NCBI RefSeq assembly: GCF_964275005.1
Contig: NC_092686.1
Coordinates: 14,108,431-14,172,430 of the forward strand
Length of the DNA: 64,000 nucleotides
Direction: 5' to 3'
DNA from: Diadema setosum
Taxonomy: Eukaryota > Echinodermata > Echinoidea > Diadematoida > Diadematidae
This document shows, piece by piece, positions 1 through 64,000 of this stretch (position 1 is the first letter of the stretch; every line of letters begins with the position of its first letter). The position numbers and the translations under genes were made by a program. Below the pieces are notes generated by a model, which was not told the DNA's origin, searched no databases, and saw nothing but the letters and a program-made list of their open reading frames with translations.

Positions 1-130
1 TTTCATCAAATAAATGTTGAATTCCTCATAGAATTACATGCTCTTTCATATTTCAGAAGAGGTTTCACATTATCTCAAAAAAAAAGTTAGATTCTAAACC
101 TGAAATTAGGTCTCAACCAAAACTATTAAG
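1..130. repeat. Partial MITE copy cut by the window edge
   Basis: The first ~55 bases are the reverse complement, with a few changes, of 321-376. They therefore belong to the same short element family as 241-633, in the opposite orientation. The outer part is outside the window and the inner border near 130 is approximate. Confidence 0.55.
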
Positions 131-240
131 GCACTGATTTGATTAGTTGATATTCTTTGAAGCTAGTTTTCATGTCATCATTTGAAGATTATAAAGTGTT
201 TCTGCGATAATTGGCTTGTTACGTGGAGACTTTTCCTGTC

Positions 241-633
241 TTAAAGGGACTGTACAGTACTGGTTGAGGTGGGGATTCATGTTTTGAACATTCCTAAGTG
301 AGATAATATGTAGAGCCTGTTATGAAATATGAAAGAGCATGTAATTTTAAGAAGGATTCAACGTTTATTTGATGAAAATTGGTTTTCAAATGGCTGAGAT
401 ATCCAAAAAAGTGTTAATAATAAAAGGCGACATGCCACAACTTTATTAGGATCTCTTTGTTTCACCTTGTTTTTGGATATCTCAGCCATTTCAAAACCGA
501 TTTCCATCGAATAAACTTTTGATACCCCTTAGAACTGCATGCTCTTCGACACCTCATAGAGTGGTTTCTGAATATCTCGCAAAATTTTAAAAGCTAAATC
601 CTCACCTCGACCAGAACTGTACACACCCTTTAA
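241..633. mobile_element. TTAA-flanked MITE in gene A intron 1
   Basis: The ends are inverted: TTAAAGGGACTGTACAGT on the left and the matching ACTGTACACACCCTTTAA on the right, bordered by TTAA on both sides. The homologous intron of gene B (about 11160-11320) has no such insertion, which gives an empty site. The interior holds a second nested inverted pair (around 375-405 against 475-500). It has no coding capacity. A related copy lies near 59545-59876. Confidence 0.7.
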
Positions 634-768
634 TTCTGCCCGCTCGTAAGTTACATGATTCACCACTCCTCTATTTTAGCTCAGGGAATCACGACTTCGG
701 AGAATTCTGTGAAATGTCCATTACATTCACTCCTATTCTGATATTTTGGTTCTCCTCCTTTTCGACAG

Positions 769-3700
769 ATGCACAAATTGGTGGCGATGGAGGTAAGTTA
801 GTGTTATCAATTTTCATAGTGCATCCTTTATACACAGCAACTTCACAAACTCACTATTTAAAGTTACCATCTGAGAAAGCTCAGTGACGGATCTAGAGCG
901 GATCACACCAGGCGTGCTCTTTTTTTTTTAAACAAAATAAATTTAAAAAATGGGGCGCGTGCACCCCTTTAATTTTGTAAAGGCGCCTCCCCTTTACGGA
1001 ATTCATGGATCAGCTTCTGAAGGTTGTTACTAAATGTTTTTTGCTGCGCACAAATTGAACCTTTACTTTAAAGGTCTTATTTTTCTTTTTTATTCAAATG
1101 GACTTCGACAATCTTCAAATTAGACACATACCAAGCGCAACGCGTCGGACAACATGCATGGAACTCGGACCATAGACTGTTTTCTTGTGGTTATTCTTAT
1201 GTGGACGAATGCTTATAAAATGGAGCACTTACTATTTATAAACGTATTGAACTTAAGGGCTCTTCATCCAAACACCAATGTAGGTCTATTTAATTGTGGG
1301 ATGCTGTCGCCGCTGTGGCAATACAGGTTGTACATTCTGTATAATACATTTGACAAAGTTCGATCTTACGGAGTCCATTTAAAGGCATAATTTACCATTT
1401 TCAGATGAAACAATTAGTCAGCTATAGTGTTTCAAAATAGTTCTAAAATATGAGCTCGGGATAAAGACAACCAATGTGACAAATTTGAATCAGTATAACT
1501 AAAGTGAAGTATTGTTATATATACAAAATATGAACATAATTATGAAAATAGTTCTGGACTGCCTAACTAAAGTTGTGATTTAGTAAGAAAATAATAATAT
1601 CACTTTTTTTTTTCATTTTTATAAATCACCGATTTCAATCTTAACAGGACCTAATTAAGAGTGCAAAAGTCCAGTTTGCTGTTTATTTATGTTTTCATAG
1701 TAAAGCATTCATATGATTTCCGGCATAATACGTACTTCAGTAAATTCATTGACCAGTTTCTTTCTCTTCCCTTCCTTTTGGTCAGCTTTCAATGATTGAC
1801 TCCATAAACTTGGTACTGTATAAGCGCATGCATTCTGTTGGAAAATTGTGCTGGGTAAGGGATTTAATGAAATTCGCTAGATCGTCCTGTAGGGTATTTA
1901 TGAAGACTGATGTTTGCTCTACTGATGCTTGTACAAATACTTCAACAAATGTTTGTATCAACTCGTTTTTTCCAGAAATCAGATATGAATTATCTTAATG
2001 GACTATAAGATATTACAATAGACTTTGAAGAACATATATATATATATATGTATATATATACATATATGAGACCGTGCACCACAAAACGAACAAAAAGTCG
2101 CACACACTGATTTTGCGTCAGGACTGAAAATAAGTGAAATGGGTCAACCTTGCTGATCTTGACTTTTTCATATTTTCTGGAAGAGCAAGTCTTCTTTTAC
2201 ATTATGCTAAAATGTGGGGTCATAAAACGGGCGGGAAAGTGTGTTTTTTAGCAGTTTATCTCGAACATTTTTGGTAGAATAGTGTGATTATGTGTGTCTT
2301 TAGGGTCCCTTTTTCATTTCTGAAAAACCTTGTACACACTCTCACTTTCAACTCTGATAACTTTTGAAAAGATGGAGCTACTGCATTGAAAGTTGGCATT
2401 GATTATGGACAGAATGTGTTAATGAGGCATACCTAATTTCAGTTTAATCTGATAATCCCTTCATTGTTGTTACTCGGGTGGTTTACTTCCTGTTTTTTTG
2501 TCCCATTCGTCGCACAGCCAGCACGGTTTGGTATAGATGAAGCGCTTGGATAGACACTGTACTTCAGAGCCTCTTTTCTCAGTTCAGACTTTTCCTGAGT
2601 TTGTGCTTTCTTTCCAATATTTAGATAGGTTAGGAGAGTCCATTTGATTTGAGTTATACATCATTTTAAAGCTTAAAGTCTGTTCTTTCAGAATATGGTC
2701 TTAACTGAAAATTCATGTCTGGCGACTTTTTGTTTGTTTTGTGGTGCAGGGTCACATATATATAATATATATATATATATATATGAAGGGTTTGTTTGCA
2801 AAAACCGATAAGTCCATTTTTGAAGATTTTGAAGTACGATCTCTATCATAAAGTACAAAATAATACCTTTTAAATGATATATTGGTCACTACATATAAAG
2901 GTATACTTTTGAAGTTATGGTCAAAAGAAGCAAACATTTTCTTATTATTTTCTTTATTTTTCTTGACCTTTAATCGCAAATATCTCCATTTGGCAAATAT
3001 GGACTTATCGGTTTTTGCAAACAAACTCTTCATATATATATATATAAACGTAAACGTATTTTGTACGTTTGCTTCAGAAACGGATTTAATTTTACATCTT
3101 TTTCGCACCCTGGCCGCTGACGAAGAGTGCGACTACCTGCTTGTACAATTATGACTTGCGAGCTCCTCCGGCAGGAAGGAGTTTCCTGAATTTGCCGTTT
3201 TGGTTTTTCATATATATCATTTTCTGTTCGATGGATCAGTGACCACCAAGAAAGTTTGGTTGACGACCAGGAAAAGACTGATTGACAGCGGGAAAGACCG
3301 CTGACAACCGGGAAAGACCGGTATTATTTCGATGGACAAGCAATCTCAAGAAGATGTCATACTGGCTGGGACGTCGCCCAGGATAAAAAGGTCCCCGGAT
3401 TCTTATGTTGATGACCTGGAAGCGAACGATGACGACGATTTAAGCCTGCTGGTTTCATCGACAGAAATGATCATATGTGATAGATGTGAACGCCAGTTTA
3501 AAGGAGTGAGAGGTCTGAAAATACACAGGAGCAAGACACAGTGCGGTAAGTCTCAAGACCGTTTATTGCCTGTCAATAGTAATTCGGAGCTAGTTGATAG
3601 TTTGGATCAACCCCACAATACTCATCAAAAGCTGTTTGAGATTAAGGATCGAAAGGTCTTGCAGAGTCTGGAACGTCGCTCTAACATAAATTGGCCGAAG

Positions 3701-6700
3701 ACGACAAATTCACCGGCTTGGACTGCATTCGATGAAGATGTTACTAGAATAGTAAAATCTTTTATGTATGGCACTATTGAACAAAAGATTGAGAAATACA
3801 ATACGTATGTCTATGCAGTAGCTGTAGAACATTTTGGAGTGAAAGTTGCAAAAGTTTCTCCACAAATACCTCAAATGAGCAGGAGAAAGCATAGGCTGAA
3901 AGGACTTCGTAAGCAACAGAGGTTTCTTCGTACTCGATACAAGAAAGCTCCCGACGCAGAGAAGAGTGGAATTAACGAACTTCTAAAGCAAGTGCACGAC
4001 CAAATCCTAGACCTAAGGAGAAAGGAAAGAGCAGCGAAAAGAAGAAGAGAAAGGAAGCGCACACGAAAGGAGTTCATGCGTAACCCGTATCGCACAGGAA
4101 AGAAAGTCCTTAAACCTTCATGCGACTCCAAATCACAGCTTAACTGTAGCAAAGACGACTTAAATACTCATCTGCGTCAAACCTATTCAGGTAATGAAGA
4201 GGAGGAGTTTCAGGCATGGCCAGGAAGCGTTCCTGTGGAACCCCCAACCGAGCCCTTCAATGAGGAACCTCCTTCTTTTCATGAACTTCAGGACATTCTA
4301 AAGAAAACAAGGAACGCGTCTGCACCTGGGCAAAATGGAATCCCCTACAAGATGTACAAGAGATGTCCTCGCTTGCTTCGCTTGTTGTGGAGTCTTATGC
4401 AGGTAGTATGGCGCACGAAAAAGATACCAGTAATATGGAGAGTAGCTGAAGGAGTGTACATTCCGAAATCGGGATCTGCTAACGAGAGGACAATTTCTGA
4501 CTTTCGTCCAATTTCGCTCCTTAACGTAGAAGCAAAACTGTTTTTTGCTATACCTGCAAAACGCATTGAGAAATACATGAGAGCCAACAAATATCTTGAC
4601 ACGACTATCCAGAAAGGTGGAGTTGAAGGTCATCCAGGTGTATGGGAACACATATCTACATTATGGGAGGTCATCAAGGATGCCAAAACGTCTCAAAAGA
4701 ACCTCTCGGCTATTTGGTTGGACTTAGCGAACGCGTATGGGTCTGTCCCTCATGCAGCAATTAAATTTGCCCTCCAGTGGTACCACATGCCTCCATCGTT
4801 AGTCACACTCGTCGGAAACTACTACGCTGGACTTTATGCAAGGTTTTCAGTACGAGATTGGACTTCTGACTGGCAGCAATTTTCTATCGGCATCTTCATG
4901 GGATGTACTCTCTCTCCGATCCTCTTTGTTGTCACTTTCAACCTGCTGAACGATTTTCTGAAGCCCACACCCGTCACACAATATCGTCTGAAGGAAAAAG
5001 ACTTCAAAGTTCCTGTACTAAAGGAATATATGGATGATATTACTATCCTCACTGCATCTGTCTCGTCTGCCAAGACGGTGCTAGCAAGGGTTAACGAGTT
5101 CATGCAGTGGAGCAAAATGAAGATCAAGCCAATGAAATCCAGGTCCCTTGTTATGGAGAGAGGCAAGGTTGCGGATATTCAGCCCTTCGAAGTAGATGGC
5201 CAACTTATACCAGGAGTACAGACTAAACCTGTGAAATTTCTCGGACGTGCATAGACGGCCGCCTTGACGACAAAGTCGCTCGTGAAGACGTAATCGTGGA
5301 GCTGACATCTTTACTGAAGATTGTCGACAAAAGCAATCTAACAGGCATGATGAAATGCTGGATATACCAACACTTCATCGCTCCAAAGATTCAGTGGAAA
5401 CTGCTAATATATGATGTTCCATTATCCCAGGTGGAACGCATGGAGGTGTGTGTTGCCGTAAAGTTACGGAGATGGTTGGGAGTGAGCAGAGTTCTAACCG
5501 ACATCGCATTGTTCTGTCATCAATCGAAGCTTCATCTGCCGATGGAAGGTTTAGTATCATCTATGAAGAAGACGATAGTCAACGCGACCCAGCAACTTCA
5601 ACAAAGTTCAGATGAAGTAGTTTCGAGAATTCAACCGAAGGTGAGGTGTGGTCGCAAGTGGAACCCAGATCTAGCCATTGAAAGGGCCGAGGGCGCCCTT
5701 CGCATGGAAGACTTGGTACGAGGTCAGTTCGGACGTCAGGGCCTAGGATCAGGTCAAGTCAGAAAACCAGTTTCTAAACTTAAGCCTAATGAGCGCCGCG
5801 CGGAGATCGTCAGCTTAGCTGTGAGGGAACATGACGACATCCAGTATGTCCGCGCGGTCCAGATGTCGGTGCAGGGGGCATGGACTTCGTGGGAAAATGT
5901 GCGACAGAGAAAGCTTTCATGGAGAAATCTCTTCGACACGAGTCCTAGACTCCTTCAATTTCTACTTGGCGCGACGTATGATACCACACCATCACCCGTT
6001 AACCTAAAACGATGGGGTATAGTGCATGAAGACTCTTGCAACCTGTGCAAAGAGAGAGCCACCACTACACATATTCTCGCGGGATGCCCCACGAGTCTCG
6101 GACAGGGAAGATACACTTGGCGACATAATCGAGTTCTGCGCGTTATCGCCGAGGCATGTAGCAATCAAATTGGACAATGCAACATCAAACCTATTCCAGC
6201 CAAACGATGTCATGTGAATTTTGTGAGGGAAGGTGAACAAAGCAAGACAAAATCACAGAGGGCCTTTTCTTCGTGCTTAGATGAGGCAAACGATTGGAAA
6301 ATCTTGGCTCATCTAGACAAGAAACTTGTCTTCCCTCAAATTGTTTTCGTCACCAGCCTACGCCCGGATATCGTGATATTGTCGGAGGAAAAAAGGCAGG
6401 TGTTTATCATTGAACTGACTGTACCAGATGAAGCAGGCATGCAAAGAGCTCGCGAGAGAAAACGTGACAAATACGAAGACCTCGTTTTGGAGATTCAAAA
6501 ACGGAGATGGAAGGTAGACCTTTGGACAATAGAGGTCGGCTGCCGTGGATTCTCCAATGGGTCTTTATCCTACGTCCTACGACGGCTAGGTTGTGGAACG
6601 AGGACGACAAGGAGAGTAGAAGGAGAAGCATGCAGCCGTGCTGAGAGGGCCTCGTTTCACTTGTGGTTGATGAGAAATGAGACTCAGTGGTCCACGCCTA

Positions 6701-8719
6701 CCTATATGACGTCATAATACCTACTCAGAGACAATGACCATGGTGCCCAACAACGCGAGTACAACTGTGGCAACGCGCGTACAACTCTTGCAACGCGCGC
6801 GCATGGTTTCATCACCTACTCAGATCATTTGAAATGCAGGTTAGTTGAAAAATCCGTTCGGCCAGGAGCAAACGTATTTTGTACGTTTGCTTCAGAAACG
6901 GATTTGATTTTACATCTTTTTCGCACCCTGGCCGCTGACGAAGAGTGCGACTACCTGCTTGTACAATTATGACTTGCGAGCTCCTCCGGCAGGAAGGAGT
7001 TTCCTGAATTTGCCGTTTTGGTTTTTCATATATATTGTCTTTAGGTTGTGCATGGAGAGAAAATAATCGAGTTTCATTCACTACTTCAATTGGCTTGTCA
7101 AAAAGTATCCAATGATGAGTTTACATCACAATTATCTTAAACGGAAGACCGAACAGTTCGTGTATGTGAGTTTTTAGTAAATAGGTCTTTGCGAACGACA
7201 CTATTCTTATAATATGAGGTGACTTTATTCAGTGCCATGAAATAGTTAATATCATTTTCATTAATTAATTCTCTGCTCTAGGTGGACATCATGGAGGTAT
7301 TCAACGGCAGTGGGACATTCCTGGTATTATTGTTATTATAATCATTCAATTTATCTGTACATAAGTGTGTTGGCAGGTTGTTATACATTTTCTACTCGGG
7401 AGCGGATCCACGAATTCCGTAAAGGAAAGGCGCCTTTACAAAATCAAAGGGGGCGCACGCCCCCCCCCCCTTCTAGATCCGCCACTGCTACTTGTCAATT
7501 TCCTATTGGAAGAACTTAAACATGATTTTCATTAATGGGGGGCCGTTTCCCCTATAGTCTATCCACATTCTTGGGAGTTTCATTATTGCGATATCAAATG
7601 TTAACCCGTTAAAGGTATTAGTCCCGAATATACTCGGGCAAGTAGGAAACGCGTGTTGTAGGAAAATCAGCCCGTCTTTAGTGGGTTTAAGAAATATGCT
7701 CTTCATACATCAATCAGAAAATCAGAGTATATGGAATTTTATGTATAACATCCCGCCACCGCCGTCATGATTTGTCACCTACTAGTCAACTATTGCAATG
7801 ACTAAAGAGCATGTTATTATTACCATTACAGTGATAGTAATTAAACACTACAGCTGGAGATGACAAATAGTCCTGCATAACTTTACTTTCAAAAACGGTG
7901 GCAGATTCATCGCTATAAAAGAGAGGAAGGAAATAAATTGTATATTAGGTTGTATAATGTAATTAACAGCTATGTGCTGCACAATTTTAGGTAGTGTTTT
8001 GCTGCATTTGTATACGTCCACCATGCTACTCTTACTTTTGATGATTTCATTAATCAAATTTCACCCATTTTCTTATCTAGGTGCTCCCCGGGGTATTCTA
8101 CGGCAGTTGGAATCTTATGGTAGGTGATAATTATCATTTCATGTTCCTATAAATGAACACATGTTGACAGGGGCTTTAAAACTTGACTGGTGACCAACAT
8201 TGTTATTTGAAGTACTTTTCCACAATTTCGAGATATTGTAAGCGCCCACAATATCTCTATTCAGTCTGTTCGGATTTTTGCATTTGAAGCTTTTCAGATT
8301 AGTTACATCAATCAGAAAATCTGCTACTAAGTTTCTAAAATACCGATATTTGTTCCACCTATTCAACGCTTATCGCACGTGAATTTGGCCTACATCGCGC
8401 GACTTCTGTAGAATTTGTTTTGTCCCATGTTACACTTAACACACTTTCACGGTTTGTACACATCGACATATCGTTCTGTATATCAATGACGCTATATCTC
8501 TCATGACTCCACGACGACTTTCAGTGAAAAAAAAAAACACAAACAAACAAACAAAGAGAGTCTGGTAACATTCCGGATTCTGTCTTGTTCTTCTTCTTAA
8601 CTCTTGTAGTACGAATGCAAAGCATCATGAAACGTGAAGTGAGGGATGCTCCTGAGTTGTCGAAGATGGAGAATGCTGATCTCACCAAACGTGACGTCAG
8701 TGATGTGGTCAATGACTGA
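769..8719 (+). CDS. Peptide precursor gene A (5' end outside window)
   Basis: Four exons are visible: 769-792, 7282-7323, 8081-8119 and 8610-8719 (stop TGA 8717-8719). All have AG/GT borders and phase-1 junctions, and together they encode the last 71 residues. The signal-peptide exon must lie upstream of base 1. The first visible exon encodes DAQIGGDG; the two middle exons encode GGHHGGIQRQWDIP and GAPRGILRQLESY, which share a GI-x-R core. The last exon carries MKR followed by an acidic tail ending in DLTKRDVSDVVND, so there are two Lys-Arg sites where a proprotein convertase could cut. The closest paralog is B. The intron 793-7281 is swollen by a retrotransposon and several MITEs. I do not recognise the family; secretion is inferred from the paralogs. 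Splicing is predicted by comparison among the copies, not proven. Confidence 0.72.
882..1015. mobile_element. Short hAT-like MITE
   Basis: It starts with CAGTGACGGATCTAG and ends near a matching GATCCATGAATTC-type end on the other strand. It shares its interior (GTAAAGGCGCC, GGGGCGCGTGCACCCC) with the inverted copy at 7395-7487. The homologous place in gene B (about 11490) is uninterrupted. The CAGTGGCGGATCTAGA-type terminus is typical of hAT superfamily elements. Confidence 0.6.
1378..1570. repeat. Dispersed repeat, copy 1
   Basis: It begins TTTAAAGGCATAATTTACC and matches 53371-53570 at many positions, including GATGAAACAA and the A-rich middle. The two copies are diverged. No coding potential or clear ends are visible, so the class is unknown. 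Confidence 0.5.
2070..2753. mobile_element. Non-autonomous DNA transposon, family 1, copy 1
   Basis: The terminal inverted repeats are about 32 bases: GACCGTGCACCACAAAACGA at the left, and at the right the complement of GACCCTGCACCACAAAACAA. The body matches 56045-56742 throughout (for example CAGCCAGCACGGTTTGG in both). It is flanked on both sides by TA microsatellites (about 2034-2066 and 2755-2783). No transposase is encoded. Confidence 0.75.
2784..3032. mobile_element. 249-bp inverted-repeat MITE between TA runs
   Basis: The left end TGAAGGGTTTGTTTGCAAAA continues into ACCGATAAGTCCATTTTT. The right end is its reverse complement with about two changes. Both ends abut TATATA runs, which suggests insertion into or at TA dinucleotides. 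The reading frames inside it are by-products of the symmetry. Confidence 0.7.
3052..3217 (+). repeat. Left 166-bp direct repeat of the retrotransposon
   Basis: It runs from AAACGTATTTTGTACG to TTTTTCATATATAT. The right copy is the same except A/G in GGATTTRATTTTACATC. Non-LTR elements normally lack long terminal repeats. This copy may be the 3' end of an earlier, 5'-truncated insertion at the same site. It contains a small hairpin (CTCCT...AGGAG near 3162-3182). Confidence 0.85.
3332..6717 (+). pseudogene. Retrotransposon polyprotein (zinc finger-RT-endonuclease), one frameshift
   Basis: The first frame (3332-5254, 640 codons) has a CX2C-X12-H-X5-C finger at residues 49-71. It is followed by a very basic linker (about 180-250) and a reverse transcriptase with FRPISLLNVEAK, the catalytic Asp464 in WLDLANAYGSVPH, and YMDD at residues 566-569. 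The reading frame then shifts near 5249-5251, right after the VKFLGR motif. The sequence continues as IDGRLDDK in the next frame to 6717. That second part has a CX2C-X7-H-X4-C knuckle and an RPD...IELTVP endonuclease signature, followed by KRDKY. This is what R2-group enzymes use to nick target DNA and prime reverse transcription. One missing base is enough to explain the break, so insertion was recent. The element cannot make a full protein unless it recodes. Confidence 0.85.
6870..7035 (+). repeat. Right 166-bp direct repeat (element 3' UTR)
   Basis: This is the right-hand partner of 3052-3217, located about 150 bases after the stop codon of the endonuclease part. The sequence right after it (from 7036) resumes ordinary gene A intron. 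Confidence 0.85.
7395..7487. mobile_element. Short hAT-like MITE, inverted copy
   Basis: On the minus strand it reads CAGTGGCGGATCTAGAAGG and carries the same interior as 882-1015. The homologous intron of gene B (about 15680-15705) reads straight through CTACTTGTCAATTT. In gene A, CTACT lies on the left and CTACTTGT on the right, so a target duplication of 5-8 bases is likely. Confidence 0.65.
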
Positions 8720-8952
8720 GGAGACGTCTCCGGTGCAGATGAAGTTTGAACCGTATTTGGGGGTTTGGAACCGCCAGAACCGTCATGCTTTGTCTCTTAC
8801 TGGCCAACTGGGGCCGTTATACTTACAGCATGAATTATTGTGGAAATTACAGTGATACTCATTAAATACTATAGCCAAACGGTACTGAACATAAGAAGTA
8901 GGGCCTACATAACGTTTTTAATGAATTATTTCATGTTTTTGTCACTTATATG

Positions 8953-8958
8953 AATAAA
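8953..8958 (+). terminator. Poly(A) signal of gene A
   Basis: AATAAA lies 234 bases after the stop, in a block aligned with the one after gene B (17526-17531). Both are followed by AAGCAAACTG and a CTTTCTT-rich stretch. Confidence 0.6.
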
Positions 8959-8959
8959 T

Positions 8960-10379
8960 AAATAAGCAAACTGTAAAACTTGTCCTTCTGTTTTCTTTCT
9001 TCGTGTGCCGCATTGTGTTTTTTTTTTTATCCTTATAACGTGGAGTATGAAATTGTCTCATTTGTACCACAATTATGTTATTGTATCTTCTCCCTCTGTA
9101 TCGTAAAAAGGAGAAATCCAATTCGCTGTTTACGTAACACCCTCTGTTGTATCTATTAATGCTAATGGCAATCAATGTCATATAACATGTTGCTTTCAGA
9201 CAAAAGGAGATATACTTATTGAGAGACGAATAGAGTCAAAATGAAAATTAAAAGCCTGTGTTATTAGCAAACGAGATGTTTGGCTAAAATTGAGGCAAAC
9301 ATAATTCCTACCCACAAACATAACCTAATCCTAATCCCAATCCTCAGATCAAACGAAACCTAAAACCCTACCACAACCCTAAGTCCTTGATGAGAATAAG
9401 ACCGGAGTGCTGTCCCTGAAAAAACTGGCGTGTCACCGCATCCGCCACTTAACGGACGTCTAAATAAACCCAAATTAGATGATGAATATTGAAATTCCAG
9501 TCCAAGTTCAATTTATTCTCGTTGGCGATATTGATATAGCTAGATATCATCGTTATGAATTAACTATCTACAACTTCTATAAAGGAAACAAGTATTATGA
9601 CAAAAAGTATGGAAGTTATACACTGACATGATTGTGTATACCAAAAATGCGTACAACTGCAGTTTGATAGCAAACACTAAAACAGAAAAAAAAGAAATGC
9701 ATAGTACGCAGATTATGATAGGGGCCAAAAAGAAGAACAATGTACTTTTAAAACGATAACACTGTCCGGTTTGAGATACATAGTTACATCTGTCGTTAAG
9801 AAAGAAAGGAGAAAAGAGGGAGAAAAATAAAGAGGAAAATCTAAGGGTATACTTCAGAGGGAAAGTTACCAAAAGATAGTGGATGACTGAATTCAATGGT
9901 ACTTCTAAAGCACTTGAGCTTATGTTTTAGGAGAAAGTGTTGGTTACGCCATAGCTAGGCGCTAAATGAGAAGACTACAACCATTCGTTACCGAAGGATA
10001 CGGACAAAAAGAAAATGTCCCCAAAAATATAGAAATTCAAGTTATTTCAACCTCTCTAACACGATGAAAGAACACTTGACTGGCCTCTTTGAGAAAAAAG
10101 AAAAGGTATAACAATGATAATAGTGCCATGTTAGCATGTTTTTATTAGTAACTAGTAGTGAACCTTGAAATCCTTTCTTTTTTATAAAAAGTACAATGAA
10201 CTTTTCTTTATTTCAATTGCAAATGTATATTTGCAACAGTGGAGTTGATATGTGTAAACAATATGTTAAAGGTGCATTTTTACCAACCATAAATTAAACC
10301 AAGCATTATAAAGACAGTCAACTATATTTGTTTTGAGGAATTATGATCATGAAACTGTATAAAAACGCGGTCATTCGTC
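8960..10379. other. A-B spacer, no gene seen
   Basis: This is unique-looking AT-rich sequence. The part to about 9240 aligns with the 3' flank of gene B (17560-17910). A degenerate CCTAATCC/CCCTAA-rich run lies at about 9325-9395. No coding region is supported. Confidence 0.6.
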
Positions 10380-10798
10380 TGTAGAATTAACTAGGCAGTC
10401 AACAGGCTTTCAGTCCCTATTCCCTTCATATCGTACCTTTTGGGAGTATTGTCAGTTCTGTTTGTATGAACAGTTTGGAATTTCAACCATGTTGACGGTT
10501 GACGAAACAAGAAAGAACCATATTTGTTTTGCAGAGGACCACCCATTCTCCTTTGTTGTCTGACACAATGACACTATTTCACTAGGAGGGTAATAAAAGG
10601 TTTACCATTGTATGGGATTATAAAATGTACACTGATAGTAAATGTTCGATATATGTATTTGGTGGATCAGCAGGTAAATAAAAAACGAGAGCTGCTATAG
10701 ATGGGTCCAGATAGTCTATTGCGTGACAGGTAGCAGAAGACCACGAAGACACTTGCCTAAAAAAAGTCTCTGATCTATCACTCGCTGAAAAAAAAAAA
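10380..10798 (+). promoter_or_regulatory. Promoter block of gene B
   Basis: The block is homologous to those before genes C to G. It includes CAGTCAACAGGCTTTCAG, a TTGACGAAA..TTTTGCAGAGGACCA stretch with CATTCTCCTTTGTTG, and then the start codon. The TATA-like motif seen in C, D and E is not well preserved here (CTATAG near 10695). The start codon context is an A run, so -3 is A. Confidence 0.6.
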
Positions 10799-13700
10799 AT
10801 GAAGAACTTTTTGATTGCGTGCCTAGTCCTTCTGGTTGCAGGATCTCTGTTCGTGAAGGAAAGCGGTAGGTAGAATAGATTTATTTCATTCTAATGAATT
10901 TCACAGATTGTTTTATGTAGTAACAATACCTTCAATGTAGTCAGTTTAAAGTCTCAAATATGAGTATCAATGCAATCTTACGACACATACATTTTAGTCT
11001 CCACCAACCGTAAATAGAAACACACACACACACTCACACACACACACACACACACACTCACACACTTTTGAGGTGAATTGTTTCATTGCATTATTTCATG
11101 ACGTTGTATAAATAATTTTTAGGCGCGGTGTACGTACTTAAAGATGAAAAAGGCACTGATTTCATTTGTTGCTCCATTATTGTAGATTCATAAAACCTAT
11201 TTTCGTGTCATCTTTTGAAGATTGTAAAGTATTTCTGTGATAAATGGGTTGTTACGTGGAGACTTTCCCTTTCTAAACCCTTTCTAAGATTCACCACTCC
11301 TCTATTTTAACTCAAGGAAACACGACTATGGAGAATTCTGTAAAATGTCCATAACATTCACTCCTGTTTTGATATTCTTGTTCTCCTCCTCATTCAACAG
11401 ATGCACAACAAGGTAAGTTAGTGTTATTAACTTTCATAGTGTATTAGTTTTTCACAGCAACTTCACAAAACTCATTATTTCAACGTTACCCTCTAATGTT
11501 ACTTAATGTTTTTGTTGCTCGCAAATTCCTTTACTTATAAAGTCTTAATATTCTTATTTGATAGTCTAATGGATTTTCGACAATCTTCAAGTCAGACACA
11601 TACGAAACGTAACGTGCAGGACAACGAAAACATGCATGGAACTCTGACCATAGACTATTTTCTTGTGGTAATTCTCTTGTGGATCCATAAAAGCTTAGAA
11701 CAAAATGTAAAACAGAGACCATACTATCAACTTACTGAACTGAGGGGCTGTTCATCTAAGCACCAATGTGGGTAAAATCAATGACTATTTCCTTTCTCTT
11801 TGTTTCCCTTTGGTCAGCTTTCAATGACTGACTCAATGAACATGGCACCGTATAAACGCATGTATTCTGTGGGAAGATTGGATTTGGGTAAATGATTGAA
11901 TGAAATTCGTTGAATCGTCTTGTAGCCTACAAGTTTTGGGTTATTTATGAGGACTGATGTTAGCACTACTGATGTTCGTACTTCATCATATATTTGTATC
12001 AACTCGTTTTTCCGGAACTTAAGTATAGATTATCATTATTGACGAAAATATTACGATAGTTATTGAGAAACATTCATTCTTTAGGGTGAATACATGCCTT
12101 TGAGTGACAAATTGCCCTTCGACGTAAATAAGCACTGAATTGATCAGTGTTTTAACAGTGGCCGTTATAAAAGAAATCATGGGCGTACATACTCGAGCAG
12201 GATTCGAACCTGGAACCTCCTGATCCTGATCATGCTTATTTACGTCGATATAGGGCAATTTGTCAATCAGTTGCTCAAGTCGTGTGTGGCCACATCGTTT
12301 CTTAATGGCATACAGTACTCACAGCCTTTTCTTCTTTCTTGGGCAATAAATGTTATTTGTCACTAAAATATTGATGGAAATTTCCATAAGTGATAAGAGA
12401 GTACACAGTAGTTAGAATATGGTAGTATAAGACTATTATAAAAGCAAGGTATGTAGAATAAAGTATGGGTGCTATGAAAAACAATGATATTCAAAGATAT
12501 AATTTTACAACAGTCAGTCGCATGATATTCTCTGGCAATAAGGGTTTTACCAGGGAGGTGAGAGGATTTTGTCTCACCTCCCTGGTTTTACCAATCACAT
12601 AGATACCAAGAAGTGTAGTTAACTAACAGAGTTTCTAATGAATTGTTAAAGATCATGAAGATAGTATTTTGCGGATTGAGACATAATTTGCTGGCTCGTA
12701 TCCACTGAGTGACATCTTGTAACTTGTTATTGATAACGTGAAGAGGAATTTAGGGGTCTCTATGAGAATAGAAAGGCAAGAGTCATGGCAAATAAAGGGA
12801 GAGAGAGATTTTAACACAACATCTATGAAAATTGTTGATGTAAATAACATGTAAATGTTGGAATAACACCAAAACCATTGTCATTCATCGTGGATGCGTA
12901 TTGTCATTAGATACAAAATATTGTCTGCTTGTTAGGTAATTCCTGGACCACTCCAAACCCATTCCAACGAGGCCGTAATGCTGTGACTTTTTTTAGCAAG
13001 ATCTCATGGTTGATTATATCAACGGCTGTGGAAAAGTCCAGGGATATACAAATCGAACGTGAAAATTTGCTTTAGGAAGTGGTCACCTTTTCAATAGAAG
13101 TAAGACATGAGTGGTATTGAAAGTCAGATTGAAAATAGATTAAAAAACACGACTTAAGAACCTATGTTACTCTTTAAAAAATTTTTCAAGTTTAAATTGA
13201 AATTGGGTTATATACAATTACATAAGCATTTTCTTTGTATTAGAATAACTTTCGCAATATTTGTGACAGAGGGCACCACGTCAGACATGTACTCTATGAA
13301 AAATACGTTAAACTTTGCATGTTAAAAGGTCGGATCTATGAAAGTGCAAGTTGCACTTTCAAGGATGTTCACATTGTGACACTGGTCTTACATGTAAAGG
13401 TGCAAAGTAGCACCTGGGTGTGACATTGGAAAAGGTACAAAGTTGAACCAATTTTTCTTACATTGTAAGTGACAGACTATCTATTAGTTTATGCACAAAA
13501 GGGTTCATAATACAATCAATTATAAGTCTCACTAAAATGATTTCCACTACGATCATAATCCATGCTCTTTTTATCTGTTAATTTTGAAACAATATCTATA
13601 ATCAAACAATATTCATTCTATAATATTGAAAAATATAGAGTTCGGGCTTGGTATTCGCAAAATATTAAAGGGATTTCTAATTTACATGCTTATTTTCTTT

Positions 13701-16700
13701 ATTTATAACTCTCTAGGTGGTGGAGGTGGTCATGGAATTCAACGGCTGTTAGGAACACCGAAAGGCGGTAGGTCATATTATCCTTTAATTTTTCTAATCA
13801 TGCGTGCTGGCAGGATTTCATACCTTGTCTACATAAAACATGCGAAAATTGCCGTTTGAAGTACTTTTTTCCAGAATTCCCAGATATTGTAAGCGTTCAC
13901 CATATTTTTACACAGTCTATCGGGAGTTGTGTTTCTTCCATTCTAAATCTACAAATGGACAAGTTTAGATCAATCAGAAACTCTATTATATACCAATTGA
14001 ATTGTACTGACTGTATAACAAAACAAGAACCAACTCTTGTTTCATACAATGTAATCAAGTTGGTTCATAGTGTATTAGTTATTGAGAAACAATTATTCTT
14101 TAAAGTAAATACTTACTTTTGAGTAACGTAAAATACTTTTTTTTTGGCATTAAATGCATTTTGTAACTCAAATATCAATGGGTGTTTCCCCAAACATGTA
14201 CAACTTGATCCCATGATAATTCCATGAACTTTACTGTTTACATGAACTACACCGAATTTAGTAAATGACAGCATTTTAATCGGAGTGTCATCAAGTACAA
14301 CATTACCTGACCGTACTTTCAATTAGATTGTTAAAAAGCATAAATGTAGTACTTTGTACACCAAGAGATAGCTTCCTAGCTCACATCCACAAGTAGCTTT
14401 ATTGTAACATGAAATTTAAGAATGGAAAAATTTGGGGGTCTTCATGAGACCTAAAAATAGAGGTATTGGCAAATACAAGGAGAGAGAGCTTAACAGTAGA
14501 TACATGGATATCGTTGACCTGAATTACAGAGAGTGTAGAATGTAGCATGATAGGCTATATTAGGGTACACTTCAAACAGTTGTCACGCATAACACTTGCA
14601 TAATGAATGCGTTTGATGATAGTATAACGAGTTTTAGATCTACGACGCTAATTAGGAATATTTTATTGCTTCTGCGCACGAAATGTTAACGGCGTCCAAC
14701 CCTGACTATTTTCCGCAGAAACAAATTGTTTTTTATAGATGAAGTAATTCTTCTGAACAATTCCAGAACCTTTCCCCCTCAATCAGCAATGCTGTGACTT
14801 TTGATATTGAGCAGTATGTCATAGTTGATTTGGTCAAAGGCCTTGGAGAATTGAGGAAATACATTAATTTAGTTAAGTGGTTATGATTATCTGTGTAAGT
14901 ATTCTCTAAAGAATGGTCATTTCGATATATAGGCTGAAGATCGAGCTTCGGAGATTTATATTAGCCTTTTTAAAACTTAAAAAAAAATAGAATGGATGAC
15001 CTACAATTACATATACATCTCATAAATATTTCATACCCGCATATTGAGATAAAAAAAAAAATAATATCCAAAGTAAAAAAAGAAAGTTGCTCACATGTGC
15101 TCATAGTGTGCCATTGGAAAATGGGCAAAGCTGAATAAATTTTCTTCAGAGTTTATTACAGTGATTGATTGAGTATAAGCTTTTATACAGGGTGATCTTT
15201 ACGAATGACACTTTTCTCATAATAATACTATAACGTGCCATAAATATAAGTATAATGTAATATTCGACTGTACATAGATATGAAAGTATCATGCCAGATT
15301 CGGAAAGAGAAAAAGATTGCTGAAAAATATATTCTCGATAAGGGTGGCAGGTTGGTCACTTTAATACACCGGGAAATAATGAAGAAAACGAACTGTACAA
15401 TTGATGGTGTTATAATAATGTCACCTATGAAATGCGTGTGGCACGTTATGGGAGCCGGGAGAGTGTTTTGCTGTGTTATGAATACATCGTCCTTGCTGCC
15501 TTTTCTTCGGATTGTTAATAAAAGTTTTATTCATCAATTCTCTGCTCTAGGTGGACATCGTGGAGGTATTCAACGGCTGTGGGGCATTCCTGGTACAATT
15601 ATTATTATTATTATTATGATTATTATTATTATTATTATTATAATCATATAATTCATCTATACATACGTGCTGGCAGGTTTTCGTGCATTGTCTACTTGTC
15701 AATTTCTGGTTTGGAATATTTTTACAAAATTTCCAGGGTTGTTGTTTTTTGTTGTTTTTTTGTAACCGTTCCCATTATCTTTACCCAGATTTTTGGAAGT
15801 TTTGTTATTGCAATATTAAATGTTAACCCCTTAAAGAATTTAGTCCCGAATACACTCGGGCAGGTGGGAAAAGCGTGTTGTAAGAAGATCAGCCCTTCCT
15901 CAATGGGTTTAAAAAATATGCTCTTAATACATCATTCACAAAATCTGCTGCTGCGAATAGGGCCTATACATGTATTACATCCCGTCACCGCTGTCATGAT
16001 TTGTCACCTACTGGTCAACTAGGGACTAAAGAGCATAAATTATTTAAATATGAAAATTACAGTGATGTTAATGAAACACTATAGACGGAGAAACAAAAAT
16101 CGAAAATGGTGACAGATTCATCACTACAAACACTAGGAAGGAAATGAATTGTATATTTGATGAATCTACAATGCAACCAATAGGTAGGTATTGCACCATT
16201 TTTGATAGTGTTTTGCTGTAATGTAAATGTATCCACTATCCTGTTCTTACTTTCGATGATTATCAATCACATTTCACCGATTCTCTTCTCTAACTGCTCC
16301 CCCAGGTATTCGACGGCAGTGGGAATCCTCTAAAGGCAGTAGGTGATATTATCATATCATTTTCCTATAATACATGTTGACTGGGGTTTTTTATCCTGAC
16401 TGTGGCCAAAATTTTTGTTTGAAGTACTTTTCCACTATTTACAGATATTGTAAGCACTCTCAATATTTCTACCCTTTGGAATTAACTCCCTCTTCTTATT
16501 CAGAATGCCTTATCTATTGAATAAAACTCATATAAATTATGTTTAATCAGTTGTATTTTTTTTCTGGAACCGCACACAGTTATTAATGATTGTAACACTG
16601 AATCACTGAATTTTGGTTTTGCATTGTCCTAATGTTGTTGTGTTTTCCTGTCTTTTTTGTATGAATAGCAAAAGTGCGCTTAGAAACACCGGTATAAAGC

Positions 16701-16805
16701 GCCATATAAATGTATTTATTATTATCATCATTACTATTATTAGTAATAGTAGTATTACTATTATCATTATTATTATTATTGTTATTATTATTATTATTAT
16801 TATTA

Positions 16806-16839
<34 letters not shown>

Positions 16840-17332
16840 CATTGCTATTACCCAGTCTATTCGGAGTTGTGCATTTTCAGGTTTTCGTACTAGCTACATC
16901 AATCAGAAAATCTGGTACTGAGTTTCTAAAATGGCAAAAAGCAATATCAATTCCACGTTTATGGCACGGTAATTTGCCCTACGTCGAGCAACTGATATAT
17001 TAGAAATTATTTTGTCACGTGTTAATTTACACTTACAGACTTAACGCACACAAGCACTCTCACTCACTTTGACAACTCGTACACATCTACATATGGTGCT
17101 ACATATCAATGACGATACATGTATATCTCTCATGACACCAACAACGGTTTTCAAAGAAAAAGCAAAATAGAGTGTGATAACATTTCGGATCTGTCTTGTT
17201 GCTCTTCTTGTCTCTTGTATCGTGCGAATGCAAGACATCATGAAACGAGAAGTGCATGATGCTCCGGAGGTGTCGAAAGTGAAGAATGCCGACCTCTCCA
17301 AACGTGACGTCAGTGATGTGGGCAATGACTGA
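10799..17332 (+). CDS. Secreted peptide precursor gene B (6 exons, 100 aa)
   Basis: Exons: 10799-10865, 11401-11412, 13717-13767, 15551-15592, 16306-16338 and 17235-17332. The total is 303 bases with all junctions in phase 1. The signal peptide starts MKNFLIACLVLLVAGSLF. A 12-base exon encodes DAQQ. Three repeat-like exons follow: GGGGGHGIQRLLGTPKG, GGHRGGIQRLWGIP and GIRRQWESSKG, all with a GI-x-R core. The tail has MKREVHDAPEV and a second LSKRDVSDVGND site. It is the longest member of the array, through extra middle exons. The last two exons use acceptor AGs downstream of the positions used in gene A, because the old AGs are mutated (CTAG to CTAA; TGTAG to TGTAT); both shifts keep the frame. 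Secretion is inferred from the hydrophobic N-terminus. No known name. Confidence 0.75.
11020..11067. repeat. CA-rich microsatellite
   Basis: An ACACAC run with interspersed CTCACA units, in the first intron of gene B. Confidence 0.85.
12070..12300 (-). repeat. Putative tRNA-derived SINE with inverted ends
   Basis: On the minus strand GGTTCGAATCC (12200-12210) fits the internal B box of an RNA polymerase III promoter. The sequence TGACAAATTGCCCT..CGACGTAAATAAGCA occurs on both sides in inverted orientation (near 12100-12135 and 12235-12270). No clear A box or tail was located, so the SINE assignment is tentative. Confidence 0.45.
12549..12586. other. Perfect 15-bp stem hairpin
   Basis: ACCAGGGAGGTGAGA and its exact reverse complement are separated by eight bases, in the second intron of gene B. 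The function is unknown; it is too short for a typical pre-miRNA. Confidence 0.7.
13768..15550. other. Gene B intron 3, no other gene seen
   Basis: This is AT-rich intron sequence without supported coding regions. The final 350 bases align with the gene A intron before 7282 (CTTTACGAATGACAC and following), which confirms the paralogy of exons 7282-7323 and 15551-15592. Confidence 0.6.
15597..15650. repeat. ATT microsatellite
   Basis: A TTA/ATT trinucleotide run directly after the donor of gene B exon 4. Gene A has only a remnant at the same place (TATTATTGTTATTATAATC). Confidence 0.85.
16720..16850. repeat. ATT microsatellite in gene B intron 5
   Basis: An impure ATT/ATC trinucleotide run of about 130 bases. 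Isoleucine- and leucine-only reading frames on both strands come from it and are not genes. Confidence 0.85.
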
Positions 17333-17525
17333 GGTGACGTATCCATTGCACATTGGGCTTGAACCGCGTTGCGAAGCTCGCCACCGCCGTCATGCTTTGT
17401 CTCCTCCTGATGAATTATGACCTACTAACAGCGTAAAAAAAAATCACACAGTGATGATTATTAAACGCTACAGCTAAACATAACTTTTATTGTGAATCAT
17501 TTCATATTTTAGTACTCTTGTAATC

Positions 17526-17531
17526 AATAAA
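17526..17531 (+). terminator. Poly(A) signal of gene B
   Basis: AATAAA 194 bases after the stop, in a block aligned to the one after gene A. Confidence 0.6.
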
Positions 17532-17685
17532 CGAAAGCAAACTGCAAAACATGTACTTCTGTTTTCTTTCTTTCTTTCTTGTGTGGCATGTTCTGTTTCA
17601 TGTGATTTACAGTGTGAGATCTTCTCATTCGTATAAACACTCATATTATCTTATCCTCTCAGTGTGTATCGTGAGAAGAGTATGA

Positions 17686-17912
17686 AGAACATCCGATATT
17701 CTATCTATTAAGGGCAACCATTGTTACATGTTACTTTAGTAACATAAGGAAACAATACTATTTTAGAAACGAATAGGGTGAAAAGGAGAAGAAGATTGAA
17801 ATTCTCGTAACATCCGATGCTCTATCTATTAAGGGCAACCATTGTCACATTTACCTTAGTGACAAAAGGAAACAATACTATTTGAGAGACGAATAGGATG
17901 AAAAGAAAAAAA
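17686..17912. repeat. Tandem duplication in B 3' flank
   Basis: A block of about 100 bases containing CTATCTATTAAGGGCAACCA occurs twice with a period of about 125. The corresponding place after gene A (about 9150-9235) has one copy, so the duplication arose after A and B separated. Confidence 0.75.
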
Positions 17913-18177
17913 GAACACGATGACACTGTATTATTAGCAATTGTTAAAATGAACATCTCAAAAGTATACAGAAAGGAGAATCAATGGTTTGTCGTGTGGA
18001 TGCTTCTGCTAACTTGCGAGCGTGTGAATGAAACCGATCTGTACTGTGATGAGTATTGAAGTTCAAGCCAGAATTCACTCTATTCCCATTGGTTCTATAG
18101 ATACAGCTAAAGACGCTGTATTATATATAACCTAATTCATAATCATAATATAAACAAACAAACACACACACACACAC

Positions 18178-18196
18178 ATGTATATATATATATATA

Positions 18197-18230
<34 letters not shown>

Positions 18231-18252
18231 TATAGATATATACGTGTATATA

Positions 18253-18302
<50 letters not shown>
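18178..18302. repeat. TA microsatellite
   Basis: A TATATA run with a few GTG/GA interruptions. The frames that cross it are artefacts. The sequence from 18303 to about 18950 shows nothing I can identify. Confidence 0.9.
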
Positions 18303-18306
<4 letters not shown>

Positions 18307-18949
18307 AATCCGTCGTCTGTGGAAGGGTATCACATCAAAAGAAACATTCACTTAGTGCTTGTTTTGTCACGTGTCTTGTATCTTGTAGATACGAACATCA
18401 ATTTTAAACAATGAAAATAAGTATTTTGTTGCTCCATGTTATCGATGAAAAAAAAGGAGAAATCTAAGTATTCGTGAGATCCAAAGATTTAAAAGAGATA
18501 AAACTACCCAAACTATCTATGTCTCCGTATGCTCTTTTTAGAAGGTAGATCAGACGTAAATATGTATGATTGCTGTCCACAATCGAAATTCTTGCTTCTA
18601 CCCTGAAAATTGCTTTTAAATAGTTGTGTAGAAAAAAAAAAAAACATATGAGAATTTGGTTGCATACCTTCATTCAGAGGGTGGCGGTTACATGTATGAC
18701 TGTGTCTGTGGAAGCAGATAATTGAATATAAATTCGATGGTTGTATACAACACAAGATGATTGTACGGAAGCTTCAAGAGAAATCCTAGTGCCTAGAAGC
18801 CACCAATTAAAGCAATAGGAAAAATGTTCTAGGAATGCAAAACACACAATCAACATTGCATGACTATGTCTGAATGATATATAATGAGAAGAAGAATATA
18901 ATGAGACATACAATGTTATGGACATGATTCGTTACATTTCAAACGAAAT

Positions 18950-19523
18950 AATCTGGTTTCAGGCTCTGTCAACTTCAAAATAACATACTAGACGAGAATT
19001 TGGTCTGCCATTTCGTTTAATGTTGATTTTGCTGTTATACCGAATAGATAAAGTCACAGAGATTTTGAAGTATTCACCATACAAAGCAGTAGCATCGGTA
19101 TGCGCAAATTAAGGAGATCGTCAACAACCTCTGGATAAGGTTACCTTTCTTTTTGAAATATCATTGTATATTGAATGAAAAAAAAAATGCTCCGAATATG
19201 AACTATTACAGTCCGCTCAACGAAGCATGAAAGCCCGTGTTTATTTTCCAAAAAAAAAAAAAAAAAAAAAAAACACCCCGTTCTCCTTTGTTGTCTGGCA
19301 TTCTATTATCATACTATGTCGATAGGAGGGGAAAAGGGCATCACTGTATAGCTGTATACAGAGTTTGACATATAGCTCTAGTAAACTTGCATTACAAGTC
19401 TTTGAAAGATACGGTGGCTGGATAAAACCATGAGCTGCTCCTAGGGATCCGAAGAATCTACATTGGCTGTTATACCAGAGGTCACGTTTTGCCGAAAAGA
19501 ATTTCTGCTCACTCGCTGAGAAA
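18950..19523 (+). promoter_or_regulatory. Promoter block of gene C
   Basis: It aligns with the other blocks: CTAGACGAGAATTTG, GAAAGCCCGTGTTTATTTT, CCGTTCTCCTTTGTTGTCTG, then GGCTGTTATACCAGAGG (TATA-like at about 19469-19474). That places the TATA-like motif about 50 bases before the ATG. A poly-A run at 19251-19274 interrupts the conserved part. Confidence 0.65.
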
Positions 19524-22042
19524 ATGAAAAATTTCGAAAATGTATGTATAGTCCTTCTGGTCGTCGGTGCTCTGTTCGCGAAGGAAAGTGGTAGGTCAAA
19601 TGGATTTGTAGATTTTATCATCCCTTTCATTCCTATCTAATCAATTCAGTCTATTATTGTTTTTTTTTCATTTATTTATTCTTTTTTTTTTGGGGGGGGA
19701 ACACCTTCTGAAATATCGCCGTTGTGAAATTCCAAACAATTCATAGGCTTTTCAGTGCAATCTTTCTTTCTATTATTTTGTGCAGAGCAGCTTTGTGTGC
19801 GGTGTACTTATACACTAGAAAGGCAATACATGTATGGTAATAAGTAGATCCGCTATTGTCATTATTGTATATAGTGATAGGTCTATTTTAGACCTCTTTT
19901 TGATATCATCTTTGGAGAACTGAGTGTATATGTATGACCACAATGTACAGTACGTTCGTTCCTCTTCTAACAATTGTTATTTTCCTTTTACACCCTCCAT
20001 TTCAACAGATGCACACCAGGATGGTTTTGGAGGTAAGTTGTCAACTTTTACAGTGTATTTTTTTGTGTATAATGTATCTTTAATCTTTACAAACGCTCAT
20101 AAACCTCACTCACTCATGTTACATTCTTTTAATGTTCATGTTTCTCAACAAAGTCTTCGATTTAAAAAGTTTTGATTAACTACTTTTTCTCTAGAATTCG
20201 AGACACGTGAAATGAATCAGGATGCTTGAAACACGCACAAGCATCGAGTTTAATTTGAGTGGGTGCAAGACATTTTTTCTCGTGTAAGTTCTCGTAAAGT
20301 CAATGTAGCATGAAAAAACTTGAACTGGAGAACATACTAGATAAGCATAAACATGTAGGATATTTGGAGATGCCGTGTTGCCAATGTGGGTAATATCACA
20401 GTGGGCATGCTCAGCGTCTAATACATGACATTTTACGACTTGACAAACATTACACGTTACCCCCCTGGTAAAAAGAGTTAATTATACCTTTGACGAATAT
20501 GTGCGATACACTGATTACCAAGGACGGAAATTATCAAGCAGTCATGATATAAATGAGTTCATTGTCATTATAAGTCAAATGAAAATCCAAAATTCCCATT
20601 TCATAGCTTCCGGCATTCCCGTATTGTAATTCCGAGTTTGAATTCAGAATCTATCTTCACTTCGTTTTACGCGTTCAACATATTCTTTCTTAAATATTTG
20701 CTTTTCCAAAATCCAAAAACAAAAATAATAGTTGACTATAATAAACGTTTATTGTTAGGATTGTTCAAATGCATAATATGCACGTTTTTTGTTTTGTTTT
20801 GTTTTTTTTTTTTTTTTTTTGCTGATGCTGCTGTATGGTTGGTAGACGTTGCTGGGGACACGACGTTGCTCTGCATTTTCCTGAACTCTGTCATAATAAT
20901 GACTAACCTGTGCTGCGTTCTAGCCATACAGACAAGATATTACAATGTTCTCCGAAGATTACCTCGAGTTTTGTGGTCGGTTTCCTCATGTCTGTGAAGA
21001 CGCAATGTGCAATAACTGGTAGTGTCGCGTCCGAACGGACACGAGTTAACAAGGTTCTCCAGGCCTTATTCATGAAACTTTCAATAACAAGTCACCATGG
21101 TTGTTATGAGCTACTGAAATCCTTGCATCTGATTGGCTGAGAGCAAGTTTGTCATAGAAATTCGGCAGTAATTTATGTCTATTCAGTGGCTTCGAAATAT
21201 TTTTTTTTTCGGAGATGCAGACAGCTGTTTAACGCTCACTTGCTCTCTACTTAACAACCATGTTGTCCTTACGTCGAATTACTGACAAAATTTGTTTATC
21301 ATGACTGTTTTCATCGCTCCCTTCTTTAGGTGCGAGTATTCTCCGACCCCGATGTCCTCCAAATTGCGGTAGGTGATGGAATGTTATAATTTTATTGCCC
21401 TACATACGTTAAGCCAGGACTACCTGCTAAAATGGTCGTTCGAAAATTGTGTTTTAGATAATGTGTTTTTCCACACAGTTTAAATGTTCCCAATTTTAAC
21501 ATCAATCTCGTCGAACTTGAATATTTTCTCTCTGAAATAAAACAGTAGTTTATGTCATGTGGAAACCCCGCTAGAATACGAGGCGATTCCATGTACTACA
21601 GTAGCTATACGAAGCTAATCAAGACTTGTTGATGCAAACTGATATTAAATTTCCCTGCACGGCGAAAATGATGTAAAAAACAACAACAAAATGGTGCCAA
21701 AAGTGATATAGTACACTCTGGATGGGTGTAAAAAGAATTCTTTTCACAACCTGATAGAAGTGATGTAACAGAAACTTAACTTGGCCCCTACTTAAAACCT
21801 TTAAAACACGCATCCAGATATCAGCAGCATCTTTTTCTTTATGAGGCAATGTTTCTAAGCATGATGAAGCATTTCATTAAACAAGCGTTTCCTAAGTCCA
21901 CAACTTTGGTATGTCTTTGCATGCATCTTTAGAGCCTTTACGTGACGCTACAAAACGTGAAGTGAAGGAGGCCCTAGAGTTCCTTGGGATGGAGAATGCC
22001 CAACGCACCAACTATGACGCCGGTGGTATAAACGATGACTGA
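19524..22042 (+). CDS. Secreted peptide precursor gene C (4 exons, 79 aa)
   Basis: Exons: 19524-19590, 20009-20032, 21330-21368 and 21933-22042 (240 bases, all junctions phase 1). The signal peptide begins MKNFENVCIVLLVVGALF. The second exon encodes DAHQDGFG. The third encodes GASILRPRCPPNC, with a Cys-Pro-Pro-x-Cys pair that only gene D shares. The last exon encodes EPLRDATKREVKEALEF and an acidic tail ending GGINDD. A convertase-type KR site divides a basic middle from the tail. Two cysteines five residues apart could form a small disulfide loop or pair between chains; this is an inference. An in-phase alternative terminal exon lies at 20195-20229. No known name. Confidence 0.77.
20195..20229 (+). 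pseudogene. Candidate alternative terminal exon of gene C
   Basis: After a pyrimidine-rich tract and CTAG, the sequence reads in phase with exon 2 as EFETREMNQDA and then stop. It aligns with 29976 onward in gene E (GIFKRDVKDTA) and 34957 onward in F. It could terminate a short isoform or be a relic; only transcripts can tell. Confidence 0.45.
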
Positions 22043-22157
22043 AGAGACGGCTTGTCTCCTAGACATTGTATTGTATCTCTGAGTTTGTGAGCATGTATTT
22101 TCTGCAAAGTGAAAGCGGAATGATAACAAGAATTTTTCTCGTGTTCTTGTTTGAAAC

Positions 22158-22163
22158 AATAAA
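22158..22163 (+). terminator. Poly(A) signal of gene C
   Basis: GAAACAATAAATGCA, 116 bases after the stop. The same GAAACAATAAATGCA string recurs after genes D and F, so the 3' untranslated region is conserved. Confidence 0.7.
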
Positions 22164-22359
22164 TGCAACAAAGGTGTATAGCAATCACTTTGTTTCTCTT
22201 TCTTTGTGTGACGAGTTCTGCATTTTGTCGGTACATATCTTGTATGTTGTTTACAACAAGCGATGAGATGTTGAGGGTATTGAGGGGTTTTGATCGTATC
22301 TTTTGTGTGTTCATTAAAAGGAATCGGAAGGGGAATTGTCTGTAATACCGTATTGTTAT

Positions 22360-22629
22360 TCAGTCCCGGATAACACCTGTGCAAGACTTGTCGACAACCT
22401 GTAGCAAACCTAAACCGGAAATTTTCCAAAAGGTTCACCAACCGGTTGACGACTGTTTGCGTGCCGATCGGTTTCCGACGGCTTGCGACAGTTTGGCGAA
22501 CAACAACAGCAGCAACGACTATTTGATGACGAAAAGGCATAGTTGGTCGCCTGTTGGTCGCTGATGTTCGCATAGGCTCGGCAAACATCTACTGTAAATA
22601 TTACTGAATAGTGACCAATAAAGGACTGC
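22360..22629. repeat. Conserved 3'-flank block of the array unit
   Basis: The sequence with CTTGTCGACAACCTG, GACTGTTTGCGTGCCGATCGG and CATCTACTGTAAATATTACT recurs after genes D (26460-26790), E (31970-32240), F (38220-38440) and G (57480-57720) with divergence. It belongs to the duplicated unit. Whether it started as a transposon is unclear. Confidence 0.55.
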
Positions 22630-24160
22630 TCAGTATAATGTCGTAAAACGTAGAAGTAGTAAGAAACCAAGGGTCAGCATGGTTCTGTCCAGACAAGTCC
22701 GGATCATGGATGTAGTATCTGATAAGGATAGGGGAAAAGAGGAAGCAGTGGAAGGAGGAGGATACAAAGGCATTACTGGGTGCATATATAATGAGGCCGC
22801 TGTATCTAGATACAGCATTTAAAGCAACTGAATCTTGTGTGGCACAGTCGGAAGTCTCCAATGTCCAGCTCTGCAATATCTTTAATAACAACCTTGCAAA
22901 CAACTCATAAAAAGTTGCCCCAACCAAAGGCCAAACGCGAGCATCTAGTGCAAGCCATCGATGGCAGTGGCAGCGACAGTTAGCAGTTGTTCTCCCTTGC
23001 AAACGGCCTTTTACATCGCAAACTCCAATCTCCCCTTCTAGTAAACATCAACATTTCATAGAATACATTGTACCTGCCTGACACTTTGAGCAACTTCTTC
23101 AAAGCAAAGACTACACGCATTGAGCAATTGAGATCAACCTATCTAACAATCAAGCAACCTCTGGCTGCTTGGACTCTTTTCGACTCACTGATGCTATTTA
23201 AACGAAATTGAGTCCCTTCTTCGTATAACTCACAGCCAAATCATGTAAGTTAATTGAGTCCCGTGTATACTACACTACTTACTGATTGTATTCACACCTC
23301 TGCACAAATTCTGGCAGAAATAATCAACAGAATCATCGAGCGTGTTGTTTTCTCAAGGCTCTCAGAATATCTCTCTGACAACAGCCTCCTTGACAACAAC
23401 ACAGCGTCTTGACTAGTCGAGACTTTACTAGCCAACATCTCCAACCATATTCTTCCTCAAAACGACAGCAGCATTATCGTTTTTCTAGTGTTTTCTTTTT
23501 ATGTAGATATTCATCATGGCATAGACCATTATTGCCATTCAGACGACATACATTTGTAGTCCTATGTGTCTTTCTCTCCAACCAAATTGATGCTACAAAT
23601 ACATGTACCCTCAAACAATCAACTCCAGCCGTGTGATGATGGCGTGCGCTCATGGATGTGCTCTCGTTCATTGCAGTTCCTCTTTCTGACACAAAGACAG
23701 CAATGAAAACACACTTATTCCTTCCTATAAGGATTGATAGCCTATTGACTGTCTCGTTAATTCTATACGGGCATGACCACATTTCTGCTTCAAGAGAATA
23801 AAGCTTCAAAACCTCGGTGCCTCCTGTGTTCAGTAAGACCGGACAAGAAATTGAACGGAATGGCCTTTCAAATTCTCGTCTAAAAGGTTATCGTGCACTT
23901 GACAGAACCTACCTCTCCTTATACCATACTAAGAAATTAGTGTAATAAACATTTCAAAAACCCTGCTGTGGCATATTAATGATTTCTACAATTTTCTTTC
24001 CATCATACTTTTCTTTTTTATTTCTACCTCTCCTTATACCATACTAAGAAATTAGTGTAATAAACATTTCAAAAACCCTGTTTTATTATTGTCATTATTA
24101 TTCTTATTGTTTTCAGTAGTAGCAAGTAGTACAATGTACTAGCAATATTAATTGTAGTGT
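22630..24160 (+). mobile_element. Degenerate CR1/L2-like LINE remnant
   Basis: Pieces of a LINE polyprotein remain: RIIERVVFSRLSEYLSDNS (about 23326-23400), a reverse-transcriptase motif, and DTKTAMKTHLFLP (about 23690-23730), the usual C-terminal end. Many stops are present. A homologous remnant occupies the D-E spacer. The 3' untranslated part is duplicated in tandem (23909-23963 and 24024-24080) around an inverted promoter copy. Confidence 0.65.
23727..23908 (-). repeat. Inverted duplicate of the gene D promoter segment
   Basis: These 182 bases are the reverse complement of 24362-24544 with about two differences. They include TATACGGGCATGACCACATT and the GTGCACTTGACAGAAC end. The duplicate sits within the LINE remnant. 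Together the two arms can form a hairpin with a ~450-base loop. Confidence 0.85.
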
Positions 24161-24164
24161 TAAT

Positions 24165-24928
24165 GTTGACATTATCATCACCATTTAAATGTCACGGATT
24201 TCAAAACTGTCGTTCTACGGCCGCTAAAAGACGCTTGAACACACTTTGCAAGCTACGTATTCTTGTATTGTGTCCCGCGCAACAGTTACAATGTGAAACA
24301 CGATACTTGATGGGACTGCATGGTTCGTTCCACTTGATGGAATAAGGTGCACTGCTTTCGAGTTCTGTCAAGTGCACGATAACCTTTTAGACGAGAATTT
24401 GAAAGGCTATTCCATTCAATTTCTTGTCCGGTCTTACTGAACACAGGAGGCACCGAGGTTTTGAAGCTTTATTCTCTTGAAGCAGAAATGTGGTCATGCC
24501 CGTATAGAATTAACGAGACAGTCAATAGGCTATCAATCCTTATACCTTTTATATTTTGTTTTGAATTTTCATTGTAGTTTGCATGCTTGCTTGAAATTCC
24601 CACCATATTGTCCGGTTGGCCAAACATGAAAGGGCTTTATTTATTTTTTAGAGGACCATTCCATTCTCCTTAGTTGTATGAACCTGATTCGCTAGGAGGT
24701 CGGGGAAAAGGCATACATAATTATATCAGTGTCTGACTGAGAAGCTATACATTGTGCACAATTAGCAAGCTTTCATCAGACCTATTTGGTTAAAACAGTG
24801 AATCAATAAATATGTGAGCTGCTTAGAGGGGTCCAGAGAGTCAACCTCGGCTGTTATATATATCAGAAGACACATCTTTCTGTACACTATTCAATCACTT
24901 AAAGGGTTTCTTCTCATTCGGTGAGAAA
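24165..24928 (+). promoter_or_regulatory. Promoter block of gene D
   Basis: It begins near GTCACGGATTTCAAAACTGTC, which is shared with the blocks at 28205, 33355, 38743, 40415 and 58985. It ends with GGCTGTTATATATATCAGAAG, giving a TATA-like motif about 70 bases before the ATG. It contains the conserved CCATTCCATTCTCCTTAGTTG segment. The arm 24362-24544 is present in inverted copy upstream. Confidence 0.7.
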
Positions 24929-26124
24929 ATGAAGAACTTTGGACTTGCGTTTCTAGTCCTTCTGGTCGTGGGAGCCCTATTCGCGAAGGAGAGTGGTAGG
25001 TCAAATGGATTCATCGATTTTATCATCCTTTTCACCTCTATCCAATCAATGCATGCTTTCACCAGTCTACTAGTGGTCTTATTTGGAAATAACATCTGAA
25101 ATATCGCCTTTGTGAAGTTTCAAACAATGTAATTCAGCACAATCTTTTGCCACGGGCTTCGGATTCTCCATCCGCCATTATGGGAGAATTTTTTTTTTTT
25201 AGATAAAGTGTTGCATTGCACTATTTTGTGGGTAACGTGCAAGCAGTTTTTGCGCAGTGCACTAGAAAGGCACTTTGATGATTAGTAGATCCATTATTGT
25301 ATATAGGCCTACTTAATCCCTCTTCTTAAGGTAATCTTTAGAGAGTTGAGTATTTCTGTATTTAACACATAAGGACCACTAACAAATTACTTTATAATCG
25401 CGTCCTCTTCTTTTTATAGGTGCGAGTAGTCGGCGGCGCCAGTGTCCTCCGTTGTGCGGTAAGGTTATGAAATGTGAAAATTCTGTTCTGGTTTCTTAGG
25501 CTTTGATTTCCTGTTTAAATAGGGTTTGAATAATGTGCTTTTACACAATATCCACACAGTTTAAGTGTTCCCCATCTCAAAAGCAATTTCGTCGAACTTG
25601 TATATTTTTCTCTGAAATAGAAAAGTAGTTATGTCATGTGGAAACCCCGCTAGAATACGAGGCAACTAAGCATGTACTGTCATACAAAGGAAATCAAGAC
25701 TTGCTTGATGCAAACTGACGCTAATTTTTCCTGCAAGGTGACAATGATGTACAATTAACATAATGGTGCCAAAAGAGAGAGTACACTCTAGATGGATGTA
25801 GCATTAATCCTCTTTCCTACATGATGGAAGTGACGTAATAAAAACGTATCAAGTCCCTTATTAAAAACCTTTAAATACGCACCTTGATATCAACATCCTT
25901 TACATCATAAGACAATGTTTCGAAGCATATAAAGCGTTTCATTAAATCAGCGATATGTAGATAAGTCCTCATCTTCGGCTTGTTTTTATATCCTTCCGTT
26001 AGGGCGACTGTCCGACATGTCCGACATAGCAAAACGGGATGTGAAGGAGGCTGCCCAGTTCTTTGAGATGGAGAATGCCGACGGCGCCAACAACCGTGAC
26101 GTCGGTGATACAAACCATGACTGA
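24929..26124 (+). CDS. Secreted peptide precursor gene D (3 exons, 75 aa)
   Basis: Exons: 24929-24995, 25420-25458 and 26003-26124 (228 bases, phase 1). This is the shortest gene. It has no DAQ-type exon; the first intron is only 424 bases, so the exon and the following alternative exon were probably deleted. The signal peptide begins MKNFGLAFLVLLVVGALF. The middle exon encodes GASSRRRQCPPLC, strongly basic with the CPPxC pair shared with gene C. The last exon encodes GRLSDMSDIAKRDVKEAAQF and a tail ending GDTNHD. Because all introns are phase 1, the loss leaves the frame intact. The KR site suggests proteolytic maturation; no function is assigned. Confidence 0.78.
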
Positions 26125-26255
26125 AAAAGATGTCTTCTTTGTCTACAGAGCTTTAATAATGCATCTGAGTTTGTAAGCACGTATTCTGTGCTAAGCAACC
26201 ATATCATGAAAAAAAAAAGGAAACCAATAATTTTTCGCTTGCTGTTGTTAGAAAC

Positions 26256-26261
26256 AATAAA
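26256..26261 (+). terminator. Poly(A) signal of gene D
   Basis: GAAACAATAAATGCA, 132 bases after the stop, the same block as in genes C and F. Confidence 0.7.
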
Positions 26262-26879
26262 TGCAGGAAAGTTATGAAACACTCACTTTGTTTATCTTTC
26301 TTTGTGTCACGCGTTCTGTTTCTTGTCATTTATATGTTGCATGTCTTTTACAACATACAATGATTTCTTGCGGGTATAGTGTGGGATTTTTAATCTTCTC
26401 TTCTGTGTTCAAAGAATGGAATAAAAAGGGGGAATTGTCAATAGTGTCGTATTGTTATTCAGGCCCCGATAACACACGTGCAAAGACTTGTCAACGACAT
26501 AGGAAACCCTAACCCGAAATGTTCATCTGCGACTTGTTTTACCGAACGGTTTTAGACTGTGTGCAAACTTATTGGTTTCAGAGCGGCTTGCGAAAGTTTT
26601 TCGAACGACACTAACAGCAACAACAATGATGACGAAAAGGTGACTGCAATGGTCGGCAACTGGTTGGCAACTTAACACGCTTAATGAAGGCCACTACCAT
26701 GACAGTTGATCGCCTATTGGTTGTTGGTGTTAGCATATAGGCTTGGCAAGCATCTACTCTAAATATTACTTAAGGATGACCAATAAAGGGCTACTCAGTA
26801 TAGCGTAGTAAAAAGTAGAAGTAGTAATAAGGAAACCAAGCGTCAGCATGGTTCTGCCCAGACAAGTCCGGATCATGGA
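26262..26879. other. D 3' flank, no gene seen
   Basis: It is homologous to the flank after gene C, including the TTGTCAACGAC and CATCTACTCTAAATATTACT segments. No coding region is supported. Confidence 0.6.
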
Positions 26880-28090
26880 GTTAGTGTGTAATAAGAAGGA
26901 AGAAGAGGGAACAGTAATTAGCTCCCTTCTGTTAAATTGAAGGAGGAGAAGGAGAAGGCAAAGGAATTACTCGGTGAGGCCACTGTATCTACTGCGATAG
27001 CTGTTTGGCACCGTCGGAAGTACTGTCTCCAAATACGTCCAGCTATGCAATATCCTTCACAACCTTGCAATATGTTACACATAAAAACTCGCCCCAACCA
27101 AAGCTCAAATGCGAGTATCTAGTGCAAGCTATCGATGACTGCGCAGCTACTAGTCGGCAGCCATTAAAAACCGTCTCTTACATCGCAAACTCCAATCTCC
27201 CCCTCCAGTAAACATCAGCTTTTCATGGAATATCTACCTCACACTTTCAGCAACTTCTTCAAAGCAAAGACTACACACATTCAGAGCAACCTATCTAACA
27301 ATAAATCACCGCTTTTTATTCACACCTCTGCCTGCTTGGACTCCTTTCGACTCACTGATCTCAACGAAAATGAGTCACTTCTTCGTAAACTCACAGCAAA
27401 GTCATGTCGGTTGGATCCCATTCCAGCTAGACTATTTACATGATCAATTTGTCATTTGTATTATTTACTCACCACTCGTGGGATGGATAGCCCTTCCAGC
27501 AAATTGCTGTTTTTTGGGTTTTGTTTTTTTTTTGGGGGGGGGGGGTTTGTTTGTTTGTTTGTTTGTTTGTTTTTTGATGGATGGGGTCCAACCAAAGTAA
27601 AAATAACATAACAATATACAGAACATTTAGTAAGGGAGAGCAGTAAAAAAAAAAAAAAAACCAACAACAACAAACAAAACAATGACTGGACCAGAAATTT
27701 AACTGAAACAGTAAACAAATAATATACGCAAGGTACATGTAATACAAAGAAATCAAACAGTAAAGTGTAAAAAATCAGAGGTAGGGAGAAAAAAATAGTA
27801 ACCCATACATTATTACCTAATCAAAATACCATTTGATTCTTTGAAGACAGCACTGAAAACACACCTATTTCAATTAGTATGTTATTGAATATTAGTTTCT
27901 GCAATTTTCTTTTGATCTTATTTTTTTCTTTTTTATAATAAGTTATCTTCCTCTCCTAATACCCTACTAACAATTAAGTGGTAAGGAACATTAAAAATAC
28001 TCTATTATTATTGTCACTGTCATTATTTTATCATTATTTCTTTTTCGGTAGCAATATGGGCAGTGATAGTAATAGTAGTAATAGTAGTAA

Positions 28091-28129
<39 letters not shown>

Positions 28130-28190
28130 AAGTAGTAGTAGTAGTAGTAGTTGTTGTTCTTGTTGTAGCAATATTTAATGGTAAAATTAG
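26880..28190 (+). mobile_element. Degenerate CR1/L2-like LINE remnant, D-E spacer
   Basis: Residues LSQ-type FSNFFKAKTTHIQSNL and SLLRKLTAKSCRLDPIPARL (27240-27440) fit the linker before a LINE reverse transcriptase. DSLKTALKTHLFQL (about 27837-27878) fits its C-terminus. It matches the C-D remnant, so the insertion predates duplication of the array unit. It contains a G run with GTTT repeats (27531-27572) and an AGT microsatellite (28066-28152). Confidence 0.65.
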
Positions 28191-28199
28191 TATTAATGT

Positions 28200-28925
28200 T
28201 ATTAACATTATGGTCACGTATTTAAAAACTGTCGTTCTACGGCCGCTAAATAAAGACGCTAAAATACACTTTGCAACGCTATGTATTCCTATATTGTGTC
28301 CACAGCACTTACGATGTGAAACACGGTACTTGATGGGACTGCATGGTTCGTTCCACTTGATGGAATAATTAGGTGCACTGTTTTCAGGTTCTGTCAAGTG
28401 CACGATAACCTTTTGGAGGAGAATTTGATCGGCCATTTCATTCACTTTTGACTTTGGTCTAAAATGAGGCACCGAGGTTTCGGAGCTTTCTTTTCTTGCA
28501 GAAACAAGAAAGAATTAACACGACAGTCGACAGGCTATCAATCCTTACACCTTTTATATTTTGTTTTGAATTCTCATTGTAGTTTGCATGGCTTGCTTGG
28601 AATTCCCACCATATTGTCCGGTTGACCGAATATGAAAGCCCCGTATTTATTTTGCAGAAGACCGTCCCATTTTCCTCTGTTGCCTGAAACTATCACACTA
28701 TATTGCTAGGAGGGGTAAAGGCGTACATCAGTGCATGGCTGTATGAAAGTGCACAGATAAACAAGTTGCATTAGATGTATATGGTTGAAACAGTGCATGA
28801 ATAAATAAATTGTGACTGCTTGGAGGGTTCAAGAAAGTCTGTCTACCTTGGCTTTTATAGCAGAAGGCACATTTTGCTGGACACTATCCAATCGGGTTAA
28901 AGGTTTCTGCTCACTCACCGACAAA
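28200..28925 (+). promoter_or_regulatory. Promoter block of gene E
   Basis: It aligns over its full length with the gene D block (CGTTCTACGGCCGCTAAA, CTTGATGGGACTGCATGG). It ends GGCTTTTATAGCAGAAGG, a TATA-like motif at about 28854-28860, some 70 bases before the ATG. The ATG is preceded by GACAAA. Confidence 0.7.
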
Positions 28926-30151
28926 ATGAAGAACTTTGGACTTGCGTTTCTAGTTCTTCTGGTTGTCGGAGCTTTGTTCGTGAAGGAAAGCGGTAAGTAG
29001 AATTATGGAATTATCGATTATGATAATCCTTCATTTTGTCTCCCTCTGTCCAAATGAATTTTGTAAGATCGCAACCGCTGATCTAAACATGTCACAAACC
29101 TGTCATTTACTGCTTTCCGAGCAGCGACACTACCACCTGGGCTATTCCTGGTTGCCGGCAGTGACACGATGAACTTGGGACAAAATATCCAAGCTCCGTT
29201 ATGTAAAGTAGTCCAGTGATAACAAGGCATTAATGAGAGAAAGGAAATATTAATCAGAGGGGTGAAGGTTGAGGTGTAAATTTTCTTAACTTTGTCTCCT
29301 TCTGTACAAATCATGTCACTGAAGGTAAGCAAGGATAGTCTGGTATAGTGTAGTGTCGCTGCCCTGAAAGCAGTAGTTAACACTTTCGACCCCCCTGGTT
29401 CCTTTTCCCAAAATGTTTGTTTAAGTTTTAATGTAGGGCCTGGATCAGCAGTTGCGATCGTACATATTTCATTTGTACAGACAAATGACAGAGGAAGACA
29501 TTAAGTGAAGAAAACTCACACCTCAACCGTCACCCCTCTGTTTAACAATCTCTAGCTTTCATGATTATCTTTTGCATTTCTGTCTACTCAGTGCATATAC
29601 TTTCACAAGTGTTTTTATTTGGGAACGTCACTATGACATCCTATGAGGCCAGACTATGACCCCAACACCCCCCCCCCCCTTCCGCTCAGGTAGGAGATAT
29701 TACACCGGAGAATACTGTGAAATGTCTATTTCATTCATACCAATTCCATTTTTTTTCTCCTCCGCCTCAACAGATGCACAAGGACCTAAACGTCCTCCAG
29801 GTAGGATGTCAACTTTGATTATTTGTTTTCGTGCATCTATTTTGCATCGTAACAACAAACTCATTAACGCTACTCTCTCATGAAACATATCAGCTAATTT
29901 TACATTTTGCGCAACAAAATTATTTCACGTAAAACTTCTCCTTTTTTTAATCATTTCCCCCCTGCCTATAGTTAGGCATATTCAAACGTGATGTGAAGGA
30001 TACTGCAAGCACGTATGAAACAGATTGCGAAATGGAGAACACACTTGATATACCCTACTTATGGATATCACCCAAATATCAATTTAGGTGTACTTTAACA
30101 GGAAAACCTGGTTCTCAAAAAGTCTGTTCAGAGGTGTCAATTTTTGTATTA

Positions 30152-30182
<31 letters not shown>

Positions 30183-31723
30183 TTCACCTTTTTCATAAGA
30201 AATGTTTGAAGTAATGTCGTGACAACACAATTTCAGTTGGTTAACAACAAAAAATGTACTAGGATCTCAGATCGTTCCCCATCCTATCGTAGTTGCTACG
30301 TATTTTTTTATATCGATAACCAAACAATCCGACAACATTTGGGAGTACAGCGTATCCACTGATCTTCCGCGCTAAAGTGAATCGCATGCAGCTAGTTGGA
30401 AAATGCGATTGCTATCGTATTTCTAGTAACGTTCTACCTATACTCACGACTGAAAGGGGGATTATTCTACTCTATTGACGTGAAGCTACTTCAAAGCTTC
30501 TCGCAAATTACTTCAGGTAGACAGGTTCCTTCGTAGACCTTTTGAATGTGTCCTCAGGGGGCTACCTCGAGTTCGGTGGTCTGGTGTTCATGCTTCGTAT
30601 CATCTTCATTGTCTATGAGGTCGTCGCCATATCTTCCCGCCATATATAGGAAGGAACTTCATACTACAGTGAGGATTGCATTCCACCAAAATGCATTATA
30701 CCCTCATGGACAATTTTTTTTTTTTTGCTTTACTTTTTTTTTTGTCTTTTTGCTGTATTGTTAAAAGTGACTTAATGTCTTTTCGATTATTGTGTTCGCT
30801 ATTTTGCTGCAGATAAATTTCTATGATTTGGGCAACTGATTACTACATTACGGGTCCTGCAAATCTCCTTGTCATGTCCTTTCTGCGTCTCAGTATAATA
30901 ATACTGCATTTTCGAAGGGACAGACATTTTGTCTAGCTCTTTTACAGCCCCATCCCCTCTGAATTTACCCAACACAGTGCCCTCAGTTTGGATTACTAAT
31001 TTATGCCCATTTTATATTCTTTATTCCTCTTCTCTACAGGACGTTCAGGTATTCTACGGCATCCTCCAAAAGGTAGTATGTTATCAAATACAATCATTTC
31101 ATTTTCACGTTTTGCCAGGCTTCTGTAGTATATTTCAACTACATGCCAGAATTGATGTTGGAATATGGACCCAATGCACAATTTCAGCACAATCTAAGTG
31201 TCTTACATTCTTAAACCCTGTTTCTTTAGAGATGTGCGTTTTCTCTGCAACATAGAAAAATGATTTATACCAGGCAGACACTTCTCTTTCCGAGGTGACA
31301 ATAATCAAGACTTCTCAAACTGCCACCGATTTTCAATAAGTGGCGAAAACGATGTGCAATTGACACAATGGTACCAAGAGATCACACTCTGGAAGGTTGC
31401 AAAAGTAACCCTCTTCTCTACTTGATGAGAGTGACGTCTGAAAAAAAGACATTATCTCTGACCTCCAAATACGCGCATACAGTTCAACAAAACTATCTCC
31501 CTCATTACGAGGCAACGTTTCGAAGCAGATGTCAGTTATTACAAACATAGCCTTCCAGTAAACCAGCGTGTGCTAAATCCTCAACTTTGCTTGTTTTCAC
31601 ATCCCTCCAACAGGGCGTCTGTCCGACATTTCAAAACGGGAAGTGAAGGAGGCTCTAGAGTTCTTTAAGATGGGGAATGCCGGCCGCACCAAACATGATG
31701 TCGGTAACATAAACCATGACTGA
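28926..31723 (+). CDS. Secreted peptide precursor gene E (4 exons, 78 aa)
   Basis: Exons: 28926-28992, 29774-29800, 31040-31072 and 31614-31723 (237 bases, phase 1). The signal peptide begins MKNFGLAFLVLLVVGALF. Exon 2 encodes DAQGPKRPP and exon 3 encodes GRSGILRHPPK. The last exon encodes GRLSDISKREVKEALEFF and a tail ending GNINHD. Between the signal peptide and the KR site there are six Lys/Arg and two Asp, so the middle is cationic. After KR the tail is slightly acidic. This basic-plus-acidic layout with a dibasic site is usual for precursors of antimicrobial and neuro-peptides. It is the most regular copy in the array, with all splice signals intact, and probably functional. An alternative terminal exon lies at 29976-30214. 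Confidence 0.8.
29040..29570. repeat. Repeat family shared with 59890-60290
   Basis: CAGCAGTTGCGATC-type ends appear on both sides in opposite orientation, with GGTAGTGTCGCTGCC / complement and GTCACTGCCGGCAACCAGGA-like segments. The same pieces occur at 59930-60290. The structure is a composite inverted repeat, possibly tRNA-SINE related. It lies in intron 1 of gene E. Confidence 0.6.
29976..30214 (+). pseudogene. Candidate alternative terminal exon of gene E
   Basis: Following GTTAG, the frame continues in phase with exon 2: GIFKRDVKDTASTYETDCEM, then a run-on through a TATATA repeat to a stop at 30212-30214. FKRDVKDTA resembles the true tail (SKREVKEAL). Good pyrimidine-rich sequence precedes it. 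It may be a used alternative end, or a relic of a shorter ancestral gene that was lengthened by the low-complexity tail. Confidence 0.5.
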
Positions 31724-31758
31724 AAAGACGTCTTCTGCTTTGTCTACAGAGTTTAAAC

Positions 31759-31764
31759 AATAAA
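31759..31764 (+). terminator. Poly(A) signal of gene E
   Basis: AATAAA only 36 bases after the stop. Compared with the other copies about 80 bases of the 3' untranslated region are missing. Confidence 0.6.
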
Positions 31765-33349
31765 TTCAAAAAAGCCATGAAGTGTTAGTATTGACCTTGG
31801 TTATCTTTCTTTGTGTATTACTGTCTCCTTCTTGTCATTAGATATTTTGTATGTCTTTTCCAGTAAACAATGGCTTGTTGCGGTATCGTATGTGTTTGAT
31901 TATCTCTTTTCTGTATTCATAAAAGATAATCGGACTGGGAATTTGTCTGTGCTACTGTATTGGTATTCAGGTCCAGATCACACATTCAAAAAGACTCAGT
32001 GTCGACAACCCGCAGCAACCCCAAAACATTGTCAAATATCGACAATCATTCGGCTCCCCAATAACCCTGAAATTGTAATCCGCGACCATTTGGTGCGACC
32101 GGTTGCTGTTTACAAGCTAATTGGTTTAAAAGAGCGCGCTTACGAACGTTTTGCTAATATGAACAACAGCCACAACATTGATGACGAATAGGGGATTGTT
32201 CGGATTTGCAGGTGGTAGTCAACTAATCCGCAACTGGTTGGCTACTTGGATCACACTGTCCTGAAGTTGAACAAAATTGACACATGATAGAGAAAATGTC
32301 CAAATTCGGCGCTGATAGTATAAACATTGAGTTATTCGTGAGGACATTTAAAGCCATCCTTTCAAAACCAGTGGAATTCCTTAGGCTACTGACAAAATGA
32401 CGGTCGTACTTGCTTTGGCTATTGATCAACATGTAACCAGGTTTGGCACCAACACAGCGCTGCCAACATTGGAAACTAGTTGAGAGTGAGACTCCCATAG
32501 GCCAATGCTATAATTTAGGAGTCAAAATGAGTGAGATCAATAGAAATGCATGCAAATGAAATAAAGTTTTAGAGTGAGAAAGGACCAAAATGAGTGAGTC
32601 TCACTCTCAATGAGTGAGAGTTGGCAGCCCTGCCAACATCGCACCAAATTGAAAGTTCCATATTCATATGGACATCCTGTGCCAATTTGGGGACAGAGTG
32701 AAGCCAACCTTTGATATAGGCGTTTAAGTAAGTTTAGGAATAACTTTGTTCGAAAAGGGAATATTCTATGATGTGGCCATCTTGAAATGTTGGACTATGC
32801 TAGTCTTATTTTCCTACTATATAACTGCCTTGATACAGATATTCAATCATCATAATAGATTTTCATTGGTATTCAGCCGGGAGCAGTATTTCTGTCTTTT
32901 TGTCCAACCAAACTGATCTTTTAATACCCTCCAACTATTTCAATCATACTGCTATATGTTAATAACATAAGCTCATTGCTGAACTCTTGTTCATCACATT
33001 CAAAATTTACGAAGTTTGAGTTGTTAAGTGGTCCTGAGTCACAAATAAGGAAAATTCATGGCAAGTCCCGCGGTAACTTGTCGTTATCTATTGCTTCTTT
33101 GTTTCGTTTTTCCATGTGATAAGATAGCTGGATAGCCAATATTCAGCAGCAATATGTAGTTGGTCTTCGTTGTCTGTCTCTATCCTCTGCCTTTCCTTTA
33201 TCTTCTTCTCTTTGTGCGATACGAAGACTTTTTCGTGCCCACTCAAACAGAGTGTTTATGGACATTACAAATACCCTTTATAACTTTCATTGCCATATTA
33301 TTATTATTGGTACTAGCTACTACCACTACTACTGTTATTATTAATAATT
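31765..33349. other. E-F spacer, old repeats
   Basis: It contains the conserved 3' block (31970-32240). A stretch at about 32880-33110 matches 58210-58400 after gene G (ACCAAACTGATC..AATACCCTCCA; AGTTGTTAAGTGGTC). GAGTGAGA repeats occur at 32484-32625. No gene seen. Confidence 0.55.
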
Positions 33350-34110
33350 CATCGCGGATTTAAAAACTGTCGTTCGACCGCTGCGATTTCGTCGACGAGA
33401 TGACTAATTTTGTAACAAAACAGGCCATGCGAAACTTGGCGCCCCATACAAAACTATGGTATTTGTCCATGGTGTAAACCATGGACAAAGATTGTACCAC
33501 ATTCGTGAATTCGGGCCATAGAGTACACTGCAGCTAAGTGCAGTTATATGAGACGCATTGGAAATGGTTCGTCTTCTTCACAATAAAATGCGCAGCTTTC
33601 AGGTTTTGTCAATCGCACAATAGAATACTGGATGAGATTTTGATGGGCCATTCCATTCAACCTCGACCTTGGTGTTTCTGAACAAATAAAGACGCCCAAA
33701 TTTTGAAGTATTATTCGCTCGAAGCAGTTGTTCGTGCGTGTGCAGAATTAATACGAGACAGTCAACAGGCTATTAATCTTTATACCTTTCATATATTTTT
33801 TTTTTTTGCATGATCATTGTACTTTGCGTGACTTGCTTGGAATTCCCACCATTGTCCGGTTGACGAAATATGAAAGCCCGTAGTTGTTTTGCAGAGGACC
33901 ATCCCACTCTCCTTTGTTGCTTGAACCTAATTCGATATGTAGGACGGATAAAGGCGTATAAAAAGTGCACAATTAGCAAGCGTGCATCAGTTGTATTTTA
34001 TTCTAAAACAGTGAACTGCTTGGAGGGGTCCAGAGAGTCTACTTTGGTTGTTAAAGCAGAAGACACATCGCATTCAATCAAGAAAGCGTTTCTGCTCACT
34101 CGTCGAGAAA
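33350..34110 (+). promoter_or_regulatory. Promoter block of gene F
   Basis: It shares CGGATTTAAAAACTGTCGTTCG, CCATTCCATTCAACCT, CATCCCACTCTCCTTTGTTG and CTTGGAGGGGTCCAGAGAGT with the other blocks. The TATA-like motif is changed to TTAAAG (about 34051-34056). The ATG context is GAGAAAATG. Confidence 0.65.
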
Positions 34111-37100
34111 ATGAAGAACTTTGGACTTGCGTTTCTAGTCCTGATTGTCGGAACTTTTTTCGTGAGGGACAGCGGTAGGTTGAATTGAATTATCGATAAT
34201 GATTATAAATCCTTTTCATTTATGTCTACTCGAGTATACTTTCACAAGTCTACTCGAGTATACTTTCACAAGTGGCTTTATTTGGGAATACAGACTACAA
34301 TGTATCTACTGTTTTAATGAATTTTTAGACAGTGCATATCGATGTAATCTTATGCAACATCTCCCTGAACTTCCATTCACTGTAAATGGGGAAAAAACTC
34401 ACTTTTGAGGTAAAGCCTTTCATTACATTATTCCGTGGGTATTGGACAAACAGTTTGTTTCTTGGTAGTTATAAAGTACTGTGGTGATTACTTGATCTAT
34501 CATGTCTATTGTTGTAGATTCTTTAGGCCCACTCTTGATATCATATACTGAGGACTAAGTGTTTACATAATTGTTCAACGCACATTGACTATCGCATAAT
34601 GCCTAGTGACAGCTTGTCATTGTGATATTCAGAGGTCCATAGTATAATGCCCCTACCCCTTATTCTGCTCAGAGAGGAGATGTAACATTTCATAGAGAAT
34701 TTTGTGAAATAACCTTTTCATTCATTCCAATTCTAATATTTGATTTTTTTTTTTTTACTCCGCGCCTGAACAGATGCACAGGATGGTCGTCCAGGTAGGT
34801 TGTTTGTTTTCGTGCAGAATCTTTTTTTACATCATAAATACCAACTTATTAACCTGAGTAGTACTGAAACATGCCATTTCATTTTCATTTTGTTAAAAGA
34901 AAAAAAAATCGTTTAATTGGTTCTCCTTTTTAAACTGTTTTTTCTACCAATTTAGACATATTGAAACGTGACGAATGAATTAAACTTTGACCATATCTGA
35001 GCTTTCCCATGACTGTTTTTTCACGTTTTCTTTTATATCATGTATTATTGTAACACAGAACAGAATGCAGAGGTGAAGAGATGCCGATTGCTCAGAAATA
35101 TTCACCTCTTCATAAGAAATGTTTGAAAGAACACCATATTTCCCTTTCAGTTGGGTAACGACAAAAATCCAAATATTAACAAAGAAGAAAGATACGCCGG
35201 AAGTACTATACGATCTCCGATTGCACCCCATCCGATCTTGATCGTTGTGTATTTTGTTTTATTACAAAAAAGATAATCAATAATCAATCAATCGGGACAC
35301 ATTTAGTAGTATCCACTGATCTTCCACGCTGGAGTGAATCGCTTGCAGCTTGTTGGAAAATACTATTGCCAGGGCACTATCGATCATCTCGTCGTGGTAT
35401 TTTAAGAATAAACTTCAATCAGTGGATACTGGTACTTAAAGTTGGTTTGAATGAATGTTTGAAAAGAAAGTATTCTTGGGTTAGTGATTTAGATAATAAA
35501 ATTGGTAATGTAATGAAGGAATGAAATTAAAAAGAGAATGAGGGGTTAGTAGTGTAAAAATAGTATCAAAAAAAGAGGTATGTATATGGATTGTGAAAAA
35601 AAATGTATCAGAGTGTATCAAAATGTTTCATATTGAAATTAAGTTTTGGTATAAATTTTGTTTCTATTGATGAAAACGATTATGAAATTGATGTAAAGGG
35701 TCTTGGATTGATATGTTTGTACATTGTGTTTCCCACTGATGGAGAAAAAAATATTCTTTAAAACAAAAACAAAAAATGGATATACTCTCAACCGAAGGGG
35801 GCGCTCTCCAGGAGTAAAGGGTGTTTGCATAATAAATAAAGCTCGAAATTGTTTGACTCTTTTGATCTCACGATACTCCAAATCGCCTCAGTCAGAAAAG
35901 TTTCTTCGTAGACTCTTTCTATAATATGTGCAAATTCTTTACTACATTATGGATCCCACAAACCTAATTGTCATGCCTTAATTAGTATTATATTATTGTA
36001 TTTTTCGGAAGGACAGACCAAGGGTCTTGCACTTTCACAATCCCACTCCCTCTCCATTTACCCAACGCAATGGCTGTAGCTTAGATTACAAGCCAATGCT
36101 CATTTCATTTTTTTTTTTATTCCTCTTCTCTACAGGACACTTCGGTATTCTACAGCGTCGGTTTCCGTCGAAAAACAGTAGGTTATCGTAAAAATGCAAT
36201 CATTTCATTTTCTTACATAAGTTGTGCCAGGTTTCAGCAGTACAGTTTGACTACATGCCATAATTTCATTTTCTTACATAAGTTGTGCTAGGTTTCAGTA
36301 GTACACTTTGACGACATGCCAGAACTGATGTTGGATTCCCACTTTTACACAATTTTCATACAATCCCATTCCCATTCTCAAACCCTGTTTATGATGTATT
36401 TTCTCTGCAATATAGAAACTACTTGATACCAGGCAGACACGTCACTCTACAAGATGACAATAATTGAGACTTCTTAAACTGACACCCATTTACCCTCCGT
36501 GGCGAAAACGATGTGTAATTGACATGCTGTCAGAAGAGATCACACTCTGGAGGGGTTACAAAATTAACCCTCTTTCCTAACCACTGAGCCTTGTTCCTCC
36601 TGACTCTTAAAACGTCCAAATGACCACTTATATAATACCTAGAAATATCTCCCTCGTTACGAGACCACATATCGAAGGATATAAGTGTTAATTAACACAC
36701 TAACACAATTTTATAAGATCTTCTTAATAAGGCCGTACGAAACCAGCGTTCGTAGACCGTTCGTAGACCGTTCGTAAGTTCGTAGCCTGGTCGATGGTCT
36801 TGTCCAAGATTGTTTTGTTTAGCTTCGTAAGAAACCCTCTCTTCGTATGGCGGCCGTACGAACGTCGTACGAACATCGTTAGAACTACGCAAGACTTTGT
36901 AGGATCGAGAGACAATTCTAGAAGCCTTGAATTCTTGCGATGACTGTGAGAACGTCTTAAGTCGTTCATAGAGGGCTCTTACGTCTTTCGTAAAAATGCC
37001 TTACGAACGGAGATTCGTACGGCGTTCTTACGAACAACTCTTCGAGTTTGTAAGGCGTTCGTAAGGGACTCGTAAGGCGTAGGTACATAATTTGTGCAAA

Positions 37101-37866
37101 TGTTGAGTTTCAGGGGGTATAAAACCAAACGCGCGAAGTTCAAATCCTCACTCTGTTCTAGGTGTTCGACCAGAAAGCATGGGACCAAAAGGGAAGGCAA
37201 TCAAGGGGAAAAGTGGGAAGGAGAAGAGAAGAAAGGAGGGAGATGAGGAGGAAGGAGCGAGAGGGGAAGAGTTGGAGCAACAACCATCTCCTCATCTACT
37301 TCCAGATGCAGCTGCAGTTGTAGTCTCCTTGGCACTACTGCCATCTTGACTATAAAACATTCAACTGTTACAGAATTTTCGACAGGACGCGGCAGCGTCT
37401 TTTTAACAACCCGACAAAATATACAAAACAAAAATTGTAAAAATCTTCCTCTTTTTTTAATAGAAAGACTTAAGAGTGCCGTGAGTTGCACGTACGACAT
37501 TCTCACGACAAAAAGAAATCGTAAGATGGCCGTAAGTCTGATGAACGAATAACTCAAGTCATTCTTACGGAAAAGGTACGAATTCTAGGGCCATTGTATA
37601 ACTGAAAATCATTTCTTTTCTCTGTCAAAGGTCTTAAGTTGTTCTTGTCAATCAAACCGCGTTAGTACGAACTTCGTATGAAGGCCGTAAGAATCTGTGT
37701 CTCATCCCAAGCTGTGTTTGATAAATCCTCAACTTTGGCTTGTTTCTACATCCCTCTTGCAGGGCGACTGTCCGGCACCACAAAACGTGAAGTGAAGGAG
37801 GTCCTAGAGTTCTTTAAGAACACCGACCGCACCAACCATGACGTCGGTGATATAAACAATGACTGA
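34111..37866 (+). CDS. Secreted peptide precursor gene F (4 exons, 76 aa)
   Basis: Exons: 34111-34174, 34774-34794, 36136-36177 and 37763-37866 (231 bases, phase 1). The signal exon is one codon shorter than its paralogs (MKNFGLAFLVLIVGTFF). Exon 2 encodes DAQDGRP, exon 3 GHFGILQRRFPSKN, and the last exon RRLSGTTKREVKEVLEFF with a tail ending GDINND. The middle has about +4 net charge and the tail about -4 by counting Lys/Arg against Asp/Glu. A ~1-kb insertion with CGTAAG-type motifs (36716-37705) sits in the last intron. An in-phase short alternative end lies at 34957. No family name is known to me. Confidence 0.78.
34223..34271. repeat. Tandem duplication of 24 bases
   Basis: TCTACTCGAGTATACTTTCA followed by CAAG occurs twice in a row in gene F intron 1. 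Gene E has one copy (about 29581-29610) with changes. Confidence 0.85.
34957..34979 (+). pseudogene. Candidate alternative terminal exon of gene F
   Basis: After a long pyrimidine tract and ATTTAG the sequence reads, in phase with exon 2, DILKRDE and then TGA. It corresponds to the relic exons of C and E at the same place after exon 2. Use would give a 35-residue precursor. Confidence 0.4.
36205..36325. repeat. Tandem duplication of ~62 bases
   Basis: TTTTCTTACATAAGTTGTGC through the TTTGACNACATGCC end is present twice with a few changes, right after gene F exon 3. Paralogs E and G have one copy. Confidence 0.8.
36716..37705. mobile_element. Insertion with CGTAAG/CTTACG motif arrays at both ends
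   Basis: The homologous intron of gene E has no such segment. Both flanks are packed with CGTACGAA, TTCGTAAG and CTTACGAAC words in both orientations (36730-37085 and 37490-37690). The outer ends are roughly inverted (TTCTTA...GGCC / GGCCGTAAGAA). A GC-richer centre has GGTATAAAACC (about 37118) and a short open frame. The layout fits a non-autonomous DNA transposon with subterminal repeats. The superfamily is not determined. Confidence 0.6.
37179..37349 (+). CDS. Unknown 56-aa Lys/Arg/Glu-rich open frame inside the insertion
   Basis: It starts ATGGGACCAAAAGG about 60 bases after a TATAAAA motif. The product begins MGPKGKAIKGKSGKEKRRKE, then an acidic stretch, then a hydrophobic Ala/Val/Leu end. 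The composition is low complexity and may be fortuitous. It could be a captured first exon or the stub of a transposon gene. A 118-codon frame on the other strand covers the same bases. Confidence 0.25.
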   Translation: MGPKGKAIKGKSGKEKRRKEGDEEEGARGEELEQQPSPHLLPDAAAVVVSLALLPS

Positions 37867-38008
37867 AAAGACGCCCGCTTTGTCCATAGACCTTGAATAG
37901 TTCTCTGAGTTTGTGGACACGTAATGCCTATTCCACTTAAGCAACCACACAATAAAACATTAAGCAAATTGATGAAAACAAGGATTTTTTCATGTTGCTG
38001 TTTGAAAC

Positions 38009-38014
38009 AATAAA
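38009..38014 (+). terminator. Poly(A) signal of gene F
   Basis: GAAACAATAAATGCAAG, 143 bases after the stop, in the conserved 3' untranslated block. Confidence 0.7.
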
Positions 38015-38477
38015 TGCAAGAAAGCTATAAAATTTCAAATGTTCACTTTCTTCTTTTTTTTTGTGTGTGTAACACGTTCTGTTACTTGTTATAGATCATT
38101 ATGTGTGTCTTTTCCTGTAAACAATGGCTTCTTTGAGCATCGTATGTTTTCAATCATCTCTTCTCTATATTCAAAGAAATGAATCGGATGGGGGAATTTG
38201 TACGTGCTACTACATTGTTATTTAGGCCAAGGTCACACACGTCCCAAGACATGTTGACAACCTGCAGCATCCCAAAAACAGTGGCAACAATTAGTGACAT
38301 GTTTTCGGCGCCCCAACCCAAAAGTTTTAGTTCGTGACTAGTTGGCGTTCGGTTGCTGACAGATTGCTGAACTATTGCAAGCTAATTGGTCTTTAAGAGC
38401 TGATTTCGCTGAGCAAGCGAACGGTTTGCAAATGTTGCCAATGTCGAAGAAAAAAAATTTAAGGTAATTTATACAAA

Positions 38478-38519
38478 TATATATAACATATATAGTAAGT
38501 ATATATATATCTATATATA

Positions 38520-38583
<64 letters not shown>

Positions 38584-38620
38584 ATGTATATATACATATA
38601 TATATATACATATACATATA
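38478..38620. repeat. TA microsatellite
   Basis: A TATATA run of about 140 bases with some CTA and GTA changes. It lies after the F 3' flank block (38220-38440) and just before the orphan promoter block. Confidence 0.9.
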
Positions 38621-38739
38621 AACTGAAACAAAGTTAATGCTGTATTAACCAACAGTTTATTTCTGCACACAAAGTGTTTGTCAAGTGTTGATACTGAGAG
38701 AACAATAACAATTGTTGTTTTATCATCTTTATAATACAA

Positions 38740-39672
38740 TCATGTCACTGATTTCAAAACTGTCATTCGTCCGATGTATATGTTCACGTAATTTATGTAG
38801 TGTCCACAGAAGTTTTTAAGTGCAGTGATATGAGACGCGGTACACCGTGTGGTACGTGGTGGAAATGGTTCGTCTCCTTCACGATAAAATGTATGGTTTG
38901 TAAAAGTTTTGTCAACTGCACAATACATATTGAACGAGAATTTGATGGACCATTCCATTCAATTTCCACATTGTTGTTACTGAACAAACAGGGCCGACGT
39001 AACCGGGGGTGCTCGCCTGCACACACTCACGCACATATTTTTTTTTTCACAAAAAAAAAGGCTTCACTTTTCGTTGTTTATCTTTGGTTGTCGGCAGACG
39101 TTGTTAGAGGAGTGATATCGAAAACTGTAAAACTTGTCAGCCGATTTTGATCGGGAAATAGCATCCAAAAGTGTGAATACATTGTTTGCCTTGTCAGCGA
39201 CATAATTACCTCTAATCCAGTTGTCTTAACAAGGTGGCGCCTGCCCCTGACAGACCGACAGGCACCAAGATTTTGAAGCATTGTTCCCATTAAGCAGCAA
39301 TGTTGTATGCGTGGGTAGTATTACCGAGACAGTCAAAAGGCTCTGAATTTGTATACCTGTCATCATTGTAGTTTGCGTGATATGCTGAAATTGTGCGGTT
39401 GACGAATTATGAAAGCATCGTATTTATTTTGGAGAAGATGATCCCATTCTGCTTTGTTGTCTGACACTATTGCACTATTTCGCAAGGAGAAAAAAAAATG
39501 CAAATCTATGTCCGGTGCTGCATAACAGGTAAACAGAAAGCAAGCCTGTATCAGACGTTTTTGGTTAGTACAGTAGATGATTAAAACTGTAAGCTGCTTG
39601 GAGGGGTCCAAAGAGTCTACCTTGGTTGTTACCGCATTAAGATCACTTCATTCTTGTAATTCTATCTTCCTC
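38740..39672 (+). promoter_or_regulatory. Orphan promoter block, gene missing
   Basis: It aligns with the gene G block and the others: GTCACTGATTTCAAAACTGTC at the start, ACCATTCCATTCAATTTCC, AGACAGTCAAAAGGCTC, GAAGATGATCCCATTCTGC, CTTGGAGGGGTCCAAAGAGT at the end. The expected signal-peptide exon never appears. A MITE and then a LINE tail follow directly. The gene body was probably lost by deletion between repeats. Confidence 0.65.
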
Positions 39673-39944
39673 AATAGGCGCGGTCAGACTGGCAAAAGAT
39701 CGCGAAGTTTAAGATCGCGATCTTTAAGATCTCGAAGTTTTGCCAGACGAGTGTGACCGCAAACTTCCCGCGAAACTTCCCGCGAAACTTTTCGATCTAT
39801 TTGCGGGCGGTGCCTCCGAAGCGCGAGGCCATTGTCATGTGTCATGTGCATTGTTACGGCGCACTCTTGCTTGCGCGCGTACCAATGGCCCAAACTTCGC
39901 GATCTTAAACTTCTCGATCTTTTGCCAGTCTGACCGCGCCTATT
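39673..39944. mobile_element. MITE with ~45-bp inverted ends
   Basis: The left end is CAATAGGCGCGGTCAGACTG followed by GCAAAAGATCGCGAAG. The right end is its reverse complement (CAGTCTGACCGCGCCTATTG). The interior is GC-rich with AAACTTCCCGCGAAACTT repeats. No transposase. It sits where the gene of the orphan promoter should begin. Confidence 0.8.
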
Positions 39945-40410
39945 GTTCCCAAAACGAAAGCATGTGGGGTGACAGATCTTTTGTTCATGCTGGATCCTTT
40001 CTCCGAAACAAGCTTCCTATACATGGTGCTAATATCACCTTAGTTGATTCTTTTAAAACAACACTGAAAACACATCTATTCCATGCAGCATAACAATTAT
40101 AATGGTTAGTTTCCACATATGTCTTTTGCTCTTTCTTTCCTCTATATCTTTCTCTTTTTACGGGGTGCGAGGAATGTGCGCTCAGACCAATGAGGTTGCA
40201 GACTCTCCCACCTCCGTGCTCTGAGTGGTATGGGACATTACAAAGAAATATCCTGTACACCTATCACCATTGTTGTTTATGACTATTATTATTATCGTTG
40301 TTATTTTTGTTATTTTTATCATCATTATCACATGTATTGTCACTTTTTTATCATTACTACCATATTCAACATCATTCTATTTATTATTATATTTTATACA
40401 TATCAATATA
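39945..40410 (+). mobile_element. CR1/L2-like LINE 3' end
   Basis: The frame ending at 40093 encodes MWGDRSFVHAGSFLRNKLP and SFKTTLKTHLFHAA, the typical C-terminus of a LINE reverse-transcriptase protein. The 3' region has a hairpin-prone stretch (GGTGCGAGGAATGTGCGCTC) and ends in ATT-rich repeats. It is homologous to the stretch before other promoter blocks in the array. Confidence 0.75.
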
Positions 40411-40455
40411 AACAGGTCGCTGATTTCAAAACTGTTATTCGTCCGATGCGTCCAC
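40411..40455 (+). promoter_or_regulatory. Gene G promoter block, first fragment
   Basis: CAGGTCGCTGATTTCAAAAC and TTATTCGTCCGATGCG align with the start of the orphan block (38743 onward). The block continues at 42183 after a TTAA-flanked insertion. Confidence 0.65.
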
Positions 40456-42182
40456 TTAAAGGACAAGTCCACCTTCATATACATAAGGATTGAGAGAATG
40501 CAGCAATACTAGTAGAACACATCAGTGAAAGTTTGAGGAAAATTGGACAATCCGTTTAAAAGTTACGAATATTTTAAGTATCTGCGCAGTCACTGCTGGA
40601 AGAGAAGACTACTACAGTGTATGATGTCACATGCGTACAACTATATAAGGAAAATAAAAAGAGAATTTCACAAAACTTTTCATTTTGAATAAAGTGCACA
40701 TTTCTTTGACTTGCAACTGACGTATGTTAAGGGTAATATTATTCTCCCTGCCTTCTGAAAGAGAGAAGTCGAGTGTTCTTTTGCTATGCGAGAAAAATGG
40801 AAATATGTTGAATTTTCTTTATTCTTTCTTTATATCGTTGTACTCATGTGACATCACAAGCTATAGTAGTCTTTTCATCCAGCCGTGACTGAGCAGAAAC
40901 TTCAAAAATTCTTAACTTTTTAACGGATTGTCCGATTTTGCTCAAACTCTCACATATAGTCCATGGGCCAAGAGGCGAAAAATTGGTTATTGGTACCATC
41001 TCAGGTGGCAATACCTTTTTGGTGTCATTTTGTTTGTTGGGCATAGATATGCTTATCAAGCTATGATAGCATTTCCAAATGAGTAGCTTAGTCCTAATAA
41101 ATGAATTTTTAACCAATTTGGTCTCGTTTTTATATCCCTATACTTTTGAATCGAGGCTAACCGCTATAGAAACAAGAGCACGGTCTTCTGTATGTCCATG
41201 GAGCTCATGGTATGTACACAGGTGTTCTGTTGTAAACGCGGTGCGCTTAGTATTTATTCAAGGCGGCGAAGGGAATATCCAAAGGGTGATGCTGTCCAGA
41301 GCTAAACGCGGTGCGTTTAGTCTTTATTCAATGTAGCTTTATTTCCATCAAACAATGAACCGGTACACTACAATACGTAATAATAAATACTATTGTAAAT
41401 GAGCAGAGTGATTTTTTTTTTTAAACTGATGTATTTGTTGAGAGGGTAGTATAAAAACAGTATAGATAATTCCTTTTATTAGTAACTTACACTACCCTTT
41501 CAACAAATACATCAGTTTTAAATAAAAATCACTCTGCTCATGTACATGATTGTTGTGTACCGGTACATTGTTTCTGCATTATCTTTCATTGTTGGATGGA
41601 AATAAAGCGACAGTGGCGTGGCATTGGCGTTTCCACCGTAGCGTTTTCACCGGAAAATGATGAATACATTTGAAAAATACGGCAAAATCCACTAGGAATT
41701 GTTGTTTTGTTTTTTTGTTTTTTTTTTTTTTTGCTTTTTAGATAAAGGTATATACACTGTATCATTAGCTTTGGATATTCCTTCGCCGTCTTGAATAAAG
41801 ACTAAGCGCTGTGGACATCAAAACCCTTGGATATTCCCTTCGCTGCCTTGAATAAAGACTAAGCGCACTGCGATTACAACAGAACACCTGTGGACATACA
41901 GAAGACAGTGCTCTTCTTTCTATAGCGGTTAGTTTCGATTCAGAAGTAAAGGGATATAACAGCGAAACCAAACGGGTTAAAAATTCATTTATTAGGACTA
42001 AGCTACTCATTTGGAAATGCTTGATAAGCATATCTATGCCCGACAAACAAAATGACACCAAGAAGGTTTTGCCACCTCAGATGGTACCAATATCTGGCCT
42101 GGCCCATGGACTAATATGTGTTTTACTAATATTGCTGCATTCACTCAACCCACATGTCTATGAAGGTGAACTTGTCCTTTAA
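40456..42182. mobile_element. TTAA-flanked MITE split by a nested palindrome
   Basis: The ends TTAAAGGACAAGTCCACCTT and the inverted AAGGTGAACTTGTCCTTTAA have TTAA on both sides. The orphan block at 38785-38800 gives the empty site. A second element (about 40958-42116) is inserted inside it. The outer element's own body holds a further inverted pair (TGACATCA near 40625 and 40850). Confidence 0.8.
40958..42116. mobile_element. Palindromic foldback element, copy 1
   Basis: The arms start TAGTCCATGGGCCA on the left and end TGGCCCATGGACTA on the right. They run inward for about 350 bases through GTGTCATTTTGTTTG and CCTAATAAATGAATTTTTAA to GCGGTGCGCTTAGT units. The centre is a further palindrome built around CCGGTACA and ATCACTCTGCTCAT. 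Copy 2 lies at 48982-50177. Confidence 0.8.
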
Positions 42183-42593
42183 TTTATGTAGTATCAACAG
42201 AAGTTTAAGTGCAATGATATTAGACGTGGTTCACAGTGTACTACGTGGTGAAAATGGTTCGTCTCCTTCAGATAAAATGCGCTGCTTGTAACGGTTTTGT
42301 CAACTGCACAATACATATTCAACGAGAATTTGATGGACCATTCCATTCAATTTCCTCCTTGCTGTTACTGAACAAACAGCACCGACGTAACCGGGGGTGC
42401 CCGCCTCCACCCCTACTTTTTTTTTTCACTCCCCCCCCCCCCAGCACCCACACACGCACACTTTTTTTTTCAGAAAAAAAAGGCTTGAGTTTTCGTTGCT
42501 CATCCTTGGTTGTCAGCAGACGTTGTTAGAGGATTGCTATCAATAACTGTAAAGCTTGGCAGCCGATTTTGATCGAGAAATAGCATCCAATAG
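42183..42593 (+). promoter_or_regulatory. Gene G promoter block, second fragment
   Basis: It aligns with 38800-39170 of the orphan block (CAGAAGTTTAAGTGCA, ACCATTCCATTCAATTTCC, CGACGTAACCGGGGGTGC). It is interrupted at 42593 by the next transposon. Confidence 0.7.
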
Positions 42594-43869
42594 CAGGCCC
42601 GTAGCCAGGGGGGGGGGGGGGGGGGTGCGTCGGGTGCGTACGCACCCCCCCCCCCCCAAATTCTGAAAGGTCCACTTTTTCATAATAACGGTTTTTAGCA
42701 ATTCTCAAGATAACAATCCAAATAAATATAAAGACACATTATTATGCTACGTAAATGTGGAAGAGTACGTTTAACAATGTTAAAAATAATTGTACGAAAC
42801 CCTTTTGTTGTATGAACCATCGGATCGTCCCCATGCACACAAACACAAATGTTATGTATCAATTTGTGCGAGCTATTATTATATTGGCACTGCATGCCAT
42901 GGCCCTTGGCGCGTGTGACCTGTGTTTTTTTTTTCCACTGGCCGCCCGAGTACGTGCGATTCGTGGATGACATTGAGGTTGACACTTGCATTTTTTCACA
43001 GGAACAGAGGTAAGTGGATGAAAATCTAATAGCCTCAAGTTTACGTATAATGTTTTTATTATGATAAGAATTAAAGAAATTTCCTCGAAATTATAACTAT
43101 AATCGAAAACCTGAGACATTTTATATCTACGTCTCACAAAGATATAGTACATGTATATAAGTACATGTTGGCATGATAATGCCTGGGGATAGATTATTAT
43201 GTCAACTATTTTCCATTATGAATGCATGCTCCAATCAAATTGTGAAAAGGTGGTCATGAATTAGCATTTCTTACGAACGATCAGGAGAGACAAAATGAGT
43301 CGGATTGGATTACAATTCTCACTTACAGCTTTGTAGAAGTCTGAGTCAACAGTATCACACAGTACTTCAAGACGTATTATAGTACAAACGATTTCTTGAG
43401 CCTGCACCGTTTCAGGCTCTGTTCTGGATACAGCGGTAGAAACTCATTCTTTTCTTTCTTTTTTATTTTATCATTATTTACTAATCTCTTTTCTAACTTA
43501 CAGGTAGCGGATTTCTTTGCAGGCCAAATTCGGAAATGTAGTGTTGATTATTACTTATACATTTTCTCATGTTGTGACAGTTCTATTGGTTCTCATTTTA
43601 AAGTGAGCCAAAACCTAAAAAAATTTTCACTTATAATTTCCAAAGAGTATTATGCAGGCACGCAAACTCATTTTAGTTGTATTTCATTTAAATGTAATGG
43701 GTAAGAGGGTATGAGAGAGAATGGAAAGTGCTGAGCTATGAAGTAAAATGGTAAAGTAAAAAGTTTGTCAGATAGTATTACAAAAGAAACTCATTCTTTT
43801 TTGTTTGTTTATTTTATCATTATTTACTTATCTCTCTTCTAACTTAAAGGTAGTGGATCTCTTTGCAGC

Positions 43870-45545
43870 CAGTGGCGTATCTAGGGGGGGGGGGGGGCAA
43901 GGGGGGTACGTGCCCCGGGCGCCACTCCTTGGGGGCGCAAAAAAAAACGAAAAAAAAAAACGAAGAAGAAGAAGAAAAAAAGAAAAGAAAAAGAAGAAGA
44001 AGAAGAAAAAAAAAAAAAAAAAAACTCGCCCGGAAGGGGGAGGGAGAATGGTAAGGGGGGGGGGGGGGGGGGGCAGAAAACCAAATCAAACAAGATAAAA
44101 ACAAAACATGATGATGACGCGGACAAAACGACAATGTTTATTGTGTTCACACAAACATTCTATGTTCTGTGAGCTGAAATACAAAAATTTTCGGCTCGCT
44201 CGCTGCGCTCGCTCGCCAAAATTTGTATAAAAAAGAAGGTAAGAACAAAACGTGATGATGACAAAATGGCAGTGTCTATTGTGTTCACACATGTCATTTT
44301 ATATTTAGCAGGCAAAATGTTTCACGGAGCAGCGGCTGCAATTTCATTCCTTCTGAAGCGATCGCCCATTGGATCAAAAGAGGGCGTCAACGGTTTCGAA
44401 CATACGGGGGGGGGCGCAAAAAAACAATAACAAATCAAACAAGATAAGAACAAAACGTAATGATGACGCGGAAATATACAAATTTTGGCTCACTCGCTCG
44501 TACTAATTTAGAGTATTTTTTCAAGTCCTCAGTTTGTTGGTATAAATCGTTATCTATAAGGTCGTCACTATATTTTGATTAGAATTGTAAGATTTAATAA
44601 GCAAAAAATGACAAGAGTTTCATGATTTGTAAGCTGAAATAGAAAAATTTTCTGCTCGCTCGCTGCGCTCGCTCGCCAAAATTTGTTTAAAAAAAGAGAA
44701 GAAGATAAGAACAAAACGTGACGATGACGCGGACAAAATGATAATGTCTATTGTGTTCACTCATGTCATTTTATATTTAGCAGGAAAAATGTTACACGGA
44801 GCAGCGACTGCAATTTCATTCGTTCTGAAGCGATCGCCGATTGGATCAAAAGAGGACGCCAACGGTTTCGAACATACGGGGAAGGGGGGCGCAAGAAGAA
44901 AATAAAAAAAGATAAGAAAAAAAAACGTAATGATGACGCAGAAATATACAAATTTCGGCTCACTCGCTCGTACTAGTTTAGAGTATTTTTTCAAGTCCTC
45001 AGTTTGTTGGTATAAATCGTTATCTATAAGGTCGTCACTATAATTGTGAGATTTAATAAGCAAAAAATGACAAGAATTCCATGTTTTGTAAGCTGAAATA
45101 CAAAAATTTTCGGCTCGCTCGCTGCGCTCGCTCGCCAAAATTTATATAAAAAAAAATATAAGAACAATACGTGATGATGACGAGGACATTTACAAATTTC
45201 AGCACACTCGCGCGCACTAATTTAGAGTACTTTTTTAAGTCCTCAGTTCTTTTGGTATAAATCGATATCTATAAGGCTGCCACTATATCTTGATTAGAAT
45301 TGTAAGATTTGGTAAGCAAAAAATGACAAAAATTCCATGTTTTGCTCGCTCGCCAAAATCTTTCAAAATTCATTACATTTAAATCACCCTCAAAAAGATC
45401 CCTTTTAAGTGCTTGAAAAAGCATCATGCGGACTTTGTTTAAAGTCCCTACCGGGATGGGGTAGGGGTTGAACACTTTTTTTCAGAAATTAGGGGCGCAA
45501 TTTTCGTGCTTGCCCCGGGCGCCGTTTTCCCTAGATACGCCACTG
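43870..45545. mobile_element. Nested hAT-type element with internal tandem repeats
   Basis: The ends are CAGTGGCGTATCTAGGG and the inverted CCCTAGATACGCCACTG. An 8-base target duplication TTTGCAGC lies at 43862-43869 and 45546-45553, as expected for hAT. The interior has a unit of about 460 bases repeated (44191, 44651 and 45110, with a partial at 45343). Each starts with CGGCTCGCTCGCTGCGCTCG, followed by CTCGCCAAAATTT. No transposase frame. Confidence 0.88.
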
Positions 45546-46319
45546 TTTGCAGCCCAATTCGAGAATGCCCAGAGACAGCTAGTGACCAAATAACCTACTA
45601 TAATTTAATAGATAAGAAATAACCATTCCAGTATGTATCTTAGTGTGCACAGTAAGACAGATCAAATCAAATAGGAAAACATCTGAGCACTAAGCCTGAG
45701 GTCTGAATTTGCACTCAACTTCTTCCAATGGCTAACGGATGTTTAATTTTTGAATTTCACTGACCTCCAAATTTCACAAAGAAAACCTTCTTAGCATGAT
45801 GGTTAATATGACATTTGACTGATATTGGAGATGTTTGCGAATCGGATCTACTACCTTTAATATTATTAATCTAAAATGATTATTTGAAAGTTCGGAAATG
45901 CTGGAAATATCCTACCACAAGGAGGCAAAATATAAATGGTTCACATTTACAATTCATTTTGTTTTAAAAATTTTCTTATTTATTTTCGTTTTTGACAAAC
46001 TCGCATACCAGGCTTCAGGCCTGCTAACGCGGGTATACAATAGAAAAAATAAAAGTTAAAACAACACCAGGAAAATCACTATTCTCAATTTTGCGGCGCG
46101 CTACGCGCGCAGAGTCTCGAACACAATTAAACTTTGCAACTTCCTGGCAAAATGAGTTTTTACTATTTCCTAGATGAAATACCGTAACGCGATTGCATGC
46201 AACAGACAAAAATACAAATTTCCTCGAGACTTTAAAACGTCATTAAAACAGTCAAAATTCACAATTTGCGGCGCGCTTCCCGCGCAAATTCTTATACAAC
46301 TTTTGTAGTTCGGTCGTCC

Positions 46320-46357
46320 AAAGAAAAAAAAAAAATATATATATATATATATATAAT

Positions 46358-46395
<38 letters not shown>
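46320..46395. repeat. AT then GT microsatellite
   Basis: A poly-A run, then ATATAT, then GTGTGT, near the right end of the 3.9-kb transposon. Confidence 0.9.
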
Positions 46396-46477
46396 ATCAT
46401 TGGTATTGGTACCGAAGGTCCGTTTTTTTAGTGACCGCACCCCCCCCCCCCCTTGAAAAATCCTGGCTACGGGCCTG

Positions 46478-46997
46478 AATAGTGTGAATACATTTTCCAT
46501 GTCAGCGAATTTCGGACACAATTACCGCTAATCCAATTGTCTTAACCAGGTGGCGCCTGCCACTGACAGACCGGCAGATACCAAGATTTGAAAGCATATG
46601 TTCTCATGTTAAGCAGCAATGTTGTATGCGTGGGTATTATTAACGAGACAGACAAAAGGCTCTCAATTTGTATACCTGTCATCATTGTATAGTTTGCGTG
46701 ATATGCTGAAATTGTCCGATTGACAAATTATGAAAGCCCGTATTCATTCTGCAGAAGATGATCCTGTTCTGCTTTGTTGTCTGACACTATTGCACTACTT
46801 TGCCAGGAGAAAAAAAGGCACAAATCTACGTCAATGCTGCATAACAAGTAAACAGGAAGCAAGCCTCTATCAGACGTTTTTGGTTAATACAGTAGATGAA
46901 TAAAACTGAGCTGCTAAGAGGGTTCTACAGCAGAAGATACATCTTACTGATCTGCAGTATTCAATCACGAAAGAGTTTCTGCTCACTCGCCGAGAAA
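46478..46997 (+). promoter_or_regulatory. Gene G promoter block, proximal fragment
   Basis: It aligns with 39165-39640 of the orphan block (GTGTGAATACATT, GGTGGCGCCTGCC, AGACAGACAAAAGGCTCTC). It ends with CTCACTCGCCGAGAAAATG. The GGCTGTTATA-type motif is deleted (GAGGGTTCTACAGCAGAAG), so the TATA-like box is missing. Confidence 0.65.
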
Positions 46998-49900
46998 ATG
47001 AAGAACTTGGGACTTGCGTTTTTAGTCCTTCTGGTTGTCGGAGTTTTGTTCGTGAAGGAAAGCGGTAGGTAGATTGGGTTTATCAAAATTATCCTCTTGA
47101 CTAATTTTGACTCGGCTTTTACTTTTGACTTTACTTATCTTGACTTATTTTGTTTAAATCAGTGCACATTTTAACTTATGTGAATTTTTATTAAAGGAGA
47201 ATATTACCCTAAATATTGCAGCTGTGAAATTTCAAACTGGGACAAGGATGTAATTTCATGCCACATACATCTCATTCTCTTCTATACCGTAATTGGGAAA
47301 AACACCTACTTTTGATGTGAAGATTTTTATGACATTGATTTGTAGCAGTGATATTTGTATAGTTCTAAGCGAGGTGCTGTTTACGGCATAAGCCACTGTA
47401 GTAATGACATGATTCATTGTTGGATATGCTCTAGACGAACTCCTGACGTCATCTTGGACTAAGCGTTTCTATATCCAACACATAGTGAATATAATTCGTC
47501 TGTTACGTGATGGTGAAGCAGCGGAGAGCGCTGCCCTGGCATAACCCAGCCCGCTCGTCACTATATGAGACCCATCGTATGAAACCTTCGTTTCCGATAA
47601 GGTATACTGTTACCTGGAGAATTATTTCAAATGTCAATCTCATTCATTCCTCTTTTCATTATTTTTGTACTGCTCCTCAACGGATGCACGAGGGAGTCGT
47701 GGTCAAGGTGGTGGAGGTACGATTGTAGGTTGTCAACTTTGATAATGCATTTGCATAATCTCTCTAATATTGTAACTTAAAACTCTTTAACGTTACTCTC
47801 TCATGCCACACGTTAGTTTCGATGTTGCTCAACAAATTCTTTCATCTAAAAAGTTATCATTTTCTATCGTTTTTTTTTTCCTATGTTGTCTCTTCCTCAT
47901 GTTACCTTTAATGCCATGTATGTGGTCTATAGTAGCAGAAAACAGAATGTGTAATGGCAAATACACCTGATATTCCCAATGTACTCTATCACCCAATTAC
48001 CAGTGAAGGCCTACTTTAACGCGAAAACTTATAGTTCTCAACATGACTTTAGAGCGGTGTCGACTTTGCTAAAATATGTACACATTTTTTTAAATCAGAA
48101 ATGTGTCAAACAACACCATGATCACAGCATTCTGTTGGGTGTAACGACAAAATTGCCAAATATTGACAAAAAGGTACGTTGGAAGTATCATAATTTGATC
48201 TTATGTGCTACGTATATATACATTGTATCTCGAATATTGATAATCTAACAATGGAGTATACCATTGGTGGTTCACACTAAAGGAAATTGCATGCAGCTTA
48301 ATGGGAAATTACTTGGGCAAGGTCAATCATCACGTTATGTTCCAACTTATTTGTTATGTCAATATACTAGGAAGGTTTGGGAAGGTACAGTAATTCCTTT
48401 GATCATGTTACTTGCAACAGTTGAGCTGGGAAGATATTCTTTTTGGTATTGATTTACAAGATAAAAGAAAAGCTCAATTAGTGAGTAATAACTTCTTCTT
48501 TTTTTGGTACGGAATTAATTTTTCTAGGGAAAAATATTACATCGCCAACTGAATATTTGATTAAAAGTTGTGTAGAATAAAATAACAAGAAAACCTTATA
48601 ATTATGCACAATTTGTTTCCCACAAATTTAGAAAAGTGGGAAACCTGGAAACGGTTATGGAGATGATACTGCTGTTTGGTTTGTAAAATAGTGTCAAACG
48701 TCCAACAGGAAAAATCTCATCTGAGTTATCTCTGAGATTTTTTTTCTAAGTTTGCACATGGAAAGGTAGGGAAGGTTGGATATAGGGGTAGGGGAAGTAA
48801 GGTGGGAATGGGAGACTGAATAAGCCAATTCGGAGTTAGTTCATGGGCATATTGGTCCGAATGACCATTTTTTTTCAGTCGGTTACGGGAACTTCACTCG
48901 TTTTTAAGCGACATATGCGTAAGCTTTACGTTAAAAAAAAATGGAATTCATTGAACCTGTCCAAACAAACAATGAACTTGCTTATTAGTCCATGGGCCAG
49001 GCCAGATTTTGGTACCGTCTGAGGTGGCAAAACCTTTTTGGTGTCATTTTGTTTGCCGGGCATAGATATGCTTATCAAGCTATGATAGCATTTCCAAATG
49101 AGTAGCTTAGTCCTAATAAATGAATTTTTAACCCGTTTGGTTTCGCTGTTATATCCCTTTACTTCTGAATCGAAACTAACCGCTATAGAAAGAAGAGCAC
49201 TGTCTTCTGTATGTCCACAGGTGTCCTGTTGTAAACGCGGTGCGCTTAGTCTTTATTCAAGGCAGCGAAGGGAATATCCAAGGGTTATGATGTCCACAGC
49301 GCTTAGTCTTTATTCAAGACGGCGAAGGGAATATCCAAAGCTAATGATACAGTGTATATCCCTTTATCTAAAAAGAAAAAAAAAAATCCTATTGGATTTT
49401 GCCGTATTTTTCAATTATTCATCATTTTCCGGTGAAAACGCTTCGGTGAAAATGCTAATGCCACGCCACTGTCGCTTTATTTCCATCCAACAATGAAAGA
49501 TAATGCAGAAACAATGTACCGGTACACTACAATGCATTATAATAAATAATATTGTACATGAGCAGAGTGATTTTTTTTTAAACTGATGTATTAAAGGGTA
49601 GTGTAAAAACAGTATAGATAATCCCTTTTATTAGGAACTTTAGATATGATAACATCCACGAGGAATTGCTTTTTTGTTTGTTTTTTAGATAAAGGGATAT
49701 ACACTGTATCATAGGCTTTGGATATTCCCTTCGCCGTCTTGAATAAAGACTAAACGCACCGCGTAAATATTCATAAATGAATGATACACGCCAAAAAAAT
49801 CAAAATAACAACAACAACAATAACAACAGCTCTGGACAGCATCACCCTTTGGATATTCCCTTCGCCGCCTTGAATAAATACTAAGCGCACCGCGTTTACA

Positions 49901-52900
49901 ACAGAACACCTGTAGACATACCATGAGCTCCATGGACATACAGAAGACCGTGCTCTTGTTTCTACAGCGGTTAGCCTCGATTCAGAAGTATAGGGATATA
50001 AAAACGAGACCAAATTGGTTAAAAATTCATTTATTAGGACTAAGCTACTCATTTGGAAATGCTATCATAGCTTGATAAGCATATCTATGCCCAACAAACA
50101 AAATGACACCAAAAAGGTATTGCCACCTGAGATGGTACCAATAACCAATTTTTCGCCTCTTGGCCCATGGACTATATACCAGATGACCAGAATGTTCCGT
50201 CCATTAACACTTGGGAAAGCATCCATTTCAAATATTTTGCACTGAATGTTTTAACAATCACTTCCTATTGATATTGCCAAATACCACTATAGCTGTCAGG
50301 TGGGTGTGCCGGCAAGCAGCATTTAGAAGGATAACATGAATAATCATTACATCACAGATGATTATTCCAGTGAATTTAAAAACCAACATGCTTATTGCTA
50401 CGAATGACCCTCATTCTGCTCATGCGCAAAGTGGAACTGCGAACTGGCTTATTGGGCTCACACCCGTAAATAAAATGGAATGTCCCAGACCCCTTCACAA
50501 ATTCGTACCAAAGATACCAAAATGAATGAAGAAAAAAAAATAATTAAAAATCAATGATGTAGTTTGGCAAAAAACTGAATAGCTGTAGATACTGAGTATG
50601 AATTCCTATACAAACTGCATTTTGGTTGGAAGATGAAAGCCATTCTGATGGAATTTGAGGGGACTATATTTCATTGGATACGTGTACGGAAAATAGGTGA
50701 TTTTTTGAGTGACTAGAACTCGTAGTCTGGCTTTGCGGACCCTTTGACAGAATTTGAGTTGAAGAACTCACCCTGGAAATTTGATAGATGAAAGGGTATA
50801 TATCACTTATCGGCTTGTGCCGAAATGGTGGGTTGGGTGGTGGCGCGTTGCGTTAATGGGAACACCACCCTTCGTCCAAAGCCCCCCCCCCCCCCGGTTT
50901 TGCCGAAAGGGTGCGTTGGGAGCGTTGGGTCGCGTCGCGTTGACTGGAACCCCACCCTTCGTCCAAAGCCCCCCCCCCCCCCCCCGGTTTTGCCGAAAGG
51001 GTGCGTTGGTATTTTTTCTCATGTAATATTAAAAGACGACTTCTAAATTTGTATTTAACCTTCAAACAACCATTTCAAAGAGGCTATCGTCCGGATTGGT
51101 TTACACTCTATTACCACCTGGTCTACAGCCAGTTGGTCTAATAGACTGTTTAATATCAGTTGGTCTAATAACCAGTTGGTCTAGTCATCATTTCGTCCAA
51201 TTACTGTTTGGTCTAATTGTTATTTGGTTCAATTACTATTTGGTCTACAGTCAATTCGTCTAAAAATAGCCATTTGGTCTATTTTTGGTCTATTATGAGT
51301 TGGTCTAATTCCATTTCGTCTAATCATCAAATTGTCTAAAATGAAACCAAATTTGTCCAATATAAATTTGGTGTACACATCAATAAAAAGCCCCCCCCCC
51401 CCAAAAAAAAAAAAAAAAAAATAGCCCAGACAATAAGATCAAATCGTTATTAGACTAAATGGGTGTAGACTAAATGATGATAGACAGAGGCTAGACCAAC
51501 TGGGCAATGGACCAAAATTAATGATGTATACACCAAATTTATATTGGACAAAATAATTTGGTTTTATTTTAGACCATTTGATGATTAGACGAAATGGAAT
51601 TAGACCAACTCATCATAGACCAAATCGGTATTTGATGATACAAAGTGGTGTTAGATAAAAAAATAGACCAAATGGCTATTATCAGACGAATTGACTGTAG
51701 ACCAATAGTAATTAAACTAAATAACAATTAGACCAAACAGTAATTGATGGACGAAATGATGACTAGACCAACTGGTTATTAGACCAACTGATATTAAACA
51801 GTCTATTAGACCAACTGGCTGTAGACCAAGTGGTAATAGAGTGTAAACCGATAATAATAGTAATAATAATAATAATAATAATACATTACATTTGTAATGC
51901 GCTTAATACAAAATGAAATTAGACCAACTTCCGTCTCTTCCCTACTGTGCGCTTAGAAACCGATCCGGACGATAGCCTCTTTGAAATGGTTGTTTGAAGG
52001 TTAAATATGAATTAAAAACTCGTATTTTAATATTACATGAGAAAAAGTACCAACGCACCCTTTCGGCAAAACCGGGGGGGCTTTGGACGAAGGGTGGGGT
52101 TCCAGTCAACGCGACGCGACCCAACGCTCCCAACGCACCCTTTCGGCAAAACCGGGGGGGGGGGGGGGGGCTTTGGACGAAGGGTGATGTTTCCATTAAC
52201 GCGACGCGCCACCACCCAACCCACCCTTTCGGCACAAGCCTCACTTATCCAGGTTAGTGAAGCTGAAACACCTCATTTCTCCCAGCTATTTTATAGAATT
52301 TTTTGAAATTTGAATTTTAACACACATCCCTACGGGGAAATATTCATGGGTGTGGGCCCTATTGCATGCAGATGTTCTACCTACACTTACGACTGGAAAA
52401 AAGGGGGCGCTCTTCAGGAGTAAACGACGTACGCACACGAAACTATCCCACTCTAACTTTGATTAAAAAGTACTCCAAAACCAGTGTGTCAACTGGAGGC
52501 TACCTCGAGTTTGGTGGTCTGGTTACACGTGGTATCTGATATCATCTTCATTGTCTTTGACATCTTCGCATATTTCCCGCCAGAGGAAGAAAATTCATAA
52601 CACGATGAGCAATGATGAGGGATGTGGATATGGACGGTGTTTTGCTGTGTTTTTCAAAAGTAAATTAATATCTTTGATATTATTGTGTTCGTTATGTTCG
52701 TTATATATCTCTGTTCTTTTGGCAAGTGGTTACTGCATTGTGGGCCCTACAAACCTCCTTGTTATATACCTTGTATCAGTATATATAGTTAATGTTTCCG
52801 AGGGTAGATTGGGTCCGGCCGTTTCACAGTCCCATTCCCCCTTCATTTACCCAACACAATCCTCGTGATTAGATTACTAATAAATGCTCATCTTATGAAT

Positions 52901-55273
52901 TCTTTCCATTCCCTTTCTCTACAGAAGGGCGTGGACCATCGGGTTCCCGAAGAGCCGGTAGGGTGTGAAATGCAATCATTTCCTTTTCCTATACACACGT
53001 TATGCCAGATTTCTGCAGTATACTTTGACTACATCACCTAATTAATGTTGGAATATGTACTTTGAAAATATTTCCACACAATCTAAGTGTCCCATCTTCA
53101 AACCCAGATGTGTATTTTCTCTGCGACATAAGACTAGTTTATATCAGATACTTTCCTTTATGAGGTGGCAAGAATCAAGACTTCTCAAACTGACGCCCAT
53201 TTTTCCTATGTCAGACTTGTATGTGGCGAAAACGTTATGTAATTGATATAATGTTAATACCAAAAGAGATCACCCTCTGGATGGATGCAAAATGAGTTTC
53301 ATTTACCCCTTCTGGGACTTTATTGGCTCAGAAAACATTTATATACACCAGCCCTAGACTTTGGAATTCTTTAAAGACATAATTTAACAGTTGCAGATGA
53401 AACAAAAACCCAGCATTATAGTGCTTTATAGGCTACCTCTGAAATGAGGGTTAGGGATAGAAACAACCACTGTTAACGTTTGAATCTGAATAATCCATGT
53501 TAAGTATTTTGAATGCACAGAATGTGAACAATAGTTATGATAAAATGTTTCCAGATTAAGCCGAATACAGTTATGGTTTATTGAGAAAAATACTGATATC
53601 TCCTTGTAATTTATGATTTATTGCGGAAATTTTATATGGTAGGATGTTTTGTGATACAACAGACCTACACATATACATCATAAGTTATACCTTGAACATA
53701 TTTCTAAATCGCTGCTCAAAAAGGTAAACATGACTTTTTTTCCAGCAGTGATAGAAAAAAAAAATTCCCTATGAAATTCTTTCTGTTAAATTCTCTCTGT
53801 GATGTTCATTATTCATTTAACTGGCTGATCTCAAAAACCTCAGGGTTCAAAAGCAATCATTGAATTCATCATTTCGTAATGTAATGCAACATTTTAATTC
53901 TATAATCCTTGCTCAGCTGAGTGCAGCCATCAGCTGTCCGAAGCACCTCAATTCTTTCTTCCGTTTCCAGAGTTCAGCGTGTAGGAATTCTTTTTTTTTT
54001 CTTTCCCGTCTTTTAATCATATTGTTGTACCTCATTCCTTTCAATGGCATAACCTTCTGTCAAATCATGTCCTGTTGCTGTGTTTCTCCTGTCTTGTTTC
54101 GTCCTATCTGAAATTATTCGTATGCAAAGTATTTGCAAACTAGTATTTTATTTTCATAAGAATTCTTTGAGTGGTTCACACTATACAAGCATGCTTTAGT
54201 GGACCTCTCAGTTCTTTTTATATTATATTGTATTTATCCTTTGCACAGTTGAATGTATGGTATGATATAATTCCTGACTTATTCTTTGTTAATTTTCTTT
54301 TAATGGAATGAAAATAAATGAATTGAATTGAAACGAAATGATAAAAATTAGCCCTCTTCCCTACCTGATGAGAGTGACGTCATATCTTCCTGCCATGGGA
54401 AGGGAAGTCGTACTACAATGGGAGTTATATGCAACTAAACTGTATTGCACCGTTAAGGACAGTACGTGTTTTCCTCTATTGTGCATTAATGCCTTGCCTT
54501 TTTTTTTTTTTTTTTTTGCCCCCAATCAATTTCTGTTTTTGGCAGTTGGTTTCTACGATTTTTGTCCTACAGCCTCCTTGTCATGTCCTTTCCTTGTCCA
54601 AGGTAATATTATGTATTTTAGGAAGTGACAGACATTGGGTCTGATGGCCCTTTTACAGTCCCATTCCCTCTCCATTTGCCCAACACAATGTTCTCAGTTT
54701 AGATTACTATCAAATGTACATCTGTTATTATATGTCTATGTATGTATTATATTATATTATATTATATTATATTATATTATATTATATTATATGATACTAT
54801 ATTATATTATATTATATTATATTATATTATATTATATTATATTATACTATACTATATTATATTATATTATATTATATTATATTATATGATACTATATTAT
54901 ATTATATTATATTATATTATATTATACTATATTATATTATATTATATTATATTATATTATATTATATTATATTATATTATATTATATTATATCATAATCA
55001 TATCATAATCATTCCCCCTTCTCTACAGGACGGCCGCGGCGTCCGGAGCCTTCCCGTAGTCCCGGTAGGTTATGAAATGCGATCATATATTCCGACATTC
55101 GTTCTGCCAGGTTTTTGTAGTATACTTTAGTTACTTGTCAGAAGCGATATTGGAATCCCACTTTCAAACAATTTCCACATAATCTGATTTTGTTTCTCGT
55201 TTTCAAACTAGTTTATTTGGAGATGCGTTTGGATTGTGGGGGGGTTCTCTCTCTGCAACATCCAAAAAAAAAA

Positions 55274-55325
<52 letters not shown>

Positions 55326-57119
55326 TTAAGACCAGGGGGGTGTTTCATAAAGCTGTTCGTAAAGTTACGAACGACTTACGAACAACTGGTGATCAGTTCT
55401 TGTGCTGCATTATGGAAATTTTGATAAGTATAGCACATCAGAACTGATCACCAGTCGCTCGTAAGTTGTTCGTAACTTTACGAACAGCTTTATGAAACTG
55501 GGCCCAGGTAGATACTGCACTTTACGAGGTGACAAGAATCAAGACTTTTTCAAAGTGATGCTCCTTTTCCCTACGTGGCGAAGACAATGTGCAATTGACA
55601 AAATGTTTCCAACAGAAATCACACTATGGATGGGTGCTTTTAAAGGGACATTCCAGACGATTTTCATAATTTCACATCATGTAGTACATAAATCGACAGG
55701 TCCATTTATTTATTGTGATCCTTGAGCAGAGTAAAAAATACACTGAAAAATCTTAAGAAATTACACTAAACAGTGTTGATGACATAGGCGCCTCACATAT
55801 TCGAAATGCAGCAGCGTAATTCTATTATAACACTGTTGCTTAACAGGTTCACCCGTGTAGATGCTATGCATGCCTTTTCTTCTTTTGTTCTGCATCCGTG
55901 AGTACCAATTCATGCATTCGTATGGTGAGGCTGCCATGTCATTATCCTTGTTCGTTGCAATTTGTTATAAATTTTGAAAACATTCTTATTCCTCATCCCA
56001 ATCACTATGAATTTTGAAACTCTGTACTTATTATTACTAATTGTGAACGTGCATCACAAAACCAACAAACCGTCGCACCCCTTGATTTTACGTGATGACT
56101 CCAAAAAGGTGAAATTGGTCAACCAAGTCAATCTTGAGTTTTTCATATTTTCTGAAAGAGCTATTTTTCTTCTACATTATTCTTACGTTTGGGGTCAAAG
56201 AATGAATAAGAAAGTGTATTTTCAGCAGTTTTTCTACAACCCTTTTTTTTTGTAGAGTACTGTGATCAGGTATAAGTCTTAGAGGTTCCTTTTTATTTCT
56301 TGAAAATGCTATGTACACCCTTCACTTTCAACTCTAATAACTTGAAAGGATAGTGCTATCACCTTGAAAGTTGGCATTAATCATTGACAGACTGTGTTAG
56401 TAGAACACGCTCAATTTCCGTTTAATGTAATAATCTCTTCATTGTTTTTGCTTCGGCGGATTACATCCTGTCTTTTGTCCCATTCATACCACAGCCAGCA
56501 CGGTTTGGGAAACAAAGATTAAGCGCTTGAATACACCGTGTACCTCACAGCCTCCTTTTTTTTCCAGTTCACACTTTTCGAGATTGTGTGCTTTCTTTGC
56601 AATATTTAGATTGGTTAGAAGAGTCCATTTGATTTGAGTTACGCATCATTTTAAAGGTTAGAGTCTGCTCTTTCGAAATGTACCCTTAACTGAAATAAAA
56701 TCCATGTCTGGGGACTTTTTGTTGGTGTTGTGATGCAGGGTCGCAATTTATAGTTGCTCAAATGTAAGAATCTGAAAATCATCCGGAGATCTCCTTTAAA
56801 TTAACCCGCTTCCGTATCTGTTGAGGGTGAATTAAAGTCAGAACGCACCTTCTCCATAAAAAGTAACCTCAAAACACGCACCTACAGTTCCACAAAATAA
56901 AACTTCTGCAACATTTCGAAACAACTTTTCGAAGAATATTAGTGTTAATTAACACAGCTTTTCCCTGAACCAATGCTATTAATCATAAATGTTAAATTCG
57001 CAACTTTGGCTTCTTTTAACATCCCTCTGGTAGAGCATCATCCAGACGACACTGCAAAACGTGACGTGAAGGAGGCTGCCAAGTTCTTTAAGATGGAGAA
57101 TGCCCAGCGCCAGCCATGA
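46998..57119 (+). CDS. Peptide precursor gene G (5 exons, damaged, 84 aa)
   Basis: Exons: 46998-47064, 47684-47716, 52925-52957, 55029-55064 and 57034-57119 (255 bases, phase 1). The signal peptide begins MKNLGLAFLVLLVVGVLF. The middle is the most Arg/Pro-rich of the array: DARGSRGQGGG, EGRGPSGSRRA and GRPRRPEPSRSP. The last exon encodes EHHPDDTAKRDVKEAAKFF but stops early at MENAQRQP. A small deletion shifts the frame there, and the usual TGA is also changed. The acceptor of exon 2 is CGG in place of CAG; an in-frame AG at 47691-47692 could replace it. The two middle exons sit in a duplicated intron-exon unit. Introns are filled with transposons. It may be a pseudogene or a truncated, still working copy. 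Confidence 0.65.
47732..48981. other. Gene G intron 2, first part
   Basis: 47945-48090 aligns with 30040-30160 of gene E, the part after its alternative exon. The KR-containing start of that exon is not recognisable in G. No other gene seen. Confidence 0.55.
48982..50177. mobile_element. Palindromic foldback element, copy 2
   Basis: It has the same ends (TAGTCCATGGGCCA and TGGCCCATGGACTA) and body as 40958-42116. Its arms run inward through CCTAATAAATGAATTTTTAA and GGGAATATCC units. It also carries part of the central CCGGTACA segment, but only on one side, so the loop was rearranged. Confidence 0.8.
50812..52240. mobile_element. Mutator-like foldback element, 1429 bp
   Basis: Both sides carry the 9-base direct repeat TCACTTATC (50803-50811 and 52241-52249). 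The ends GGCTTGTGCCGAAA and the inverted TTTCGGCACAAGCC extend into inverted arms of about 280 bases. These hold two copies of CCTTTCGGCAAAACCGGGG + CTTTGGACGAAGGGTG. Inside is a second hairpin built from TTGGTCTAAT / ATTAGACCAA words (51115-51380 and 51530-51850). A 9-bp duplication and long inverted ends fit the Mutator-like superfamily. No transposase is present. Confidence 0.85.
53295..54345. mobile_element. Retroelement-like insertion in gene G intron 3
   Basis: Paralog E lacks this segment between GGATGNAAAA and CCCTCTTCCCTAC. It includes dispersed repeat copy 2 (53371-53570) and ends AATAAATGAATTGAATTGAA, a short tandem tail as seen at the 3' end of many LINEs. The coding part is not recognisable. 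Confidence 0.5.
54751..54991. repeat. ATTAT pentanucleotide satellite
   Basis: About 240 bases of an ATTAT repeat with a few ACT/GAT changes, just upstream of gene G exon 4. Tyr/Ile/Leu-only frames across it are artefacts. Confidence 0.95.
55276..55322. repeat. TA microsatellite
   Basis: A TATATA run following a poly-A stretch, in gene G intron 4. Confidence 0.9.
55335..55505. mobile_element. Palindromic MITE, 171 bp
   Basis: The left arm GTTTCATAAAGCTGTTCGTA and AAGTTACGAAC is repeated inverted at the right (CTTTACGAACAGCTTTATGA). A second inverted pair ACTGGTGATCAGTTCT lies inside. Almost the whole element folds back on itself. Confidence 0.85.
55640..56799. mobile_element. TTAA-flanked MITE carrying a nested copy of family 1
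   Basis: The left end TTAAAGGGACATTCCAGACG and the inverted right end CCGGAGATCTCCTTTAA have TTAA at both borders. It is the inverse of the copy at 63499-63969, with which it shares GAAATGCAGCAGCGTAATTC-like and TGGTGAGGCTGCCATGTCAT-like stretches. The family 1 element at 56045-56742 interrupts it. Confidence 0.78.
56045..56742. mobile_element. Non-autonomous DNA transposon, family 1, copy 2
   Basis: It matches 2070-2753 along its length, with ends GTGCATCACAAAACCAAC and the inverted GTTGTGATGCAGGGTC. It is nested inside the element at 55640-56799. The interior TCTTCATTGTTTTTGCT and CAGCCAGCACGGTTTGG are shared with copy 1. Confidence 0.78.
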
Positions 57120-57290
57120 CGTCGCTGATATAAACAATGTAATTAAAAGGCTGATTTGTCTATATAAACCTTGAATCGTGTATTTGAGTTTATAGGCATG
57201 TGAAGGCCTATCAGTTGCTAGCCCATCACATCATAAAAACAGAGAGCGAATTGATGTAAACAAGAATTTTCTCATCCTGTTGTTGGAAAT

Positions 57291-57296
57291 AATAAA
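57291..57296 (+). terminator. Poly(A) signal of gene G
   Basis: GGAAATAATAAATGCAAGAA, in the conserved 3' block, 172 bases after the early stop. Confidence 0.6.
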
Positions 57297-57479
57297 TGCA
57301 AGAAAGCTATGAGATATAAGTACTCACTTCGGTTAGCTTTTGTTGTGTCACAAGGTGTTTTTTTTTCAGATATTTTGCATGTCTTTTCCAGTAAACGGTG
57401 GTTTGTTTGTATGTTGTGTGTTTCCAATCATGTCTTTTTTTTGTGTGTGTATTCATGGGGAATTTGCCTCTGATACTAA

Positions 57480-57900
57480 TCATGTAGACCCAGTCACACA
57501 TGCCAAAAGACCTGTCGACAACCTGCAGAACCCCAAAAACAGTGAAAATCATCAACAACCATTCGGCGCCCCAAACGATGGGTTACCGACCGGTTGCCTA
57601 TTGATTGCAAACTATTGGTTAAAGTTCGTACTTGGAAACGTTTTGCGAACAACGACATCAGCAACAAAAAATTGTTATGAATAGGGGATGGTTTGTAAAT
57701 GATCGTCAACTATAGTCTGCAAATGGTTGGCCACTTGCAAAACAGTGTCCCGAAGTTTAATAAGCAAAAATGGACACACGATAAGGGAAATGTTCAAACA
57801 TACATTGGGTTGTTCGTGAGGACATAAGCCGTCGTATCACGGTCTTTTAGGCTGCTAACAGATGGTAGTACTTGCTTGGTCTATTGATCAACGTTTAACA
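57480..57900. repeat. Conserved 3'-flank block after gene G
   Basis: It aligns with the block after gene E (31970-32400), including GTCGACAACCTGCAG, CGGTTGCCTATTGAT and the TGTTCGTGAGGACAT stretch. Confidence 0.55.
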
Positions 57901-58199
57901 GCTTGGGACCTACTTCACACGAAATTGAAAATTCCATATTCGTACGGATATTCTGCGCCAGTGTCGGGACAACGTGACGCCCCAGAGCGCAACGCCAGCC
58001 CTGTGATCGGCGTTTAACCAAGTTTTTCTTTTTTTTTTTTTTTTTGATAACTTCGCGCGAAAAGGAAATTTATTCTCTTTTGATGTTAGCATCTTGTGTC
58101 AATTCCGGGACTATATGACGGTAGCCTCATGTTCTTCTAGCTCGATGTAGAAATTCAGTCATCATATTTAGATTATTATATTTATTCACACGGCAAACA

Positions 58200-58870
58200 A
58201 CAATGTACGTGCCTTTTTTTTTTTCAAACCAAACTGACCTACCAATACCCTCCATCGACTCCAACCACATGTACGTGTTGATGGCACACGCTCATGGAAG
58301 AACTCTCTTTCATTAGAGTTAAACATCACGAAGTCTGAGTTGTTAATAGGTCTTGAATCAGAAATAAGGACAATTCATGTCAAGTCACATGGTAACTTGA
58401 CTTTGCTTATATCTAATGTCTGTTGAAATCTCGGGGTGATGTTTGACTCATTCATGTCTATGACAGCTAAGATAAACAGCATCTGTCTGTTCGATGTCAG
58501 TTTCGGAACGAAGATTTTATTCGTCATCAATATCTCACTCGCCTCCTACTAATCTCGTCTAAATATCTGTAATATTTTTCAAAAATATTTCAAATTTTAT
58601 CAAAATGCACCCATACCACACCTGTACTATTATTAGTGCCTCCGCTGATTATTTGTTTAGTACCGCATTCAAGTTAAATTATTACACCTTATTTTTCATT
58701 GTTTGAATAGATCTTTATTTCAGCAATATACTCACTTCATTATTGTAATAGTGGCCTCCGCATTGCTCCCAAGACAAAACCATGTCGGGTGACAGCTCTT
58801 TCGTTCAAGATGGATCCTCTCTCTGGAACACGCATTCTTAATGAATTGCGTACGATGACAGACATGTGCC
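58200..58870 (+). mobile_element. CR1/L2-like LINE remnant after gene G
   Basis: LGVMFDSFMSMTAKINSIC (about 58432-58488) fits the LINE stretch located after the polymerase core. GSR/GGATCC..TGGAACACG near 58790-58840 matches the 39960-40010 LINE tail. Several stops and frame changes are present. Confidence 0.6.
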
Positions 58871-58984
58871 CCTTGTGCATTCAAACAAATAGATAAATAA
58901 GGGCCACTATAAATACCCTTTGCAACAATTATTATCATCATCGTTATTATTACATATCATTATTGTTCATAAAGCCACCAATAT

Positions 58985-59045
58985 CCACAGGTCACAGACT
59001 TCAAAACTATCGTTCAACCGCTACACATGATCACGTAAAATACAT
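58985..59045 (+). promoter_or_regulatory. Start of another promoter block, truncated
   Basis: AGGTCACAGACTTCAAAACT and CGTTCAACCGCTACAC align with the first ~55 bases of the other promoter blocks. After 59045 the similarity stops, so the eighth unit is either broken or continues after an insertion. Confidence 0.5.
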
Positions 59046-59159
59046 CATATCCCTCTCATTAGCTCTATTTCTTGTCCTGTGATAGGTCGAGAGCATTGAA
59101 AGCGACGACACATATTATCTCTTCTATGAAAATCCTTGTCCCGTCAGAGTTACAATTTT

Positions 59160-59480
59160 CCCTATTCACGTACAAATGAATGGGTTTCGCGACGTCTTCG
59201 CTTCAGCCCCTTTTACACTTTCACGGATCGCATCACGGATGACCACGGATCGTCGATCCGGGATCATCCGTACTGTTTCCGGCATGACCGTGTTGACTCC
59301 GTGAAGTCCTCCGGCATTATTAAGCTTGCTTAATTTTTCATCCCGGACATCACGGATGAAAATCTATACGAACTCATCCTTGTTGGCACCGTCTACTGTG
59401 TGTTGCCGCCGTATTCCTTCCTTGTAGGCACCGGCTATTCCGTGTTGCCTCCGTACTCATTCCGGGACAATCCATTAAGA
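59160..59480. repeat. Region with repeated CACGGATGA/CCGGGATCATCCG words
   Basis: Short words CACGGATC, GGATCATCCGT and TGTTGCCNCCGTA recur in both orientations. It may be one end of a MITE, but no second end or target duplication was found. Confidence 0.4.
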
Positions 59481-59544
59481 CATCGGGACCTCCGTATTAG
59501 CAGGTTTCATTTTTTTTTTTTTTTTTTTTTTTTTTTTGGTGAGA

Positions 59545-59876
59545 TATGAAAAACCTCTCATGATTATGAAAGAGCGTGTAATTCCAAGAGGGATTCACTG
59601 TTTATATGATGAAAATTGTGTTTAAAATGGCTGAGATATAAAAAAGAGCATTTCTGATAAAAGGTGGGACCCACTTTTATTAGGATCGCTTTGTTTTACT
59701 TTGTTTTTGAATGTCTCGGCGATTCCAAAACCAATTTTCATCCAATAAACTTTTAATTCCTCTTAAAATGGTATGTTCTGTATTATTTTATAAGTGGTTT
59801 CTTGGTATCTCACAAAAAGATTTAAGCCAAATTCTCATCTCCACCAATACTATACAATCCCTTTAAGGTGGTGGCT
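59545..59876. mobile_element. TTAA MITE copy related to 241-633
   Basis: It shares GAAAGAGCGTGTAATTCCAAG, TTAAAATGGCTGAGATAT and the end ATACTATACAATCCCTTTAA with 321-633. The left end is replaced by a poly-T run (59513-59537). Confidence 0.65.
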
Positions 59877-59889
59877 GACTTGCTGACAT

Positions 59890-60290
59890 GACAGGCACTT
59901 TGTTTGACATGTTTATTAATTTACAGATCAGCAGTTGCGATCTTAACAAATTTAAGTTGTAGAGGGAGACAAAGTGAAAAAACTCGCAAATGAACCTTCA
60001 CCCCTCTGAATAATATCTTTCTTTCATTCACTATGCCTTGTCCGCCTTGGACTACTTAACATAACAATGTTGGAATTTCGGAGCTTGGGCATTTGTTCCA
60101 TGTTCATCGTGTCACTGCCGGCAACCAGGAACAGCCTGGTGGTAGTGTCGCTGCCCGGAAAGCAGTAGATGACAGGTTCGAGTCCCACTGGTTCCTTTTT
60201 TCTGACATGTTTGTTAATTTACAAATCAGCAGTTGCGATCTTAACAAATCTAATTTGTAGAGGGAGACAAAGTGAAGAAACTCGCAAATG
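59890..60290 (+). repeat. SINE-like composite repeat
   Basis: It has GGTTCGAGTCC (60175-60185), a good polymerase III B box, preceded by GGTAGTGTCGCTGCCCGGAA. CAGCAGTTGCGATCTTAACA occurs twice (about 59930 and 60228). A diverged, rearranged copy is in gene E intron 1 (29040-29570). Confidence 0.5.
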
Positions 60291-61040
60291 AGGATATATT
60301 GTTATAGGATTGTGTAGTATAGGCATGATACACCCACTGCAATGATCATTGCAGGGTTGGCTTAAAGATCCGTTACACAGCTTATCCAAGAACTCACGGT
60401 ATCACTGTTCTGGGCTTGTATTTCCTTTCCTTCTTTCTATTCTGTTGTTGAGTCAAACCTCTCTTTATACCTGCTAAGAACACAATTTTGTGATTTTCAT
60501 ATTATATACAATGCTTGTATTAGTGAATGTACGTCTGTATGAGTGGTTGAACAGAGAGAGCGCGCATTTAAGAGAGCAAATGTTTTTGTTTGTTTGTTTG
60601 TTTATTTATTTGTTTTTTGTTTGTGAGTTTGTGTTTGTGCACGTGGCTGCTGTGTGTACGTGTGCGTGTATGCGTGGGTGTGTAATAACTGTACAATAAT
60701 ACTTCATCCTAAACTTTCGACTGAGCGGTTTCTCGCATGTCGAGATTGTCATGACTGCAGGTACAATTTGTTTATTTTCGTTTTTCATCTGACAAGATGG
60801 CTTGATAACCCATATTCAGCTGCACTGGGCGGTCTGCCATGATGTCTAGTTGTATGTGGTTAGGTACGGGACCACTGCATCCTGCCCTTTCCGATGACTG
60901 AACTCGTTTACGTAAGTAGGTTGTATTTCTGGGACCTCCATTATGTCCCATCCAACGGACAATCACTTCGAAAATATAAATGCATAATGAAAATGACATA
61001 AGCAAATAGCAATTACAATTGAGCACCATAAAATATACGA
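60291..61040. other. No gene seen
   Basis: AT-rich sequence with TGTT/TTTG runs near 60585-60620. No supported coding region, hairpin or repeat border. Confidence 0.6.
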
Positions 61041-61048
61041 CATACAGT

Positions 61049-62718
61049 CAAGGGCGCCGGAAGCGGGGGGGGGGGGGGGGGCAGGGGTGGCACTTGCCCC
61101 CCAAACAAAATGTTGGGGGGCAAAACGAGTTTTTGCCCCCCCCCCCAAGTGCCCCCTGTAACAAATAATCAATCACTGATTTAAAGACCAAAATGAACAA
61201 TAAAGGCATATTTCTTGTCTAAATGTAGTAATTTCATAACTGAAAATGCAAAAATTTTCGCCCCTAACGGGGGGATACACTAACAACATACAGTATTGTA
61301 TCTATACACTAATAGGAACTTACGAGTAAATTTAGTGTATAGATGGTAGCCTCGTGTCCTCGAGTGTGCCCGCTAAAACATACCTTTAGTAAACCTTACA
61401 TTTTTCATTTTCTTCTTTGTTTTCTAGCATTATAAGAATATTTTTCATTGTTCGAACGATGCGACCACGTTTAAGCTTTTAATGAGTACATTTCAGATAA
61501 ATTGCAACGTAAAAGTGGCTCGCTCTTTCTGCCCGTACTTAGTATAAAATGAAAAGTTTTCATAAGTTATTATCATAGTCCTTCGCAGTGATTTCTTTTA
61601 CTATGTTTAATTCCTCAGAAATTTAATCTAAAATGTTCTATAAAAGCGACGTTTATACTCTGTTTTTACAAAAAGTCCCTACCGTGGGAGGGGGTATCCT
61701 CCTCCCACACCCTCCCCCGCTCGGTCGCTTCGCTCCCTCGACGAGGATCTCACACCATCACATAATATACCCCCGTATGTTAAGATCGTAGTCCTTCCAA
61801 CTGATTTTTTTTTCAATATGTTAATTCCCTAGAAATTTGTTTTTAAATGTTCTATAAACGCGACTTTTATACTCTGTTTTCACAAAAAGTCCCTACCGTG
61901 GGAGGGGGTATCCTCCTCTTACACCCTCCCCCGCTCGGTCGCTTCGCTCCCTCGACGAGGATCTCACACCATCACATAATATACCCCCGTATGTTAAGAT
62001 CATAGTCCTTCCAACTGATTTGTTTTTCAATATGTTAATTCCCTAGAAATTTGCTTTTAAATGTTCTATAAACGCGACTTTTATACTCTGTTTTCACAAA
62101 AAGTCCCTACCGTGGTACATCCCACACCCTCCCCCGCTCGGTCGCTTCGCTCCCTCGCCGAGGATCTCGCACCATCACATTATTAATGTACTCCCGTATG
62201 TTATGATCATAGTCCTTCCAACTGATTTTTTCAATATGTTAATTCCCTAGAAATTTACTTTAAATTCTCTATAAACGCGACTTTTATACTCTGTTTTTAC
62301 AAAAAGTCCCTACCGTGGGAGGGGGTATCCCCCCTCCCACACCCTTCCCCCGCTCGGTCGCTTCGCTCCCTCGCCGAGGATCTCACACCATCACATTATT
62401 ATGTACTCCCGTATGTAATAATCATAGTCCTTCGCACTGATTATTTTTCACTATGTTTAATTCCTTAGAAATTTGCTTTTAAATGGTCTATAAACGCGAC
62501 TTTTGTACCCTGTTTTACAAAAGCTCCCTACAGTGGGGGGGGGGGAATCCCCCTTTCCACAACCCCTCCCCACCCCCCACCCCCCGCTCGCTCGCTCCGC
62601 TCCCGCGCCGAGGATCTCACATCGCACATAAATGTGCCCCCGTTGACATTTTGCCCCCCCCCCCCCCCAAAAAAAAAAAAAAAAAAAAAAAAAAACCAGA
62701 AGTGCTCCGGCGCGCTTG
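61049..62718. mobile_element. hAT-type element with five internal tandem repeats
   Basis: The 8-base direct repeat CATACAGT lies at 61041-61048 and 62719-62726. The ends are CAAGGGCGCCGG and the inverted CCGGCGCGCTTG. Five units of about 205-235 bases carry CGCTCGGTCGCTTCGCTCCC at about 61719, 61932, 62135, 62351 and 62585. Each unit also has AAAGTCCCTACCGTGGGAGG. The AAAGTCCCTACCG word also occurs in the other hAT element (near 45445), so the two are related. No transposase. Confidence 0.85.
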
Positions 62719-63498
62719 CATACAGTGACCCAAGGTCGTGGGGTCACGAGATTTGCAATATTGCTTTCTGGACTAAAATGAAGAACGCAAGTGCATTAAA
62801 ATCCTAATCAAAGGTGGTGATGCTTACAATTCTCCCATTGATACGTAGCGGAATTTAACTGTTTCCTTTTATTGAAATGAAAACGGACAGTCGTGCCATC
62901 AAAATTTTGTAATTGTAACGAGCATTGTATTTTTTCAGTACAGTCATTGACAAAAGACAAACTTAATTGTTAGATTTAAGAAGAAACCTGCTAATGTGTA
63001 AAATAAGTGAGAGACCTTAGACATCATGACGCTTTCTCTCATTTCAGTTAATTTCGATTCAATGCAATGCATATGTTGTGTCTAATTTTGCATAGAATGA
63101 TTCATATCAAATATAAAAATCATTAGAAATTAATGAAGTGAAAAAAAAAATCGATTTTAACTTGTCAAACAATACTATGCAAGTGCCACTTTCATTGTAT
63201 ATTGTGAGTGTTGTTCAAAATGAGAGTCCCGGTAAATAGACATCTTTCGGAGATGCGGGCTACTTGATTACTCGGAAGCATAAAGCTATGAATAGTATGA
63301 TAACAGGAGCGGATAGAAACACACACACACACACACATTCACACAACCGTACATATACATGCACATAACAATCGAGAAAACAAAGACGTACTCAGGAGAG
63401 AAAAGCAAACAAAAAAAAATGGGAAAGGGGCAGTAAGAGAGAGAAGTGCAACTTTCGAACGTAAGCCATTACTGCATGAAGGATTACAAAATTGGACT

Positions 63499-63969
63499 TT
63501 AAAGGAGACTTCCAGATGATATTCAGACTTTTACATTTAAACAACTACAAATTAGTTGTACTGAGTACAGAGTTTCAGAATTTAGAGTGATGACTGGGAT
63601 GGGAAAGAGGAATGTTTTCAACATTTACATTAAAATTGCAATGAACAAGGATGATGACATGGTAGCCTCACCATAAGAATGCCCGAACTGGGGCTCAAGG
63701 AAGCAGAAAAAAAGAAGGCATGCACTTGTTCTACACAAGTAAACTTATTAAGCAAGCTGCATTGTAGTAGAATTACACTGCTACATTTCTGAAATATGTG
63801 AGGCTGCTAGGTTATCAACACTGTTCATTGTAATTTGTTCAACATTTTTCAGAGTAATGATTTCTCAGCTCAAAGACCACAATAAATTTCACAAATCTGC
63901 ACATGGAGCTGTTTATCTTTGTACTACTTGGATGTGATATTATAAAAATAGTCTGGAATGCCCCTTTAA
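63499..63969. mobile_element. TTAA-flanked MITE, uninterrupted copy
   Basis: TTAAAGGAGACTTCCAGATG at the left is inverted at the right (AGTCTGGAATGCCCCTTTAA), with TTAA borders. It is the uninterrupted relative of 55640-56799. The stretch before it (62727-63498) has a CA run at 63317-63350 and nothing else recognised. Confidence 0.78.
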
Positions 63970-64000
63970 GGACATTACAATTAAACATCACGAGTTGTTA

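Follow-up and report, generated by a model that had tools for sequence, protein, structure and literature searches.

The window analyzed here is a 64,000-nt stretch of the Diadema setosum genome (assembly GCF_964275005.1, contig NC_092686.1, positions 14,108,431 to 14,172,430, forward strand). Bindin points to an echinoid as the source. It carries seven paralogous genes, g0 to g6, all on the plus strand (Table 1). As a first-pass annotation had proposed, each gene comprises a signal exon, one to four phase-1 microexons of 12-51 nt, and a terminal exon that contains a Lys-Arg (KR) pair. The signal exon of g0 starts at -1373 in window numbering, beyond the window edge, and those of g1 to g6 all end in phase 1. 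These last six genes have 4, 2, 1, 2, 2, and 2 microexons, respectively, and modeled coding lengths of 303, 240, 228, 237, 231, and 222 nt. In all six models that start in the window, the exon lengths sum to a multiple of three with a single terminal stop, as the annotation had also stated; such frame-closing models alone are not independent proof, because exons were picked partly for frame.

Over 264 kb, 18 genes were modeled. All are in frame with one terminal stop and have no non-canonical splice site, the exons again being picked partly for frame. Every internal exon is of phase 1-1. The models have three to six coding exons, and as many as four microexons with related motifs are found in one gene (g1 and u2). 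Because no modeled coding exon exceeds 122 nt, such genes may escape gene finders.

Table 1. Exons of the seven genes in the window (window numbering).
Feature	Length; residues	Position	Strand	Remark
g0 microexon A	24 nt; DAQIGGDG	769..792	+	blind splice scan match
g0 microexon C	42 nt; GGHHGGIQRQWDIP	7282..7323	+	profile match and model; donor weak; best frame-blind pair gives a smaller exon of 15 nt
g0 microexon B	39 nt; GAPRGILRQLESY	8081..8119	+	
g0 terminal exon	...MKREVRDAPELSKMENADLTKRDVSDVVND, then stop	8610..8719	+	
g1 signal exon	MKNFLIACLVLLVAGSLFVKES	10799..10865	+	
g1 microexon A	12 nt; DAQQ	11401..11412	+	blind splice scan match
g1 microexon	51 nt; GGGGGHGIQRLLGTPKG	13717..13767	+	
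g1 microexon C	42 nt; GGHRGGIQRLWGIP	15551..15592	+	donor weak; best frame-blind pair gives a smaller exon of 15 nt
g1 microexon B	33 nt; GIRRQWESSKG	16306..16338	+	internal AG as acceptor, because homologous acceptor lost; donor 4 nt downstream scores about equally, would break frame
g1 terminal exon		17235..17332	+	non-homologous AG; homologous acceptor lost
g2 signal exon	MKNFENVCIVLLVVGALFAKES	19524..19590	+	
g2 microexon A	24 nt; DAHQDGFG	20009..20032	+	blind splice scan match
g2 microexon B	39 nt; GASILRPRCPPNC	21330..21368	+	blind splice scan match
g2 terminal exon		21933..22042	+	with KR
g3 signal exon		24929..24995	+	
g3 microexon B	39 nt; GASSRRRQCPPLC	25420..25458	+	blind splice scan match
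g3 terminal exon		26003..26124	+	with KR
g4 signal exon	MKNFGLAFLVLLVVGALFVKES	28926..28992	+	
g4 microexon A	27 nt; DAQGPKRPP	29774..29800	+	blind splice scan match
g4 microexon B	33 nt; GRSGILRHPPK	31040..31072	+	weak donor GTAGTA; best frame-blind pair is a shorter 9-nt version
g4 terminal exon		31614..31723	+	with KR
g5 signal exon	64 nt	34111..34174	+	
g5 microexon A	21 nt; DAQDGRP	34774..34794	+	
g5 microexon B	42 nt; GHFGILQRRFPSKN	36136..36177	+	
g5 terminal exon		37763..37866	+	with KR
g6 signal exon		46998..47064	+	
g6 microexon A relic		47684..47716	+	probably unused, because acceptor AG reads GG
g6 microexon B	33 nt; EGRGPSGSRRA	52925..52957	+	blind splice scan match
g6 microexon B, copy 2	36 nt; GRPRRPEPSRSP	55029..55064	+	blind splice scan match
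g6 terminal exon		57034..57119	+	shortened: frame change after ...KMENA

A blind scan for stop-free phase-1 exons was made with generic splice matrices, which were taken from general knowledge and were untrained on this genome. It gave nine plus-strand matches in the window versus none on the minus strand; eight are family microexons, and the ninth (10842-10865) lies inside the g1 signal exon. Over 264 kb, the counts were 32 and 1. Of the 32 plus-strand matches, 25 are distinct family microexons, two are alternative versions of one of these, one is the signal-exon match, and four fall outside assigned genes. At places matching the A and B microexon profiles, the best splice pair chosen without regard to frame enclosed an open exon with a length divisible by three in 40 of 44 cases; a 45th place yielded no pair, and 14 places were seeds of the profiles themselves. 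The microexon signal is more than chance would produce.

Neither an Rfam nor a tRNA scan yielded a match in the window. The 264 kb also holds 122 long open reading frames, and a Pfam scan of two of these found one clear reverse transcriptase and one sub-threshold zf-RVT.

Extent and diversification of the array

The seven genes in the window, which the annotation had taken to be the array, belong to a much bigger array in which some copies are damaged. This array takes up no less than 13.904-14.255 Mb of a single chromosome. Across the genome, searches found at least 21 matches to the signal exon and at least 19 to the tail, every one of them inside the array; by these counts, which are lower bounds, the family occupies a single locus genome-wide. 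Within the window, the acceptor ahead of the first microexon of g6 is dead and the tail of this gene is frame-shifted and shortened, and the last microexon and terminal exon of g1 both need non-homologous acceptors. Elsewhere in the array are a frameshift in the B exon of u1, a premature stop in u2, and a split signal exon in u3.

Exons have been duplicated within genes and blocks within the array, and two small trees support a mosaic structure for two genes, d3 and d4. The shared 1-1 phase of the internal exons allows a microexon to be gained by duplication, lost, or exchanged by recombination in introns while the tail stays in frame. The earlier description of the family as rapidly diversifying thus holds for gene content, with its block and exon duplications, mosaics, and broken copies, but not in the sense of positive selection. 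Pooled pairwise omega values for eight gene pairs are 0.76 for the signal exon, 0.87 for A, 0.52 for B, and 0.72 for the tail; no pooled value exceeds 1, so positive selection is not supported. Constraint among recent pairs is weak, and only B is significantly below 1 (p 0.01). Between subfamilies, dN/dS is 0.31-0.43 for the signal exon and 0.41-0.75 for the tail core (0.31-0.47 in five of the six comparisons and 0.75 in the sixth). These values suggest that selection is purifying rather than positive. Synonymous divergence is 0.34 in the B exon versus 0.14 in the signal exon. Because this B-exon value is itself high, misalignment or gene conversion may account for part of the apparent hypervariability.

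Precursor composition and related designs

All 24 terminal exons keep the KR pair, and the internal exons are symmetric, in agreement with the proposal of signal-bearing precursors with a dibasic site; the N-terminal signal peptide is putative and was judged by eye. Compared with stop-free reads of introns, microexon residues are rich in Gly (24% vs 3%), Arg (15% vs 6%), and Pro (11% vs 4%), and Lys is scarcer (2.3% vs 5.6%). His makes up 3.7%. The mature part including KR is positively charged in all 18 models. With KR left out it is still positive in 15, two others being at -1 and one at 0. The tail is negative in 16 models and +1 in g6 and d1. Within the mature stretch, no core with strong conservation was found; g2, g3, and u4 have a short CPPxC loop in common.

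No named family was matched in protein, Pfam, or PDB sequence searches, and the first-pass annotation could name none either. A protein search with one precursor produced one candidate and none at E<=10, and a 15-sequence profile produced 3249 candidates and none at E<=1. Fifteen precursors hit only two unrelated Pfam families, with one member each (best E 0.16), and the four PDB chains at E<=10 (best 0.56) were judged unrelated. This absence of protein homologs is weak evidence, because the collection may include few spliced echinoderm proteins. A literature search covering titles and the starts of abstracts, with few subscription papers and no bioRxiv, returned nothing recognized as this peptide family, and nothing for "EchAMP" with sea urchin. 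The suggestion that the design may be undescribed survives for the combination, which that search did not find; each half has a precedent, in the symmetric microexons of schistosome MEGs and in the precursor plan of myticalins.

Myticalins and modiocalins are linear cationic antimicrobial peptides of mussels, encoded by clustered genes with pseudogenes and a phase-1 intron. The myticalin precursor is described as a conserved signal peptide, a hypervariable cationic mature region, Lys-Arg, and an acidic C-terminal extension, and the family as restricted to Mytiloida (PMC5577615, PMC12294457). Most urchin models have the same order of signal, variable cationic part, KR, and acidic tail (16 of 18 tails), a likeness of described plan. 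In myticalins, however, the signal, the entire mature peptide, and KR share one exon preceded by a 5' UTR exon (PMC5577615, PMC12294457), whereas in the urchin genes the mature part is spread over one to four microexons, with KR in the final exon.

Schistosome MEGs, from a different phylum, are described as encoding secreted products and as having symmetric exons of 6-36 bp that make up ~80% of their coding sequence, with variation by alternative splicing proposed (PMC5825161). The urchin genes are similar in placing short symmetric exons in a gene for a presumably secreted product, but their 37 microexons, of 12-51 nt, make up only 29.5% of 4356 nt of coding sequence. The urchin sizes would fall within the 3-81 bp that PMC10526429 gives as the MEG range. 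A KR precursor plan, as in the urchin genes, does not appear in the description of MEGs cited from PMC5825161.

Among echinoid families, the 185/333 (Transformer) immune genes also form a multigene family with a Gly-rich, element-mosaic organization and a leader exon first. He185/333 genes have two exons, and the second, 749-905 bp long, has Gly-rich and His-rich regions (PMC4204807), in contrast to the three to six short coding exons and the 3.7% His among microexon residues of the genes reported here. Centrocins and strongylocins, antimicrobial peptides of sea urchins, also combine a signal peptide, pro-region, and cationic mature peptide; in the descriptions cited, most of the prosequence comes before the mature peptide, and EeCentrocins have in addition an interchain piece of 24 residues and a dipeptide at the C-terminus (PMC4805251). 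In the present family it is the C-terminal segment, beyond KR, that is acidic.

Possible functions of the encoded peptides

With a probability of roughly 0.5, we favor a single-locus tandem family of orphan prepropeptides in which a linear Gly/Arg/Pro-rich cationic peptide is freed from an acidic tail to act as a defense-type effector. The signal peptide would be removed upon secretion and a furin/PC-type convertase would cleave at KR, until which point the acidic tail may shield the mostly cationic mature peptide. The released product would be a linear peptide of roughly 15-55 residues with a host-defense, antimicrobial-type role. Charge partition and composition lead us to narrow the original proposal of defense or signaling to a defense-like role. 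The best reading, by analogy, is that these precursors would work as myticalins do, but with a mature part divided among microexons that can be duplicated and swapped, as in MEGs.

If expressed, this would be an orphan sea-urchin family that varies a secreted cationic peptide by exon modularity and not just by change within exons, while the signal and processing tail stay fixed. It would thereby unite two designs known separately, symmetric microexons of the MEG type and prepropeptides of the myticalin type. With exact exons now defined, it can be asked whether the role of symmetric microexons lies in splicing diversity or solely in recombination. More tentatively, the locus might be a germline store of peptide diversity, with at least 21 signal exons over ~350 kb and mature peptides assembled from interchangeable phase-1 microexons. 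Duplication of exons, recombination between subfamilies within introns, and alternative splicing would then generate the diversity, and each animal would carry a large repertoire of cationic effectors, in part private to it.

A signal-like N-terminus and an invariant KR suit any secretory prepropeptide, including signaling peptides (neuropeptide, pheromone, or gamete-related) freed at KR, for which the array would supply species- or individual-specific ligands. The shared CPPxC loop is consistent with such a role, but we consider it unlikely. Gly directly before a dibasic site is a criterion for an amidated neuropeptide precursor, and it is seen in none of the 24 terminal exons. The lack of a strongly conserved mature core also argues against signaling, as do at least 21 diverse clustered copies with broken members, which are unlike a receptor-matched hormone.

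Each gene might instead yield many variants by skipping symmetric microexons or choosing among them, a mechanism proposed for schistosome MEGs. The uniform phase of the internal exons and the four related microexons of g1 and u2 would permit this, and the tail of u1 is open despite its frameshifted B exon, so skipping that exon would preserve the frame. Yet 15 of the 18 models have just one or two microexons, and the microexon share of coding length is far below that of MEGs; we regard extensive combinatorial splicing as doubtful.

Gly-rich, low-complexity composition in an orphan family would also suit structural, mucus, or gland peptides (for example, epithelial or from the pedicellarial gland) that are not mainly antimicrobial. 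The partition of charge between mature region and tail resembles that of antimicrobial myticalin precursors, which makes this reading rather improbable. That the array is mostly dead, a set of decaying pseudogenes carried by local duplication, is very unlikely: several copies are broken and recent pairs are weakly constrained, but against this stand the invariant KR, the between-subfamily constraint in five of six comparisons, the in-frame outcome of most frame-blind splice pairs, and the many complete models.

Gene plan and extent of the array

The window (G000:C2:14108431-14172430, in an assembly of 912.7 Mb) contains recurring homologous blocks, found by self-comparison and alignments, that correspond to a signal exon, short internal exons and a terminal exon built around a Lys-Arg (KR) core. 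Signal exons start at 10799, 19524, 24929, 28926, 34111 and 46998, and every one ends in phase 1. Stop-bearing terminal exons end at 8719, 17332, 22042, 26124, 31723, 37866 and 57119. The first gene, g0, starts 1.4 kb ahead of the window. Coding lengths of the six models that start inside are 303, 240, 228, 237, 231 and 222 nt, all multiples of three with one stop each. These starts, stops and lengths bear out the first-pass annotation, which had described seven paralogous secreted-peptide precursor genes made of symmetric phase-1 microexons, and its coordinates.

Eighteen models (u1, u2 and u4-u7 upstream of the window, g0-g6 in it, and d1-d5 downstream) close in frame with zero noncanonical splice sites, and are picks among candidates in which frame partly guided the choice. 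They exclude the split gene u3, terminal exons at -36523, -3588, 69458, 93133 and 146575, and B-type exons at -4154, 68619 and 145495 (negative positions precede the window, and those above 64,000 follow it). The 37 microexons, of 12-51 nt, make up 29.5% of coding length. Type A (DAQ...) recurs after the signal exon, and types B and C (..G[IL].R...) recur ahead of the tail. Exon duplication is evident in B-profile exons, of which u2 and g1 have three and g0, g6, d4 and d5 have two; GGxxGGIQRL-like motifs recur among these repeats. The B exons of g2, g3, u4 and u3 carry a CPPxC motif (CPPNC, CPPLC, CPPFC), unlike other models.

DNA profiles were searched against a 264-kb stretch comprising the window and 100 kb on either side. 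The signal-exon profile gives 20 matches at E <1e-8, two of which are halves of one split exon, leaving 19 signal exons; the terminal-exon profile gives 24 terminal exons at E <1e-5, the last ending at 14,255,117. All are on the plus strand; weaker profile matches are present on both strands. In the whole genome, the g4 signal exon finds at least 21 places (20 plus, 1 minus), all in C2 13,903,625-14,225,707. They include 16 of the 19 signal exons in the 264-kb stretch (u3, u7 and d1 are missing) and five loci beyond it. At four of these five the plus strand encodes the same signal peptide, and the remaining one is a copy in minus orientation that matches the profile less well. Combining both searches brings the total to at least 24 signal exons, including the split one. 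The tail peptide finds at least 19 places at E<=0.1, all plus, from C2 13.936 to 14.222 Mb. The array forms a single locus that spans at least about 350 kb and may extend further. At its low end (G000:C2:13902125-13905205), an inverted signal exon and the A-like exon that follows it lie on the minus strand, and another A-like exon is on the plus strand. This arrangement suggests that genes in both orientations may be present there.

Splice-site controls

A blind scan with generic donor and acceptor matrices targeted stop-free, phase-1 exons of 9-75 nt. In the window it gives 9 plus-strand versus 0 minus-strand matches; eight are family microexons, and the ninth (10842-10865) is inside the g1 signal exon. 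Over 264 kb the counts are 32 versus 1. By manual count, the 32 comprise 25 distinct family microexons, 2 second versions of one such microexon each (83468/83474 and 112856/112862), 1 match in a signal exon and 4 unassigned matches. These last four, at -93554, -17286, 124590 and 135317, resemble phase-1 microexons and are linked to no family gene. Splice pairs with a length not divisible by three, counted without the stop filter, number 11 on the plus strand of the 264 kb.

In a frame-blind test, the best-scoring splice pair was taken at each match to the exon A or exon B DNA profile, with no frame assumed. The best pair is open and a multiple of three at 40 of 44 places, counting 14 places that are the profile-building sequences themselves; a 45th place has no pair. 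Because the places are homologous and not independent, p-values from this test are too small. Four places fail: the best pair for u1 B is 44 nt and shifts the frame, a donor 4 nt downstream scores equally well in the 33-nt B exons of both u2 and g1, and the acceptor of g6 A is lost. For six of the 40 in-frame places (u2 C, g0 C, g1 C, g4 B, d1 B and d2 B), the top-scoring pair is shorter than the modelled exon.

Duplication, divergence and possible role

The four-gene block u1-u4 is duplicated as g0-g3, with main-diagonal aligned pieces >250 bp sharing 78-95% identity. Wherever paired exons differ in length (48/51, 42/39, 27/21, 33/42, 104/110, 110/122, 67/64), the difference is a multiple of three, which partly reflects the requirement that models stay in frame. 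Among the damaged copies, u1 has a frameshifted B exon, u2 has a stop within its tail, u3 has a signal exon interrupted by about 2 kb, and g6 is affected in an acceptor and in the tail.

Trees of the signal and terminal regions conflict. The d3 signal is sister to that of g5 (0.82), and its tail falls with the u/g0/g1 class (0.90); the d4 signal groups with d1/d5 (0.99), and its tail again joins the u/g0/g1 class (0.80). This conflict suggests recombination through introns, and the two small trees support the existence of mosaic copies. Three subfamilies were defined by signal and tail likeness, with d3 and d4 placed by signal. In comparisons between subfamilies, averaged over non-independent pairs, the signal gives dN/dS of 0.36, 0.43 and 0.31 and a 16-codon core of the tail gives 0.47, 0.75 and 0.41, values that show coding constraint. 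Pooled omega for eight recent pairs is 0.76 (signal), 0.87 (A), 0.52 (B) and 0.72 (tail); B is the sole class with a value significantly below 1 (p 0.01), and none is above 1.

Relative to stop-free reads of array introns, microexons are enriched in Gly (24 versus 3%), Arg (15 versus 6%) and Pro (11 versus 4%) and depleted in Lys (2.3 versus 5.6%) and Cys (1.4 versus 3.6%), in a count that assumes G as the opening base of every microexon's first codon and so slightly favors Gly, Asp, Ala, Val and Glu. The stretch after the signal exon, up to and including KR, is positive in 18 of 18 models; leaving KR out makes it positive in 15, -1 in two and 0 in one. Past KR, 16 of the 18 tails are negative. 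KR is kept in all 24 terminal exons, and in none of the 24 does Gly directly precede it.

Single-sequence and 15-sequence profile searches of 5.8 billion proteins found no homologs, and the precursors have no match in Pfam or PDB. As described in excerpts of PMC5577615 and PMC12294457, mussel myticalins, which are linear cationic antimicrobial peptides, share the urchin plan of signal, variable cationic peptide, Lys-Arg and acidic extension. The gene design resembles that of schistosome micro-exon genes, although the microexon share of coding length is below the figure excerpted from PMC5825161. Centrocins and strongylocins are built differently, judging from part of PMC4805251. A 185/333 gene identity was rejected by comparison with portions of PMC4204807.

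The N-terminus is, by eye, a predicted secretion signal. A convertase would cut the precursor at KR, the acidic tail would shield the cationic part, and the released product would be a defence peptide. We give this host-defence reading as a whole a probability of about one half, and hold the secreted-precursor part alone with greater confidence. Symmetric exons would let cassettes be added, dropped or swapped with the reading frame intact, a point also made in the first-pass annotation. The anatomy allows alternative splicing of microexons.

Other features of the window and genome

The long g0 intron holds a reverse-transcriptase element whose first ORF matches RVT_1 (E 1.7e-20) and whose second has a sub-threshold zf-RVT match. 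Two copies of the signal-exon upstream region share 80-86% identity with each other or with that of g6. No signal exon was found after either, and they appear to be orphan promoter-like copies. The inverted pair upstream of g3 is probably a recent fold-back duplication.

Positions of CPPxC exons and other features, in window coordinates
Feature	Position	Remark
CPPxC B exon, g2	21330-21368	
CPPxC B exon, g3	25420-25458	
CPPxC B exon, u4	-38739 to -38698	
CPPxC B exon, u3	-42388 to -42350	
Reverse-transcriptase element	3305-6714	
Upstream-region copies	38789-39608; 42180-42593	
Inverted copies	23726-23908 / 24362-24544	183 bp, 98.9% identity
TATTA array	54745-54996	252 bp, just upstream of g6 second B exon
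Tandem array	61572-62543	214-bp unit, 4.6 copies

Elsewhere in the genome, on contig C20, a bindin profile has a 193-bit match, and none in 14 control genomes. The translation of this match contains VLGATKIDLPVDINDPYDLGLLLRHLRHHSNLLANIGDP, the conserved echinoid bindin core, and on this basis the host is taken as a sea urchin (class Echinoidea). In this gene (G000:C20:18934875-18936105), the core is followed by a tandem repeat of roughly 80 residues. The open frame is 1183 aa with one internal TAA; published bindins are much shorter.
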